A DNA stretch of 64,000 nucleotides from Nereocystis luetkeana (taxonomy: Eukaryota > Sar > Phaeophyceae > Laminariales > Laminariaceae): NCBI GenBank assembly GCA_031213475.1, contig JARUPZ010000012.1:11118727-11182726 (forward strand), given 5' to 3'. Below, one piece after another: positions 1-64,000 of this stretch (positions are counted from its first letter, which is position 1; each line of letters begins with the position of its first letter). Both the position numbers and the translations under genes were made by a program. A model generated the notes under the pieces. That model was not told the DNA's origin. It saw nothing but the letters and a program-made list of their open reading frames with translations, and did not search any database.

Positions 1-255
1 ATCATTGATTCCCACAGTTCATCATCTAGCTCTTTCAGGGCAGATAGTAACAGATCCCTGATCTGTATGATCTGTATGACCTATTAATAGCTCATGTTGC
101 CTGGTGGGAGCTTTTGAAAGATTTACACGGTCTACGTCATGTTTTCTGGGTTGGATCTGTACGACACAAATCTTGCACAACCTCCCCCACGGCAGGTGAG
201 AGACTATTATAGATGATCTATCTGATCTACCTGTAGATGATCTAGGCCACGATTC
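1..255 (+). repeat. Family G element (G1), possibly cut by the window edge
   Basis: Matches 6510-6775 over tttcagggcagatag, agctcatgttgcc, catgttttctgggttggatctgtac, cctgcacaacctc-like and ggcaggtgagag blocks, and ends in GATCTA-rich sequence. Confidence 0.7.
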
Positions 256-819
256 TCCGGAGGAGTGCACTCTTGGGTACCCGGGTACTAAACCTTGCTA
301 TGTTTGTCAAAACGGGGGGTACGTCCATATTATACACCGTTTCGAGCAATCCCACTACCTTGGGAAAATTCGTAACTTGTCGACCGGGGCCTAGGTACTG
401 CTGTGCTACCTGGTACCAAGGATGTGTTGGGGGGTGCACGGCGGCACCAATAGGTCTACGTAAGAATAGAGTCCCTCTTACTATCTTCGTGCAAAAGCTA
501 GGGAAACGGTTTTCGATGGGTATTGATATTAATATTATATAGTTATACAACACATAAAATAGATAACATTATTAAAAGTTCAGTAGATACATACTGCGTA
601 CCAGGCATGTACCTGGATAGGATGCTAGGGAAGTTTTATTCTTAATTTTTGGTTTCCCCTTGAACCGACCCCTTGCGCGTTTTTGCGGCCAAGGAATATG
701 TTTCTGTCTAGGAACAAGGATCACAACAGTGACCTAGTACTGTAGGGACTTGCGTGTACGTCGTGTATATTCTTGTTGTGCTGGATGTGGTGGGGTCGAA
801 AATAAAAGGTTTCGAGGCA

Positions 820-1060
820 ACTGTGAACAACAGCAGCACCAGCTACAGGACCAGCACCAACAACAACATCGACACCAACAGCACCGAAAAACACCAACAC
901 CAATACCAACAACAAAATCACGAACACCAACATCAACAACAAAATCACCACCATTACCACCAACAACAAAATCACCACCCCCACCACCACCACCAACAAC
1001 AAGAAAATCACCAACACCTACAACACTACGAAGAAGAACACCTCCACCATCACCAACGAA
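820..1060 (+). repeat. CAA/CAC-type triplet repeat
   Basis: Degenerate caacaccaa and caccaccac units. The His/Gln/Asn frame over it is compositional. Confidence 0.85.
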
Positions 1061-1940
1061 ATCACCGTTCACCTTTTGTCTCTTGAGCTCTTGCTGGATC
1101 AAGCTCTCCACAGGCGCCTTCCTCTTCCTCTCCTCCTCCTCCTCATCATCGACTGTAGCCCCACCAGCGCACGAGCATCAACCAACCATTGATGGGACGT
1201 GGGACACAGCAGCAGCATCAGCAGCAGGAAAAGATGGTTGATATACGGACCCTTTGGGCACAGCTTCGACGAGATGGTTGATATACGTACGACACGATAC
1301 AAAATATGAACTACCTGGTATTGATATTGCCTATTAATAATATATTCCCAATACACACTTGACACAGTCCGTACTCGTGGTTGAAGCTACGGCAGCAGCA
1401 GTACTCTACAGTTGTACGTGCAACCCATGAAAAATATTTCTTCATTTCTAAATACATGGACCCACACCACCGCCTGAATTCTGCAGCCTCAGCTTCAGTT
1501 CCGCTCGATAAAAGGGATGCCACATTGGGCGGGAAAATAAGGAGCGTTTATACATCAACATAATGACCAATCGTTTCTTAAATTTTCGGACAGAGTAGTA
1601 TATCTATCCTACATGAGGCCATACCAAACCCGTCGTGCGCACGACCCAAGTGTCACCGACGAAATCCTCGATCTCACGGCTAGTGTTAATTCTTTTGTTA
1701 ATGAGCCTAGGCACTTGAGCCTGGACATTTCCCCGAGTAAGGACGTAGCGAGGCGTTCCTATCACGGGGTGGCATAGTATTAATAATACACAGATATCAG
1801 AACCCACAAAAAATATGAGAACCATGCATGCTCTCAAGTTTACACAGCTACATTTGGTTCTGATTACTAAGTTCAACCACTTCATTGAAGTTAGAGCAAG
1901 TCGTAAACACTACTATTATAATACAAGGGACCGTAATGAA

Positions 1941-2056
1941 TACCTGGTAGGACCTACGGTACACACACAAACCTATGTATTTCCATATTTTTTATTTTTA
2001 CCAACTATATCAGGTCCTACCTGGTATTTACTATGGTGGCCCCCCGTAATAATACG
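1941..2056 (+). repeat. Family A element, decayed, with two TACCTGGTA additions (A0)
   Basis: The left end is eroded; the core and right end (to cccccgtaata) match family A. Relative to other copies, aaTAggacc has become aaTA-CCTGG-TAggacc at 1941, and tccTAtttac has become tccTA-CCTGG-TAtttac at 2018: two exact 7 bp additions. Confidence 0.7.
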
Positions 2057-2276
2057 AGGCAGAATTTGGGCTAAAAAACCGCGGTACTTTGTTCTGGGGT
2101 TTTCTGTGGGTGGGGAGGCCTGAGTTCATCATGGAATTTTCTCGGAATTATCTCAGCTGGAACGTGAAAAGTTGTACCTTGGGACGCAGTACAAGCGCTT
2201 ACCACTTATTCGAACGTACCAGGTATGGTTGAGGGTCACTCACTGTCAACAATACACGAACATGATCGCATTAAAA

Positions 2277-2293
2277 GCCTAACCCTAACCCTT
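2277..2293 (-). repeat. Short interstitial telomere-like repeat
   Basis: Two and a bit CCCTAA units fused to B1. Confidence 0.55.
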
Positions 2294-2378
2294 TGGGGAC
2301 CACAGTCCCGTTTTGGGGACAAAGTACTTGGAATTTGAGTGGTTTGTCCCCAAAACCGGGACTGCGGTTCTAAAGGGG
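2287..2378 (+). repeat. Family B palindromic element (B1)
   Basis: About 95 bp. Ends TTAACCCTTTTAG...CTAAAAGGGTTAA; arms contain GCAGTCCCGTTTTGGGGACA and its complement, with a short AT-rich loop (ACTTGGAATTTGAGT). No coding capacity. Here it is joined to a short telomere-like stretch on the left. Confidence 0.8.
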
Positions 2379-2790
2379 ACAAGCCACTCAGATCAGACCC
2401 AAGCAACCGTTGGTTGAAAAGAGTCCCCTTTTGTCTCGTACACGGTCTGTCCCAACCATCCGATCGAACCAGGGAAGGCTGAATGCGTGAATGCATTCTA
2501 CTGAGGCGAAGAGGTATATATACCCCCAACCATTGTCAGGGCTGGAAGTTGGCTGACAGTACGTTGCCGACTACAGCAGCAACTAATAAAAGTAATTGGC
2601 TACCAGGTAGGTAATTTCTGATAATTACGCGCGCGAACTACTACCTGGTATACTCATACCGGAGATATGCGTCGTTGTATCTGGTTGGCTCGGATAGTGA
2701 GTTTCTTTGTCAGCAAAAGTTGCCTGGTATCAAGTGACTTATTGAAGAGTTAGTTGATATACTTCGCCGCACCCAACTAGCGACAACAAC

Positions 2791-2900
2791 TATTACGGGG
2801 GACCATAGTCAATAGGACCTGTGGTATACACAAAAACCTACATGTTTAACCATTTCTAGTAACAAATATTTGGTCCTATTAACTATGGTCCCCCGTAATA
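2791..2900 (+). repeat. Family A palindromic element (A1)
   Basis: About 108 bp with long imperfect terminal inverted repeats starting TTACGGGGGACCATAGT and ending in the complement, flanked by TA on each side. The core contains AAAACCTA and the complementary-looking CAATATTTGGTCC. No coding capacity; a MITE-like element. Near full length. Confidence 0.85.
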
Positions 2901-3273
2901 GTCTTGAAATCCAGCAATCTCACAGCCTAACTACGAAGGAACATACCGGCATGTAGCACAGCAATGGTCCCTCCATCATATGGTGCCGGTATGATATGCG
3001 CCAGCCAACAACACTGGCACTATTATAGCGGCAACAGGCACTATTGGCACTACTCTGTTCACTGCCAAACCGGATACCCGTAATTCCATCTGCGCCAAGC
3101 TCATATAGCGGGCAGACGGCACTACTACCCAACCGGAGTATAGAAGGACCAATACTGCTGTCAACATGCTGCAGGGGGTTACATGCTTTTGGGGTCCATC
3201 GTGGTTCTGATTGTTACTACCTGGTAGTTAATATTGATATACTTCGTATATACTTATAGTTTGTATATATTAC

Positions 3274-3380
3274 TAATACGGGGGACCATAGTAAATAGGA
3301 CCATATATTGTTGGTAAAAATTGATAAATATATAGGGTTCATGTGTACCATAGGTCCTATTTACTATGGTCCCCGGTAAT
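3274..3380 (-). repeat. Family A element (A2)
   Basis: Full-length copy in reverse orientation of the core. A TACCAGGTA abuts its right end. Confidence 0.82.
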
Positions 3381-3596
3381 ACCAGGTACCAGTATACGTT
3401 ACTAGTATTTGTTACTATGCCCTCCTGTAATTGCTGCACAAGTTATTTTCGTCTACAGTATTAATATTGATAGTACAATAACGTCCCTCAACCAGTGTCG
3501 AATAAACTGTATAACCACGTAATCACGCAATTGAGACATAATCACGTGCTTCCCCCGATACAGTAACGAAGTATTAAAAAACTTACCAGGTATTGG

Positions 3597-3692
3597 TTAA
3601 CCCTTTTAGAACCGCAGTCCCGTTTTGGGGACAAACCAGTCAAATTTAGAGTAGTTGTCCCCAAATCGGGACTGCGGTTCTATAGGGGTTAA
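3597..3692 (+). repeat. Family B element (B2)
   Basis: Full-length copy with TTAA at both ends. Confidence 0.84.
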
Positions 3693-3712
3693 GGTATTAG
3701 AGCGCGCACTAC

Positions 3713-3828
3713 TATTACGGGGGACCATAGTAATTAGGACCAAATATTGTTACTAAAAATAGGTAAATATACCTGGTATAGCTTTTTGTGCGTACAGTAG
3801 GTCCTATTTACTATGGTCCCCTGTAATA
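3713..3828 (-). repeat. Family A element with a TACCTGGTA addition (A3)
   Basis: Full-length copy. Consensus aaataTAtagg reads aaataTA-CCTGG-TAtagc here (3770-3778), a 7 bp addition at a TA. Confidence 0.82.
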
Positions 3829-3985
3829 ACTGTAGTACGTATCAACCATTGCGTCGAACCCAAGTCAGAGGGTAAACACTGCTAGAGAGGGGCGGGCATG
3901 ACCACATGCCACATGCCACATGCGATTGTTAAGAATGTTCCACCACCCCACACGGACCAAACATGTTCGAACAAAAACATTCCAC

Positions 3986-4095
3986 TATTGCGGGGGATCA
4001 TAGTAAATAGGACCTAAGGTACACACAAAAAACCTACATATTTCCCTATTTTTCCCAACAATATTTGGTCATATTTACTATGGCCCCCCGCAATA
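3986..4095 (+). repeat. Family A element (A4)
   Basis: Full-length copy with TATTGCGGGGG and CCCCCGCAATA ends: both ends carry the same A-to-G type change, so the palindrome is kept. Confidence 0.8.
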
Positions 4096-4368
4096 TTACT
4101 TTTGTAGTACGTATTATTCGAGTACGAGGATGCACCGCGGGCGGTGCAAACTTTCAACGTCCCCGCTGCCACCCACACTATTTTTGAAAACAAAGAACGC
4201 TTCGAGGGGTGGTAGCGACGCTATAGACCGCGCTTTGATGCTGCACGCCAGCCTAGACCCAACTACTGTACAGCCTTTCGAGAGGTCGGGACAAAGTCTA
4301 CCGCCCCGGCACATGAGGCATCAAGCAAGAACTTTGGAGGCCACAATAACAAACAAACAAAAAAACGC

Positions 4369-4476
4369 CTAAACCTCTCTATAAGACCGCACTCCCATTT
4401 TCAGGACAATTGGGGACAAATTACTTGGAATTAGAGTAAGACATATGTTTGTGGAGAGTGCAGAGCTAAAAGGGTG
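4369..4476 (+). repeat. Family B element, decayed (B3)
   Basis: Left arm recognisable (accgcactcccattttcagg), right arm weak, ending ctaaaagggt. Confidence 0.6.
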
Positions 4477-4558
4477 AAGAGGAGTGCAACGATAGGGGGG
4501 TTTATACCTGGTATATTATACCACTACCTAAACATAATGTGACCCTTTTCACCTACTA

Positions 4559-5003
4559 AGGCTGTTTCCTATGCGGTTCGATTTCGAGCTTCAGATTTGT
4601 ATTTTTCGATCTCAAAAACGAATGACCCTGCTTATGCAGTCGAAATATGCAAAATCTGACCGGAATTTTTTCGATTCGAGAATCCGATGACCCAAGTCGT
4701 CGGATTTTGGCCCAAAATCCGACGACCTGGGTCATCAGATTTTCAAATCGAAAAATGGGATGCTCTCTAAATTCAAGATGTTATCCATGACAGCAAACAG
4801 CAGCAGAACGATCGATGAGTTGGAAGGTTACACAGCTGTATAGCGGCGTCGCTTCGCGCCCGACGCTCGGGCGGCGGGCGGCGCGACCCTCCGTGGCCAG
4901 ACGTCAGTCGCCTGGCGCGGGCTCGGGCCTAGAGACCAAGAGAAGCGCACTCGGCACGCACCTCTCCGTGGATACGTACGAGTACTTGTACGTACACTGC
5001 TGT

Positions 5004-5038
<35 letters not shown>

Positions 5039-5359
5039 CAGTCAAAACATGGGACCCAAAATACCAAGACAGGTGGCTTTAGCGCACTCGCCACGTCTCT
5101 TCGCCGCCAGACCAGAGATGGTCAGCCTTGGCTCGGACGCTTGGGTCCTACGCACAGTGCAGCGCACCCAGCGCGTCTCTTCGCGGCGCCAAACCACAAA
5201 AACAGCAGTTGGTCTCTGCGTTTGCTCAAATCTCTACACACACAATAAATCTGATTTTTCCGCATAGGAAGGCTGTTTCGATTTGCCAACTTCACATCTG
5301 AAAAGGCGATCGGGCCAAAATCTGAAGCTCAAAAATCGAACCGCATAGGAAACGGCCTA
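4559..5359. mobile_element. ~800 bp element with ~45 bp terminal inverted repeats
   Basis: The left end (AGGCTGTTTCCTATGCGGTT and on to CGATTTCGAGCTTCAGATTT) is the inverted complement of the right end (AGGCCGTTTCCTATGCGGTT, CGATTTTTGAGCTTCAGATT). Inside are a ~55 bp hairpin at 4684-4738 (two copies of a CCGATGACC..GTCGTCGGAT arm), a (CAG)n run at about 5007-5036 and a GC-rich open frame (4815-5267) without recognised motifs. Probably a non-autonomous DNA transposon; the target duplication could not be defined. Confidence 0.75.
4684..4738. repeat. Hairpin in the 800 bp element
   Basis: Two arms of about 25 bp (ccgatgacccaagtcgtcgg and its near-perfect complement ccgacgacctgggtcatc.g) separated by a short ggccc-containing loop. 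Confidence 0.75.
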
Positions 5360-5612
5360 ATGTACAAAATTTCACCTACCAATGTACAAAATGCCCTCCA
5401 ATTTGGGGACAGAGTGGAGTTTTTTTTTTCGCGATGTGTTTTTTTCAGACCGACCGGGCTCGGGGCACCACCTACGTTTTTCGAAATGATTCGGGGCATG
5501 GCTATACGGGACAGGGGATTTGTTCATGAGTTGCGCCTTTCGTTTACTCGAGTAAAACCCCCCACAAAAATCAGGCGATACGTCTACCGTAGCACCAGTC
5601 TTTGCACCCTTT

Positions 5613-5721
5613 TATTACGGGGGGCTAAAGCAAATAGGACCTACGGTATACATAAAAACCTATATATTTGCCTATTTTTCCTAAAAATATTTGGTCCTAT
5701 TTACTGTGGCCCCCCGTAATA
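5613..5721 (+). repeat. Family A element (A5)
   Basis: Full-length copy; left end slightly altered (ggggctaaagcaaatagg). Confidence 0.82.
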
Positions 5722-5749
5722 GTAGTGCAGTGTAGATGTACCCCTAAAG

Positions 5750-5805
5750 ATGACACTAATTCCAAGTGTTTTGCCCCCACAATGGGACTGCAGCACTAAA
5801 AGGGA
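5750..5805 (+). repeat. Family B half element (B4)
   Basis: Only the right arm remains (ttgcccccacaatgggactg to ctaaaaggg). Confidence 0.6.
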
Positions 5806-5987
5806 CAACTACAGTAGCCCTATTAATAGTGTCATCTTAGCCCATACCCAAAAAGTGCGTTGGAGCGTGACGCATCAGGGCGGAGTGAGTGCCTTCGAGG
5901 GTGCGCGTCAAGCTAGACTGCGTTGATCATGATCATGATCACGACAATGATGATGGCGTTCTCACATTACCTCGTTTCCCTGAAACC

Positions 5988-6096
5988 TATTACGGGGGAC
6001 CATAGTTAATAGGACCAAATATTGTGAGTAAAAATGGTTTAATATATAGGTTTTTATGTGTACCATAGGTCCTATTAACTATGGTCCCCCGTAATA
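5988..6096 (-). repeat. Family A element (A6)
   Basis: Near-consensus full-length copy flanked by TA. Confidence 0.85.
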
Positions 6097-6336
6097 GGCG
6101 GCGGTCGCAACGCAGACTTACAAACAAAAAAGGGATGTCTCCACGGAAGAAAACAGTACGTACGTACGGAAGGGAACGGCACTACCTACTGCAATAAAGC
6201 GAGTAGCCAGCTGTGGTGCACCATCGCGTGTGCATGCTTCGGAGCGGCCTGGCGCCATCTCAAACGCAGCTTACACCACCAAAGAACGGAGACAACAACA
6301 ATGTGCTCGTTGGCGTTCGCTATTTTTAATGGTCGC

Positions 6337-6500
6337 GCTAAAGGGCCGCAGTCCCGTTTTGGGGACAAAACACTTTGGAATTGGAGTGGTTTGCCCCCAA
6401 AATGGGACTGCAGTCCCGTAAGGGTTATTAATAACCCTTTTAGGACTGACCACTCAAATTTCGAGTAGTTTTCCCCCCAAAAGGGACTGCGGTCGTATGT
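6337..6500 (+). repeat. Two abutting family B elements (B5, B6)
   Basis: B5 (6337-6425) and a B6 of which the right end is lost (6432-6500) are joined through a TATTAATA. Confidence 0.72.
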
Positions 6501-6509
6501 TTCGCACCT

Positions 6510-6775
6510 CGGACAGACGATCGATACCCACAGTCCATGACCTGTACACATGTTTCAGGGCAGAGAGATAATCTATTCCCGATCTTGCATGGTACATACG
6601 AAGTATTACTCTTGAGCTCATGTTGCCCAGTTGGAGCGTACAAATCCGCCTGATCTAGAGAGTAGCGCATGTTTTCCTCGACTGGATCTGTACTGTACAG
6701 ATCCTGCACAACCTCGTACAACGACAGGCGGGGAACAATCAGTAGGTCATCTATAGTAGATCATTATGGTATGTG
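6510..6775 (+). repeat. Family G element (G2)
   Basis: Second copy of the same ~260 bp repeat, with tttcagggcagagagataat, gagctcatgttgccc and atcctgcacaacctcgtac. Confidence 0.7.
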
Positions 6776-6810
6776 TAGACAATTATATTTCCGAGGCGTG
6801 GAAGGTAAGG

Positions 6811-6965
6811 TTTACACCGCTCGTGGCGGTGCAAAAGTTTTTTACCCCGCTCGTAGCGGCGCAAAAGGTGTTTTACCCCGCTCGTGGAGGCGCAAAAAGT
6901 GTTTTATCCCGCTCGTGGCGGCATAAAAGTTTTTTACACCGCTCGTGGCGGCACAATTTTTCCAC
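6811..6965 (+). repeat. Five ~32 bp tandem units with a mini stem-loop
   Basis: Each unit has ccgctcgtggcgg (stem CCGC/GCGG) followed by cAAAAg-ttttt. Units vary inside the loop more than in the stem. Too few and without unique spacers, so not CRISPR. Confidence 0.8.
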
Positions 6966-7410
6966 ACCATGTAGCGTGACGCGGTGCATCCATCATTTTT
7001 TTTTTTTAATCCCCACATGGACAATGACATCTTTCTTCGTCAGATAGTACCCGCGACGGAGTTCTCCTATTTGTGTATCTGACTCGCTAGCCACCGCGGA
7101 GTCTTGCGCTCGGCCCATCTGACTGGCACGTTAATAATAGTGGCTCGGATTGTGCCTACGTTTGTCACCATAAACTAAAACATTCGAAAACAAAAAGTTA
7201 TTGTCAGGGGGCTTACGTCCTCCACGCCCAGCTAAAAACTACCAGGTAGGCGCGAAGCCCAGCCGACTCACAGGCCTAGCTAGCGACAGCGGCAAAACCG
7301 CTAGACCACAGAAAGAGAGAGAGTCGCCTTGTATTCCTTCGTAGAATTACATGGTATACCGGTATCAATACTGATATATACAAGACAGCAGCAAGTACTC
7401 CGTGTGACAC

Positions 7411-7507
7411 TTAACCCCTTGGAGTACAGGAGTCCCGTTTTGGGGACGAAACCAGTCGAATTCCACGTACTTTGTCCCCAAAAAGGGGCTGCGGTCTGAA
7501 CGGGTTG
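7411..7507 (+). repeat. Family B element (B7)
   Basis: Full-length copy, ends slightly diverged. Confidence 0.8.
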
Positions 7508-7534
7508 AGACAAAACACATATTCCCTGAGCTGA

Positions 7535-7745
7535 ATTTCTCCAAAACTCGAAAACTACGTGCAGGGGGCAGCATACATACACAAGCGAAAACGGTGGTGG
7601 CTGATCTCGTCGAGACATTTCGACACGCAGACGCATCGCATCGGCCCCGGTGTTTGCGCATTCCATCTTCTCGAAAAAACAACGTTGGGAATTCGTCCGA
7701 GGGGGTGTGTTATCCTATCACCCTAGTGTGATACGTTAGTGTTAC
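7535..7745 (+). repeat. Family C element (C1)
   Basis: A ~190 bp repeat ending in gtccgagggggtgtgttatc and the inverted repeat TATCACCCTAGTGTGATA. The upstream part (ttctccaaaac... ctcgtcgagac) matches C6. Confidence 0.65.
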
Positions 7746-9349
7746 ACGCTATTATAATAGTGTCAACCAACCCCTTGCGGCTTCAGAGTGAAAAGGCGTC
7801 GAAAATGAAGGCGATGACGATTGACCGTCTCGGCAAGGAGATGCTCCTTCGACTACAGCAGCTACAGTATCAAATTCGGCGCAAATCGAAAAGCGGTGGG
7901 GAGTGGGAATGCTGAACCCTAGCCCTGCGCGATATCGTAAAATACATCATGAGTCATGTGTGACATGTAACACGTACATTATACCAGGTATGGACATACC
8001 TGGTACTGTATATACTGTACTTGCATACATACGTGACGGCGGGAAGACGGGACAATACCTGTGACTGACCACGGCTAAATATCATACGTACTGGCTTCAA
8101 GACCTTTCCTATCGCAGAGCTTGTTTCCCATCATTTTCAATATTTTTTTCGCGCAAGTTTTCAATCGTCCAGATTTTCCTTTTTTTTCCAAATATGTGAA
8201 ATTTAACTTTCCTGATATTTTGGCTGCCCAAGAATTTTACAAATTATGACAGAACGCCTCATGCAATTCTGTTTTTTATTCCAAACTTTGGAAATTCGAG
8301 GGGGGAAAAGTCTCCGACAAGAAAAGGCCCTTTGTGAGTCCAGAAAGCCGTCTGGTCGTCGTGGACAACAAAACCTCGTATGTACCATGTATGTATGTGT
8401 GTATATATGTATGTATGAATATTTTAGTTGGGAAAAAATGACCCCGAGTTATTTTCTTCGCCCGCTTCCTCCTTCTCCCTCCCTCCCTCCCTCCCTCGTG
8501 CTACTCGTACTACTCAGATCCAGTGCTGCAGTTGCGCCTTACATTTTATCACGAGGAGAGTGCAGCGCTTGTTTCCTTCGTCGAATAGCGTCTAATTGTG
8601 CTACAGGTATAAATATGTACCTGGTATGTGCGAGTTCAGCTGGAAAATCCGTAAAAGCGATGATTGAACAAAAAAACATGAAAAATTGAAGGGAAAGTAA
8701 TCCAGCAGCTTGTCAGTTTTTTTCTTGTCGCGGAATACATTTTACTAGCGCCAAAGAGCCCTCGTGCCTTTTCGCTAATACCGCACTGCCTCTAAATTAT
8801 TAACCGGGTATTAATACGAAGTTCCTTCAGTTCAGTGAGCTTACGTATGATATACAAGGTACTCGTACAGCTGGGTACTCGAAGAGGATACGCGAGAAAC
8901 ACGGGCCCGTTAAGATATGAAAAGTTACCTGCTTACAACACTTCCTTACGAGAGGGCACGATAATGTCTCAATGTCTCAACATCTATCAGTAGGTAAAAT
9001 GCGCACCATAACATGAATTATTACGTCGAAATCTTCGATCTCCCGGCTGATCGTTTTTTTTAATAATTTTACACATCATCCATCCACTTACCATGTATAC
9101 AAATAATAATAATAATACGTACTGGTACATGAGGTACTGGTACCCGGCACGTTTGCATTTCACTTTCTATTAATAGTCCGCCCTCATTATGGTCAGTGTT
9201 GGGATGTCGCGACTATTAAATAATATTCGCTCGTACTATCTTTTTGTTTGCCCTGTCTCACACGCCTGCGACCACAGCAGTATTTGCAGGAGAATTGTAG
9301 GCACCTTTCATAGCAGTATCAACATAATAAAGACTCAGCACGGGCACTA
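7746..9349. other. No gene seen
   Basis: AT-rich DNA with a 147-codon frame (8246-8689) that crosses a CCCT repeat and a TATG repeat and looks compositional. Only dispersed TACCWGGTA and TATTAATA words and a family H block (9024-9070) are recognisable. Confidence 0.6.
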
Positions 9350-9454
9350 TTAACCCTTTTAGTACTGCATTCCCATTGTCGGGACGATTGGGGACAAAAT
9401 ACTTGGAGTTTGACAGGTTTGCCCCCAAAACGGGACTGCGGTTCTAAAGGGGTT
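9350..9454 (+). repeat. Family B element (B8)
   Basis: Full-length copy with an 8-10 bp insertion in the left arm (gggacgattggggac). Confidence 0.8.
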
Positions 9455-10760
9455 CATAGCTGGGTGGAAATAGCTCTAATAACGGTTTCATGTCCAAAGT
9501 GAAGGCAGGGCAGCACACACAGCAGACACACTGCTGTACGCCTGCCTGCCCTCTGGCGACAACAGCAACGCCAACACCACTATTGATACAAGCAGCAGTA
9601 GACTACTGCTATACCCCTACTGCTATACCCGGTACCTCGTACACGACAAACACACGGCGGCACACAGCACTGCTGTACTTCTACGCATAATATCCTCCCA
9701 AAAAACCCGAGCACATTCCAGAGTTGAAGCAAAAGGAACACAGAGCGTACAGACGAAACACAACACAAAATATGGAGACACGGGGGGACTGAAATGTACC
9801 AGGTATCACGTCATTCGCCGATCACCTGAGACTACTCGCCGCGAGACAAAACGACAACATGCCAGTAACACGTTGTTATGGACGTCAGAGCCGACCTTCT
9901 CCGGAACTACAACTGCTGTAGTAAGATAATAGGGGAGGCACACACGATGAAGACCATGGCCTTCGAAAGACCTCGTCGGGATATTTCCATCAATGATATC
10001 ACACCAAGTATCGTATGTACGTTATTGTCGTATTTTATCTATTAATAGAGGAGTAGAAGCATCAGCCGACCAAGGGCACTCTCCTCGTTGTGGACGAAAG
10101 CAGCTTTGAAATTCGTGCGAGGAGGTGTGTTATCTTGCGTGTCTGATACCGTTGTATTATACGTACGGTAGACCATCGATTATTATCTATCCAGATCCAC
10201 ATATCCAATAGCATTCGGAGATGGAGCTTTGCTTGTGCACTACCGGTATGTTGTACGTGTGAAACTGATACGAGTACAGCTATTATAGCTGTAGCATTAC
10301 ATCATACACGACACACATTATACGTTTGTGATATGGTTTCGATTATTTACGGGCAGGCTTACACCGCTGCCTATGTTCTGTTTTCTGTACTGATTACCTG
10401 ATCATTGATTACGAGTGTGGGGATTCAAGGGCTGCACTCCTGTAGTGCGTACATATCATATTACTGTTACTTGAAACTACGGTCAACTTCAGGTGCATGT
10501 ACGCACAGCGGTGAAGGACTATAACGATTAAAACGTCTCGGATGCATTATATCCCGATTGTTTGGCGAAGCTTACACGGTATTCCCAGGTGTATTACAAA
10601 TTACAAGCACACCAGTGCAACACCCCAGACAACACAACAACCCCAGGCACGAATTTCGGAGCCGATTATATTTCTCCGGAACATGCCTTGAGGCACACGC
10701 AGCGAAAAAAGTTGGCTTTGGCAAAAGGCCGATCTAATAAAGTCACAGACGCGTCGGTCG
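9455..10760. other. No gene seen
   Basis: Mixed intergenic DNA with a family C fragment. The frame at 10562-10837 partly overlaps a family C repeat and is not counted as a gene. Confidence 0.55.
10100..10160 (+). repeat. Family C fragment (C2)
   Basis: Contains tttgaaattcgtgcgaggag and gtgtgttatc; the hairpin end is eroded. Confidence 0.5.
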
Positions 10761-10885
10761 GCGTTTCCACTCTCCTCCCCATTGTTGAGAGCAAACCAGC
10801 CTTGAAGGGGGTGCGATATCCTATCACCCTAGTGTGATAGTGTTATACGGTCTATCATAGTGATATCCCGTCACCCCTGTGATAC
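10760..10885 (+). repeat. Family C element (C3)
   Basis: Contains ctcctccccattgttgagag, a cagccttgaagggggtg block and TATCACCCTAGTGTGATA, then a second TATCAT...GTGATA half. Confidence 0.65.
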
Positions 10886-10959
10886 GGTCAAGTCTAGAGG
10901 ATGAACCAACAATCACCATTCCTGAAAGCGCCAGTTGCCGGGCCGTGAATTTTGCTAGC

Positions 10960-11050
10960 ATTTTAGGACTGCAGTCCCGTTTTCGGGACAAATTACCCTC
11001 AATATAAGTGTCTAGTCCCCAAAACGGGACAGCAGGAGTAAAAGGGTTAA
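10960..11050 (+). repeat. Family B element (B9)
   Basis: Left TTAACCC lost; right end aaaagggttaa intact. Confidence 0.78.
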
Positions 11051-11593
11051 GAACGAACAAGGCAGCAGGTGCAACGATAACTTACTCGCCCAAGTTCTGC
11101 CGCGCGGTGTTCGCTCTTCTGAAACATTGTTTTCCTGAGAGGAACCTCCGCTCCGCCCAACTTCTCCAGCTTCATCCCTTTCGGAACTCGAACAATCCGG
11201 GGTTTACATACCGTGGCAGGCTTTTCCCCTTCTGCGGCACGCGCCTTCCTTTTTATCGCGAGAGCAAGTGGAGTGCTCAGCATTTCTCACTCGGAGTATG
11301 AAGTATACTGGGGGCGTCTGTTCAAAACACTGAACCGACCATCAGCATATTTATTTAGCACCTCGGTTTTCTCGGCGACAACACAGCTGGAATCTTGCAT
11401 TGTTTCGCGTCTGTCGGTAAGTATCAAGCTCCGGATCAGCCGCCTTGCTTATCTCGGGTAGCCGTCGATCGCTTCTGCTTCTTACATGTCTTGTTTCTAG
11501 TCTTGTTTGCCCATTTCGAGCCGTGTTTCTTGATATCCAACTCCCTTCATGTCTTGACAATTTGAGCGTTTTCTTGTTCGTTTCTCAATATAC

Positions 11594-11702
11594 TATTACG
11601 GGGGACCATAGTTAACAGGACCTATGGTACACATAAAAACCTATATGTTTAAACATTTTTACTAACAATATTTGACCCTGTTGACTATGGCCCCCCGTAA
11701 TA
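11594..11702 (+). repeat. Family A element (A7)
   Basis: Full-length copy of the subgroup with AGTTAACAGG in the terminal repeat. Confidence 0.84.
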
Positions 11703-11779
11703 TGCTGCTGTTTACACAACTCGTTGCACTACGCAGCAGTATCTCTGCGTGGTGGTTTCGTGATCACGGACCTTGTACC

Positions 11780-12080
11780 CCTGCAGGATACAGAATCGGC
11801 ACGGACGCTGGGAGTGCTACAGCACAGTATATGTAGACGGGAAACAAGGACGGTTTAACGTGAAGGTACCCCTGCAGGATAAAGAATCGGCACGGACACT
11901 GGGAGTGCTACAGCACATACAGCACAGTAGATGTAGACGGGAAACAAGGACGGTTTAACGTGAAGGTAGCCCTGCAGGATAAAGAATCGGCGCGGACACT
12001 GGGAGTGCTACAGCACATACAGCACAGTAGATGTAGACGGGAAACAAGGACGCTTTAACGTGAAGGACACGCAAACAAAA
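11780..12080 (+). repeat. Family F, three tandem units of ~94 bp
   Basis: Each unit runs from cccctgcaggatacagaatc through cggacactgggagtgctaca to aggacggtttaacgtgaagg. The last two differ from the first by a 10 bp duplication (cacatacag). Confidence 0.85.
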
Positions 12081-12089
12081 ATGGAAGCA

Positions 12090-13910
12090 ACAGCAGTACA
12101 GCAGCAGTAAGTAACACAAGTTTTTACCCGGACCTGGTCCACAGCAGCAGCCGCACTTACGAATTATTTCGTGGACAAGACCCATAAACATGTAAAAATC
12201 CCTAGCCAGTTTATAACGAGAAATAAACGAGTAAAAACAAAAAAAAAAACGGTGATGCGAAGCGTCGAAGCCTCGACTGACAACTCACGATTTACCACAC
12301 GAAACTCTTGCTACGAACTGTGACAAGACTCCTTGTGGGAATAGGCCGACTGGTAGATATTTGAAAAAAAATAACGTAGGTGTGGAAACTGGAGATATTT
12401 TTGCCAAAAAACAGATTTCAGTACGCTCCGCATTGTACGCAACGGGCGCGGCCGAGGCCGCAGCTGGCAGGGCCAAGAGGTGCGAGAAAAGGTGACGCAC
12501 GTCCAGCAAACAGCGCACAGAGAGGTAGACTTCATCTCAAATTAGGCCGTTTTCGGCTCAAAAAGTGGTGCTAAATCGACTTTCAAACTGCCGACCGTGA
12601 ATCTCCATGGGTCACCCTTCATACATGTATTAACCCCTGAATCAATGGGATGGAGAAAAAAAAAAAAAAAAAAAACAGGGTTGCACAACAAAAAGACAAA
12701 AAAACGACACCACCTTCCTAAAAAGGTACTCGTAGGTCGAAATGAAAAACAAAAAACCCGCGCAGCAGCGGGATTTCTGGACAATGCGAAAAAACGATTA
12801 TTTTTCACAGCTTTGTTGACTTGTTTTTAGTACCCCCTGCCCCTGCCTGGACTTCGAAAATGGGTTGTAGGGTCTCGGTTTATTCACGTGCACCCCAGCC
12901 TAAAAAGCGACCAAAAACAGAGAGATGGTTAGTTACCGATACGAGGTAGTCACCGCTGACGAGCCCCGTACAATATGAGGCTTCGTCTTTTCTTTTTTCG
13001 GTAATTTGTTTTCGGGAAAAAATTCTGGCGAAAAAAGCTTCCCGACACACTAGAAACCCCTGTTTTCTTTGTTTTTTTAAGAGGCTCTACGTAGCTCTGT
13101 AGGTAGACTGGCGCGCGGGGATGACACACAGCAGAGGCTCTTTCGTGTTCGGTGGATATTTCGACGACTAATCCTTGAACAGGCGTGATAAGGACGCATC
13201 CCCTGAAATGTTGAAAAAGCCTTGCGGTATTTCCGGTAGCGGTAAAATAGCGAGCGGTAGTGATTTTCAGCAAAAAAGACGGTGAATACCGGCACCTCAC
13301 AGCTCTGAATTGCGATAACTATCAATACCATCCCTGACGGAAACAACGCTAAACGTTTGGCGTAAAGGTTAGGTCCACGAGCAGCATCGTCAGCATCCAG
13401 CGGAGAGGGTAAAAAAACGTGACGTCCGTGCCGTCTTAACAAACCTCCGTGCATTTCAAGTCGGACACCAGTTTGCCCCGTTTTCCAATCACCACATAAA
13501 GAGGCGATGACGGGTCAAGCCGTCACAACTAGACTACGTAGTTTCAGCTCGTTTTCAGCAGTCTTGAGACCGATGAAAACGGGAACGCGACGTTTCCATA
13601 AAAAGTGTAAATTTCAAAGACGCCCGCCGGAATATTTCAGTATGTACTGCTTTTGCTTGGAGCACGATTCTTGAAAAAATTAAAAAAAAAAAATTTGGAA
13701 AAACCCGCGAAGAAAAAACATTCCTGGGACACGATGTTGGGGCAAAAAGATCGACTTGAGAAAAACTCAGCGAAATGCTCAATTCGAAGCGGCGAGATTC
13801 CGAGTCCTTGAGAGATGTCGATCCACAAAATAAACAAACGCCTCATTAACTATGGAGGGGGAGCGTTCTTCAAGGGTTTCGCCCCACCGTAGGGTCACAG
13901 TGTAAACGCA
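12090..13910. other. No gene accepted
   Basis: Several A- or T-rich open frames. One minus-strand stretch (13350-13454: PSPLDADDAARGPNLYAKRL) looks protein-like but has no supporting splice sites. Confidence 0.5.
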
Positions 13911-13921
13911 ATGGTCGTGAT

Positions 13922-14137
13922 ATGTGGCGGGCGCTGGCTAGGCATATGGCAAACACACATCTGGCCGGTGATGTGCAAAAAACGGAAGACGAAAATTTTC
14001 GACCCCTCTCGGATGGAGCGCAGGAAGCCGCCGGCAAGCTCTCGCCCCCTAGACCTCGGATCCACTTGCTATCTTCAAGGCCGTCGTCTACAATCGTTGG
14101 GCGTTGCCCGACACCGAGTGGGTTGGCCGTGGGTTGA
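13922..14137 (+). CDS. Weak candidate exon
   Basis: A 71-codon frame with the mixed, charged stretch DVQKTEDENFRPLSDGAQEA in a locally GC-rich island within otherwise AT-rich intergenic DNA. A second frame is also open here, and no convincing splice sites or homology were seen. Confidence 0.15.
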   Translation: MWRALARHMANTHLAGDVQKTEDENFRPLSDGAQEAAGKLSPPRPRIHLLSSRPSSTIVGRCPTPSGLAVG

Positions 14138-15590
14138 ACTCATGTCGAGATCGAAGGTCTAACGTCGCACGAGCTGATGTTTTGTCGTGTGTTGACAATT
14201 TACAAAAAGAAAAAAACAAACACCGGCGCGTGCAGCCGCGTGAAAAAAAAAATGGGAAAAAAACGATTTTTAGTTCCGTTTCTTCCCACAGCGGCGGTAC
14301 GAGAATATCTTCAGCAGTTTGTTGAAATGAATAGTTTCGAAACTAGACTTCGAAACGTCGTGTTTGCGTCATAGCATCAATCTAAGATTTTGTTTCGGTT
14401 GTTACCGAAAACATCGTCTTCCAAACTGAAAAAATAAAACGCGAAATTTCGTTTTTTCCCCGAAATAGCAAGTTTCGTTAAGAACGACCCTGAGAGGGGA
14501 AGAGTGTCCAAAATAAACTAAGATCACGGCAACACCGGCGTCACGAGGAAGCAGTCTATGGTAGGCTGCTCATCATAGGCTGCTGGGGTGAGCGATGTGT
14601 CCGAAGTGTAGTGGAAGGAGATGCACGTCACGCGTGCTGCATGATGATTGGTGATGGATGAAATCAATACTAATAATATAGTAGCACGGTTTCTGGGACA
14701 GCAGTTCTAAAAGGGTTCATAGGCGATTGATATATAACCCGAGACACCAACAATAATCGTTCGACGTTTTTTTTTGGGTTGACAGAAGGGATGGCAGACA
14801 GGATATACCCAGCCTACGCAACATACTTCGTATATAGTAGGCGGAACCTACTATGCTACACTACTGTTAAGGTTGTTGTTGCTGTCGTTCTAGTTGCTTT
14901 TTTCTGGATATGTTTGTGTTTTGTTGTTTTTGTCTCTTGACATATCTGCTTCATCCCCCTTGGGGAGCGCGACACAGCGATACCACCACCCATCGCTGTC
15001 GACAAAGTAACACGGAGGCGTTTTCCCCCTCATCTTCTAGTGGGTTTCTCTCGCGACGCATCGAATCTTGTCTCTTTCACGCAGGAACTTCAGTAGCCCG
15101 TTTTCCCAGTTGTTATTTTCATCCCTTATTCCGTAGGGATACGAGGTACTGGTATAAGCTCAACCCTGGCGAAGGCTGAGCGCCAAGTCGCGACCGTTGC
15201 ACCCAGAGGGCCTCTCTGGAGACGCCCTGCCGGGGACATGTTTTTACGCGATTTGGCTTCACTAGAGCTAAAACATATACCAGGTATACATATCAGGTAC
15301 CAGGGTATATATACCATATGTAAGTTGATTTTGGGCCGTACCTCAAAGGCACTACAGCTGTTTGGGCCAGGGGTGGTAGATTGACTCGGGAAAAGGCCGA
15401 ACATGCGAACAGAGTGTATGGTGATGTAGGCAGGCGTTTACGGAAAGCTGCTGTACACGCAGCAGTCCTTTACCCCTGCGGCCTACGTCGATTGTGCGAG
15501 TACCAGGAAGATATGTACTTCGTCAGACTTCGTACAAAATAAGTCTAAAGAAAGGTAAAACAGAAGGATGGTCCAGCCAACATTGACGTG
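14138..15590. other. No gene seen
   Basis: Contains the family B remnant at 14.69 kb; otherwise nothing recognised. Confidence 0.5.
14684..14715 (+). repeat. Family B remnant (B10)
   Basis: Only gggacagcagttctaaaagg and a few flanking bases remain. Confidence 0.5.
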
Positions 15591-15761
15591 TGCGATGCCG
15601 AATCGCTCCGAAGCGCGACTTAGCAGTTTTACGCACAATTATGAGCGATTTCGCGCGTACCTTGTACATACCTGCTATGCCTTATTCGCTTTTCGGCAGA
15701 AAACCCTTCCCTGACAACAAAAAAATAGCGTGCTGGATTCCCTTAATATTGAGACCCTCGG

Positions 15762-16199
15762 GTGCAAAATAGGGCGCCATCATGGCTCAAAGACCCCAAA
15801 ACGAAAAAGTGGAGACCCACACCAGCAAACAAAGCTGTGAGAGCTTCAGTCGCTTCTCAGGCTGCGCTCGAGTGGGAGCCGCCACAGCCTCAACATCAGG
15901 TTCAGCAGCAGCAGCAGGGCTCGGTCGGCTCCGCCGAGGGCTCCGATCCAGCAGCGAGGCCGCCTGTGTCCGCAGACCCCATCGTGCGTACTTCTGTAGT
16001 GGCTGAAATGTCTTCCTCCATAGTGCTCACGGCAGTCTCCCCCCCCCCCCCCTCTCTCGGGTGCTGTTCTCATGCCTCATGCGCACGTTTAGAAGGGCTT
16101 CCGTTAGGTTCTATTTTAGCGTACGTGAATTGCCAAGATCCTGGAATCCTGGTACCCCGTCTGGCGAGAGGTGCCAGGAGAGATGCACCAGCAGAGTAG
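15762..16199 (+). CDS. Possible exon, Gln/Pro-rich protein
   Basis: An open frame that starts, after a possible aatag acceptor, with RAPSWLKDPKTKKWRPTP, a basic, tryptophan-containing motif, followed by a low-complexity QPQHQVQQQQQG stretch and a Ser/Ala/Val-rich segment. The basic motif looks selected; the later part, through a poly-C run at about 16,040, is less convincing and the exon probably ends before it. It might be a 5' exon of a plus-strand gene; the kinase gene begins 7 kb downstream, but nothing connects the two. No family recognised. Confidence 0.3.
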   Translation: MQNRAPSWLKDPKTKKWRPTPANKAVRASVASQAALEWEPPQPQHQVQQQQQGSVGSAEGSDPAARPPVSADPIVRTSVVAEMSSSIVLTAVSPPPPSLGCCSHASCARLEGLPLGSILAYVNCQDPGILVPRLARGARRDAPAE

Positions 16200-16972
16200 A
16201 TACTGGCACAGCAGTACCGAGCCCTACTATCAGCAATGGCATTTGGTATGTGGTGCCGTACATGCCAGGCATGTGCCAGCACTCATGTACCAGGTAAATG
16301 GTACCCAGGTCCAGCAGTATCTGGTATTTTCGTGTTTTGATATTTGGCATCGCAAACACAAATAACGCCGTATTTGGACCAGACCAAGCCGTGATCTGCC
16401 ATCTGTCACGAACGTTCGTACATCGATTACCGTTATACCGTTTCGGTTTACGAAAGGAGACAGAATCACAGAATGTACTATTAATATTAATATTACACTA
16501 TTACCAGGTACCAGGTATTAATGTTATTAGGAAGTACGTACACGTACAGCTGTACCGCGCACAAGCTACAAAATACGGGACAAAAACATACCGGTGGGTA
16601 AACCGTAAACAGCATCAGTCACCATACACCGTCATACCTGGCACCTGGTACACCCTATCCATCTGTGACACCCACCACACGTACGTACTGCACCACTACA
16701 ACAGCAGCAGTGCCGTACGTATACAAGAAATATTAATAGTACGGTATCATGGAGGTGTACTTATGTACTTACGGCCCGCTACGATACTCTGTACGAGTAC
16801 GTATACAGGATAAGTAGTAGACGTGAGGGTATCAGTACAAGCATACGCAACGCGTTCGGAGACCGGAGATGGGGCTTTACTACATATCAAAACGCAAATG
16901 AGCAGTACCCGAATCCTATATCTACTGCAGCACTGCCTACGAAAAGTAGCGATACGTACGTACCTGGTACTG

Positions 16973-17178
16973 CTTAACCCCTTCGAGACAGCAGTCCCGT
17001 TGTGGGGACTAACTACTTGGAATTGGAGTTATGTGTGCCCAAAACTAGGTCCTGCTTTGGGCACAGACCAGTCAAATTCTAAGTAGTTAACATTGCAGTC
17101 CCGTGTTGTTTTGGGCACAAACCAGTCAAATTCCAGGTAGTTGGCTCTCAAAACGAGACTGCTGTCCGGCAGGGATCA
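16973..17178 (+). repeat. Rearranged family B elements (B11)
   Basis: A left end (ttaaccccttcgag) followed by two to three diverged arms in tandem; probably two elements that recombined. Confidence 0.6.
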
Positions 17179-18727
17179 AAGTTACGAGATCTGCCGTCCT
17201 AACATCCGCGTATAGTATACCTGATAGTGTATACAGCAGTATACAGCAGTACCTGTACTCGTTTATGATACCAGGTACCAGGTATACGTCTAGGTACGTG
17301 TTAGACGTCTACGTACGTTAGACGTCTACGTACGTGTTAGACGTACTTAAACTAATGTGCAGTATTACGCGGTGTGCTTGTCCTTATCCTACGCTGCGCT
17401 CGTTGGGTGTTGGATGTTGCGTTGCTATCCCAGTCCTGAGAGATGATGATGTCCTGACTCTGTACACTATCAACAGAATGACGACATCATCCTCAAGTCT
17501 CCCTCAAGTCTAAACCTAGCAGCCGGTAATGTTTCGTGTGCCGGTGCTGTAAATTCGTCAATTTTTCGACAATTTCCGCGTGTGCTGCTCTGTACGAAAA
17601 GTCCCTGGGTGAAAGATAAAATATTGCACGAAGGAAATCTGGGGTTTGTGGAGCGATACGCAAGTCTTCCTGCTGTTTTATAGGTACCAGGTACCTGGTA
17701 TAGTATAGGGCGGAGAGGGGTTCCTCTGCACGCAGGTCCCAGTGATACTTTGTTCGATTTCGCATACCAGGTATATTGTTACTATAGCCAGTACTACGTG
17801 CAATCTGTGAGTACGAGTACATTCAGTGGGAGCCACACACGACGAGTCGTAAAGCCATACATTGCTGTGTGTGGTGTGGCAGTAAAATCTATCCTACTAC
17901 GAACCGAACTAGAACAATGTTTACAGGCTGACCCACCCTTCTGGCTTCGTGCAAATCCACCCCATCAATAATCCACGGAATCAAAGACGCCATTCTTGGC
18001 ACGGATACAATACGGGGTTTGTCAGCGGGGCGGGGGGCGGGTCGGGGCTGCCGTCGCCGCGTCTGCCTGACAAGGAGTGTGGCGTGTGGTGGCCTATCTG
18101 AACTCCGAGTATGACACTTGACAGGAGAGTAGGACAGCTTGCTAATATTTCGGTTTTCATCACAGAGGGTGTGCTTATTTTTCAGATTGTACGTGTCCTT
18201 GTACGTACCTGCCTTGTTTGTATTCAGTACCGGAACTGGCAAGGAGATTAAAGGCTGAAGCAGGCCCTTGCTCCCGAGCGGAACACAGCAAAATTGAGGC
18301 GAGCTAGTTCGTCAAGTGGCATATCGAATTGAAAAGCCATTGGTGACGGAAAACCTGGGGAGCCAGAGTTAATACACCCAATGAAGATGATATGTTACAC
18401 AAAGCAAAGTCAGTCGTGTTTTGACTTGAACTATTAGTGAGAAGGGGAGGTGATCACTAAAAAAAGAAGGAATGATACCTCGAACTAGAGTTGAAGAGCA
18501 GGGGATTTGGGGATCCGAATAATTTCCATGTCAGCAAATCACTGGGAATTGAATAAACATGTAGGAGGCGTGGCTGTGTAGGGCATAGAAGATACTTATT
18601 CATTGGATGGAGCGAGCATGGGTAGGGTTGTATTCATGAAGAAAACAAGGAGCCGATGGGAGTTGCAGAAAAAAAAAAATTCCAGCAGAGCACAGAAAGC
18701 TGGTTTGGTAATTGATACCGGTACGTA

Positions 18728-18950
18728 TCTGTTGTTGTTGTTCTCACATCAACTCATCGCCACAATACATTTTTTTTTTTTTTTTCAATCTTCCTTGGAG
18801 ATCTGGGTAAAAAAAACTTACGCCCAACACACTTTCTTAATTGTGTACCGGTTCTAGCCCATCTGTAGGACACAGATACAACGCAGTCCGTGGTCGCAGG
18901 ACGGGCTCCAACAACTCTGGAGTGGAAGAATACCTCGGGAAAAATAAAAA
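18728..18950 (+). repeat. Family E element (E1)
   Basis: Shares gttgttgttctcacat and, after an AT-rich insert, gcagtccgtggtcgcaggac and ctctggagtggaagaatacc with E2. Confidence 0.65.
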
Positions 18951-19848
18951 CAAGCAAATAATACACATGATAACTGAAGCACATCTACACCCCAGACGAA
19001 AATAAAAAGTGAGGTCCGCGCACGTACGCACCAGGTACATGGGGTACGCTGTACAAGTCGCCACAGAAACCGAGAAGACCGCATACGGCATACCAGGTAC
19101 TACCCAGAAGAAATACTCGTACGACAGGATGAAAAAAACAACTTCGACGTCGAAAATCGAAATCGAAATCGAAAAAATCAAAAACCAAAAAGGGTACGAA
19201 AGAGAGAAAAAGTTCAGGTCAAGCGAGAAAGCAAGAAAGAAAGAAAGGGAAAACACACAAGAGAATGCGCAGATTTTCGAGAATGCAGACTCGCACGCTA
19301 CGCGAGGGGTGTAGTTCAAGATAGGAGCCATGTGTATTTGGTACTAATGATTGCACTGCTGCCCGATTACAACGCCATTGAGGGAGGAAGGCAGTCATGG
19401 GGGATGGGGGACTTGGTAAAAGCTTTGTTTCCCTTGCCCCCACTGGTATACCTCGTACCTGGTATCCTGGGTTATATACAGTTGATAATAAAGCGCTTCA
19501 CGTACGAGTGACGAGTACAAACATTGACGCTAAAATTGTAGATTGCAGAGGCCTGGTGGACACAGCAGACGCTGCGTTTTGCGACAAGTATCCGTCCGTG
19601 TACTCGCACACACGCAGAAGTACCCAACAGCAGCCGGTTGCGAGAGGTAAAGAGCCTCGTGCAGTGGGCAGATTTCAAACTACTGCTGTACGAGTACAAA
19701 CAAGTACACGTATCAGCTGGTATTAATTATTAATAGTGGGGATGGTCTTTCGTTTACGTCAAGCAGCCAGAAAAAGCCACACGAGTAGCAGCAGAGATGT
19801 GCACGGAAGCATCACAAAATACACTCATTGATCCAGGGTATGCCATAC

Positions 19849-20056
19849 CTTCCTCCGACGCATTCGATGTGGGCTTGGGCCTTCCACTCGTGCCGGCACC
19901 GCCACCACCCTTCGCGCCGCCAGCTATTTTGCTGTCGGAGGCCTGCTGTCTAGCAGCCGCATCTTGTGGGCGGTAGTTCCTGAATTTGATGCTCTTGCTG
20001 GCCTTCTCTTTAAGGTCTTTTAATCTCTTTCGCCTTGCCGCACCGTCCTCGCTCAT
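19849..20056 (-). CDS. CCDC12/Cwf18-like splicing factor, first coding exon
   Basis: The exon starts with an ATG and runs 69 codons plus one base to a good donor (gaag|gtatgg). It begins MSEDGAARRKRLKDLKEKA and contains IKFRNYRPQD. An R-R-x-R-L-x-x-L-(K/R) helix followed by a (L/F)RNY.P.D motif is how the CCDC12/Cwf18 family begins; these proteins are components of the activated spliceosome and act in the nucleus. After the motif comes a Gly/Ala/Ser-rich linker. The family's conserved C-terminal part, with a WDLKRD-type motif and a coiled coil, is missing and should lie in exons at lower coordinates; I could not place it with confidence. The identification rests on one exon and one motif. Confidence 0.6.
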
Positions 20057-20785
20057 GGTACCTACTGCAGGGTGTTACACCTGGCTCCCTCGCAAGCTCT
20101 GCCCAGCGCCAAAGGCAAATCACAAATCACCTCTCTCCTCTCTCAAAGTTGGATGCATGGGTTTCCATAGGTTTGGATAGGATACATATCAGGGGTCAGG
20201 GGATCCAGCGGAGGATTTGTTGTGGACACTTTTTGAGGAACCCCGCCCATCGACGGCAGTGATGACTGCGTACGAGAAAGGAAGCTGCTAATAGCCTACT
20301 AGCAGTACTGTGTCGTTAAACCAACACTGCCAGCAGTGCTCAAGACTGGAACGTCCACGAAGACGCAGGTTGAGGCTGGCACCCAGTGACTACGTCACTG
20401 GACCAAGTCTTATTCCTCCTTTGGGCGTCACCTAGCACTACAGAATAGCCCCTCTTCTACTTCTTTCTGCATCTGTGCTGTGCCTGGAGATAGCGCGGCC
20501 AGCGTCAGTCAGTGAGGACCAACATTGAGCGGAGATAAGTCATCGTGGCGACGGCAGCAGCTGATAGCCACCGGCCTGAAACTCGGGCTGCGCTTCGGAG
20601 GAAGGCTCTGTGATCCGCCACACATTCTGAAAACCCCGAGCACGCCAGCGTGCTTTGGCAGACAACACGACGAGGGACGCAGATCCACTGCAGCCAGCAA
20701 GGCTGCGATAGTTTAGCATCACCATATCATACAGGGGGCCTTGACCATATCATCAGCAGCAGTGCTGAGCGCGAATTGAGAAAAC

Positions 20786-21067
20786 TTAGCAGCGGTCACA
20801 ATCACCAGAGATGGGCTGCTCCCACTCAGCTGAGATCGGGACGAAGCCCATGAAGCAGCCAACCCCACTCATGTCCAACAGCAGGGCAACTGCCGTGTCA
20901 ACGGACTCGTCCTTCGGTAGAACCGCGCTCGCGACGCGAAGAGCTGTTGGTGTCGAGAATTGTGGGGTTAACCATCGTTCCAGGCAATCTCCGGACGATG
21001 CAGACCCTTCGGCTTGCAACTGGAATCTGCGTTTCTCTGATATGGCAGTCTCGGAGCACATTGCAAA
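20786..21067 (-). CDS. Possible terminal exon of an unrecognised gene
   Basis: A GC-rich block with an open minus-strand frame that reads like folded protein: SEKRRFQLQAEGSASSGDC, then LPKDESVDTAVALLLDMSGV and FMGFVPISAEWEQP, ending at a TGA. The hydrophobic and charged residues are mixed and the repeats of the region stop at its edges. The plus strand also carries an ATG-to-stop frame over the same stretch (20811-21074), so strand choice is uncertain. The minus strand is preferred for its better core-like composition and because the CCDC12-like gene just downstream is also on the minus strand. The upstream part of this frame runs into a CAG repeat and is not counted. No family was recognised. 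Confidence 0.33.
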   Translation of the reverse strand, partial: FAMCSETAISEKRRFQLQAEGSASSGDCLERWLTPQFSTPTALRVASAVLPKDESVDTAVALLLDMSGVGCFMGFVPISAEWEQPISGDCDRC

Positions 21068-21217
21068 TGGGTGAGTTGATCGTCTGACGAATACCTGGTA
21101 TCTGGGTGTCTGTCTGTCTTCTTTGTTGTGTATGTTGTGCTTTTGTTTATTAATAGGCGTGGCGTCGAGTGAGTGCCGTATCGCTACTGTGCGTCGAGAG
21201 CCCTGGCTCCAAGCTCG

Positions 21218-21219
21218 GT

Positions 21220-21260
<41 letters not shown>

Positions 21261-21312
21261 ATGCTGATGCTGATACTTGAGATGGTGATGCTGCTGCTGG
21301 CTGCTGCTGCTG
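21218..21312 (+). repeat. CTG triplet repeat
   Basis: Perfect (CTG)n for about 45 bp then impure. Gives poly-Leu or poly-Gln frames. Confidence 0.92.
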
Positions 21313-21448
21313 TCATGTTTGTTTTCGTTTGGTTTCATTTTGAACTTTCAACTTTCTCAACCACTTTTGACGTGTCTGGTCGTGGGCCTACAAACAGGTC
21401 GCAATATAATAATAAATACTGGTGTACAACCAGGTCCAGCCACAACGT

Positions 21449-21562
21449 CATTTGTTGTTGTTGTTGTTTTGTTGTTGTTCTCACATTAACTCACAATTCA
21501 ATGCAGTCCGTGGTCGCAGGACAGGCTCCAATAACTCTGGAGTGGAAGAAATACCTCAAGTA
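21449..21562 (+). repeat. Family E element (E2)
   Basis: Compact copy without the AT-rich insert of E1. Confidence 0.65.
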
Positions 21563-21957
21563 AAAACAGAGGCAAAAAAAAAAAAACAAAAAACAGGCAT
21601 ACGCACTCCACCACTGCGGACACCAGGGAAGCAAAAAGGAGACTATTAATAGAAGACAAAAACCTAAAAAAAGAAGATGAAGCTAAGCAAAACAAAAACA
21701 AAAACAAAACTAAAACAGACGCAGATAGCAAAACGCGAAAAAAAAAAAAAAGGCAAGGCAAAACGGACCATACTAACAAAGACACAAAGAGGTACAAACG
21801 GGAATGAAAGAAAAATGAAAACAAAGAAGGGACAAAAAGCGATAATCACGGGCGGGGGGGAAAGAAAATACCAAAGGCAGGCACTGGAGCATACAGACAC
21901 GCAAAGTTGCCCAGATGGCACCATGCTAGTTACTTGGGTCCCAAAGAAAGGAGTGCA

Positions 21958-22653
21958 TCATGACGATGATGGCCATAACCAGGCTTCAGTCTGTTGGGCA
22001 GACCGCCTCCCCTCCCCCCCCCCGCCATTCCCCCTCGTCCCCCTTTCGCCCCCCCCCTCTTCCCTGCCATTCTGCACACTCGCGTTGGCGTCAACGGCTG
22101 TGGTCGTGGTCGCAGCTATTCTATGCCGTTCTGCCGATGCCTCCTTCTCATCTGTATGCCATTTCCGCATGAAGGCCTCCGCCCCTTCCTCGACCCGTTG
22201 GAACCATCTGCCGGCTTTCTGTGCTGTCTCGCGCCACCCTTCGAGCTTGATGCCGAACTCCTTGAGGTCCTCCTCAAGGTACCTCATCCAGTCCCACTCC
22301 TGTCCTCCGGAGTAACCCTTACCCCCAACCATCTCCCCAAACATCACCCTCCTCGGCAGGCGCTCCTCTCCCATTCGTGTCACAAAGCCCGCAAACAAGA
22401 GCCTACGTCTGCGTACCGTCGTCTCAACGCTTTCAGATGTTGTCCTGAGAAGCGCGCTAGCATAGGATAGAATGTGGTCTTCGCGCTTTCGTTTTCGCCA
22501 CCCGATGCATCGGAGGAGCATCTTGTGGTGGACCTCCCGTAGCCTACCGTAATCAGTCTTGCTCGGGCTCCAAGTAACGCAACCGTAGAGCAACGTTTCG
22601 ATCACCTCGGCTCTCAGCATTCGCACCTTCAGGCGTATTTATGGGCACAGCAG
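21958..22653 (-). mobile_element. 5'-truncated LINE, C-terminal end of the reverse transcriptase ORF
   Basis: The minus-strand frame encodes the region downstream of the polymerase domain of non-LTR retrotransposon ORF2 proteins: LKVRMLRAEVIETLLYGC, then TW, a HH.ML.R.IGWRKR stretch, YASALLRTTSESVETTVRRR, RMGEERLPRRV, GGQEWDWMRYLEEDLKEFGI and GRWFQRVEEGAEAF. This order is characteristic of LINE proteins. The match begins abruptly near 22,650, so the palm and endonuclease parts are missing, as expected for 5' truncation during target-primed reverse transcription. The remaining 220 codons have no stop, which suggests a fairly recent insertion. Downstream of the stop (lower coordinates) lies a T-rich plus/minus tract. 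Such an element could have supplied the machinery for SINE family S in the next gene's intron; that link is inference. Confidence 0.85.
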
Positions 22654-22889
22654 TACATGTTCATATAATGCATACTCGTCCGGGGTACCTGGTACTTGGT
22701 ACCAGGGTATTTCATTTTACACGACGATAATGTTTTAGCCTTTGTACCCAGTACGGTTGGCATACGATGTACGTACGTTATATACTATTTTAATAGATGT
22801 TCTCTGTACCGTAGTTTGTGACCCCAGAGCTGGTGGCAGGTGTGTACAGCGTACAGCCATGGGTAGGTATTTGTATTTTTCTTTGTCTG

Positions 22890-22990
22890 TGCGAAGAATC
22901 ACCACGGACACTGCCACGGACACTGGGTGTGCTGGATGCTGGATATTCGATTGGTAGAAAGAAGAACACACACAAAACCACGAGCGAGAG
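22890..22990 (+). repeat. Family F element
   Basis: gaagaatcaccacggacact, gggtgtgctggatgctgg and ggtagaaagaa blocks. Confidence 0.6.
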
Positions 22991-23400
22991 AGATCCAATT
23001 ACAGCAGTAGATCAAGATTATACTCCCATTAATATTAATAGTGGCATTGTGTGTTGAAAAAATGTACCAGGTATACAGCTGTAGTATTAACAGTACGATA
23101 CCTCGGAGTAAGTATATTAGAGCCAGCATCGGCGAGAAGTCGTTCCTTCTGAACCATGTTGTAGTTTTGGCGGCGTGCACTTTTCCTTTCAGTAGCTCAA
23201 GGTTTAGTAGACTACCCGCCGGGTACTTCAAGTACCAGGCGTATCTTTAAAACGGCCTAAAAGTACTTACGGTTGGTTGTAAATACTGCTATTTGCATCC
23301 TCTACGCTCGTCAGCGCAAGCTCGAAGACACCCCATGGGCACCCCGTTCCGCCTGCTACCACAATTTGTGAAAATTCGGGACCGATACTCACTGACGCAG

Positions 23401-23805
23401 GGGCTACTGTACGGTACTGGCATGCATCCTTAACGGTGAGAAACGAGCCGTCAAAATTCCACTCGCCAACTGCTCTGACCCCGAGGGAGCCATCGCGGAC
23501 CTCACCAACGAGATACGGATACTGCGACGCCTACGACATCCCCACCTATGCCCCGTCTACGGAGCAGGGGGTTGGACAAGACAGGGCGATTTGCCCTTCC
23601 TGGTGCTGGAAAGACTTCAGTACAAGAATCTGGCACAGCAGTGCGGGACGGATGTTGACGACACCTCGTTGAGGGCGCAGCTAAGGCAGCGAAGACTACG
23701 CGCGTCGTTTCCGTTCAAGAAGAGGCTTCGGTACGCGCTCCAGCTGGCGGAGGTGTTGAGATACTTGCACGACGAGAGTGTTCCCGGCGGGTTCATCGTG
23801 CACCG
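23401..23805 (+). CDS. Protein kinase gene, exon with the N-lobe (first recovered exon)
   Basis: This exon encodes most of the N-lobe and the start of the catalytic loop of a serine/threonine (tyrosine-kinase-like) kinase, which would move phosphate from ATP to protein. After a cag acceptor at 23400 the frame reads GYCTV, the second half of a glycine loop, then AVKIP with the ATP-binding lysine, NEIRILRRLRHPHLCPVYGA (alpha-C glutamate and beta-4), PFLVLERL (hinge), and LRYALQLAEVLRYLHDE. It ends at HR, split by a good donor (cg|gtgagt) in phase 2. The next exon supplies DLKPSN in the matching phase, so the join is well supported. An insert of about 30 residues, rich in Arg and Gln, separates the hinge from helix E. 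The true start codon and the first glycines must lie upstream in an exon I could not find, so the gene is incomplete here. Confidence 0.88.
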
Positions 23806-24097
23806 GTGAGTGGACTGCTGTTGCGACTAAGTTTGATCGTGTTGTGTACGGGCGCGTGCTGCGGCGGTTGCGCCTGCGGTGGCTGCGGCTGTTGCGCTTG
23901 CGGTGGCTGCTGCTGCTGCTGCGGCTGCGACTGCTGCGGGGTTCTGTCAAGCTTTTGTGGACTCAGAATATATAAATATATCGACGATTATTACGACATA
24001 TGCAGCCTTTCGCAGTGGTTTATGAAATGGAGGGGCGGGGGGCGGTCTATTAAATGGAAGAAGATCGGTCTATTGGGGCTGGGCACTGGCTAACTCA

Positions 24098-24195
24098 CTT
24101 AGCCCTTGTAGCACCGCACTCCCGTATGTGGGGACGAAGTACTCAAACTGTATGTACTTTGTCCCCAAAACGGGACTGGGGTCCTAAAAGGGTTA
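24098..24195 (+). repeat. Family B element (B12)
   Basis: Full-length, moderately diverged, at the start of the first kinase intron. Confidence 0.76.
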
Positions 24196-24365
24196 GAGTC
24201 GATGATACTGCTGTCGTCAAAACCCAGCAGTGCCGAACGTTGCTCGGCCAATCCCTCCCGGCTGGTGAGGGGGTACTGCCACAGGCGGCGCCGGCGAAGG
24301 CTCAAAATTTAATAATCCGCGTTTTCGCTTTATTTACGGTCATGGTCGGGGCTCAAAACGGCATT

Positions 24366-24703
24366 TCCATTTTTTTTTTTTTTTTTTCTCATCCCATTCA
24401 TTATCTTCGCACATCTTCTTCTCTCTCTCCTTCCAACTCGTAACTCAGATCCGGGGTCACATAGCAGGCTCTTCTCCCCCCTTCCCGCTACGGTACGTGC
24501 CTTCATTTTTATCGCGAGAAGATTTCAGCCTTTTCTTCCCTCGTCGACTCGCATCGAATTGTGCCTACCCACGCTGCAAGACGCTCTCAACAATTGAATC
24601 CTTTTTTTATTTTTATTTTTGCAAATAAAGTCAATCCGACCCACCTGGGGCTCGAACCCAGGACTCAAACAAGTAGAATTCGAGGTTAACCACTTGAACC
24701 ACC
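24366..24703 (-). mobile_element. SINE S1, full length, with target duplication
   Basis: On the minus strand the element starts with a tRNA-like head (GCCCCGGTGGTTCAAGTGG as A-box region, GGGTTCGAGCCC as B box in a perfect 5 bp T-arm stem), then an A-rich linker, a ~200 bp body and a poly(A) tail. The 18 bp ggggctcaaaacggcatt occurs at 24348-24365 and 24704-24721; its first four bases may belong to the head, leaving a duplication of at least 14 bp. This is the product expected from LINE-driven insertion. Confidence 0.85.
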
Positions 24704-25214
24704 GGGGCTCAAAACGGCATTGGCCGGGGGTTATTGTGGTCATCAAGACACCCAAAAATAAAACAATATCTGGTACAAAATCGAGTGCCATGCATCATGC
24801 ATGCAATCTGTGGTGATGGTCTTCCTCCCTCCTCCCGAAACGCAATTGGTGGGTCTCCGTACTACCATATGGCGTGTTTCTCGGACGCACGTGAGATGAA
24901 AACTTCTGGCGAATACATACACGGCCGGGTCATCAATCGTAGATTTTGTTTGCTAACAGTACATGCTGCCAGTCTTCAGCCCTAGCGGTCTACTTGGTTA
25001 TAATGGAAAGAGCGTGCAGCATTTCATCACAAGCATCATGCAGCGCGTGTGCCGCACACTTGACCCTACACTGCGGTTCTGACGCATCTCCTAGCCAGCA
25101 CAGCTGCCGGCGCTTGCTTCGTGGTGGTTAGATGCTGTAGCCGTCGTTCTGTTTCGATGTATTTTTTCCTCTCAAAAGTCGCCAAGCGAAAGGTTTCCCT
25201 CTCGAGCCACCCCA

Positions 25215-25311
25215 TTAACCCCTTTAGAACCGCAGTCCCGTTTTGGGGACAAACTACTTGAAGTTAGAATCGTTTGTCCTCAAAACGGGACTGCGGTTCT
25301 AAAAGGGTTAA
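25215..25311 (+). repeat. Family B element (B13)
   Basis: One of the best preserved copies; TTAA at both ends. Confidence 0.86.
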
Positions 25312-25461
25312 TAGCGTTTATAGGGAATAATGTTGTAGCTCACCGGTAAAGCATTTGCTTCGAATATTGAGTACTCGGAGGCCGGAGGGCGCTTCTGTAC
25401 TTGCTCGTGCCATGTCACATCAAGGTAGAAGTATTGCGCCTAAAGCTTGTATCTCTTCTAG

Positions 25462-25555
25462 GATTGAAGATTCGGCACGGACACTGGTTGTGCTGGGTGT
25501 CGACGGGTAGAAAGAACGGTTCAATGTGAAGAGCACACACAACACGCAGGTAGCG
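25462..25555 (+). repeat. Family F element
   Basis: attcggcacggacactggtt, gtcgacgggtagaaagaacg and gttcaatgtgaagagcacac; directly left of SINE S2. Confidence 0.7.
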
Positions 25556-25558
25556 GTG

Positions 25559-25559
<1 letters not shown>

Positions 25560-25599
<40 letters not shown>

Positions 25600-25929
25600 C
25601 ATCCCATTTATTATCTTCGCCCATCTTCTTCTCTCTCTCCTTCCAACTCGTAACTCAGATCCGGGGTCACATAGCAGGCTCTTCTCCCCCCTTCCCGCTA
25701 CGGTACGTGCCTTCATTTTTTATCGCGAGAAGATTTCAGCCTTATCTTCCCTCGTCGACTCGCATCGAATTGTGCCTACCCACGCTGCAAGGCGCTCTCA
25801 ACAATTGAATCCCTTTTTTTTTTTTTTTTTTGCAAATAAAGTCAAAGTCCGACCCTCCTGGGGCTCGAACCCAGGACTCAAACAAGTAGAATTCGAGGTT
25901 AACCACTTGAACCACCGGGGCGACCGGCT
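25560..25929 (-). mobile_element. SINE S2, full length
   Basis: Same structure as S1 with a 37-base poly(A) tail (read as T on this strand) and a longer A linker. The head extends to gccggtcgcccc, as in S6. No clear target duplication. Confidence 0.85.
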
Positions 25930-26154
25930 TGTTTGATACCAGACCAGGTTTATAGTGGTACTTGCTTTTGCTTTCCCTCTCTTTCAACGCATCTGGATTG
26001 CATGTATGTCGTGCCTGTCGTACCCAGTACGATGACATGGCCTTGCATTGCCTACTCTGCCTATTGCATTACAAGGTGTTACTACAGTATTTTATACCAG
26101 GTAGTATCTTTGTGTCGTGTTTTGTGGCCACAGAGCTTGTATCTCTCTATTATT

Positions 26155-26240
26155 AGCTTGAAGAATCGGTACGGACACAGGGTGTGCTGGATGTCGAAGG
26201 GTAGAAAGAACGGTTCAATGTGGAGAGCTCACGACACATA
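26155..26240 (+). repeat. Family F element
   Basis: gaagaatcggtacggacaca through gaacggttcaatgtggagag. Confidence 0.7.
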
Positions 26241-26269
26241 CTCCGTATTAGATACCAGGTATTAGATAT

Positions 26270-27230
26270 ATCTATAATATATTAAATTATATATATTATA
26301 CTACATATATATATTATATATGAGCATGAAAGCTTATCTGAAGATAGTATCTGCACGTTGAAAAAAAGAGCCGACAGGGCACGTCCAGCACCTACCCTCT
26401 CAGCACCACCGTGCACGTTCCTAAAATCTACTCGTATGAACGTGTACCCGTTGCAGTACCTGTAGACTACTACTGTAGCCGCTGTAACCGCTGTGCGAGT
26501 AGACCACGTTCACGAGTAGCTCGGGGTTTACAACCGTGAACGAGGCGCTTTGATTTCGCACAGAAACCTCGTTTTCGAAGAGGGAGCTGAACGTTGAACA
26601 AGCTATTTTCGGGAAGCTCCCGATCGGGTGTAGTGTCTGTAGTTTCCAGAGACCGCCCTTGTCCGACATTGGCAATCTTCCGCTCTCGATCGGATCTTTC
26701 CGAAAACTCCCCTGTCACGTACAGTAGTAGTGGTAACCTCCCGCCCCTCTTTGTGGAAGAATCAAGCGCCCAACAAACGATTACGTACCCCTGCGCGAGA
26801 ACTCAAAGCGCTCTGCCTACCGTAAGTACCGGTATTCACAGTCTGTATTGCAAGGCGATCGTAGGTACCTGCTGCTGCTGTATCCATCTCCGCGGTGGTT
26901 CGGTTTTGGGACGGGCAACGGGTTTGCTTTCTGCCCCATGGGTATTAGTTATCATGCATGAGAATTGGCTGACGCGACAAAAGTTGGTGAGACATAACAA
27001 GAACAACCAACCACCGCAAATAACGAGTGACAAATACTCCGTTCCAAAGAACCCACGCTGGCCCGGATGAGCTCTGAGTTCAGCACACGTAAAGATTCGT
27101 CAGGTGTTGATATTCCGTGTGGTCATATTTTAACAGTGCCAGGTAGTCGTACACGTATAATACGGTATGCCAGGTACCAAGTATTATACATCGTATGATA
27201 TCACACTTGGTGTTGATAATAGCTAGTTGA
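26270..27230. other. No gene seen (kinase intron 1)
   Basis: An AT dinucleotide-rich stretch (26262-26320) and a 158-codon frame (26594-27070) without motifs or repeats. Confidence 0.5.
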
Positions 27231-27267
27231 TAACATCAAGGCCGAAGGCTATTCGCGATTATTGTAG

Positions 27268-27459
27268 TTTTTTTTTTTTTTTTTTCATCCCATTCATTAT
27301 CTTCGCACATCTTCTTCTCTCTCTCCTTCCAACTCGTAACTCAGATCCGGGGTCACATAGCAGGCTCTTCTCCCCTCTTCCCGCTACGGTACGTGCCTTC
27401 ATTTTTATCGCGAGAAGACTTCAGCCTTTTCTTCCCTCGTCGACTCGCATCGAATTGTG
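27268..27459 (-). mobile_element. SINE S3, headless
   Basis: Body and poly(A) tail only; it stops at cacaattcgatgcg and lacks the tRNA head and A linker. Confidence 0.82.
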
Positions 27460-28107
27460 TGTAGGGTCCTCGCACGAGTTATGCTGGCTGTTGGCTCCTG
27501 GCTTGACGCCCGCGAGAAAGTGATAAAGTGAACGAAGGTCGCCCGCCACTGGACTGCTGACTTATCGGTACGCTGTCTCCACATGAACCTTTTTTTTTCG
27601 CCTGGAAACCCAACGACGTCAAGCACACTCTATTCCCACACTTGCATTATTGCCCAAGCACTTTGAGCAATCCGACAGAGTCGCCCTTCCCAACGGTCAC
27701 GGGGGTCTGTAGTGAGTTTTGATTGTTCATCATATCACTATTAATACTACATGCTGCTGTTGCAGTTGTAGTTTGGATGTTTTCTTATGTTGCACCCCCG
27801 TATACGGATACGTTCTGTGTGTACCCAACCAACCACGCACCCATCCATACACCACACACACACGCAGCGTCCGCGCGGATTCTTCCTCCCACAGAGATAT
27901 GGCTGCTGCTTGCTGCTGCCGCTGTGTGTGTTGTCTTCACATGAGACCGTTACAGCAGTGTATCATGCCCAGCGACATCCATCCACCACACCCCACGCCC
28001 GCGGGCTGATTGATCATCCTTTTGTCTTGACATTTTGAACCGTTGTTTCTATCTACACACCCACCCAACGACATCGAGCAGACCTCAGAGCTTGTGTCAA
28101 ATGTCTA

Positions 28108-28176
28108 GAATCGAGCATCAATAATCTGCACGAACACTGACTCTGCTGGTTGTCGACGGAGAGAAATCACGGTTAG
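28108..28176 (+). repeat. Family F element, diverged
   Basis: tctgcacgaacactgactct and ggttgtcgacggagagaaat blocks. Confidence 0.5.
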
Positions 28177-28629
28177 GTACGTACGCAGCCCTTTCAAGAC
28201 TCCGGTGGGCGTTAAACAATTACTACGATTACAGCGACGGCCACTGCGTGATGAGGGGGTGAGGTAACACACGTTGGTGGCCGAGTTGCAATGGTTGATG
28301 GAAGGGCTTGTGCGGCACACGGGAGTATTGCTGTAACATGATCGCGCCGTTCCAATACACCAATGTTGATGTGAGCAAAGTTATCACTGTTTTGGTTTGT
28401 TTGTCTCCGGGTCGCAAAGGGGTTGTTGTTGAAGTAACATACCGCCTTCTCCCTCCCGCTGAATAGGGAGCGTTTGCGTATTCATCATCAGTCCACGCGG
28501 TCCTTCTTTTCCGCAATGGAGTGGTAGTGAAGAACACACACGCAAATGCCCGAGCTGATTCGTCAACATTCGTAGGGAGATATATACGAAGTATGTACAC
28601 GCCTTGCTGCAACTTTATTGTGTGCTCAC

Positions 28630-28765
28630 AGACTACCGTATAACACTATCACACTAGGGTGATAATATAACACACCCTCTCGGACGATTGTCAAGGCTGG
28701 GTTTCTCGACAATGGGGAGGGTGTGCTGAATACGACGAGCGATGCGTCAATATGCAACCTTTTCG
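28630..28765 (-). repeat. Family C element (C4)
   Basis: Reverse copy of C3 with the same order of blocks (tatcacactagggtgata, caaggctgggtttctcgaca, caatggggaggg). Confidence 0.65.
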
Positions 28766-28812
28766 ACGAAGTATTTCCAAAGCCACCATTTCCGTTGGGT
28801 GTGCCCCCCACG

Positions 28813-28872
28813 TTTTGGAGGAAACCGGGTCTGAAGTTCGTCCCATGGGGTGTGGTATATTATCACCCAGTG
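28813..28872 (+). repeat. Family C fragment (C5)
   Basis: ctgaagttcgtcccatgggg then tattatcacccagtgtgata. Confidence 0.6.
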
Positions 28873-29795
28873 TGATATATATTCCATCACTTTTTACTTT
28901 TCCAGCTTGAGTCGTAAAAGGTTTATACTCGTACAGGTACCCTCATTGCCCTCCTGGACAAGTCGTTGTCACAGGAACATTACTTTCTCCTCCTTACGCA
29001 CGTATTATGAACGATAGTACTGATACACCAGATATATGCCTTTTTTATGTAGCGCATACTGGGCCACTGCTCGTCCATTTTCATCGAATTTCGCCAACTA
29101 TTAATAGCGTTGTTTTCCCACTTTTGGGCGACGGGCGGAAGATCTCTCAGAAAAAGCCATGGGCTATGGGCTAAATACACCAGCCGAGATTCGGACCGCG
29201 GCGCTACCGCTTGCAGGGTGGGGTGATACCTGGTACCTGGTAGATGATACAAGGTATTAATAGTGTTCAATATCGAACGAGAATCGAGTCCGATTTGATA
29301 CGGATGAACAAAATCAAAGCTGTGTACGTGGTACGTATGTAGTCGATGCGACTTCGATAATTGATTTATCGAAGCTCTCGTTCATCGTCTTACCAAAAAA
29401 AGCTCGGTGATGCACAGAGATGGGGAGGGCAAAACACGTTCGGTTCGATCTATCGAAAGCTCGATATGTCGATTCGATACATCGAAATCTTAAATACGAT
29501 ATCCTACCCTAGGAAAAAACACATCAGCCGAAATTCGGGCCTCAGTGCTACCGCCTGCAGGGTGCATGATAGTCCCTCCCGGCCAGATTGTTAATGTCAA
29601 CAGAGAAATTGAACGAGGCAAGCAAATGGAGATGCCAAGGATATGCCAAACGTACCGGATACGACCAGCAGAACCCAACAAAACCAAACCCAAACGAGAT
29701 ATCGTACGTGAGAGAAAACCCAGCATTTGTTTTATTTTATTTCCACACGAGACATCCATCCCACCCAGCAGTGTCCGTGCTCACTCTTCATCCGT

Positions 29796-30010
29796 TTTTT
29801 TTATTCAGCTCATGGTAAATCTCGGCCCTTCTTTTTCCTGGCCCCTCCCATTTTGTAGCCGTAAGTCAGATCCGGGGTGACATAATAGGCTCCCCCCCCC
29901 CCCCCCCCCCGCCGTTCCTCACTACGGTTTGCGCCTTCGCTGCATTCTTATGGCGCGATGACTCCATCTGCACTTTCTTCCCTCTTTGACTCGCGTCAAA
30001 CTGTGCTCAA
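29796..30010 (-). mobile_element. SINE-body-like element S7, diverged
   Basis: Shares gtcagatccggggtgacata, the cactacggt box and the ttccctctttgactcgcg end with family S, but has a long poly-C run in place of ctcttctcccc. Confidence 0.6.
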
Positions 30011-30248
30011 GGGATTCACCAGAACAGCTGTATACATCCACTACATGCCAGCTCTGTAGCCTCAAGATACGAGATGGAGATCGTACCAAGTACGAAAATA
30101 CAGGGCATACCAAGCGTACCGGGTACGAAAAAGCAGGGCGTCTAGAGTGGCATGATGTGTAGACACAAACCAAACGAATCGCTAAACGAAGGACAACATC
30201 AACAAAAACGACAGAGAATAGGCAACAGCACAGCAGGGAATAATAGTA

Positions 30249-30357
30249 TATTACGGAGGACCATAGTAAATAGGACCAAATGTTGCTAGAAAAATTGGCG
30301 AAATATATAGGTTTTTGTGTGTACCGTAGGTCCTATTTATTGTGGTCCCCCGTAATA
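30249..30357 (-). repeat. Family A element (A8)
   Basis: Full-length copy in the first kinase intron. Confidence 0.82.
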
Positions 30358-30367
30358 GTACCATGTT

Positions 30368-30590
30368 CTATTATCAAGATAACACCCTCTCTGCGACGAA
30401 GTTCGGGGGGGATTTTCTCCAAAACAAGGGGGGGCACACACACACCAAAAATGGTGGTGTTGGGAAAAACTCATCGAGATCTCTCCATAGCGTGCTGTAT
30501 CGCTCGGTGTTTACACTCTCCCTCGGTCGTCGAGAAAACCACCTTTGAAATTGCTGGTACTCCTGTTAGGTGGTGTTTTGTGTTATCACG
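30368..30590 (+). repeat. Family C element, diverged (C6)
   Basis: Matches C1 over ttctccaaaac, ggtggtg, actcatcgagat and tttgaaattgct to tgttatcac. Confidence 0.5.
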
Positions 30591-30633
30591 TACCAGGTAC
30601 CTGGTACTGTAGATGGCAATGTTGATGAAGTAC

Positions 30634-31126
30634 TATTACGGGGGACCATAGTTAATAGGACCTAGGGTATATACATAAAAACCTACCAGGTACGTCGTTT
30701 TTTTTTTTTTTTTTTTTTTTTTTTTCTCATCCCATTCATTATCTTCGCACATCTTCTTCTCTCTCTCCTTCCAACTCGTAACTCAGATCCGGAGTCACAT
30801 AGCAGGCTCTTCTCCCCCCTTCCCGCTACGGTACGTGCCTTCATTTTTATCGCGAGAAGATTTCAGCCTTTTCTTCCCTCGTCGACTCGCATCGAATTGT
30901 GCCTACCCACGCTGCAAGGCGCTCTCAACAATTGAATCCTTTTTTATTTTTGCAAATATAGTCAAAGTCCGACCCACCTGGGGCTCGAACCCAGGACTCA
31001 AACAAGTAGAATTCGAGGTTAACCACTTGAACCACCGGGGCGACCCGCTACGTCGTATATATACATGACCATTTTTACTATTAATAAATAATAATATTTG
31101 GTCCTATTAACTGTGGTCCCTCGTAG
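30634..31126 (+). repeat. Family A element split by a SINE (A9)
   Basis: The left part (30634-30698) and right part (31049-31126) form one family A element interrupted by SINE S4. The 8 bp tacgtcgt is present on both sides of the SINE. The copy also contains a TACCAGGTA (30684) and a TATTAATA (31079) that other copies lack. Confidence 0.8.
30699..31048 (-). mobile_element. SINE S4, full length, inside a family A element
   Basis: Complete head, linker, body and tail, flanked by tacgtcgt (30691-30698 and 31049-31056). It interrupts A9, so S4 is younger than that element. Confidence 0.86.
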
Positions 31127-31149
31127 CATTAATAGTATGTACCTGGTAC

Positions 31150-31335
31150 GCATTCGATGCGAGTCGACGAGGGAAGAAAAGGCTGAAATTTTCTCGCGAT
31201 AAAAATGAAGGCACGTACCGTAGCGGGAAGGGGGTGGAAGAGCCTGCTATGTGACCCCGGATCTGAGTTACGAGTTGGAAGGAGAGAGAGAAGAAGATGT
31301 GCGAAGATAATAAATGGGATGAGCAAAAAAAAAAA
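31150..31335 (+). mobile_element. SINE S5, headless
   Basis: Body and a short poly(A) tail, on the opposite strand to S4 and 100 bp away. It begins within about 5 bp of the point where S3 stops. Confidence 0.82.
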
Positions 31336-31489
31336 CTGGTACGTTTATTGCCGCTATCATCGCCTCCCTTGCCCCAGGGCGAGTAGAAAATAATCAAGTT
31401 GAGCCCCTTGAGGAGCGCCCTCCCATACTGGGAAGGAAACACTTGGGATTGGACTTGGAATGGACTCGACTTTAGGTACGTACATGTAC

Positions 31490-31585
31490 AGCAGGTGTTG
31501 TTTTCACATTCAATCGTTATTTCTACATTTCTACCCAGCTCCATCGGTACACCCATTTGCTGTCCGTCCTGATTCCTTATCCGAG
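31490..31585 (-). repeat. Family F element, diverged
   Basis: Reverse orientation: tcacattcaatcgttatttc, ctacccagctcc and cgtcctgattcct blocks. Confidence 0.5.
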
Positions 31586-32750
31586 AGATGTACTATTATA
31601 AAAGGGTTGAGGCGAAGTGTACCGACGATGGATGGGATGGAATAATGCATGATGAGGGTAATGATGATGTTCTGAACCTTCACCCTGGTAACAACGCGGG
31701 CTAAACAAAAAAAAGCGTCTCGATGGAAAACCCCCCCAAAAAAAGTGTGTGAAGTAATACGCCGCAGCAGCAGTTGTTTACCAGTAAAAGCAAGGGAACG
31801 TTAGAAGTTGGAATTAAGGCGCAGAGCCGAATCAGGCAATGGAGTGGGACGTAATGGGATGGGAAAGTAATGCATGCGATGGGGTGTGGGATCCCCATCC
31901 CCTCGGCGGTCTTTATTCCCGAGTCAGTGGCTTATTGTGTACCCGGTGTAAAATACAGAACGGTGTATAAGGAGACGAGTCATGGTGACTTGACATACTG
32001 ACATGCCCCGGTTCGGGTGGGCCTCTTCGCTCTCCGCCCAGCGGGAACGCGACAAAAATAAAAAATAAATGGTGGAATTATCCCGTCGTCCCACGAGTGT
32101 AGGTAGATGTATCATGCGTACGTACCCGCAAGCCGAAGCCCTCAAGAGGCAAGAAAGAGTGTTCGCACAGATTACTTTCAGAAAGCAGAATGATACCAGG
32201 TACCAGGTATGCATATTATGTGGTACACGCTAGTGTCAAAGTTGTACCTGTTACAGCATACCGGAAAAGGCACTGGTCGTACCAGTTGAACCCTGCCGTG
32301 AAACTATTGCAGGCTTGCTATTCTGCGTTGAAGTTGAGAAATCAAGAACTTGGGGGAATGTGGAATGGACCATGATAACCGGGTATTCCGCCTCTTGGCC
32401 TGGCTGTCAACGCCGCGTATCCGCACCTCTAAATCGTACCAGGTACTCGATATCACGGTTAGACTACGTAGCTTGCGGGCTTGTGGTCTTCCAGGTATTG
32501 ATTATTGATAGTCCGCGGCTCCCCTGGGATGCCAGCGCCACGTATCCGCCCTCCGCCGACACGTTGTATCGTATCGCATCCTATCATGTCATGCTATGTA
32601 CAGCTGCAGCCTGCAGCAACAAGCAGCTGTATTGCCAGTGGGAGTTTTTGAGAACCAGATGTTTTTTTTCACTTTTTGTTACGTTTTTTCGCTCACGATT
32701 ATTGTACTTATTTTGCCTTCTCCATCTTCAGTCCGACTCGTATATCGGCT

Positions 32751-32960
32751 CAACCCTGTTAGGACCGCAATCCCGTGTAGGGGACAAACTACTTAGAATT
32801 TGACTGGTTTGTCGCCATAACGAGACTGCGCTTCTAACAGTCCTATTAATAAAAGGGTTATTACCCCTCAAGTACAGCAGTCCCGTTTTGGGAACAAACC
32901 TGTCAAATTATAAGTAGTTTGCCCCCCAAACGGGACTGCAGCCCTGAATAAAGGGGTTAA
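32751..32960 (+). repeat. Two abutting family B elements (B14, B15)
   Basis: B14 (32751-32860) has a TATTAATA inside its right end; B15 (32861-32960) follows at once and ends aaggggttaa. Confidence 0.78.
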
Positions 32961-33023
32961 AATGATGAAGCCAAGGCAGCGACATGTACGTACGGTCCCC
33001 ACTTAGTAGCGTCGTTTTATTGT

Positions 33024-33148
33024 TATTACGGGAGGCAATAGGAAATAAAACCTACCAGGGTATGGTACACACAAAAACCTACCAGGTACGTATTTACCTA
33101 TTTTTAACTGACAATAGTTGGTCATATTTACTAAGGTCCCCCGTCATA
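33024..33148 (+). repeat. Family A element with two CCAGG additions (A10)
   Basis: Longer than standard because the core has TA-CCAGGG-TA (33053) and TA-CCAGG-TA (33080) additions. Confidence 0.75.
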
Positions 33149-33475
33149 GGGAGATGATGCAACAACTGCAGTAGAGTGAGTGCTGCTGAGCATGGTCGTG
33201 TACTCTGTTCCAGCAGCAGTGTCTGGCATGATACTCATGACACTACGTATCCAGTGCCAGCTATCGGCAAAGATGTTGTCGAATTGAATATCGTACAGAT
33301 GCCAGGTAGCATCCCCATCAATAGAGTGCGTTCGGAACTACCAGGTACAGGAGTAGAAAATCCTTACCAGGTACCTGGTACATACCAACGCCCCTTATCA
33401 GAGTTGTACCGGCCCGTGACAGTTCGTAGTGGGCAGAAATTGGAGCCCCCTCAGACCTGGTATACCGTTTTCCCC

Positions 33476-33570
33476 TAACCCTTTTAGTACTGCAGTCCCG
33501 TTTAGGGGACAAACCAGTCAAATTCTAAGTAGTTTGTCCCCAAAACGAGACTGCAGTCTTAAAAGGGTTG
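33476..33570 (+). repeat. Family B element (B16)
   Basis: Full-length copy. Confidence 0.82.
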
Positions 33571-34498
33571 AAGGGAGTCCCATATCTACTGCTGTTTTAC
33601 CTGGTACCAGGTGTACTGTGTAGATACATCCGTGGCGTGTGATATTGATAAAAGGTCTATGAATAATACCATTTGATTGTGTCGGCGTCCAACAGCAGGC
33701 GCCACGATGTCCGATGTCTCGGCGATTGCAGGGGACTGCAACTGTTGACTGCCACCCTGGAGCGCGGCTGACGCGACCGCCTATGGTACCCGCGGTATGA
33801 TGGTGCTCGTACAGCTCAGCAGTGCGGTTTGGTTTATACATGCATGATCGATCGCATGCTACAGCAGAGCGGGATCTCATTCATTCGTCCATCGACAGTG
33901 TGACGTGTGTGATCGCTGATGCGCCTGCATTCCGCGCCAGTGTACCTCTGATCAAACCTTGGCATGTACCTGAAACTAGGGAATACCTCGTATGTTCAAC
34001 AGTAACCGAACCTGACCGTCCTTGTGGCTTGTCATGACCACCTGCCTCTTGAGTTCCGACTGGGTGTACACATCGTACATGATATCATACCACCATATCA
34101 TCGCACGAAGTATCGTAAGTACCTGGCATCATACATCATACATCAGATTTAAATATACAATGAATGTATAAATCTGTTCTTGCAGAGGAGGATTGGAATT
34201 TGTTCCGTTGTCCTTCACGTTGCCCCACTTTTTTTACGTTCTGATTCTGTGATCGTGCGACTCTTTTCCCATTTTGGCACATGCTTTCTGTTTTCTGATT
34301 TTTCAAGTGGTGTTTCGTAGTTGGTGAGATGACTTGTCAACCTACTGCTGTCTGTAGCAATTGTGCCACTGCTGCTGCTGCTGCAGCTGCTGCCACGTAC
34401 TCGCATAAAGTTGCTGCGTAGGACTACATATTTCCCTGGTCCTTGTATGGTGTACGATATGTACGTTGCGTGTCTGTGTGTTAAGTCCGTTGTTCTAG

Positions 34499-34614
34499 CC
34501 TAACCCATGGCAACGTATCCCTCTTTTTTCGGTTCCAACTTTGTTTACACCAACATTTTTGGGGAAAACTACTTGAAGTTAGTGTGTGTGTGTTTTCCCC
34601 GCGTTAAAGGGTTG
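34499..34614 (+). repeat. Family B element, decayed (B17)
   Basis: Ends (ctaaccca, gttaaagggttg) and the loop (actacttgaagttagtg) survive. Confidence 0.5.
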
Positions 34615-34728
34615 AGAGGGGAAAAAGCGCCGGACAAAAAAAAAGGAGACGATGATTTGTAACGTCGGCTACACGAACAAAAACGAAGCAACCCGTGCTG
34701 CTGGGGGTGGGGCGGTGGGTGGGTGGGT

Positions 34729-34843
34729 GCGTGTACACGATATCATGCATGGCCGCAGTCGTCGTATGACCATCGACCCTCGCATCCCTACAATGCCGGG
34801 ACGGAGCACGTCGGGTTTTCACCGACCAGGGGGATGGCACGGG
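34729..34843 (+). repeat. Family D element, partial (D1)
   Basis: Shares the catgcatggccg, ccctcgcatccctacaatgc and cgggttttcaccgaccagg blocks with the other copies; a G-rich tract precedes it. Confidence 0.75.
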
Positions 34844-34952
34844 TGGTGTATGTTAGTGATCCCATCCTAAATGGAGTACCTGAACTTTTCAATATGGAAA
34901 CTTGAACACCAGGAGTTGCACGACACGTGCGCGGCATGATCCTGTTACTAGT

Positions 34953-35068
34953 GTGCGGGGGCATAGTATTCAGGACCGGTCATGCACACGAAAACCTGTG
35001 TGTTCCGGTATGTTTACTATTAATATGCACATTTGGTCCTGATTACTATTAATACTGTGCTGCCCCCT
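34953..35068 (+). repeat. Family A element, decayed, with TATTAATA additions (A11)
   Basis: Recognisable by the AAAACCTG and ATTTGGTCCT core; ends eroded. Two TATTAATA words (35018, 35047) occur where other copies read CTAAC and CTATGG. Confidence 0.6.
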
Positions 35069-35276
35069 CTGATTTTTTTCAGTAGATATTGTTACTATTG
35101 ATATTATTACCAGGGGTTTTTGGAGTAATCAGAGTCCACGATGGAAACAAGAAACATGTACCTGGTATCCCCTTATGTTTGCTCATCATATTTGGTTCTA
35201 CTATAAGTACCACTACTGCTGCTGTATGTACCGCTTGCACGACCCGCTCACACCCTACAGAACAGGTATATATTGT

Positions 35277-35399
<123 letters not shown>

Positions 35400-35400
<1 letters not shown>

Positions 35401-35474
35401 GTTCACATTAAAGCGCTCTTTCTACCCGCCGATATCCACCACAACCAGTGTCCGTGCCGATTCTTCAATCGTGT
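35400..35474 (-). repeat. Family F element
   Basis: Reverse orientation: ctttctacccgccgatatcc and accagtgtccgtgccgattc; lies between the GT microsatellite and B18. Confidence 0.65.
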
Positions 35475-35568
35475 TTAACCCTTTGAGGACCGCAGTCCCG
35501 TTTTGGGGACAAAATACTCAATTTTTAAGTAGTTTGTGTCCCAAACGGGGCTGCGCTACTAAAAGGGT
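35475..35568 (+). repeat. Family B element (B18)
   Basis: Full-length copy; right end reads aaaagggtcc. Confidence 0.8.
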
Positions 35569-35867
35569 CCGTAGAGAGACAAGCTCTGTGGCCGCACAAG
35601 CACGACACAAGAGATCATCTATGAAGGATAGCTACACGATTGTTACCTGGTACGCAGTAAGCAAACGCAGACGGTGCAATGCCATGTCATAGGTACAAGA
35701 CGGACGCCTGATAACGCCACCCTTGTTGGTAAGTTGTTTAGTCGCTGTCGTACACCAGGTACAGCACAGCAGTATTAATAGGACCGATATCATAGCCTAT
35801 CTGGGTGGAAATGTAAGAACCGCTTGATGTTGTTATCTCCGAAACGCTTCTTACATTGCCGTCCAGA

Positions 35868-36212
35868 GCCGGTCGCCCCGGTGGTTCGAGTGGTTAACCT
35901 CGAACTCTACTTGTTTGAGTCCTGGGTTCGAGCCCCAGGCGGGTCGGACTTTGACTTTATTTGCAAAAAAAAAAAAAAAAAAAAAACGATTCAATTGTTG
36001 AAAGCGCCTTGCAGCGTGGGTAGGCACAATTCGATGCGAGTCGACGAGGGAAGAAAAGGCTGAAATCTTCTCGCGATAAAAATGAAGGCACGTGCCGTAG
36101 CGGGAAGAGGGGAGACGAGCCTGCTATGTGACCCGGGATCTGAGTTACGAGTTGGAAGGAGAGAGAAGAAGAAGATGAGCGGAGATAATAAATGGGATGA
36201 GCAAAAAAAAAA
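35868..36212 (+). mobile_element. SINE S6, full length
   Basis: Plus-strand copy with head (gccggtcgccccggtggttc), B box GGGTTCGAGCCCC, A linker, body and a 10-base A tail. The anticodon arm is longer than in a normal tRNA, so the parent tRNA cannot be named. Confidence 0.85.
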
Positions 36213-36587
36213 TAGTGGTGGGTACCAGTATCTATCAGTATCTATCTCACTCCCGAAAGAAGGGGCTGTCTTTATGTTCTCTTTGCAACACCGCGCCCAG
36301 CTCTTCCCGGCCAAACCACCTAAACAAAATGTAGCATTAATAGGACGTTTTGTTCAACGATCCAGGCTCTCGCTGTAGAGACTGACGATAGAGTCTGCGA
36401 CTTATAAGTGAGATTTTTCCCCCGAGGTCATAATCCTAAAAGTTACGAAAATGGAACTTCGGATGGAGCTCGTCTCCGAAACAAAACTGACGCCTATTTT
36501 TCAAACAATCGTTCGGGCTCCGTACCCTGCTGAACGTCCTGGTACCCCCCCGCCCCCCCCTCCTCCCCGCTGCGCTGTGCCTCGCAG

Positions 36588-36696
36588 TGATCTGAAACCC
36601 AGCAACATCGGTATCTCGGAGGACGGAACCCTGAAGGTTTTCGACTTCGGCCTGGCCAGGGTTAGGGAGCAACGAGATCCATTGACAGATCGATAC
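36588..36696 (+). CDS. Protein kinase gene, exon with catalytic loop and DFG
   Basis: The exon follows a pyrimidine/C-rich tract and a gcag acceptor and begins in phase 2, completing the Arg of HRDLKPSN. It then reads IGISEDGTLKVFDFGLARV: the catalytic aspartate and Lys/Asn of the catalytic loop, then the magnesium-binding DFG. It closes at DRY before a gtggtg donor, in phase 0. The HRD arginine suggests a kinase regulated through its activation loop. The exon is only 109 bp and stands alone between a 12.8 kb intron and a 0.7 kb intron. The open frame seems to run on past the donor, but the downstream codons do not resemble an activation segment, whereas the next exon does. Confidence 0.9.
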
Positions 36697-36727
36697 GTGG
36701 TGCGTCTTAACATCAAAGCCCCTCTCG

Positions 36728-36836
36728 GGGTTATTTAAGACTATTTAGGACTGCGCACCAGTTGCGGGGACAAAAACACTTGAAAATCAGAGTCAGATGT
36801 AGGTTTTTGAACAGTCGGCGCTCTGGTGAAAGGGCA
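36728..36836 (+). repeat. Family B, divergent subgroup (B19)
   Basis: In the 724 bp kinase intron. Shares ctatttaggactgc and a cagagtcaga loop with B22 rather than with the main group. Confidence 0.55.
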
Positions 36837-37420
36837 TTAGCGTTAACGTAACCGTTTCAGAATTTCACCCGCATTTGTTTTGGACAGCGTACTTGGGTTT
36901 AGTGTGGGGCTGTTTTTTACCAGTTGTAGTAGGGTTGAGAGATATTTTATTTTCGCTGCATTTAGTGCAAAATGTATGACTCATACCAGGTACCACTCTG
37001 TTCCATAGTATACGCACCGTTTTAAGACTAATTTTGGCACTACGCGGTGATCGTATTTCGGAACAGAGGTACAAGTGGTAGGAGACCTCTCGTTTTGAGC
37101 ACCGGCGAGGCCTATTTTGGCGTTCTTATAGTATTGGTTAGGGCTACATTTGAAGACATGTATGTATGTATGTACCAGGTATGTATGTGTGAGACCGCGG
37201 GGTGGGAGGCGAGGGGGGTACACGTGTGATGGCACCCGCTACATGTGACCTGTGCCTCTGCCTTCCCCCCATCGCTGGTGCTCTACAGCAGCAGATTTCT
37301 TGGTTTGTTTTTCGTTCCTCACTCGTTTTTTCCGCCCGTTTCTTTCGCTGTTTTTTGGTGGTTTTCGCCGTGTACTTTACTTCGTGCCGCCTATGTATAT
37401 ATTTATATATGGCACTGCAG

Positions 37421-37492
37421 ATGACCGGCCAGACCGGCAGCCAACGGTTCATGGCGCCGGAGGTGTTCCACGGAATGCCGTACAACGAGAAG
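37421..37492 (+). CDS. Protein kinase gene, exon with the activation segment/APE
   Basis: A 72 bp exon of 24 codons, phase 0 at both ends, between an actgcag acceptor and an aag|gtacgt donor. It encodes MTGQTGSQRFMAPEVF followed by PYNEK. MAPE is the APE motif that anchors the activation loop. The threonines and serine of TGQTGS are in the usual place for activating phosphorylation; that they are phosphorylated is inference. The preceding exon ends at DRY and the following one begins VDMYSYG, giving an uninterrupted subdomain VIII-IX. Confidence 0.92.
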
Positions 37493-38154
37493 GTACGTCG
37501 AGTCTTGCCGGCTTTACAGGCTACCTACAGGCATATTATGCCGCAGTTTTTATTGAGTGGTTCTTGTTTTGGTCGTGCGTAAGTTTGGTTGTTGTTTTGT
37601 TCGCTGTTTTATCGCTGTTGTTCTTGGTGTTTTTCGTTGTTTTTTTATGTTGCTGTTGATTGGTTTGGCATAGTTACGGTTGTACTTCCGTGCACGCTAT
37701 CCTCCTGTGAATAGTATCATTGTTGTACAACTATTAATAGTTGCTGCCGCTGTGCTCATTTTTTGCTTTTATTATTGACAAACAATCGGGCCGTAGTCAC
37801 GGGGAAAAAGTTGTAGTCAGGGTTGTCAGTACTGCACAGCAGACTGGTGCATATACAAACCTGCTGTCTTTTTTGTTATTCCTGTTCCCAGACGGTGGCT
37901 ACTATCAATAATAGCATGATTCTTCTTTTTTTTACGTACGTACTCGTCCCCCCCCCCCCCCCCCCCTTTTTACCGTTTTCTCCACACCCATTTTATGTTT
38001 CGCCGTTTATTTACCGGTACTATCAATACTATGTTATCCCCATGTGACCGGTGCTTTTTTTACGGAACCTCCTTTTTATTTCAACCTTTCTCGTTTTTTT
38101 TTTCTTCATTTTTTTCGTTTGGTCTGGGCTCTCGTTCCTCGCCCCTTCCCGCAG

Positions 38155-38247
38155 GTGGACATGTACTCGTACGGCGTGGTGCTTTGGGAGCTGTGCTCGC
38201 TCCAGAAGCCCTTCGCTGGAATGTCTCCCTACCAGCACGCTCGCAAA
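38155..38247 (+). CDS. Protein kinase gene, exon with helix F
   Basis: A 93 bp, phase 0 exon behind a long pyrimidine tract and cccgcag, ending at aaa|gtgagt. It encodes VDMYSYGVVLWELCSLQKPF and then AGMSPYQHARK. The aspartate of DMYSYG is the invariant helix F residue that holds the catalytic loop, and LWEL is typical of the tyrosine-kinase-like group. Confidence 0.92.
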
Positions 38248-38810
38248 GTGAGTGTCGGTACTGCTGACGTGCCGATCTGGTGGATACACGAAACCCTTTT
38301 TATAAAAAAGTAAAAAAAAGAAAAAAGAAAAGAGAAAGCACCTCCTCCAGCTGGTAGACCGCGAGAATTTCGTTGAAACTCAGCTTTGCACGCTTCACAC
38401 GATGCTGGACGAACATGTGGTCTATACGTATATACGCTCTACTCGTACAGTGCTGCGGTAAAAAAAAAACCGACAACCATTTTTCTGCCGGGAGGGGCGG
38501 GGTGGGGTTCGTGACTGGGCGAGAATATCTACCATCGGCGACTGAACCAAACGATTGTTGTTTTTCTGCCTAATCACTGGTAGTATCGCTGGTACCGTAC
38601 GTACAATAACACGCTGTGTTGGCTTAACTCTTGGGAAGGTTCCATACAGGCCGGGGTGATTTTTACATACCAGGTCTGCAAGAAACCCGAACGGTCGTAG
38701 TCAGAAATGTGCCTACCTGCATTGGCAAAGCAATGCTAGAGCTGTACTCCGAAGAGCCATCAAGGCCCACCGTGTCGAGGTGTTGTGGTGGTAGGAAGGG
38801 GCGGGGAGGG

Positions 38811-38960
38811 CGGTGTACTCGATAGGAGAGATGCACTCGATCTCATGCATGGCCGTAGTCGTATGACCATAGACCCTCGCATCCCTACAATGCCGGAACG
38901 GAGCATGTCGGGTTTTCACCGACCAGGCAGACATTGCTTGCACCAAGCGCGAAGCGCCGT
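38811..38960 (+). repeat. Family D element, partial (D2)
   Basis: From gtgtactcgataggagagat to caccaagcgcgaagcgccg, in the last kinase intron; G-rich tracts on both sides. Confidence 0.82.
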
Positions 38961-39230
38961 GCGGGGAGGGGGGGGGGGAGGGGGAGGGGCGTAGGTAGGG
39001 GGAGGGCGTGTGCGGACTAATGGGGATGCCCAAATAGTGGAACCATCCCATATAATTTCACACACGCACGCACCCTCCCTTTTTTTGACGAATTTCCAAG
39101 CCGGTTTCCTCTCGACATGGAGACAGTGAGTGCAAATCAAACGCCGAGCGGTGCACGCATGCATCTATCGTGCATACGTGATGACGATATGTTTTCCCAA
39201 AAGCAACCGCTTTCGTTTTGTGCGCGTCCC

Positions 39231-39328
39231 TTAACCCTCTTAGGACCCCAGTCTCGTTTCGGGGACAAACTACTTATAATTAGAGTGATTTGTCCCCACA
39301 TATGGGAGTGCGGTGCTAAAGGGGTTAA
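39231..39328 (+). repeat. Family B element (B20)
   Basis: Full-length with TTAA at both ends. Confidence 0.83.
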
Positions 39329-39347
39329 TGACACTTAATCTCCCTTA

Positions 39348-39464
39348 ATGAACCCTTCTCCTACGGTAAAAACTGCAGTCTCTGTTTCGGAGACAAAACA
39401 GCTCAAGTTCTACTGTACGTGCATATTTTGTCCCGCAAACAGGACCGCAGTCTTTAAGGGGGTT
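39348..39464 (+). repeat. Family B element, diverged (B21)
   Basis: Arms contain actgcagtctctgtttcgg and gcaaacaggaccgcagtct; 20 bp after B20. Confidence 0.65.
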
Positions 39465-39717
39465 GGTGAAAAAAATGGCTCGGGAGTGCATCCCAGGGGT
39501 GTGTGTTTTCTTGTACACCCCGCTCTGGGCGTATATATGGAGGCGTCTTTGCCGGTCTTTTAGCCCACAAATCTTACCAGATAAAAGTGCTCATACCTAC
39601 CTCTCTCTCTGATGTTTGGAATCTGATCTGAATATATACGACCCACTTTTGGACTCTCGATGTTGCTGGTGATAATTTTACGGGGGGGCATGTTGATAGT
39701 GATCAATGCCTGGTATT

Positions 39718-39824
39718 GTTACGGGGGACCATAGGAAATAGGACCAAATATAGATAGTGAAAATAGCGAAATATATTGTTTTTTGTGTGTACCGTAGGTT
39801 CTATTTAGTATGGTCCCCCGTAAT
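39718..39824 (-). repeat. Family A element (A12)
   Basis: Full-length copy directly abutting A13. Confidence 0.8.
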
Positions 39825-40056
39825 CGGGGGGGCCATACCTGGTAGTAAATAGGACCAAAGATTGTTATTACGGGGGACCCTAGTTAACAGGACCTATGGT
39901 GTACATCAAAACCTATATATTTAACCATTTTTTCGAACAATATTTGGTCCTGTTAACTATGGCCCCCCGTAATAGTGAAAATAGTTAAATATATATACAC
40001 CTGGTAGGTTTTTGTGCTTACTGTAGGTCCTATTTAATATGGTTCCCCGTAGTAAT
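39825..40056 (-). repeat. Family A element containing another family A element (A13)
   Basis: The outer copy is split at attgTTA/gtgaaa by A14. Removing A14 plus one TA restores the consensus attgTTAgtgaaa. It also carries an exact 7 bp TACCTGGTA addition at 39836 (ccaTA-CCTGG-TAgtaaat) and a CACCTGGTA at about 40008. Confidence 0.82.
39866..39974 (+). mobile_element. Nested family A element showing a TA target duplication (A14)
   Basis: Inserted into A13. The element proper is TTACGGGGG...CCCCCGTAA flanked by TA on both sides, while the empty site has a single TA. A TA duplication is the hallmark of Tc1/mariner-type elements, so family A is best described as a Tc1/mariner-type MITE; the transposase is not in the window. 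Confidence 0.82.
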
Positions 40057-40944
40057 AGTCAGGAGCAAATATGCTTACTATTACTAGTAGTAAAGATACT
40101 GGAGTATATAGCTTGTTATGTACACGATGAGTCCTGGTTACTTCAGGTTCCCCGTTGTTTGGTTTGTGTGCGTGTCAGACGGTGATCGTATTGTCGGGCA
40201 GAGTGGTGTTGATCTGTCGGCTGACGGCAGGCGCTCTTGATTGCCCCGCCAAAGAACTCGTTACACCATAAGTACAGTAGCACGTATATTTATGAATAGA
40301 TTTTACAGTGAAGTCTGAAGAGAGCCGGACGGGCCAATACCGACCTATAGCGCCCTGCCCTAGAAGCATGCCTGGTAAGTACCAGGTACCGTTTTGTGTG
40401 CCAGGTATCAAGTATTAACGTTTGATGTTTACTCCAAACGGTCCCTGTGTTTGGTTAGGGAGTGGTATTTGCTTGGGACAGCAGTGGCGCAGCGCCCGTG
40501 AGGGTGACGGCGCACGTTCTACGTTGCTTGTAGGCACGATAGCAGTCACCTATAGCAGTCACCTTTGTAGCCTTCGTTTTGCGCGCGGAAAGCGGCTCGA
40601 CAGTGGAAACAACAGAGCAGTTGTTGAAGCTTTTTGAGTGCAGTGCAGTGCAAAACCCTCGGAAGCTATTGTTGGTATATCACGCGGCAGGGCATGCGCG
40701 TCGGTCGAACGATTTGTTGAATCAGTGGATACCCGGCGCCACCAACACATCAGCATCAGCAGCAGCAACAACATCAGCAGCATCAGCAGCAACATCGCAC
40801 TCCCTCATCCTAACCGACGATGCCTGTTGACGGTCTACTTTTGGTCCCCGTCATGGCCTCTTTATACTAGTTATACTCGTTTTAGTGTAGGGAGTTCCAT
40901 AGTGACTGTCTGTCGATAGGGGCAAGAGTGCCTGCTGGTAGCCG

Positions 40945-41195
40945 ACATATTTGATTGACCCTATTAAGGGTCACATTCAACCGACACATTTGACGCTAAC
41001 GGTCACATTGAACTGACACATTGGACCCTAGCGGTCAAATTCAACCGACACATTTGACTCTAACGGTCACATGAAACCCACACACTGGGCCCTAGCGGTC
41101 GCATTCAACCGACACATGTGACCTTAACGGTCACATTCAACCGACACATTTACCCCCGACGATTCAACAGACGTATTCAATTTTAACGGCCACAT
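40945..41195 (+). repeat. ~36 bp tandem repeat at the end of the last kinase intron
   Basis: About six units of ttcaaccgacacatttgac plus (g/c)ctaacggtcaca, alternating gac.ctaacggt and gaccctagcggt versions. It ends about 50 bp before the acceptor of the last kinase exon. Confidence 0.8.
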
Positions 41196-41253
41196 TGACC
41201 CCCCCCCCCCCTCCAACCCAACCCAACCCAATCCAACGGTCACTAAAAAGCAG

Positions 41254-41448
41254 GTGTTCAAGCTCGGGATGCGACCGACGTTAGACGCGCGATGGCCGCG
41301 GCAACTGCAAGCGCTGATGGACGGCTGCTGGCACGTCGACCCCGACTTTCGCCCGGACGCCTGGCAAGCCGTAGAAGTCCTCTCGGAGATCATCGAGAGC
41401 AGCAAAAACGCCGGTTTCAAAAGGGGAACTCCTTTGTATAGGTTGTAG
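41254..41448 (+). CDS. Protein kinase gene, last exon
   Basis: The final exon of the kinase follows aaaagcag at phase 0 and ends at a TAG stop. It encodes VFKLGMRPTL, then LMDGCWHVDPDFRPDAWQAV and a short tail ending in PLYRL. CW..DP..RP is the helix H/I signature, and its arginine pairs with the APE glutamate. The protein ends about 25 residues after the domain, so no C-terminal module exists. The 3,006 bp intron before it carries palindromic elements and a tandem repeat. The exon is richer in G and C than the surrounding intron. Confidence 0.9.
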   Translation: MFKLGMRPTLDARWPRQLQALMDGCWHVDPDFRPDAWQAVEVLSEIIESSKNAGFKRGTPLYRL

Positions 41449-41659
41449 CCCCCCGACCAATCAGATTGGGGGCTGGGTTGTGTAGGTTGTATGGGCTCCT
41501 ATTTTGCTCGCGGGAGGTTTTGGCGGCTCTCGGGGGGCTAAACTCGTGCGCGTAAGAAACGGCGTCGCGCGAAATTGTATTGAGAAAGGCGCCAGGGAGA
41601 GAGCGATAAGGATAAGGACGCTCTCTTCTCGTTTTTTTTTTAACGCACGGACAGCGTAG

Positions 41660-41960
41660 AGGTTGATTGGTGGGAATCGAAGTTCAATTGGATTTTATTG
41701 GATTGAATCGAAGTTCAATTGGATTGACTCGAATTGAATTGAACCGAGCTTCAATAGGATTGGGTTGGATTGGATTGAATTGAGTCGGAGTGAACTGGAT
41801 CGAAGCGGATTTTATTGAATTCCATCCGATTGGATTTTACTGAATTGGATTGGATCGGATTTTCCTAGATTGGGTCGGATCGGATTGAATTGACGTTACT
41901 TTTTTAGTTCGATGGGACGGTGTTTCGTTTTGATCGGATCGGGTTGGATTGGACTGAACT
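41660..41960 (+). repeat. Degenerate attggattgaat minisatellite
   Basis: Many short units of attggattgaatcgaa and ttttattggattg type, irregular spacing. Confidence 0.8.
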
Positions 41961-42376
41961 CCCACCACGGCGATGATGTAAAGTGGCCGGTGCGCCGAAC
42001 CTGGTATCTCCAGCAGTAGCACTGAAATTTCGTGCTAGGGGAGAGGGGTTAAAGCTGGGGCGATTTGTGAGGCAAAGGGGGCGGTATGTGTGCCTCCCGA
42101 TCCGGAGAGGGTGGATTCCGCGCTGTGAGATGAGACACAAAACTCAGAGAGAGGTCGGTTATCGTAGTGAGCGAGAGATAGCAGCGCATGGGAACCGCGA
42201 AGTAGGTTCCCAGAAAATTCCTTTCGGTGGATTGCCAGGGTCTGTTCCGCGCCCTAATCGAGCCTACACCTCTCCAAGGTGCTCGCTCACTACCCGTGGT
42301 TGATTGCTTGGTTAGTCCCATGTCATGGCGCGTAAGTGGGGATGTTTTTCGTTTTTTTTTGTTATCTCATCTCTTC

Positions 42377-42399
42377 CCCCCCCCCCCCCCCCCCCCCCC
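42377..42399 (+). repeat. Poly-C tract
   Basis: About 22 C. Runs of 10 to 20 C or G also occur at about 29890, 37951, 38968, 41201, 42642, 42957, 56808, 57340, 58797 and 61346. Confidence 0.9.
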
Positions 42400-42849
42400 G
42401 CTGCCGCCGCCGCCCCTACCGTATTTTTGTGTGGATTCTTGGATTCTTGGGTAGGGTATCATGGGTAAAATGGTATGGTATTTTATAGGAACATGTGGTT
42501 TGAAGGCTCTGGGGCTGCGCCCTTTAGCTAGTGGGCGGGGAGATGGTCTTGCACGCCTGCGGAGGAAACCGCTACTAATTGCAGTCCTTGTTATTTGCAA
42601 ACTATGGTTGCCTTGGCGACTGATTGGTTGTGGCAAGTATGACCCCCCCCCCCCCCCCACCCGCCCATCCATTCATCCATCCCCCATCCCCTTATCTGGG
42701 TGTAAGCCGTCTCGAAGTGTGTTTTTAGTTTTTAGGTGGGGATATTCGGGGGGAGGGGGGGTAGCGGGTGGGGGTAATAAGCCGTTTTCCGAAAATGGTG
42801 TGAGGGCACAAACACGCGTGGGGTAATTTTTGTTTTTAACACGCCGACA

Positions 42850-43205
42850 GCCCCCCTCCCCCCTCCCGACATATAGGGCGTCCGACAAGGGGGCCCCAAT
42901 CGAACGCACTATCAATAGGGCGTCCAACAGGGGGCCCCAATACAAAGGGCAGGGGAGGGGGGGGGGGGGGGGGGGGGCGATATGTGGGGTTCCCGACAGG
43001 GAGACCCGGTATATAGGGGGCCCGTTGTATGGGGCTCCCCGACAGGGGGCCCCGGTGTATAGGGCATTCAACGGGGGGCCCCGATAACTGGGGGGGGGGG
43101 GCGTTCCTCATTTGTTGCTTGCCTCGTCCAACTGGGCAACTGGGGGATGGGGGGGGCGATAGATAAGGCGCCTGGCAGGGGGCGCGAGATATAGAGCGTT
43201 CGAGG
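42850..43205 (+). repeat. GC-rich degenerate tandem repeat
   Basis: Units like gggcgtccgacagggggccccaata and gggccccggtatataggg, mixed with G runs. Six frames stay open, so the ORFs here are compositional. Confidence 0.75.
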
Positions 43206-44940
43206 GGAAAAAAATATGCGCCAGTAGTGGCACATCCAAGCCACGCCCCACCCTTTAGTTACGTCCCACCCTTTTGATTTGTACTAGTATTACTATGCAC
43301 TACTGCTGCTGCTGCTATGCTTGGCGCCTATAGTCGACCCACCGACCGGAACCCTGTGGCAGGGATCAATGGTTGGATGCCAAAAGAGTCTTTAGCAGCT
43401 TGATTGGTTCTACGCTTGGCAAAGACTCGAGGTTGATTGGGCCAGTGCAGTAGTGGTAGTACAATTTGAAGGGTGAGACATGGCTTGTATACGCCACTAC
43501 AGTAGTGGCGTCTATAATTTTCCGGGCGTTCGAGAGGTGGGGGGGAGGGGGCAGGGGGGGGGACAGCCGACCAGTGTTTTTTTGTTGATGCTTTTGAAAC
43601 ATTTTGTTTGTCGTGTGTTGGATCATGCCGCGCTACTCGTGATAGAGGGTTGCATTACAGTAGTAGTGGTGGTGGTGGTGGTGGTAACGCGTTTCCAAGC
43701 AGTGGAAACCCGTGGTTAAATTGCTCTCGCCCAGCGTTACCAAACACTCACAGTAGCATGATTATCGTGAGAGACGGGAGGGGGGGGAAGCATGGCGTGA
43801 AGAAGTTTGGCATTTCTTGTATTCCTGTCGTTTTTCATACGGCGAACCCTCCCTGCCGGTTTTGATTGATCGGTTGATTCGAAAGACAGAATGTGCGAGC
43901 CCGCACCCGGGGACACGTTTGTAGAGAAAATGAGGCGTCGACACTAGTTTTTCGCCTTGGTTGGACGCGGGGTTTTCCACAGCACTCTTCCGAGGTCACA
44001 GGAGCTTGGCCCCTTTCTTGAAATGCGCAGTTGCACTATCAGGTACTGCCTAAAAAGTGCGGGCAAGAAATGTCTTTTTGTCTCAGCTACGGAAGCAGCG
44101 TAGCCCTGTAACCGTCTTTTATTTATTTTTTTGTGTCCCCGTGTCCTGATGTTTTAAAAAGCCGATTGGGATAGCTTTGTGTGAAAAGCCGTGTAGATGT
44201 TGAACCTGGCACGAGAGGGGGCAGGCGAGGACGCCCGAACTATGCGTGGTGGTGGGTATGATGTAGGATAAATATACAGTAGCGAGCAAGTGAGCCCGCA
44301 TTATGTATGTGCGATGCCTTGTTTACATACTGGATGAGATAATTCGTCATTATTTCATGACGAGAATATTTAACGACGTTTTTTTTTTCGTGCTTATTGT
44401 AAGCCACACTTCAAAAATGGCCCCATTCGTGCTAACTCCCAGTTAAGGTCGTCCCCTCAACCGACACAGCAGCAGTCGGAGGGTTGATTATTGGCCAAGC
44501 GACGCTGGTTGCGTGCTGCGTAAAAAGATGGCGACAAACGATGATGTCCAACAGCAAATGTGATTATGTGACGAGGCGTTCTACGATAGGGGGGTTCACA
44601 CCCTGATTTTTCTGAAGCTTTTCTCTTAGAGAGCTCCAAACCTCACCCGAAAACTGACGTCAGCAAAAATCAGGTTCCATCCCGATGAAAAGTTCCATGG
44701 CCAAAGTATGCAAAAACGTCGTTTTTGTTGAAAACAAGATTGGCATTCCGACGATTCTGGGTTAAGGAACCCCGTCATTCAGAAAACATTTAATTTACCG
44801 GAATGTGCCACCCCTTGTCTATCGCAGAACGGGCCTGTCGTAGAAATACACTAAAAAATCCGTGTGGTCTTTGGTGAAGGCCCGCGCTCGGCTGAGAGCT
44901 CGCCACAGCATTGCTGCAGCTCCCAAGAGTATAGAGTGAT
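43206..44940. other. No gene seen
   Basis: Unremarkable sequence with a short GTG run at 43665-43684; no frame looked coding. Confidence 0.5.
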
Positions 44941-44999
44941 GATCACCCAGACGATGCACATACACTGGGTGTACGAGGCGCAACACTAGTCGGGGAGAC

Positions 45000-46680
45000 C
45001 GCATAGTATGAAGAGACACTACGAAAGACCATGCCCGCCGCACCGGGGGACGATATGGTCCCACCCCCTGATAATAAATACTTCCCTACAACTACAACTC
45101 CATCAACCCGGGGACGAAACGCACTTCCCCCAGATCGATACCGCCCGCAAGGTGTGGAAACCCCAACCCCTCTGGTTGATATATGGTTGGCTGTGGGGCT
45201 CGTGGAGCCTACACTCGGCGAGAGTTGCCCCTCGGGACAACGGGGAGGTCCCGTCGAACCCGGGGACGACAAGGTCCCCCCGCCGGATAACAAATCCTTC
45301 CATAAACCCATAACTCCAACAGCCCGGGGACGAAAACGAACATACCCTGGGTTGATACCGCCCCGAAAGGTGTGGAAACCCAAGCCCAATGGGCAATTTA
45401 TGATTGGCTGGGGCTTATGGACCCAGCGCACGGCGAGAGTTGTCCCCAGGGACAACGGCGAGGTTCTGCTTGCATCCGGGGACGATAAGTTACCGTCCCT
45501 TGAAAATAAAACATTTTATACGTGTACAACTAACTGCAACCAACCGGGGAGGAAAACGGATACCCCCCGGGTCGATACCGCTCCGCATTGTGGAAATCTC
45601 GACTCCACTGGCCGATTATGATTGGCTGGGTTCATGGAGCCAGCGCACGGCGAGAAGAGTGCCCCCCGGGACAACGGCGAGGTTCTTGCCTGTACCCGGA
45701 GACGATATAGTCCCGTCCCCTGATCAGACCCTTATATACATCCACAACTCCAACTACTCGGGGACGAAACGGGCATTCCCCGGGTCGATACCGCCTCGCA
45801 AGATGTGGGAACCCCAAACCCATTGGTCAATTTATGGTTGGCTGGGGCTCATGGTCAATGTCCCGCCGCACCCAGGGATGGTAAGGCCCCATATGCGAAT
45901 CAGAAAGCCTTCCGTACATCTACAACTGCAACCAACCGGGGAGGAAAATGAACATCGCCAGGGTTGATACCGCCCCGCGAGATGTGGAAACCCCAATTCC
46001 ACTGGCTGATTCACGGTTTAGCTATTATTGGCTCATGGAGCCAACGCGCGACGAAAATTGCCGCTTGGGATAACGGCGAGGTCCCGCCGCACCCGGAACA
46101 ATAAGTTCCCTTGGATCAGAAATATTTCCGTACATCTACAACAGATACTGCTACCAACCGGGGAGGAAACGGACATCTCCTGGGTTGATACCGCCCCGCA
46201 AGGGATGGAAACCCCCAATCCCGCTGGCAACCGAAACGGGCATCCCCCGGGTCGATACCGCCCGCAAGGCGTGTATGATTTTCCTGGGGCGTATGGAGCC
46301 GGCGGGCGGCGAGAGTTTCCCCTTGGGATAAAGGCGAGGTTCTGCTGCACCCGGGAACAACAAGTTCCAATTCCCTGATCGGGCATCCTTCCGCACATCT
46401 AGAACTCCAACCACCCGAGGATGGAAACGGACATTCCCCGGGTCGATACCGCCCCGTAAAGTGTGGAAACCCCAACCCCACGGGCTGGTTTACGCTTCGG
46501 CTGGGGCTCATGGTCGATGTCCCGCCGCACCCGGGGATGGTAAAAGCCCCATCCTCGAGTCAGAAATCCTTCAATACATGTACAACTTCAACAGCCCGGA
46601 AACAAAACGGACATCCCCTGGGTCGATACCGCCCCGCGCGGCGGTCCGTACATTTCCGCCGTTCAGAGAGTGGACAGCAC
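45000..46680 (+). repeat. Tandem array, ~180-220 bp period, about 8 units
   Basis: Units begin near 45108, 45327, 45546, 45759, 45937, 46158, 46416 and 46596 with a ccggggacgaaacggac-type block, then gggtcgataccgccccgcaa, gtggaaaccccaa, a tggttggctggggctcatgg block, agcgcacggcgagagttg and gggacaacggcgaggt. Units differ by substitutions and by a ~60 bp deletion in the seventh. Several frames stay open across units because of the composition, but no frame is kept in all. Confidence 0.85.
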
Positions 46681-47249
46681 AGCACACTACGAGTCCTACT
46701 GTACCATACCAGGTAGTTACATACTACTCGTAGTGTAATTTGGGAAAGGTAGGGCTAGTGCCACGGGCGGAGCCATGGCCGTACCGCTATAAATATTGTT
46801 TCCGCTATCGTTTTGGGGTACTCCTGCTGTGATGAGTTGCCAAATAGAGGACAGGCAGTACCAGTCTCGAGGCCCATATAACCTGTTAAGGATACACGTA
46901 CTTACTGCTGCTACATGTATGTATTGTATGTTGGAGCACTCCGCCTACCCGCCGATGGCTGCGTAAATGGGGGTTCTAGTTGATAGCAGCTACAGTAGTC
47001 TACCGAGCCCCGTTGGCACAGCTGCGTAGCTCAACAAGGATATATATATGAACAGTACAGCGGTAGCAGCTACGTGTAGATAGAACTGCTCGCTCGCTTG
47101 CAGGGTTGCACAGATTGCACAAATCGCGATGTACAGTTTGTTACCGAGTACGTACAGTAGATAATCTATTTTCAAGTTTGTACTGCCGCTGCCGCTGTAG
47201 ATTCACCTGTCGTTATGATATATATGTTGTTTTTGTGCAGTACCTGGTA

Positions 47250-47592
47250 TGTGATATGAGTGGAGTGCTCATGGGCTATAGATATAGATAATATAGTCTG
47301 CGGTTTCGTAGCCTAAAGGAATGCGAGAATATCCCAAAGAATGGATTAACTCGGCGGCTATTCCTCTAGTTGAGAGTAACGTTCTTTCAGGAATGTTCTT
47401 TAGGGCGGATAACCCGTTAGACGAGATTAATGTTCCCTAACGCAGATAGGACCATAAAGTGAGAAGATTTTATACTAGCAGAAGAACGATCGGTAGCCAT
47501 AGGAAAGTTATTTAGGAGTACACTAGATACGAGGAATTTAGGAGAGCTTGTGGCGCGGGGTGGGACGAGTATTATATCTGAGCGTCGAGTCC
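47250..47592 (+). repeat. Direct repeat, left copy (possible LTR)
   Basis: About 340 bp starting tgtgatatgagtggagt, with ctatagatatagataatata, gttctttcaggaatgttctt and ggtgggacgagt blocks, some 90 per cent alike to 47930-48276. Its left edge abuts a TACCTGGTA. An aataaa lies at 47651 beyond the shared part. Confidence 0.75.
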
Positions 47593-47705
47593 CACCCCCC
47601 TACCTCTCACTTCTCTACCAGAGCACCTACCTCCTCAGCTCTAGTCATCAATAAATAAGATCTATATCAGAAGAAGCGACGCACTGCTTCCCAGCTGCCA
47701 GATAC

Positions 47706-47738
47706 ACCTGCGTCCCTTACCCTTACCCTTACCCTTAC
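47706..47738 (+). repeat. (CCCTTA)n stretch
   Basis: About four units; not the TTAGGG telomere unit but one base order different. Confidence 0.75.
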
Positions 47739-47929
47739 CTCGGCCTTATCTTCACATCTGACGTCGTAGTGTTTGGGTCTTATTACACGGTGTGGGGAAA
47801 GCTATAGCCTCATTTAGTTTCGAATAGCCGCAACTTCGACCACCTTTTCCTGGTCTTTTGGGATGAACTTTGTCATCATCCTTCAGCCATCTTGTGGTTT
47901 GCATATACGACTAATTCAGGGTGGGCTAA

Positions 47930-48276
47930 TGTGATATGAGTGGAGTACTCTCATGGGCTATAGATATAGATAATATAGTCTGCGGCTTCGTAGCCTAAAG
48001 GAATACGAGAATATCCTTAAGAATATATTAACTCGACGGCTATATTCCTTTAGTTGAGAGTAACGTTCTTTCAGGAATGTTCTTTAGGACGGATATCCCG
48101 TTAGACGGGAGTAATGTGTTCCTTAATGCAGGTAGGACCATAAAGTGAGAAGTTCTTACGTATACTAGCAGAAGAACGATCGGTAGCCATAGGAAAGTTA
48201 TTTAGGAGTACACTAGATAAGAGGAATTCAGGAGAGCTTGTGGCGCGGGGTGGGACGAGTATATCTGAGCGTCGAG
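47930..48276 (+). repeat. Direct repeat, right copy (possible LTR)
   Basis: Same 5' edge (tgtgatatgagtggagt), preceded by a purine-rich cagggtgggctaa. The 340 bp between the copies contain no coding sequence, so if these are LTRs the element is a TRIM-sized, non-autonomous one. No target duplication was found. Confidence 0.7.
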
Positions 48277-48339
48277 TACCCAAGTATAATACGTGTACTC
48301 GTACGTGTAATACCCACCTGTATACCTGGATGGTGTGGA

Positions 48340-48425
48340 GGAGCTATTATTAATAGTAAGCATGGCACGCTACCTGACATGGAGCTATTATTAATAGTAA
48401 GCATGGCACGCTACCTGACATGGAG
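48340..48425 (+). repeat. Two 41 bp tandem copies containing TATTAATA
   Basis: ggagctattattaatagtaa followed by gcatggcacgctacctgaca, exactly repeated. Confidence 0.85.
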
Positions 48426-49079
48426 CTACAACATGTTACAGGTACTAACACAACGTCCTGTTGTTGCTGCAGGAGGGCAGTATGAAGGTGCATGGGTATT
48501 ATTATAGGTAGGTGTGTTCTTCCTACCACTGACTGAGAGAGCTATCCAGCAGCGGGTAAAATATCGATTTCCCCCCCAGCGCATCCCTGTGCCCCTCTGC
48601 TATATATTTCCTTCAAAATAACAGCTAATCGTTTCTGAGCAAGAGCGCCCAAGGGTACAAGGGTACGGTCTACTTCAAGGCAAAGAGGAGATATGTCGCC
48701 AGTCCCCACCACCGCGTATCCCTTCCTTCCTGTGTCTCGGCGGCTCCAGCGAGACCAAGATCGATCGTTGTTTGATTTTCGACGTATCTTTCTTTGTTGA
48801 TTGCGGTGGTACACTCTTCAGCTTCAGATTTTTTTTGTCTTCCTCATCGTATACGGACTGTAACAACTGAACTTGCGTTAGGCCGTTTAAAACCCGTTCA
48901 TAGTACACGCGATCGAAGTATAAAAATAGTGAATATCACATACGAGAGTACAGCTTGCAAGGATGAGTTTCGCGAAATCCTCGATCTCATACGTAGCCGT
49001 TGTTTATATTACCAGGTATACCTGGTACCAGTTATTAATTTTACGTACGAGTATAAATATGACTTTCGGGGAATATTCG

Positions 49080-49640
49080 ACCGTTGATCGTTTTTTTAAG
49101 CGAATCTTTCTTGCGGTACAAAATATTTGGGGACCTGGGAAACCCCAAAATGCTGTAATATTATTATAGGACATGAAACCGCGGAGGGTTCAAAATGTTT
49201 AAAAATTATCTTGACTTTAAATAAGCTCCATCCACAGCAGCGACAGCAAGCAGTGTACGAGAGAGCAAGAAGACTGATTTAAGATCCGATCGTCGATGGA
49301 CTGTTGTTCTTGTCGTATCTTTCTTGCAGTAGTAGTAGGGCAAAGGGGCCGGGGATCGGGTGGTGGGGGTGGCCGGTGATCGGGTAAATCGTGAAAAGCG
49401 AGGTCATGAAACCGTCGCGCCGGGCTCCACTTTACTTGTCGCTATAAGATCCACCCACAGCACAGCGAGAGACCAACACACAAAAAAAAGCGACCATTGA
49501 TTGTTTTTTTTGGCGTATCTTTTTTGCGGTATATACTGCTCTTTTGCCGTGTACGACAGGTTCGGGGATCGGGTGACCAAGGAAACCGCGAGGTTCGAGG
49601 ACATGAAACCGTGGTACCAGGGTATCCACTTACTGTAATA
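49080..49640 (+). repeat. Family H, three diverged tandem units
   Basis: Units of roughly 190-220 bp share gttgatcgtttttt or gattgtttttttt, cgtatctttcttgcggta, a cggggatcgggtg block and gacatgaaaccg. An isolated related block (gaaatcctcgatctc plus a T-rich stretch) occurs at 1658-1700, 9024-9070 and 48971-49000. Confidence 0.65.
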
Positions 49641-49884
49641 ATATTGAACACATACATGTCAGGTTATAACAGAATAACAACATTGCGTACGTGCTACTCG
49701 TATCATAACAGTAAAACAGCGACTGACTGCTGCTGCTGTCGTTGCCGTTTTGGCACGGTACTGCAGTAGTAATAATACTATTAATACGTAGTACTGTACG
49801 TTCACGACCAAACGTGAATTCTACGCAACAACTATAACTAACTGCCATACCTACCTGTGTTTACTCGTCCGTGCTTCATAATAT

Positions 49885-50090
49885 GTGGCCGTCATTCCGA
49901 AAACAGCCACGCGTACGCGTAGCTACGATAACTTCGATAGTATCATCATAGATAGCCAGGTCGTAGCAGGTGGTACAGCAGTGATTGGCATCGTTCGCAG
50001 GCTGCGAAGCGGCTCCACAAACTACTCCTTGAGGTACTTCGTGATGCCCATAGAGTTAGCAGGCAGCAAGCACACGAACGACGACAGTAC
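49885..50090 (+). CDS. Possible exon of an unrecognised gene (a)
   Basis: The frame reads SYDNFDSIIIDSQVVAGGTA, VIGIVRRLRSGSTNYSLRYF and VMPIELAGSKHTNDD before several possible gt donors. The alternation of hydrophobic and charged residues is protein-like and unlike the simple-repeat frames around it. The 3' end is uncertain (any of three gt sites between 50,085 and 50,100). It may belong with the exon at 50,150-50,305. No family recognised. Confidence 0.35.
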
Positions 50091-50149
50091 AGTATCAACA
50101 ATAATAGCATAATAATAGTGCAAACAAAGGCAGCTACTACCACTGCTGC

Positions 50150-50305
50150 TGCGCATGCAATTACTGTAGAGAGAGGTAGAAAAAGTGGACCAGATCTTCT
50201 AACACACGTCCAAGTAGTTGTTGTGCGCACTACAGTTCTGGCACCAGATGGTCAGATGATGATATGGACCCAACTATCTTCTTGGCAGGAGCTCCTCGCA
50301 GGAAG
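50150..50305 (+). CDS. Possible exon of an unrecognised gene (b)
   Basis: The frame reads RKSGPDLLTHVQVVVVRTTV, LAPDGQMMIWTQLSSWQELL and ends AG with a very good donor, ggaag|gtgagt, at 50,305/50,306 in phase 2. The strong donor and the amphipathic sequence are the evidence; the acceptor is not resolved (a gtagag at about 50,170 is possible). Function unknown. Confidence 0.4.
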
Positions 50306-51276
50306 GTGAGTGACAATTATTGATAAATCTCGCTTTGCTTGGGTTGGTTGCTCTCGTGTCTGCCCAATACATACGCATCCAATCTGTAATATCCACCCCA
50401 CGAGAGAGAGATGTATGTCACCGAGGGGTAGGCAAACTCGAATACACCAAACAGGTGCATCGCAGTCTTATGCGGCATGTATGTGGCGATGAGCAGTGAG
50501 ACAATACGACTGTGGATAGGGAGCAGGAGATAGGGTGAGTGGGTGCAAACGGCCGTCGGTGTCGGTGGTGCTTGAAATATCATTTTTGCTTAAGTCACAG
50601 TTGTTGTCTATCATGATAATTGTGTTTGTTTTTGTGAGCTGCTTGAAGTTTGTTCGGTGGGTTGCTTGAAGTATGTTTTCGTGTGGGCTTTGCTTGAAGT
50701 CGTTTGTACGATGTTTCATACTTGGATATTAACAGCAGGCAACTGGCTGTAGTATGTTATGCTTGACTGGCCATGGTTGTCATTGGCTGGTTCGCTCGTG
50801 ACACTCTTTGCAGCGCTACAATATGCAATAGGCGCACAACACCATATTGCACACCAGGTATAATAATATGTCACATTGGCGTTCTGCCTTCCGCACTCGT
50901 ACGCATGTGATGTACTGTAGTAGGAAACTGTGACACTGCCGTAAAACTCCAGAGGAGGCTTTCCCAGTGTGTTCGTCCGCGATCGCAAGCTCACGTTACG
51001 TGGGGTCGGTCAAAACACAACCAGGCGTGTGATTTTTTTGTCGACCCCATGCAGTGCTTCGCGTGACGTTCAATCATACCCTTCCTCTCTTCCTTAAAAA
51101 GGCCGAACGGTTACTACAGCAAGTACTGTAAATTAAATAGTATTAGGTCACTGCATCTTCTTTTTAAGTATCACGTTTACACTGCTGGCTGTTCTCTCGT
51201 TCTTGCGATGCGTCTAAAAAGCTCGCTGTCTACGTGACGGTACATTTTTTTTCCGCACCTCGGATGGATCACGATC

Positions 51277-51615
51277 TACAGATAGATCAGGCCGATCAGG
51301 TAGATCAGACAGATCAGATAGATTACATAGATCAGATAGATCAGGCCGATCGGATAGATCAGACAGATCAGATAGATACATATATCAGATAGATCAGATA
51401 GATCAGATAGATCAGACGGGTCAGATAGATTACATAGATCAGATAGATCAGACGGGTCAGATAGATTACATAGATCAGATAGATCAGATAGATCATCTAG
51501 TTCCTCACTCCTCACCTGCCGTTATGAGTGGTTGTGTAGGATCCGCAGAGTACAGACAGATACAACCCAGGAAACATGTGTGCTAGAACAGAAAATCACC
51601 ATGCGGATTTCACGG
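51277..51615 (-). repeat. Family G element with an expanded AGATCAGATAG array (G3)
   Basis: Reverse copy: aacccaggaaacatg, cacctgccgttatgag and tagatcatctag match G1. The GATCTA-rich end has expanded to about 220 bp of AGATCAG-type tandem units (51277-51500). Confidence 0.65.
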
Positions 51616-51812
51616 ATCCCACCGGGCCACATGAGCCTGATCATACTTTCAAGATCGGGAATATATCTTCCTTGACAAATCTGTAGCTACATGAATAAAG
51701 TGGGAATATATGATCCATCTGCAGTGTCCAAGGTGTGTGAATAACTTCTGAAAAATGTCCTTCGTTCTTCCCCGCTCCGCCTTCTTGGGTTGCTGCCGAG
51801 CGTGCTTCGCAG

Positions 51813-52202
51813 GATGGCCGGAGCCGTACAGCCGAAGCCACGCCCACAGCATCAGTCGACCGGTCTACAGATCATACCGCCGGTGGGGACAGCAGCAATA
51901 ATGGTAGTACGCCTGGCGCGGCGGCGGAGAGAGGCGGCCGAAACTTTCCCGAGACGGACACGTTCATGATGAAGAACAGCATATTGCTCCCTGGGCACCC
52001 CGCTCCCCAATATGGTGCGTCGCTTCCACAGCTCTCTCGCGTCGACCGGACGGCATATACCCCACCGACGTATACACGAGGCAACGGCTTTACAACCATG
52101 GCTTTAGCTTCAAGTACTACTGATGTACGAGGTAGCACCCGACAGCGTTTACCTAAGAAGTCGGGAGTTGAGTTGTACAAAAAAAGAATGCCTCGATTTT
52201 AG
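51813..52202 (+). CDS. Possible terminal exon, disordered Ser/Thr/Gly-rich protein
   Basis: An uninterrupted frame opens near 51,741 and runs to a TAG at 52,200. A good acceptor (cttcgcag) lies at 51,812. The protein is rich in Ser, Thr, Ala and Gly (TAEATPTASVDRSTDHTAGG, NSILLPGHPAPQYGASLPQL, TRGNGFTTMALASSTTDV) and ends in a basic KKSGVELYKKRMPRF tail. The block is GC-rich against AT-rich flanks. It could be the last exon of the gene whose exons are suspected at 49.9-50.3 kb, but the phases do not join directly (2 versus 0), so another exon would be needed. No family recognised. Confidence 0.42.
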   Translation, partial: DGRSRTAEATPTASVDRSTDHTAGGDSSNNGSTPGAAAERGGRNFPETDTFMMKNSILLPGHPAPQYGASLPQLSRVDRTAYTPPTYTRGNGFTTMALASSTTDVRGSTRQRLPKKSGVELYKKRMPRF

Positions 52203-52481
52203 CACGAAACAAAATATTCTTGGTGCTACAAGAGCTTGTTCCGAGAATGGTGTAGATTACATCCTGACAATTCGAGCCTGACCCAAAAGTACCATTTCTT
52301 AACCCCTTTCGGAACTTGAGAGAGCAAAACTGAGGGGGAGTAACACGACGATTAACTTTACAACACCGGGCGACCCGAAAAAAAAATGGGCTCCCGGGGT
52401 AGGCGGGATGTGCCCGAAGTACACGACACGTGCGCAGCAGCAAATCATAGCGGTGTTTTCACCTGCGCACATATCTCCCAC

Positions 52482-52621
52482 CTTAACCCGACTCAGAATT
52501 ATTTAGGACTATTTAGGACCAAGTTAGGACTGCACTCCCATTGTGGGGGAAGAAACACACTGGGCATGAGAGTCAGATTTAGGCACATACATGTACACTG
52601 CACAACTCCGAAAGGGTTAAC
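52482..52621 (+). repeat. Family B, divergent subgroup (B22)
   Basis: Begins ttaacccg, contains a duplicated atttaggact, ends aaagggttaac. Longer than the main group. Confidence 0.6.
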
Positions 52622-52630
52622 AACTTCTAC

Positions 52631-52739
52631 TATTACGAGGGGCCATAGTTAACAGGACCAAATATTGTTAGTAAAACTGGTCAAATATGTAGGTTTTTAT
52701 GTACACCATAGGTCCTGTTAACTAGGGTCCCCCGTAATA
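52631..52739 (-). repeat. Family A element (A15)
   Basis: Full-length copy, TTAACAGG subgroup. Confidence 0.83.
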
Positions 52740-53213
52740 GTGCTGCTACGACTGCAGTACTCAAAGGTGAGGGTTAAGTAGAGGTTTTTCAGATCTTCCT
52801 AGGGCTCCAGCACCTTTGTGTGACCACGGACTCCTTCGTCAGAGCGTTAACGTGAGAACAACAACAAACAACAACAAGTAGGACCGCAATTCACATGTCG
52901 GGGTGGGGTGGGGGGGGGTTGCTAGAGATTGGTGTCGCGGAACACCCTGGCGTCAACGGGTCGAGAGTGCGGCAGCTGTGTGGAGTAGGCACTACATTGC
53001 AGCACCAGTGGTATAGGCATTGTCACAGTATAGGCCCACCAAAAAGGAAAAGAACTTGGGCAATAATAGTCACTGTTCCGGCCGCCACCCGACAACGTGC
53101 AGAATGAGCTTCAAAGTTGACCACTCAAAACATTCCTGAAGGAAGACATCCCCGGAATCAAACGAAACCTATGCGTAGGAGTGAGAACTTAAATACCACT
53201 CTTGGAGTATTGC

Positions 53214-53322
53214 TATTACGGGGGTCCATAGTTAACAGGACCAAATATTGTTAGTAAAAATGGTTAAACATATAGGTTTTTATATATACCATAGGTCCTG
53301 TTAACTATGGTCCCCCGTAATA
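53214..53322 (-). repeat. Family A element (A16)
   Basis: Full-length copy, TTAACAGG subgroup, near perfect palindrome at the ends. Confidence 0.84.
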
Positions 53323-53645
53323 GGAAGAGAGTTGGAACATCAAGTCGCGTTCAACGGCGATCTCTGCACTGTGCACTGGTTGTTGTAGTACCATCTAGGG
53401 TAAGGGTAAGGGATAGGGTTAGGTAAATAGTCTATCCTCAAGGTTGGCCAAGGGTATTGTCACGGTAAAGTTTCAAGCTTTTAAGCCTCCCTCAGATTCA
53501 CTAAATATTGTTGGCGGGCCCATGCTCCAAATGATACTGACTGTGTGGTAGCTTTGTTCTTGTATACCAGAATTCCAGCAGTATGCTGCAACAGTCGCAG
53601 CCCGTCGGGATTGCTTCGCCCCCCACGTCTCCCCCCCCCCCCGCG

Positions 53646-53852
53646 CCTCACAAGCGGTTCTTAGTATGATGCAGCTTACCCTTTATGGGACTGGTCGAAC
53701 ACCTCACGTTTCGCTTCGTGCCTGATGCAGGCAGGCAATGTCTGCCTGGTCGGTAAAAACCCGACGTGCTCCGTCTCGGCATTGTGGGGATGGATGCAAG
53801 GGTCCATGGTCATCGACTACAGGCAAGCACGATGACACGAGTACACTCACCC
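53646..53852 (-). repeat. Family D element (D3)
   Basis: Near full length; the end nearest 53.86 kb runs into a (CCCA)n tract. Confidence 0.8.
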
Positions 53853-54022
53853 ACCCACGCACCCATCCACCCACCCACCCACCCACCCCCTGGCGTTTTC
53901 AGGGGCAAACCTTCAGCGCAGCTGCGACAACGTGTCGCCGTACGGCATACCGCCACTGATTTGTGGGCGCCCGTTTAAGGAAGCCGTCGCGGCCCCGTCC
54001 CTCCTCACCGGGCTTGGGCTAG

Positions 54023-54553
54023 ACTCTTCCAAGCGGCTTATGTGTTCGCGACAACGTCCGCGAGGACGGAGACCGTCGTCGAAACAGCTTCTTCCGCCTA
54101 TTGCTACCGGGGTGCGTGTTTAGACACGCGAGTATATCGCCCACTGCTCACGACTACTGGGTGTTCGAATACATTTGTACCGGGTGTCGTGGGCGTTTGT
54201 TGAGTAGACCGAGCCAGGTCGGGGTAACCTGCCATGTGTGGGTCGACCACGTGTTTTCCGATCACACAGCAGTTCTGGCGCAGGGTGTATACGCCAGAGG
54301 TACCATTGTTTTTTTCAAAAAAACATTGCTGACTGACTACCTAATAGATCCCTTGAGGACACTATCTAAACTACCCAACATTTCTGACTTGACTATCAAC
54401 AGGCTCCTTAAGGGCCTCTTAGGGGAGCTGACAACACTACTACCCAATTATGCCGGCGGAATGGCATCATCTGTGTGCATTATTGTGTGTTTTACTATAC
54501 TAATCGTTGTACACCTAGGTCGTAGCATTGTTCGCCTTGTTTATTTTTGTTGA
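54023..54553 (+). CDS. Terminal exon or ORF with a C-terminal membrane segment
   Basis: A 177-codon open frame between a TAG at 54,020 and a TGA at 54,551. It has no in-frame ATG near its start, so it is probably an exon or a fragment. It contains charged DNVREDGDRRR, a cysteine pair ICTGC, then DYLIDPLRTLSKLP, an amphipathic NISDLTINRLLKGLLGELTT, and ends with a clear hydrophobic helix (SSVCIIVCFTILIVVHLG) followed by Arg and a short tail. This is the layout of a single-pass protein with a tiny cytosolic end. No domain was recognised; it might be host or element derived. It lies between a family D element and a family A element. Confidence 0.42.
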   Translation, partial: TLPSGLCVRDNVREDGDRRRNSFFRLLLPGCVFRHASISPTAHDYWVFEYICTGCRGRLLSRPSQVGVTCHVWVDHVFSDHTAVLAQGVYARGTIVFFKKTLLTDYLIDPLRTLSKLPNISDLTINRLLKGLLGELTTLLPNYAGGMASSVCIIVCFTILIVVHLGRSIVRLVYFC

Positions 54554-54827
54554 AGTTTGGTTGAGGTGGAGGGATCCGATGCTATGTTCAAGTGAGAAGC
54601 CTCAGAAAGTTCTCAGAAAATTCAGGTGTTTTTTACAGCTACCGTGGCACGTTCTTGGGAGAAGTGTCTGGCCTGACTGAAAAAATTCAACCCTTTATGA
54701 CCAGGGTTGGTTAAACAGCGACTAAAAAACGAGACGTAAATCTCCTGTACAAAACCGTGAGAGCTGCTTTTAATGGTGGACAGGATTTCACGATTTGACA
54801 GCTAATCGATAGGTGCGGTTAGCCAAC

Positions 54828-54936
54828 TATTACGGGGGACCATAGTTAATAGGACCTGTGGTATACATAAAAACCTATATATTTAACCATTTATACTACC
54901 AGTATTTGGTCCTATTAACTATGGTCCCCCGTCATA
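54828..54936 (+). repeat. Family A element (A17)
   Basis: Full-length copy, TTAATAGG subgroup. Confidence 0.84.
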
Positions 54937-55572
54937 ACTACTTTAGTCGGCAAGCCGACTGGGGAGGCCAGCTGGTGGCCAGCCGACCTGCCGACTCAAG
55001 CCAATCAGATCAATCCTCCCATCCGAGGGGGGCCCCTGCCCGAAAGACAAAATGTGTTCCGCATGCAACAATCCTTCCTACAAGCATGGGAACCCAGTAA
55101 GTCGGATAGTCGGCAACTCTGGGAAACTACTAGCAGTAACTATTACTCAATTATATTAGTAACTGCAGTAGGTGGTGACTTCAATCGTGCCGATTCACAG
55201 TCCAATCGGAGCGGTTTACCGAGTTGCTCGGGTCAGTGTCTGCGAGGGTAGAGACTGTCTCTTTGAGAATGTTTATTCCGACGCATAATACAGTATTTGT
55301 GTCAAATGACACGTTATTGCTTTTCTTGAAACATCTTCTTGCGGCTAATATTCTTTTGTGTCGAATTACACTGTCTCGGCTTCTACCGAAACAGTTTTGT
55401 TCCCCCTATGAACGACTAAACTTTACGATAGTAAGCCTATGAAACGAAATTAGTTTGTCGTCGAAAAAGGTCAAAATGATACGAAACGCTTTACATAGAA
55501 ACGGTTTCCGCCTGTATACGACTGCTTACTGTTCGTGTCAATAAACACGACACGTTCTTCTGTCTTCCGCTG

Positions 55573-56026
55573 TTGCATACCGGTATATCGATCCGCACCT
55601 GCCTTTCTCGTCCGGTGTCTCGTCCGGTATATCGGACCCCATCGCACAAGGTGACGACGACTTCACCTCCTTCGGCAGCTCGGAAAAACGGCTTCGACGA
55701 CCTCTTCTTCGTCACGGGTGGCGGCCTGAGTGAGACCGCACCGTTCTGCGAAGACCCAACAAGAACCGGTCGAGAGAGACCCCAATCCACCCCCTTCGAA
55801 ACCACCGGCCCAAGAAGGCCGGAGCTTCGGGGGTTCGAAACCACCGGTCTCACGAAAGCGCCGGCGCGGCGCGCGAGGACGACTGACGCGGGCTCCCTCG
55901 CTCGGCTCCGATTCCGATCGGAACCCATCTGTAGCCTGGTGTCGGCCACCCTGAGAATTGTGGATCCGAGCGGAATGTTCGACGCGTACCAAGAGTGGTC
56001 GAAAGTCAGAAATCGTGTGCTTTCAA
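55573..56026 (+). CDS. LRR gene, first recovered exon (5' end uncertain)
   Basis: This open frame ends with RIVDPSGMFDAYQEWSKVRN and RVLS before a strong donor (a|gtgagt) in phase 1. The next exon at 56,605 accepts phase 1, so the 3' end is well supported. The upstream half is Pro/Thr/Arg-rich and overlaps other open frames, and the true start or acceptor could be anywhere between 55,573 and 55,965. If the first part is coding, the protein begins with a long disordered segment. Confidence 0.5.
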
Positions 56027-56189
56027 GTGAGTTTTTGTTGTACTTCGGGGAGAGACAGCGGCCTGTCCCTTTGAGCAGTGTTGCGATCGACTGTGGCTGA
56101 TGGCGCACTCGGAATGCTCACGTCACCTGCGGGGCTTCGAGTTGCCCTGGAGCCCTCGTTCCTAGGCCTGTCAAACTACTTGCTTTTGC

Positions 56190-56284
56190 TTGACCCATTT
56201 TATAAACGCAGTCCCGTTTTGGGGACAAACCAGTCAAATTTCAAGTAGTTTGTCCCAAAAACGGGACTGCGGCTCTAAAGGGTT
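56190..56284 (+). repeat. Family B element (B23)
   Basis: Full-length copy in the first intron of the LRR gene. Confidence 0.8.
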
Positions 56285-56604
56285 CGACACAGAAAGCAAA
56301 CGTTTTGGCTGCGATATGCGTTTTTTTTGTCCCCCCGCAGTAATGAAGAAAAATGAAGGAAATACAAATCTCATGGGAAGGGATTCCGCGTGACCAGGAG
56401 GCGTTGTCCTCGGCGTGTTCTACGTACGTAGATTGTGTGCGTGTTGTCCGATTTTGGGATCTTAACATGCGACATGCGATACAGCAGTTGGTAGTTCTTG
56501 CTTTTGAGAGACACCTCGAATGACGCCAATGATACCGCCTTGTTTCAATCAACGCTAACAACAACAACAACTACAACATTTTCTGAATGAAAAAATCGTC
56601 GAAG

Positions 56605-56795
56605 ACGACTTTGAGGAGCAGCGATCGGACCTCGCGCTGTACGAAAAGCTCAGAAAATACGACGACGATCACGACGACCTCAGCTCAGAGGGAAGCGTCG
56701 CAGGGGGAGACAACGACGACGCAATGGCATTTTCCGCTCCTCCGACACAAGCAGGTACCACCTCATACACCCCAACAAGCCGACGTTTGACCGGG
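56605..56795 (+). CDS. LRR gene, acidic exon
   Basis: This exon lacks an ATG. After the acceptor gtcgaag it reads, in phase 1, DFEEQRSDLALYEKLRKYDD, then DHDDLSSEGSVAGGDNDD and ends TSRRLTG at the donor ggg|gtatgt in phase 0. A ctaac branch-point-like sequence lies about 45 bases before the acceptor. The very acidic, unambiguous composition contrasts with the low-complexity Thr/Ser frame that overlaps it. It is probably a flexible linker or a protein-interaction segment. Confidence 0.65.
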
Positions 56796-56937
56796 GTATG
56801 TATCCCCCCCCCCCCGCTACTTTATATAGGTTGGGTTGGCGTCGGTTGGCAATGACACTGTAAAACATGCCGCTCACTACGTGAGCTAGACAACCAGGGT
56901 ACCGTTTTTTGGGGTTTGTTTTGGCGGTCGCCCACAG

Positions 56938-57022
56938 CTGGTTGTCGAGTTAGATCGTTTGTGCGAGGTGAACAACCTTTACTCCGCACAAGTGCGAATG
57001 ATCGTATCACGTAGTGTTCAAG
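56938..57022 (+). CDS. LRR gene, short helical exon
   Basis: An 85 bp exon between cccacag and caag|gtaagg. It begins in phase 0 and ends in phase 1, and both match its neighbours. It encodes LVVELDRLCEVNNLYSAQVR then MIVSRSVQ, a sequence with helical, heptad-like spacing of Leu and Val. It could be a short coiled coil. Confidence 0.68.
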
Positions 57023-57129
57023 GTAAGGCACCCAAGAGGCAGTTACATAGTACTCCCATTGCTGTCTCTGGAATTGCCTACACCGGAAATTAAATCAACT
57101 CATTGCAGCTGTCATCCATATGCAAGTCC

Positions 57130-57340
57130 GCCTCACAAGCGGTTCTTGGCAGGATGCAGCTTGCCCTCCATGCGACTCGCGGAAAACCTCACGGCGCTTC
57201 GCGCTTGGTGCAAGCAATGTCTGCCTGGTCGGTGAAAACCCGACATGCTCCGTCCCGGCATTGTAGGGATGCGAGGGTCTATGGTCATACGACTACGGCC
57301 ATGCATGAGATCGAGTACATCTCTCCTATCGAGTACACCC
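57130..57340 (-). repeat. Family D element, full length (D4)
   Basis: About 210 bp from gcctcacaagcggttcttgg to the gtactcgata end, which abuts a run of ten or more C. In the 1.9 kb intron of the LRR gene. Confidence 0.84.
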
Positions 57341-58084
57341 CCCCCCCCCCCGTGAAAAAAAGCTCGACCCATGCGGTGGTGAGGGTGCAATGACGATAGC
57401 ATGGGCGCGCCGTCAACAAACACGAACCTTGAATCAACATTTGAGCATAGGCTACAACATACCGCTCTGGCCCAAAATAAAAGGAAGGTATCTGTACAAA
57501 TATCAATACCTAACCGTCCTTACGTCCCGTCCAGAGTGATGAGGGGTGAGTGAAAAAAAAAATGCCGAGATGGATTTCTTGATCAAAATTTACTCGCGTT
57601 CCCCCCCCAAAATTAAACGTGACCCTGCTGCCTTTCCTTTCTTATTCGGTTCCTTCTGTTTCGTGAGTGTGCGCTGGGTTTTTGGAACACCGCTTGGTTG
57701 CCTACCCCCTGCCGCTAGATTCGACGCGTGCGACGGCCTGGTGGCGATGATAAAAGCAGGATGATGGATGATATGCAGGGAAGGGGGGGTGTCGGTTTTT
57801 GGAGGCCATTGAGTGCGTCAAAAAACATTTTTGGTTGTCGTGGGGTGTTGCGCAATATTTTTTTTCCCCCCGTTTGCTGTGTCTCCGTAATTTCTGATGA
57901 TCTGGCGCTTGCTCTGCACATTGTAATAATTGTACGATGGGAAACATTGTATTTAAGAGAGCAGGGTCCTGCAGAGGGTGGCGGGGAAGCAATCGGCTAA
58001 TCGTGCTTTAGTACCTGACGGTTTTCAACTTGCAAGCGGTTACAAACCTTGTCGTGGTTGTGGCTCGATTGCCGCGACTAGACA

Positions 58085-58412
58085 GTCGTTGATTAGTTGA
58101 TCGATTGATTGATTGATCGATTGATTGATTGGTTGGTTGATTGATTGATTGATTGATTGATTGATTCTTTGATTGATTTGTTGATTGATTGATTGATTGA
58201 TTGATCGGTTGGTTGGTGTATTGATTGGTTGATCGATTGATGGATTGACTGATTGATGGACTGCATGACTGATTGATTGATTGATTGATTGATGGACTAA
58301 TTGACTGATTGATTGATTGATTGATGGACTAATTGACTGATTGATTAATTGATTGATTGATTGATTGATGGACTGGTTGACTGCCTGGTTGGTTGATTGA
58401 TTGGTTGATCAT
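58085..58412 (+). repeat. TTGA microsatellite
   Basis: Over 300 bp of (TTGA)n with TGGT/GACT variants, in the 1.9 kb LRR gene intron. Confidence 0.93.
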
Positions 58413-58917
58413 CAACACGCGGCAGGCTGACTAGCTTGCTAGCCCCAAGAGAGGGCACCGCTTTGTACACGGCCACGTTTTTCTAAGCAACGCGTTGAGA
58501 CGACCTGGAGCACGCAGGCAACCCTAACACCGCCGCCGTTCGTATACTATAAAGGGACACGCCGTATAGTCTTTGCCGCCTACCGTGGCGGTCGATAAAA
58601 AAAACAAGCGTTCATTTCCGTCACCCCAAGGCCCCAAAACTTGTTCGCGTTTCTGTTAATAGCCAGTCGCAGCGTCGTGCCTCTGCGATTGCCCCTGACC
58701 AAGAGGAAAATGCCATTCACGAAATCTACGTTTCGGAAGCCAAGCTGTCGCACAAAATCTGAGGCATCCAACAGCACTAAATTTACGCACGCTGCCCCCC
58801 CCCCCCCCCCCCCCTCCCGTTACCGGAGAATCTCATTTGCCTCGATACATTTGCGTGCTCCCTCTGCGACATGCTCCAAAACAAACAAACAAAAAACCGT
58901 CCAATTCGAAACCCAAG

Positions 58918-59111
58918 CGGAAACTGCGGGTGCTCTCGGAGACGAAGTCGCCGCGCGGAACCTGAGGCACCCACCACACGAAACTTCCGGAGATGCATTC
59001 GACGAATTTTCGACGGCGACGTCCCGAGAAGCGGCGGAAGGAGGATCATTGCTCTCGGTTCCGGATGGGCCGACTGGTGATGCTGACAATTCGCTACCAG
59101 CGGTCGACGGG
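58918..59111 (+). CDS. LRR gene, acidic linker exon
   Basis: Begins in phase 1 after aacccaag and encodes AETAGALGDEVAARNLRHPP, then HETSGDAFDEFSTATSREAA and a PDGPTGDADNSLPAVDG end at ggg|gtgaga (phase 0). Acidic and Ser/Ala/Gly-rich, so probably disordered. The intron before it (1.9 kb) contains a family D element and a long TTGA microsatellite. The pyrimidine tract at the acceptor is weak, so the 5' edge could shift. Confidence 0.6.
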
Positions 59112-59475
59112 GTGAGAAACGCGTAGATTCGTTTTGCTGTGATGGTTTGTCGTTGTGCTACGAGGGGTTCTGCTTTGTTTTTCTCATCCTTCTTTAGTTT
59201 TTCTTTTCTTGTTGTTGTTGTTTTCTCTCTCTCTCTCTCTGTTCTTAATTTCATATTTTTTTGGCTTTCTTTTCTTTTTTTTTCCCTCTTTTTTCTTTTG
59301 TTCTATATAGCGCTGCACTGTACAGAAACGCGCACCAACAGAGTCGAATCTCTGGGTAAAAGAAAACACATTAATTTTCTGTTGGCGGTTTTTGTCGCGC
59401 GACAAAGAAGGGCTCCTTGTTTTTTCCCGATGTTTTATGCTGGTTCTTGTTTTTTTTTCTTCTATTTTTTTATGC

Positions 59476-59579
59476 TATACGGGGGACCATAGTAAATAGG
59501 ACCAAACGATGATAGTAAAAATTGCGAAATATAGGTTGTTGTGTGTACCGTAGGTCCTATTTAATATGGCCCTCCGTCG
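59476..59579 (-). repeat. Family A element (A18)
   Basis: Slightly shortened copy, in the LRR gene intron between the exons at 58.9 and 60.1 kb. Confidence 0.78.
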
Positions 59580-60133
59580 AATCCCTAAAACGGGGGTGGG
59601 TGCCGCTCTTACAGGAGACACGCATGTGCCGTTACTGCCGCCGAGCGATGTCGAAGTCCTGTTTGTTCGTGCCTCGTTGGTTGCGGAGAACAAAGGTTGA
59701 CGTGACACGGCGTGCCAGCGCCTGGCGCCCAAAACAACCTAAACGCTTCTAGCAGCACCCCCCGGCGCGCCGATGCATTCTTAGCGAGACCACACACACA
59801 TAAAACAATACCGCTTTCAACTACTGGAACACCCGGTTTGAGCCTTTACGGTTTACGCTCCCTGACATCAGATACAATACATCGATTTCGCTCGCTGGGC
59901 TTGTTGTCGAATGTCAACGGTATGCGTTCCGCGACATCATGCCGGTATTTACCATTCCGGACGGAAATGTAAGGTGACCACAATGTAACGACCGTTTTGA
60001 CTGAATAGTTTTACTCATGTGGTCCTCACATTTCCGCTCTGTTCAGGGTGGTGCCTGGTATCTATCGCTCTCCATTACCAACAGTTTTGTAAGACCCTAC
60101 TCTAATTTTGGCGTGGTTTCTGGTCGTTTCCAG

Positions 60134-60253
60134 CCGCGGCAGCGGCGGCAGCGGCGGCAGCGGCGGCAGCGTCTACAGCGGGTGAAGGATCCTCGTCCGT
60201 CGGACCAGTTGGATCGGGAGACCAACCTAGATTACGCCCGGAATCTTCTGAAG
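60134..60253 (+). CDS. LRR gene, exon with an Arg/Gln repeat
   Basis: Behind a good acceptor (ggtcgtttccag) the phase 0 frame reads PRQRRQRRQRRQRLQRV, then KDPRPSDQLDRETNLDYARN and LLK. The end is a GC-type donor (aag|gcaaga), a rarer but known class that needs a strong consensus, as here. A second frame (poly-Ala then Ser/Gly-rich) is also open over this CGG-like repeat; phase agreement with the exons on both sides favours the frame given. It precedes the first leucine-rich repeat. Confidence 0.48.
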
Positions 60254-60324
60254 GCAAGACCTAAAGAATTTCCGTTTTTTTGGTATTTTGTATTTTACCT
60301 CCCCCCCCCGGTACTCGACTCGCT

Positions 60325-60482
60325 GGACACCTCACAGCACTTCGCGCTTGGTGCAAGCAATGTCTGCCCGGTCGGTGAACCCCGACATGCTCCATCCTGG
60401 CATTGTAGGGACGCGAGGGTCTATGGCGACACGACTATGGCCATGAATGAGATCGAGTGCATCTCTCCTATCGAGTACACTC
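60325..60482 (-). repeat. Family D element, partial (D5)
   Basis: Begins at cacctcacagcacttcgcgc and ends at the cgagtacact side in a 100 bp C-rich tract. LRR gene intron. Confidence 0.8.
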
Positions 60483-61138
60483 CCCCCTCCCACCTCCCAC
60501 CCCCCCCACTCTCCCATTCATTCCCACTCACCCCTGCCCTCCCGCCCCTGGCCCTACCCCCTCCCACCCCCTCCCAGCGCCCCTCTCCCCCTTCGCAGCC
60601 ACACGCCACCGCACCTAGACCCTCCCTTCAGAGGGGGAGGGTCGAGATCGCCGAAGGTGCCCTCTTAAGCCTCTACCAGTGGTGTCCTTAGGGATGGCTG
60701 TGTATGCTTGCGTGCACCGCACATCGTGTTCGCGAGTGGTCCATCACCGTAACTTGTGCAATTAGCATTTTTTGTCTAAAAACGTTTCCAGCTAACGGGG
60801 CGCCGCTTAACGAAAGAGCTATTCAATAGCGTGGGCTACACTGTTAGTGGTTATTATACTAGGGCCATGGGAGTATCCGTCGGGTTGCACTTTTTATTGT
60901 TTCTCGAAGTCAAATTTAGAGGAGTTTTCGGGGAGTTTTCGGTATGCATTCGGTAAGCTTTCGGTATGGGACTGGTGTCAACTTAGGAGTGTCAGAAAAT
61001 GTACGCGTGCACCCCTCGCGTTCCGACGACGTTTTCGGAACCCATTATCACATATTTACTTATTTCCCTTCCGTCTTGTTTCCCCGTTCGAAAACTTGTT
61101 TGATCGCGGATAACCTTGCTTGATCGCGGATTGAGAAG

Positions 61139-61293
61139 GGAACGGGCCTTCCGCCGCTGCGGCTGCTTCGCGAGTCGAGAGGCGGCGTGCTGAGACTAGC
61201 CCATATGGCGCTGGGCGACCCGCATGTGGTGGCCGTGATGGCCTCGTTGGATCACCTGCGCGGTCTCACGTCCATCGATGTTAGGGACAATAG
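61139..61293 (+). CDS. LRR gene, first leucine-rich-repeat exon
   Basis: Encodes GLPPLRLLRESRGGVLRLAH, then MALGDPHVVAVMASLDHLRG and LTSIDVRDN, with the last Arg split in phase 2 by the donor ag|gtgggc. LxxLxL-type positions (VLRLAH, LTSIDV) and the DN ending match ribonuclease-inhibitor-type repeats. The acceptor is placed after ttgagaag in phase 0, which fits the previous exon, although the pyrimidine tract is poor. Confidence 0.62.
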
Positions 61294-61353
61294 GTGGGCC
61301 GCGACAACAAGCAGCACCCCAAAAAAAACACGCGATTGGTTGACGGGGGGGGG

Positions 61354-61565
61354 GGTGTACTCGATAGGAGAGATGTACTCGAACTCATGCATGGCTGTAG
61401 TCGTATGACCATAGACCCTCGCATCCCTACAATGCCGGGACGGAGCACGTCGAGTTTCGCCGACCAGGCATGCATTGCTTGCACCAAGCTCGAAGCGCCA
61501 AGAGGTGTTGGGCGAGTCGCATGGAGGGTGAGCTGCATCCTGCCAAGAACCGTTTACGAGGCAGG
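61354..61565 (+). repeat. Family D element, full length (D6)
   Basis: Preceded by a run of about 11 G; ends in a (GGCA)n stretch. LRR gene intron between repeat exons 1 and 2. Confidence 0.82.
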
Positions 61566-61813
61566 CAGGCAGGCAGGCAGGTTTTCTTGCATATAGACGA
61601 CGGTGTCCAAAGGATTGGTTTGTTTTCTGGCGTGACCACTTCCCCGATCTCGAGGCTGAGGGAAGGGTATCGAGCCGGCCCGCCACGGTGCTCATATCAG
61701 CTACCTGGGAGTAAGTTTCCCACCCGGCGTCGACGAGGCTGTGCAAAAAAATGTCGATTATTCTCGCCTGCCGCGTGCGTGTGATGTTCTCGCTTCGAAC
61801 GGTCGTGTCGCAG

Positions 61814-61914
61814 GATCGGGAGCGCGGCCGTCCAATCGGTTTTGTCTGTTGCCGAGGAGAAGAGGGTGATGCATCTGGATTTGTCATGCAATCATGTCGA
61901 CAAGACTTCCGTCG
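61814..61914 (+). CDS. LRR gene, leucine-rich-repeat exon 2
   Basis: A 101 bp exon between gtgtcgcag and gtcg|gtaagg. It completes the split Arg and continues IGSAAVQSVLSVAEEKRVMH then LDLSCNHVDKTSV, giving the classical NRIG...LDLSCN.V pattern of a ribonuclease-inhibitor-type repeat. The distance between equivalent leucine positions on both sides of the junction is about 27 residues, which confirms the splice. Confidence 0.82.
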
Positions 61915-62286
61915 GTAAGGAAGGACTCGTGGTTGTTGTTTTTTCGACGTTTATTTCATACGTCCTCTGTGCGATAAGTGCTCGTGCATGCTCTTGTCCG
62001 TGTCGGATGTTGTTTTTTTCTCGCTTTTTTTTTTTGCTTCGTTTTTTTTATTGAAACCTTCGGGTTGAAACAACAACAAAATTGTCAAAACGTCCGCGCG
62101 AAGTTCAGCGGAGAAGGGGCGAACGATTTAAACGAATCAGTCGGCGTGGAAGAGACAGCACTATGGTCACCACTGTAAATATAATTATGACCTCACGAAG
62201 AGATGTTTTAACTTCCCCTCGAAAAGCTATTGAAAACAGATGCCCCACCTACCACCAACTGCTGGCATTTGCGACCGCAATGGCAG

Positions 62287-62466
62287 ACACACTCAGCGCC
62301 ATGCTGGCTCGGTCCGACTGCAGCCTGTCTTCCCTCGTGGTCCAGCGCTCGGGAGTGTCAGATCTAGCGTCAGCAGGAATTATGATGTCGGTGGCGGATA
62401 ATACGGTTTTGCGAACCTTGGACTTGAGCGGCAACGATATCGGCGGGACGAGCGATTTTTTGGCGG
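62287..62466 (+). CDS. LRR gene, leucine-rich-repeat exon 3
   Basis: Starts in phase 1 after atggcag and encodes DTLSAMLARSDCSLSSLVVQ, then GVSDLASAGIMMSVADNTVL and RTLDLSGNDIGG. It holds parts of three repeats; the spacing from VMHLDL to LSSLVV to LRTLDL is 29 and 28 residues. Two donors give the same phase: gcgg|gtgtct at 62,466 and caag|gtgtgg at 62,484. The shorter is preferred because it lengthens the next repeat less. Confidence 0.78.
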
Positions 62467-62698
62467 GTGTCTATCCCGAACAAGGTGTGGGTGGGGGTTC
62501 TTACTTCATTTCGCTCTTCGCTAGGCAATAGCGACGTGGTCGGCACGCATCAGTTCAACGGGAAGACACCCATGAACCTCCCTCCCTCCCTCCTCCCTTC
62601 CTCCCTCCCTCCCTCCCCCTCTTCCCTCCCTCCGGCGTGTTGTGTTTTGCTTGTTTGGGAGCGACATCCTTCCCCAGGCTCTACAACTCCAGTCCCAG

Positions 62699-62850
62699 GG
62701 ATTGGCAGAAGGACCGGCGGGGCGGCCATAGCCATGTCTCTCGAGTCTAATAATTCGCTGACCCACCTCGACCTGTCATGGAACAAGGCAGGCATAGGGT
62801 CGGGCGCAATTAAATCACGCGATACGGGTAGCAATGTTAGGCCAGACTGA
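62699..62850 (+). CDS. LRR gene, leucine-rich-repeat exon 4 (3' end uncertain)
   Basis: After a cccag acceptor in phase 1 the frame reads IGRRTGGAAIAMSLESNNSL, then THLDLSWNKAGIGSGAIK, and meets a TGA at 62,848. AIAMSLESNNSLTHLDLSWNK is a standard ribonuclease-inhibitor-type repeat. Whether the protein ends at this TGA or a further exon follows a donor near NK is unclear; the last residues do not look like a repeat. Downstream DNA to 63,003 is a palindromic element, so a gene end here is reasonable. Confidence 0.65.
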
Positions 62851-62895
62851 GGAAATTGTTGGTTTACTTTTTTCTTTCTCCTGTTTCCCCCCATT

Positions 62896-63003
62896 AATAC
62901 GTAATACCATATTAAATAGAACCTACGGTACAAACGAAAAACTATATAGTTCGTTATCTTTACTAACAATATTTGGTCCTATTTACTATGGTCCCCCGTA
63001 ATA
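62896..63003 (+). repeat. Family A element (A19)
   Basis: Left end eroded, right end intact; directly followed by the SINE-like body fragment S8. Confidence 0.75.
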
Positions 63004-63131
63004 GTCGTAACTCAGATCCGGGGCCACATATACATTAATAGCAGGCTCTTCTCTCCCCTCCCCACCACGGTTCGTGTCTTGCTTTCTAATCGCGAAATGT
63101 CATTTCTTCTCTCTTTGACTCGCGTCTTATT
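63004..63131 (-). mobile_element. SINE-body-like fragment S8
   Basis: Matches S7/S1 bodies (gtaactcagatccggggcca; tctctttgactcgcgtc) and directly abuts A19. Within it, cacatagcagg of other copies reads cacaTATACATTAATAgcagg. Confidence 0.6.
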
Positions 63132-63132
63132 A

Positions 63133-63148
63133 CGGTTAGGGTTAGGGT
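63133..63148 (+). repeat. Short interstitial telomere-like repeat
   Basis: Two and a half TTAGGG units just right of S8. A degenerate version (ggtaagggatagggttagg) occurs at 53399-53423. Confidence 0.55.
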
Positions 63149-63149
63149 C

Positions 63150-64000
63150 AGAATACAGTATCATTTTATTCAACAACTTTACCGCTGTAGTTACAGCAAC
63201 GGAAATAGAGATAGAAGTTCCACCAGGAAATAGAGTGCAGAACGGAGTCAGACTGCGTGAATTCTTCGTTTCCTCTTTTGGTTTGATATCCCTTTGTTTT
63301 CATACTTCGGGTAGTGTTTTATGAGTGATAACGTTGAAGAACATTTCCAGAAATCCCGCTTGCTTTTCGTATTTCGGGGAATGTTTGTGAGCGATCAACG
63401 TTGAAGAACATTCCCAAAAGTTCCTTTGATTTTCTTAGTTCGGGGAATTTTATGGGCGATCAACGTTGAAGATCATGCTGCACATTATCGGGTGGCAGAC
63501 ACAACAACTCAATAGGGTAACATTTACCACGAGGCCTTGTATCGGGATTGCAGTTTTCGTCATGTCTCACGATCGTCTTAAATATTTCAGTGGTCTGGTG
63601 AGGTACTGATAGTAGGAATAGTATTATTACTTCGAAGTAGTACTATTAATACTCAATGTTTATACTACCACAGCAGTACTAACAGTACTAATAATACCTT
63701 AGAGCTGCTCGAGCGAGTACGAACCTAAACATAATTGAGATTGCTCGCACCCCTACCGAAAGCACGCCTCTTCTCATTTTGCACTGAAACCCCGACTAGT
63801 GGGGGTCAGCTCGCACCTTCCAGTAGACAAAAGATAAGCGGCGGCGGCTTCCTCGTTGTTCACGAGATACCGCTCCGCACGGAAATGAAAAGCAGCGTTT
63901 GGTTATTGACAGTAGGAGTGTTGAGTTGGCACCGGCGTGATGCGGTCGTTTTTCTGCGCTCGTTCTCTCGACGTAGTGATACGGTATCCCCTCTCCTCGG
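63150..64000. other. No gene seen
   Basis: Two to three loosely repeated blocks of gcgatcaacgttgaagaaca at 63331-63475 suggest a ~70 bp tandem repeat; nothing else recognised. Confidence 0.5.

Follow-up and report, generated by a model that had tools for sequence, protein, structure and literature searches.

Seven-base additions at TA dinucleotides across a 465-Mb genome as probable excision footprints of a Tc1/mariner-like transposon

Seven-base additions at TA dinucleotides are unusually many and unusually uniform across the 465-Mb source genome of the 64-kb stretch of DNA analyzed here (the window). The resulting word is TACCWGGTA, and we read its occurrences, with a probability of roughly 0.8, as excision footprints of a Tc1/mariner-like element, a reading that implies 5-nt overhangs. 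Exact counting recovered 58 such words in the window (32 TACCAGGTA and 26 TACCTGGTA), which is the number put forward by an earlier sequence-only reading and includes every place it had named. The chance expectation under order-2 and order-3 Markov models is 0.79–0.89, near the value of about 0.5 estimated there, and 50 of the 58 words remain as distinct sites after flank filtering. A genome-wide count, proposed by the same reading as a check, gives 182,395 exact words against 1,744 for the reversed control. Chance origin is ruled out by these two comparisons, that of the window with the Markov models and that of the genome with the reversed word.

Single candidate footprints, recognized by the exact word and its flanks, occur on the + strand at 407..415 (TACCTGGTA), 1312..1320, 2217..2225, 2601..2609, 2642..2650, 3218..3226, 3584..3592, 4505..4513, 7240..7248, 8618..8626, 9797..9805, 16288..16296, 16961..16969, 17765..17773, 19091..19099, 19456..19464, 21092..21100, 23065..23073, 26095..26103, 31140..31148, 33339..33347, 35159..35167, 35644..35652, 36984..36992, 37173..37181, 40380..40388, 46707..46715 and 47241..47249. 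Two more, at 26253..26261 and 32437..32445, carry TA at both −7 and +7. On the same strand, the exact word at 15278..15286 is followed by a 6-nt variant, TACCAGGGTA, at 15298, and that at 33598..33606 by a one-off neighbor, TACCAGGTG. The stretch 22686..22709 (+) holds a footprint, the one-off TACTTGGTA and the variant TACCAGGGTA, and is read as a decayed triple. The words lie about 2.3 times more densely in the window (0.91 per kb) than in the genome on average (0.39 per kb). The last word starts at 49,019; the bins from 52,001 to 64,000 hold 588 of the window's 3,872 TA dinucleotides, and about 8.8 words would be expected there by TA count, with 0 present. Elsewhere in the annotation of the window, Pfam matches were obtained in 3 of 10 reading frames, a LINE fragment had 652 relatives in a protein search, and Rfam and tRNA scans gave 0 matches.

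That the unit has been added is clearest within family A, a resident repeat of about 110 bp with TTACGGGGG ends and, in its better copies, TA on either side; its best-scoring copy lies at 5988..6096 (+), with the TTACGGGGG ends inside TA. Being short, bounded by terminal inverted repeats (TIRs) and flanked by TA, family A has the features of a Stowaway-like, Tc1/mariner-type MITE. Alignment of 23 copies and fragments to the family A consensus, the second check proposed earlier, shows the 7-bp units as additions at a TA that is single in sister copies. Among the 15 insertions of at least 5 bp, eight carry CCWGG at TA: four plain 7-bp additions, one 8-bp form, one that the alignment broke into 2+5 bp, and two longer or junctional cases. 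The filled copies have TA on either side, most sister copies have a single TA at the same place, and the units occupy five or six different places within the family. The four sites named earlier as exact 7-bp additions are borne out, namely 1941..1949 and 2018..2026 in the copy at 1910-2055, 3770..3778 in the copy at 3709-3833, and 39836..39844 in the fragment at 39825-39865 (all +). Further + strand cases are the exact word at 3380..3388, at the TA ending the copy at 3274-3381; the word at 30684..30692, aligned in the partial copy at 30629-30709; and, in the copy at 33019-33152, the variant TACCAGGGTA as an 8-bp addition at 33053..33062 and a footprint at 33080..33088.

Paralog evidence was available for 13 sites in all. 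Outside family A, sites in four loci (L011, L046, L017 and L020) were aligned and two of these (L017 and L020) were dropped as unclear, leaving clean additions in L011 relative to L033 and in L046 relative to L024, at 90% identity; one is a 14-bp double, and the empty copy in these pairs reads TG rather than TA. In this comparison, no clean empty copy was recovered for L017|9111, L021|8094 or the window site at 26095.

Around the word, the outer bases show a two-fold symmetric preference for W at ±7 and for A at −6. Across 35 single sites outside family A (70 flanks), compared with 5,000 random draws, W stands at −7 in 61 flanks (random mean 37.6, maximum 53) and A at −6 in 35 (random mean 18.6, maximum 32), and 27 of the 35 sites have W on both sides. 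A preference at −1 is weaker, being reached by 11 of the 5,000 draws. The outer preference was replicated in 73 further sites elsewhere in the genome. Such symmetry, as judged from the flanking bases, probably means that a transposase complex carried out the integration. The W fraction is 0.73 in the flanks of one-off words and 0.51, equal to background, in those of two-off words; since one-off words keep part of the preference, many of them look like decayed scars.

All seven pairs of words spaced 7 bp apart that had been claimed are present, at 16502..16517 (sharing TA), 17269..17284, 17685..17700, 29227..29242, 30591..30606, 32194..32209 and 33365..33380 (all +, exact words). Three of these (17685, 30591 and 33365) combine CCAGG with CCTGG, which had been thought to call for a special explanation; because the two are reverse complements, the mixed pairs are merely one word in opposite orientations, and that argument falls away. 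Two further + strand groups of exact words comprise footprints 15 bp apart at 7982 and 7997 (7982..8005) and adjoining ones at 49010 and 49019 (49010..49027). Over 345 kb, in which four loci were chosen for having a pair, orientations are mixed (AA 6, AT 4, TT 3, TA 2). Strand slippage as the whole explanation is ruled out by the dispersed sites and mixed orientations. Target preference can explain the tandem pairs: against the 7 seen, simulation gave 7.9 with target weights, which were drawn from the same window, and 1.0 without them, while a run with 95 events predicted 20, above the number seen. Genome-wide, the doubled word occurs 15,917 times, against 2 for the reversed form. It was also seen in nine viral contigs, at one place in each; searches of viral contigs with family A, family B and the LINE protein gave no matches.

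Under the reading that we favor, each TACCWGGTA would record a visit by a cut-and-paste transposon of the Tc1/mariner kind, which inserted once and was afterwards excised. The transposon would land at TA in the palindromic context WANNNNR-TA-YNNNNTW, duplicating the TA, and would depart by staggered cuts that leave about 5 nt of element end on each flank. The 3′ overhangs, 5′-CCAGG or CCTGG, would pair through CC/GG around a central A:A or T:T mismatch, and repair in either direction would give TA-CCAGG-TA or TA-CCTGG-TA. In Sleeping Beauty, 3-nt overhangs pair on excision, giving TA-CWG-TA; the scheme proposed here would be the same with one extra pair per side. Each scar would also leave two TAs at a spacing of 7 bp, creating a preferred half-site beside which later copies may land, to form tandem pairs.

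The composition of the core bears on how the ends would be rejoined. Quasi-palindromes of 5 nt between two TAs in the window are led by CCWGG (58), followed by GGWCC (10), with the next best at 4; the GGWCC words belong to family A itself. The scar core is 5 bp long, rarely 6 or 7, and not fully strict, with 15 CCSGG words between TAs in 345 kb. The alternative that survives best, though we consider it unlikely, is that an element with CC...GG ends (for example CCA...TGG) retains 3 nt of one end and 2 nt of the other, without mismatch pairing. CCGG, the 2+2 product, is indeed enriched: the window has 6 against 1.2, and 345 kb hold 21 sites. Family A offers a possible parallel. A second dispersed word, TA-TTAA-TA, occurs 30 times in the window (for example at 37732..37739, by word count and flanks) and has the TAC flank found at family A ends, the family A landing context being TAC|TA|GTA; we read it as the putative excision footprint of family A, which serves as an internal control. 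Clean TTAATA additions inside a repeat were not found, and two low-identity family A copies have insertions containing TTAATA. As this putative scar retains 2 nt from each end (TT and AA), repair without pairing may occur in this genome. Unequal retention should, however, yield a spread of products, yet there are 58 words of the 5-nt form to 6 of the 4-nt form, and the 3+3 products CCATGG and CCTAGG are both at 0 in the window. Of the forms one base longer, CCAGGG is the sole one enriched, with 12 in 276 kb against 0–1 for each of the seven others, which hints at a 5′-CCAGGG element end. The 6-nt form thus appears directional.

The search for a transposon with CC(A/T)GG ends next to TA, also proposed earlier, found none that was convincing in the sequence read. 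A TIR scan of the window gave only weak pairs and no CCWGG-ended element; in a further scan, the 60 listed of 224 matches were family A, family B and other repeats, and the fetched loci gave weak pairs only, seven of them with at least 8/13. In 345 kb, BLAST matches that start near the end were obtained for four of the 142 one-sided TACCWGG ends, and none was judged a repeat boundary. For the pattern WANNNNR-TACCAGGG-V, 100 of 1,387 genome places (90 distinct strings) yielded just two marginal pairs sharing downstream sequence behind different flanks; the reversed control (13,874 and 13,843) could not be used, since the family A end lies within the reversed word. In the search for a DDE/D transposase linked to such ends, profile PF13358 gave 0 matches, its control being found in 3 of 14, and PF01359 gave 0 matches, its control being found nowhere; PF03184 gave 28 matches, and CCWGG ends were present in none of the 20 loci read. 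Of the two origins offered by the sequence-only reading, Tc1/mariner-like scars are well supported by the addition at TA, the symmetry of the target preference, the internal control and the tandem pairs, for which target preference can account; the parent with CCWGG ends was not found in the sequence read, and for that reason the scar reading is unproven. The other origin, an end-joining or integration process that adds one CCWGGTA unit at TA-centered breaks with no transposon involved, would accommodate both the great uniformity of the unit and the failure to find a parent or a repeat boundary at CCWGG in the sequence read. We nevertheless regard it as very unlikely: five fixed bases are not expected from a non-templated process, the symmetric preference out to ±7 around a duplicated TA fits a transposase complex, and TA-TTAA-TA, a second word of this genome, shares its flanks with a resident transposon family. 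A dispersed binding motif conserved by selection, which a palindromic word with symmetric outer contacts might suggest, is ruled out by the empty sister copies in family A and two other repeats, and the tandem arrays in both orientations also count against it.

Minos, which leaves TA-CGAG-TA, is alike in form, and TACGAGTA is enriched here too (47 against 10.4 in 276 kb), although its core differs from CCWGG. Together with TACWGTA and TACGTA, TACGAGTA is a candidate further footprint; these words are enriched and skewed at the −1 base, with no repeat addition among them. By analogy, the CCWGG scar would work like the Sleeping Beauty footprint without being the same footprint. In the excerpts of the papers cited here, Sleeping Beauty footprints are TACAGTA/TACTGTA (PMC4378557) and identical to the 3′ overhang (PMC7827188); they share with our word the TA on either side and a quasi-palindromic core with central W, and differ in a C-W-G core of 3 nt rather than 5, one base pair shorter per side. 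A further difference is that a single genome carries 182,395 exact words, with no resident element in the sequence read. For Tc1/mariner elements generally, the excerpted account gives footprints of 2–4 bp besides the TA (PMC7913693), so that a 5-bp core lies outside that range, while insertion at a duplicated TA and a palindromic target preference are both found here. According to the same excerpts (PMC7913693), ZB and other Tc1-like elements have a palindromic context around TA, but ZB prefers ATATATAT, whereas the strongest signal here is at ±6, ±7 and −1. For Stowaway MITEs in Triticeae, the excerpts (PMC1925063) describe short TIR remnants between two TAs and insertion beside an existing footprint, both as in the reading favored here; those remnants, however, are variable, 1–4 bp long and from one gene site, in contrast to one word genome-wide. 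The statement that no described system leaves this signature was therefore too strong as to form, given Sleeping Beauty; for the density, a literature search (open-access papers, top-ranked matches) found no precedent. The footprint varies a known kind; the surprise is its scale.

It is possible, if doubtful, that a TA-targeting transposon with a 5-nt stagger nearly always leaves its sites, perhaps in a programmed or germline-wide manner, so that some 180,000 scars persist although few or no resident copies are left, and the scars serve as landing sites that build arrays of TA phased at 7 bp. If the footprint reading is true, the 7-bp scars would mark, at about one per 2.5 kb of the 465-Mb genome, the visits of a transposon now rare or vanished, whose transposase stagger would be longer than those described for the compared systems in the excerpts cited. 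Because a 9-bp word with a 5-bp core can be counted in an assembly, numbers of insertions and excisions, target choice and repair would become measurable from sequence alone, and the process would constitute a large-scale source of 7-bp, frame-shifting variation.

The word TACCWGGTA, which we read as the excision footprint, or scar, of a Tc1/mariner-like parent element, occurs exactly 58 times in the window against 0.8–0.9 expected under Markov models, and every position listed for it by the sequence-only reading was found to be present. Its 32 copies of TACCAGGTA and 26 of TACCTGGTA are reverse complements, i.e. a single word in two orientations, and 50 of the 58 passed a distinct-flank filter. 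The source genome comprises 465 Mb in 1,987 contigs; across it, TACCWGGTA was recovered at 182,395 places compared with 1,744 for the reversed word, and the doubled word, two footprints 7 bp apart with a TA in common, at 15,917 compared with 2 for its reversed control. Twenty 10-kb stretches drawn from twenty contigs (2,500 bases masked in one) held 77 copies, a density that matches the genome mean (0.39 per kb); the window exceeds this mean, with 0.91 per kb. Our searches of open-access papers showed no precedent for a comparable density of such words. Positions 52001–64000 of the window lack TACCWGGTA and hold a single CTATTAATA/TATTAATAG word, despite five copies of the TA-flanked MITE family A; TA is somewhat scarce in this part (588 of 3,872), and by TA count about 8.8 TACCWGGTA would be expected.

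Comparison of repeat copies indicates that TACCWGGTA is an addition at TA. When 23 copies and fragments of family A were set against the family consensus, 15 insertions of at least 5 bp emerged, eight of which carried CCWGG at a TA; these eight included all four additions that the sequence-only reading had picked out within family A, an 8-bp form, TACCAGGGTA, at 33053, and one position, common to three copies, that may have been inherited. Among further loci from the source genome, two pairs of sister repeat copies, each with 90% identity, have extra sequence in one member: exactly 7 bp in L046 vs L024, and a double unit of 14 bp in L011 vs L033. The empty copy in both comparisons carries TG instead of the expected TA (the places are L011 1501, L046 2465 and the sister copies of each), which we read as putative decay of TA, because changes of TA into TG or CA figure prominently in the one-off variants of TACCWGGTA.

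The flanks of TACCWGGTA, with bases counted outward from the word or from the TA target, carry an integration signature. We compared 35 single sites outside family A (70 flanks) with TA sites drawn at random 5,000 times: A or T stood at -7 in 61 of the 70 flanks (draws: mean 37.6, maximum 53) and A at -6 in 35 (mean 18.6, maximum 32), with W at -7 and +7 together at 27 of the 35 sites. Avoidance of T at -1 (66/70; mean 56.6; equalled in 11 of 5,000 draws) was weaker. The same preference was not seen around other TA-N4/5/6-TA words, and it was replicated at 73 single sites in other loci (W 0.79, A 0.51, R at -1 0.85), a set that may include family A copies and has four loci entered via the doubled word, their pairs omitted. 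W at -7 had a frequency of 0.73 in one-off words and 0.51 in two-off words, which fits the view that many one-offs are scars that have decayed.

A scar would leave two TAs spaced exactly 7 bp apart, which fits the preference for T at -7 and for A at -6, so tandem pairs can follow; orientations within them are mixed. We simulated 58 events in the first 49.1 kb with scars taken out, in 60 runs per model. Uniform TA choice gave 1.0 pair on average and never at least seven (0/60 runs), whereas learnt target weights gave 7.9 on average and at least seven in 42/60 runs, the observed number being 7. This agrees with a target-preference origin as consistency rather than proof, since the weights were learnt from this window itself, and 20 pairs would result from 95 simulated events.

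The scar core is mostly CCWGG: between TAs, the window holds 58 CCWGG, 2 CCSGG, 6 CCGG and no CCATGG, CCTAGG or CCAAGG, while 345 kb of loci hold 159, 15 and 21 of the first three. Sleeping Beauty is described as cutting three nucleotides within the element, leaving 3-nt 3' overhangs identical to its footprint (PMC7827188), with consensus footprints TACAGTA and TACTGTA, each a 5-bp addition (PMC4378557); one account puts published footprints at 2–4 bp (PMC7913693). CCWGG equals the Sleeping Beauty C-W-G plus one complementary pair, which suggests that excision here would leave 5-nt overhangs, presumably paired through CC/GG around a W:W mismatch. Among one-base-longer forms in 276 kb, CCAGGG occurs 12 times against 0.85 expected, the other seven 0 or 1 times. 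The pattern WANNNNR-TACCAGGG-V occurs at 1,387 places in the genome; among 90 distinct strings from the 100 listed, TACCAGGGG was read in 27, 9 of them followed by TA, while 43 others had A next, 6 of them followed by TA, and 20 had C, 1 of them followed by TA. From the CCAGGG enrichment and the TA after TACCAGGGG, we infer a putative parent end of 5'-CCAGGG.

Searches for the parent in the window revealed no convincing pair of inverted CCWGG ends backed by similar internal sequence, and those in the further loci gave only seven weak pairs. The 345 kb contain 142 one-sided TACCWGG ends, of which four had a BLAST match starting nearby; none was judged a repeat boundary, and one was the 8-bp scar at 33053. 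Among the 100 listed of the 1,387 places, only two marginal pairs had downstream sequence in common behind different flanks; recurring strings also had their upstream flank in common and look like ordinary repeats. Profile searches of the genome gave no match for DDE_3, none for mariner Transposase_1, whose control matched nowhere either, and 28 for the pogo-like DDE_1; at the 20 of these 28 loci examined, CCWGG ends were not found, and the ends, where any, were of other kinds, e.g. CAGTACCGGCC. It follows that the parent is scarce or lost, or that its ends differ from those inferred. Three pogo-like loci (L044, L047, L050) have inverted repeats of CAGTACCGGCC or CCGGCC type inside TA. A DDE_1 match interrupted by three TAG stops recurs at equal score on C2 and on four small contigs, perhaps as alternative haplotypes or recent copies; the places concerned are L051, L052, L053 and two more small contigs.

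Other features accompany these words. The pair TACGAGTA/TACTCGTA lies at 17 places in the window, and the 345 kb of loci hold about 50 sites; it is enriched (47 vs 10.4 expected in 276 kb) with a skewed adjoining base, and may be a scar left by a further TA element. The MITE family B, with TTAACCCTTTTAG-like ends by which we take it to be piggyBac-like, is found at 2280–2388, 3587–3697, 25203–25313, 33466–33575, 56179–56293 and elsewhere. A SINE-like repeat of about 345 bp with a poly-T end (24371–24718, 25581–25928, 30709–31048, 35868–36212) includes a GGCTCGAACCC stretch presumably resembling a tRNA-type B box. Two protein-kinase domain pieces (PF07714; 23396–23806 and 37915–38310), on the same strand about 14 kb apart, may belong to a single gene whose introns are very long.

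Family A, about 110 bp long with ends TTACGGGGG inside TA, served as an internal control. At 33 ends identified by similarity, position -3 was T in 18, position -2 was A in 17 and position -1 was C in 20, which gives a TAC|TA|GTA target. (C)TATTAATA ranks second by strength among dispersed words; the window holds 30 TATTAATA against 0.56 expected, with flanks of T 27/60, A 37/60 and C 31/60, and the 110 flanks in other loci give 0.62, 0.58 and 0.51. Among the aligned family A copies, TTAATA lies inside insertions of two low-identity copies, and no clean TTAATA addition was found. TA-TTAA-TA would result if two nucleotides (TT, AA) of each family A end were retained. Given the matching flanks and TTAA as such end remnants, a resident TA transposon seems to leave TA-X-TA scars with the target context preserved.
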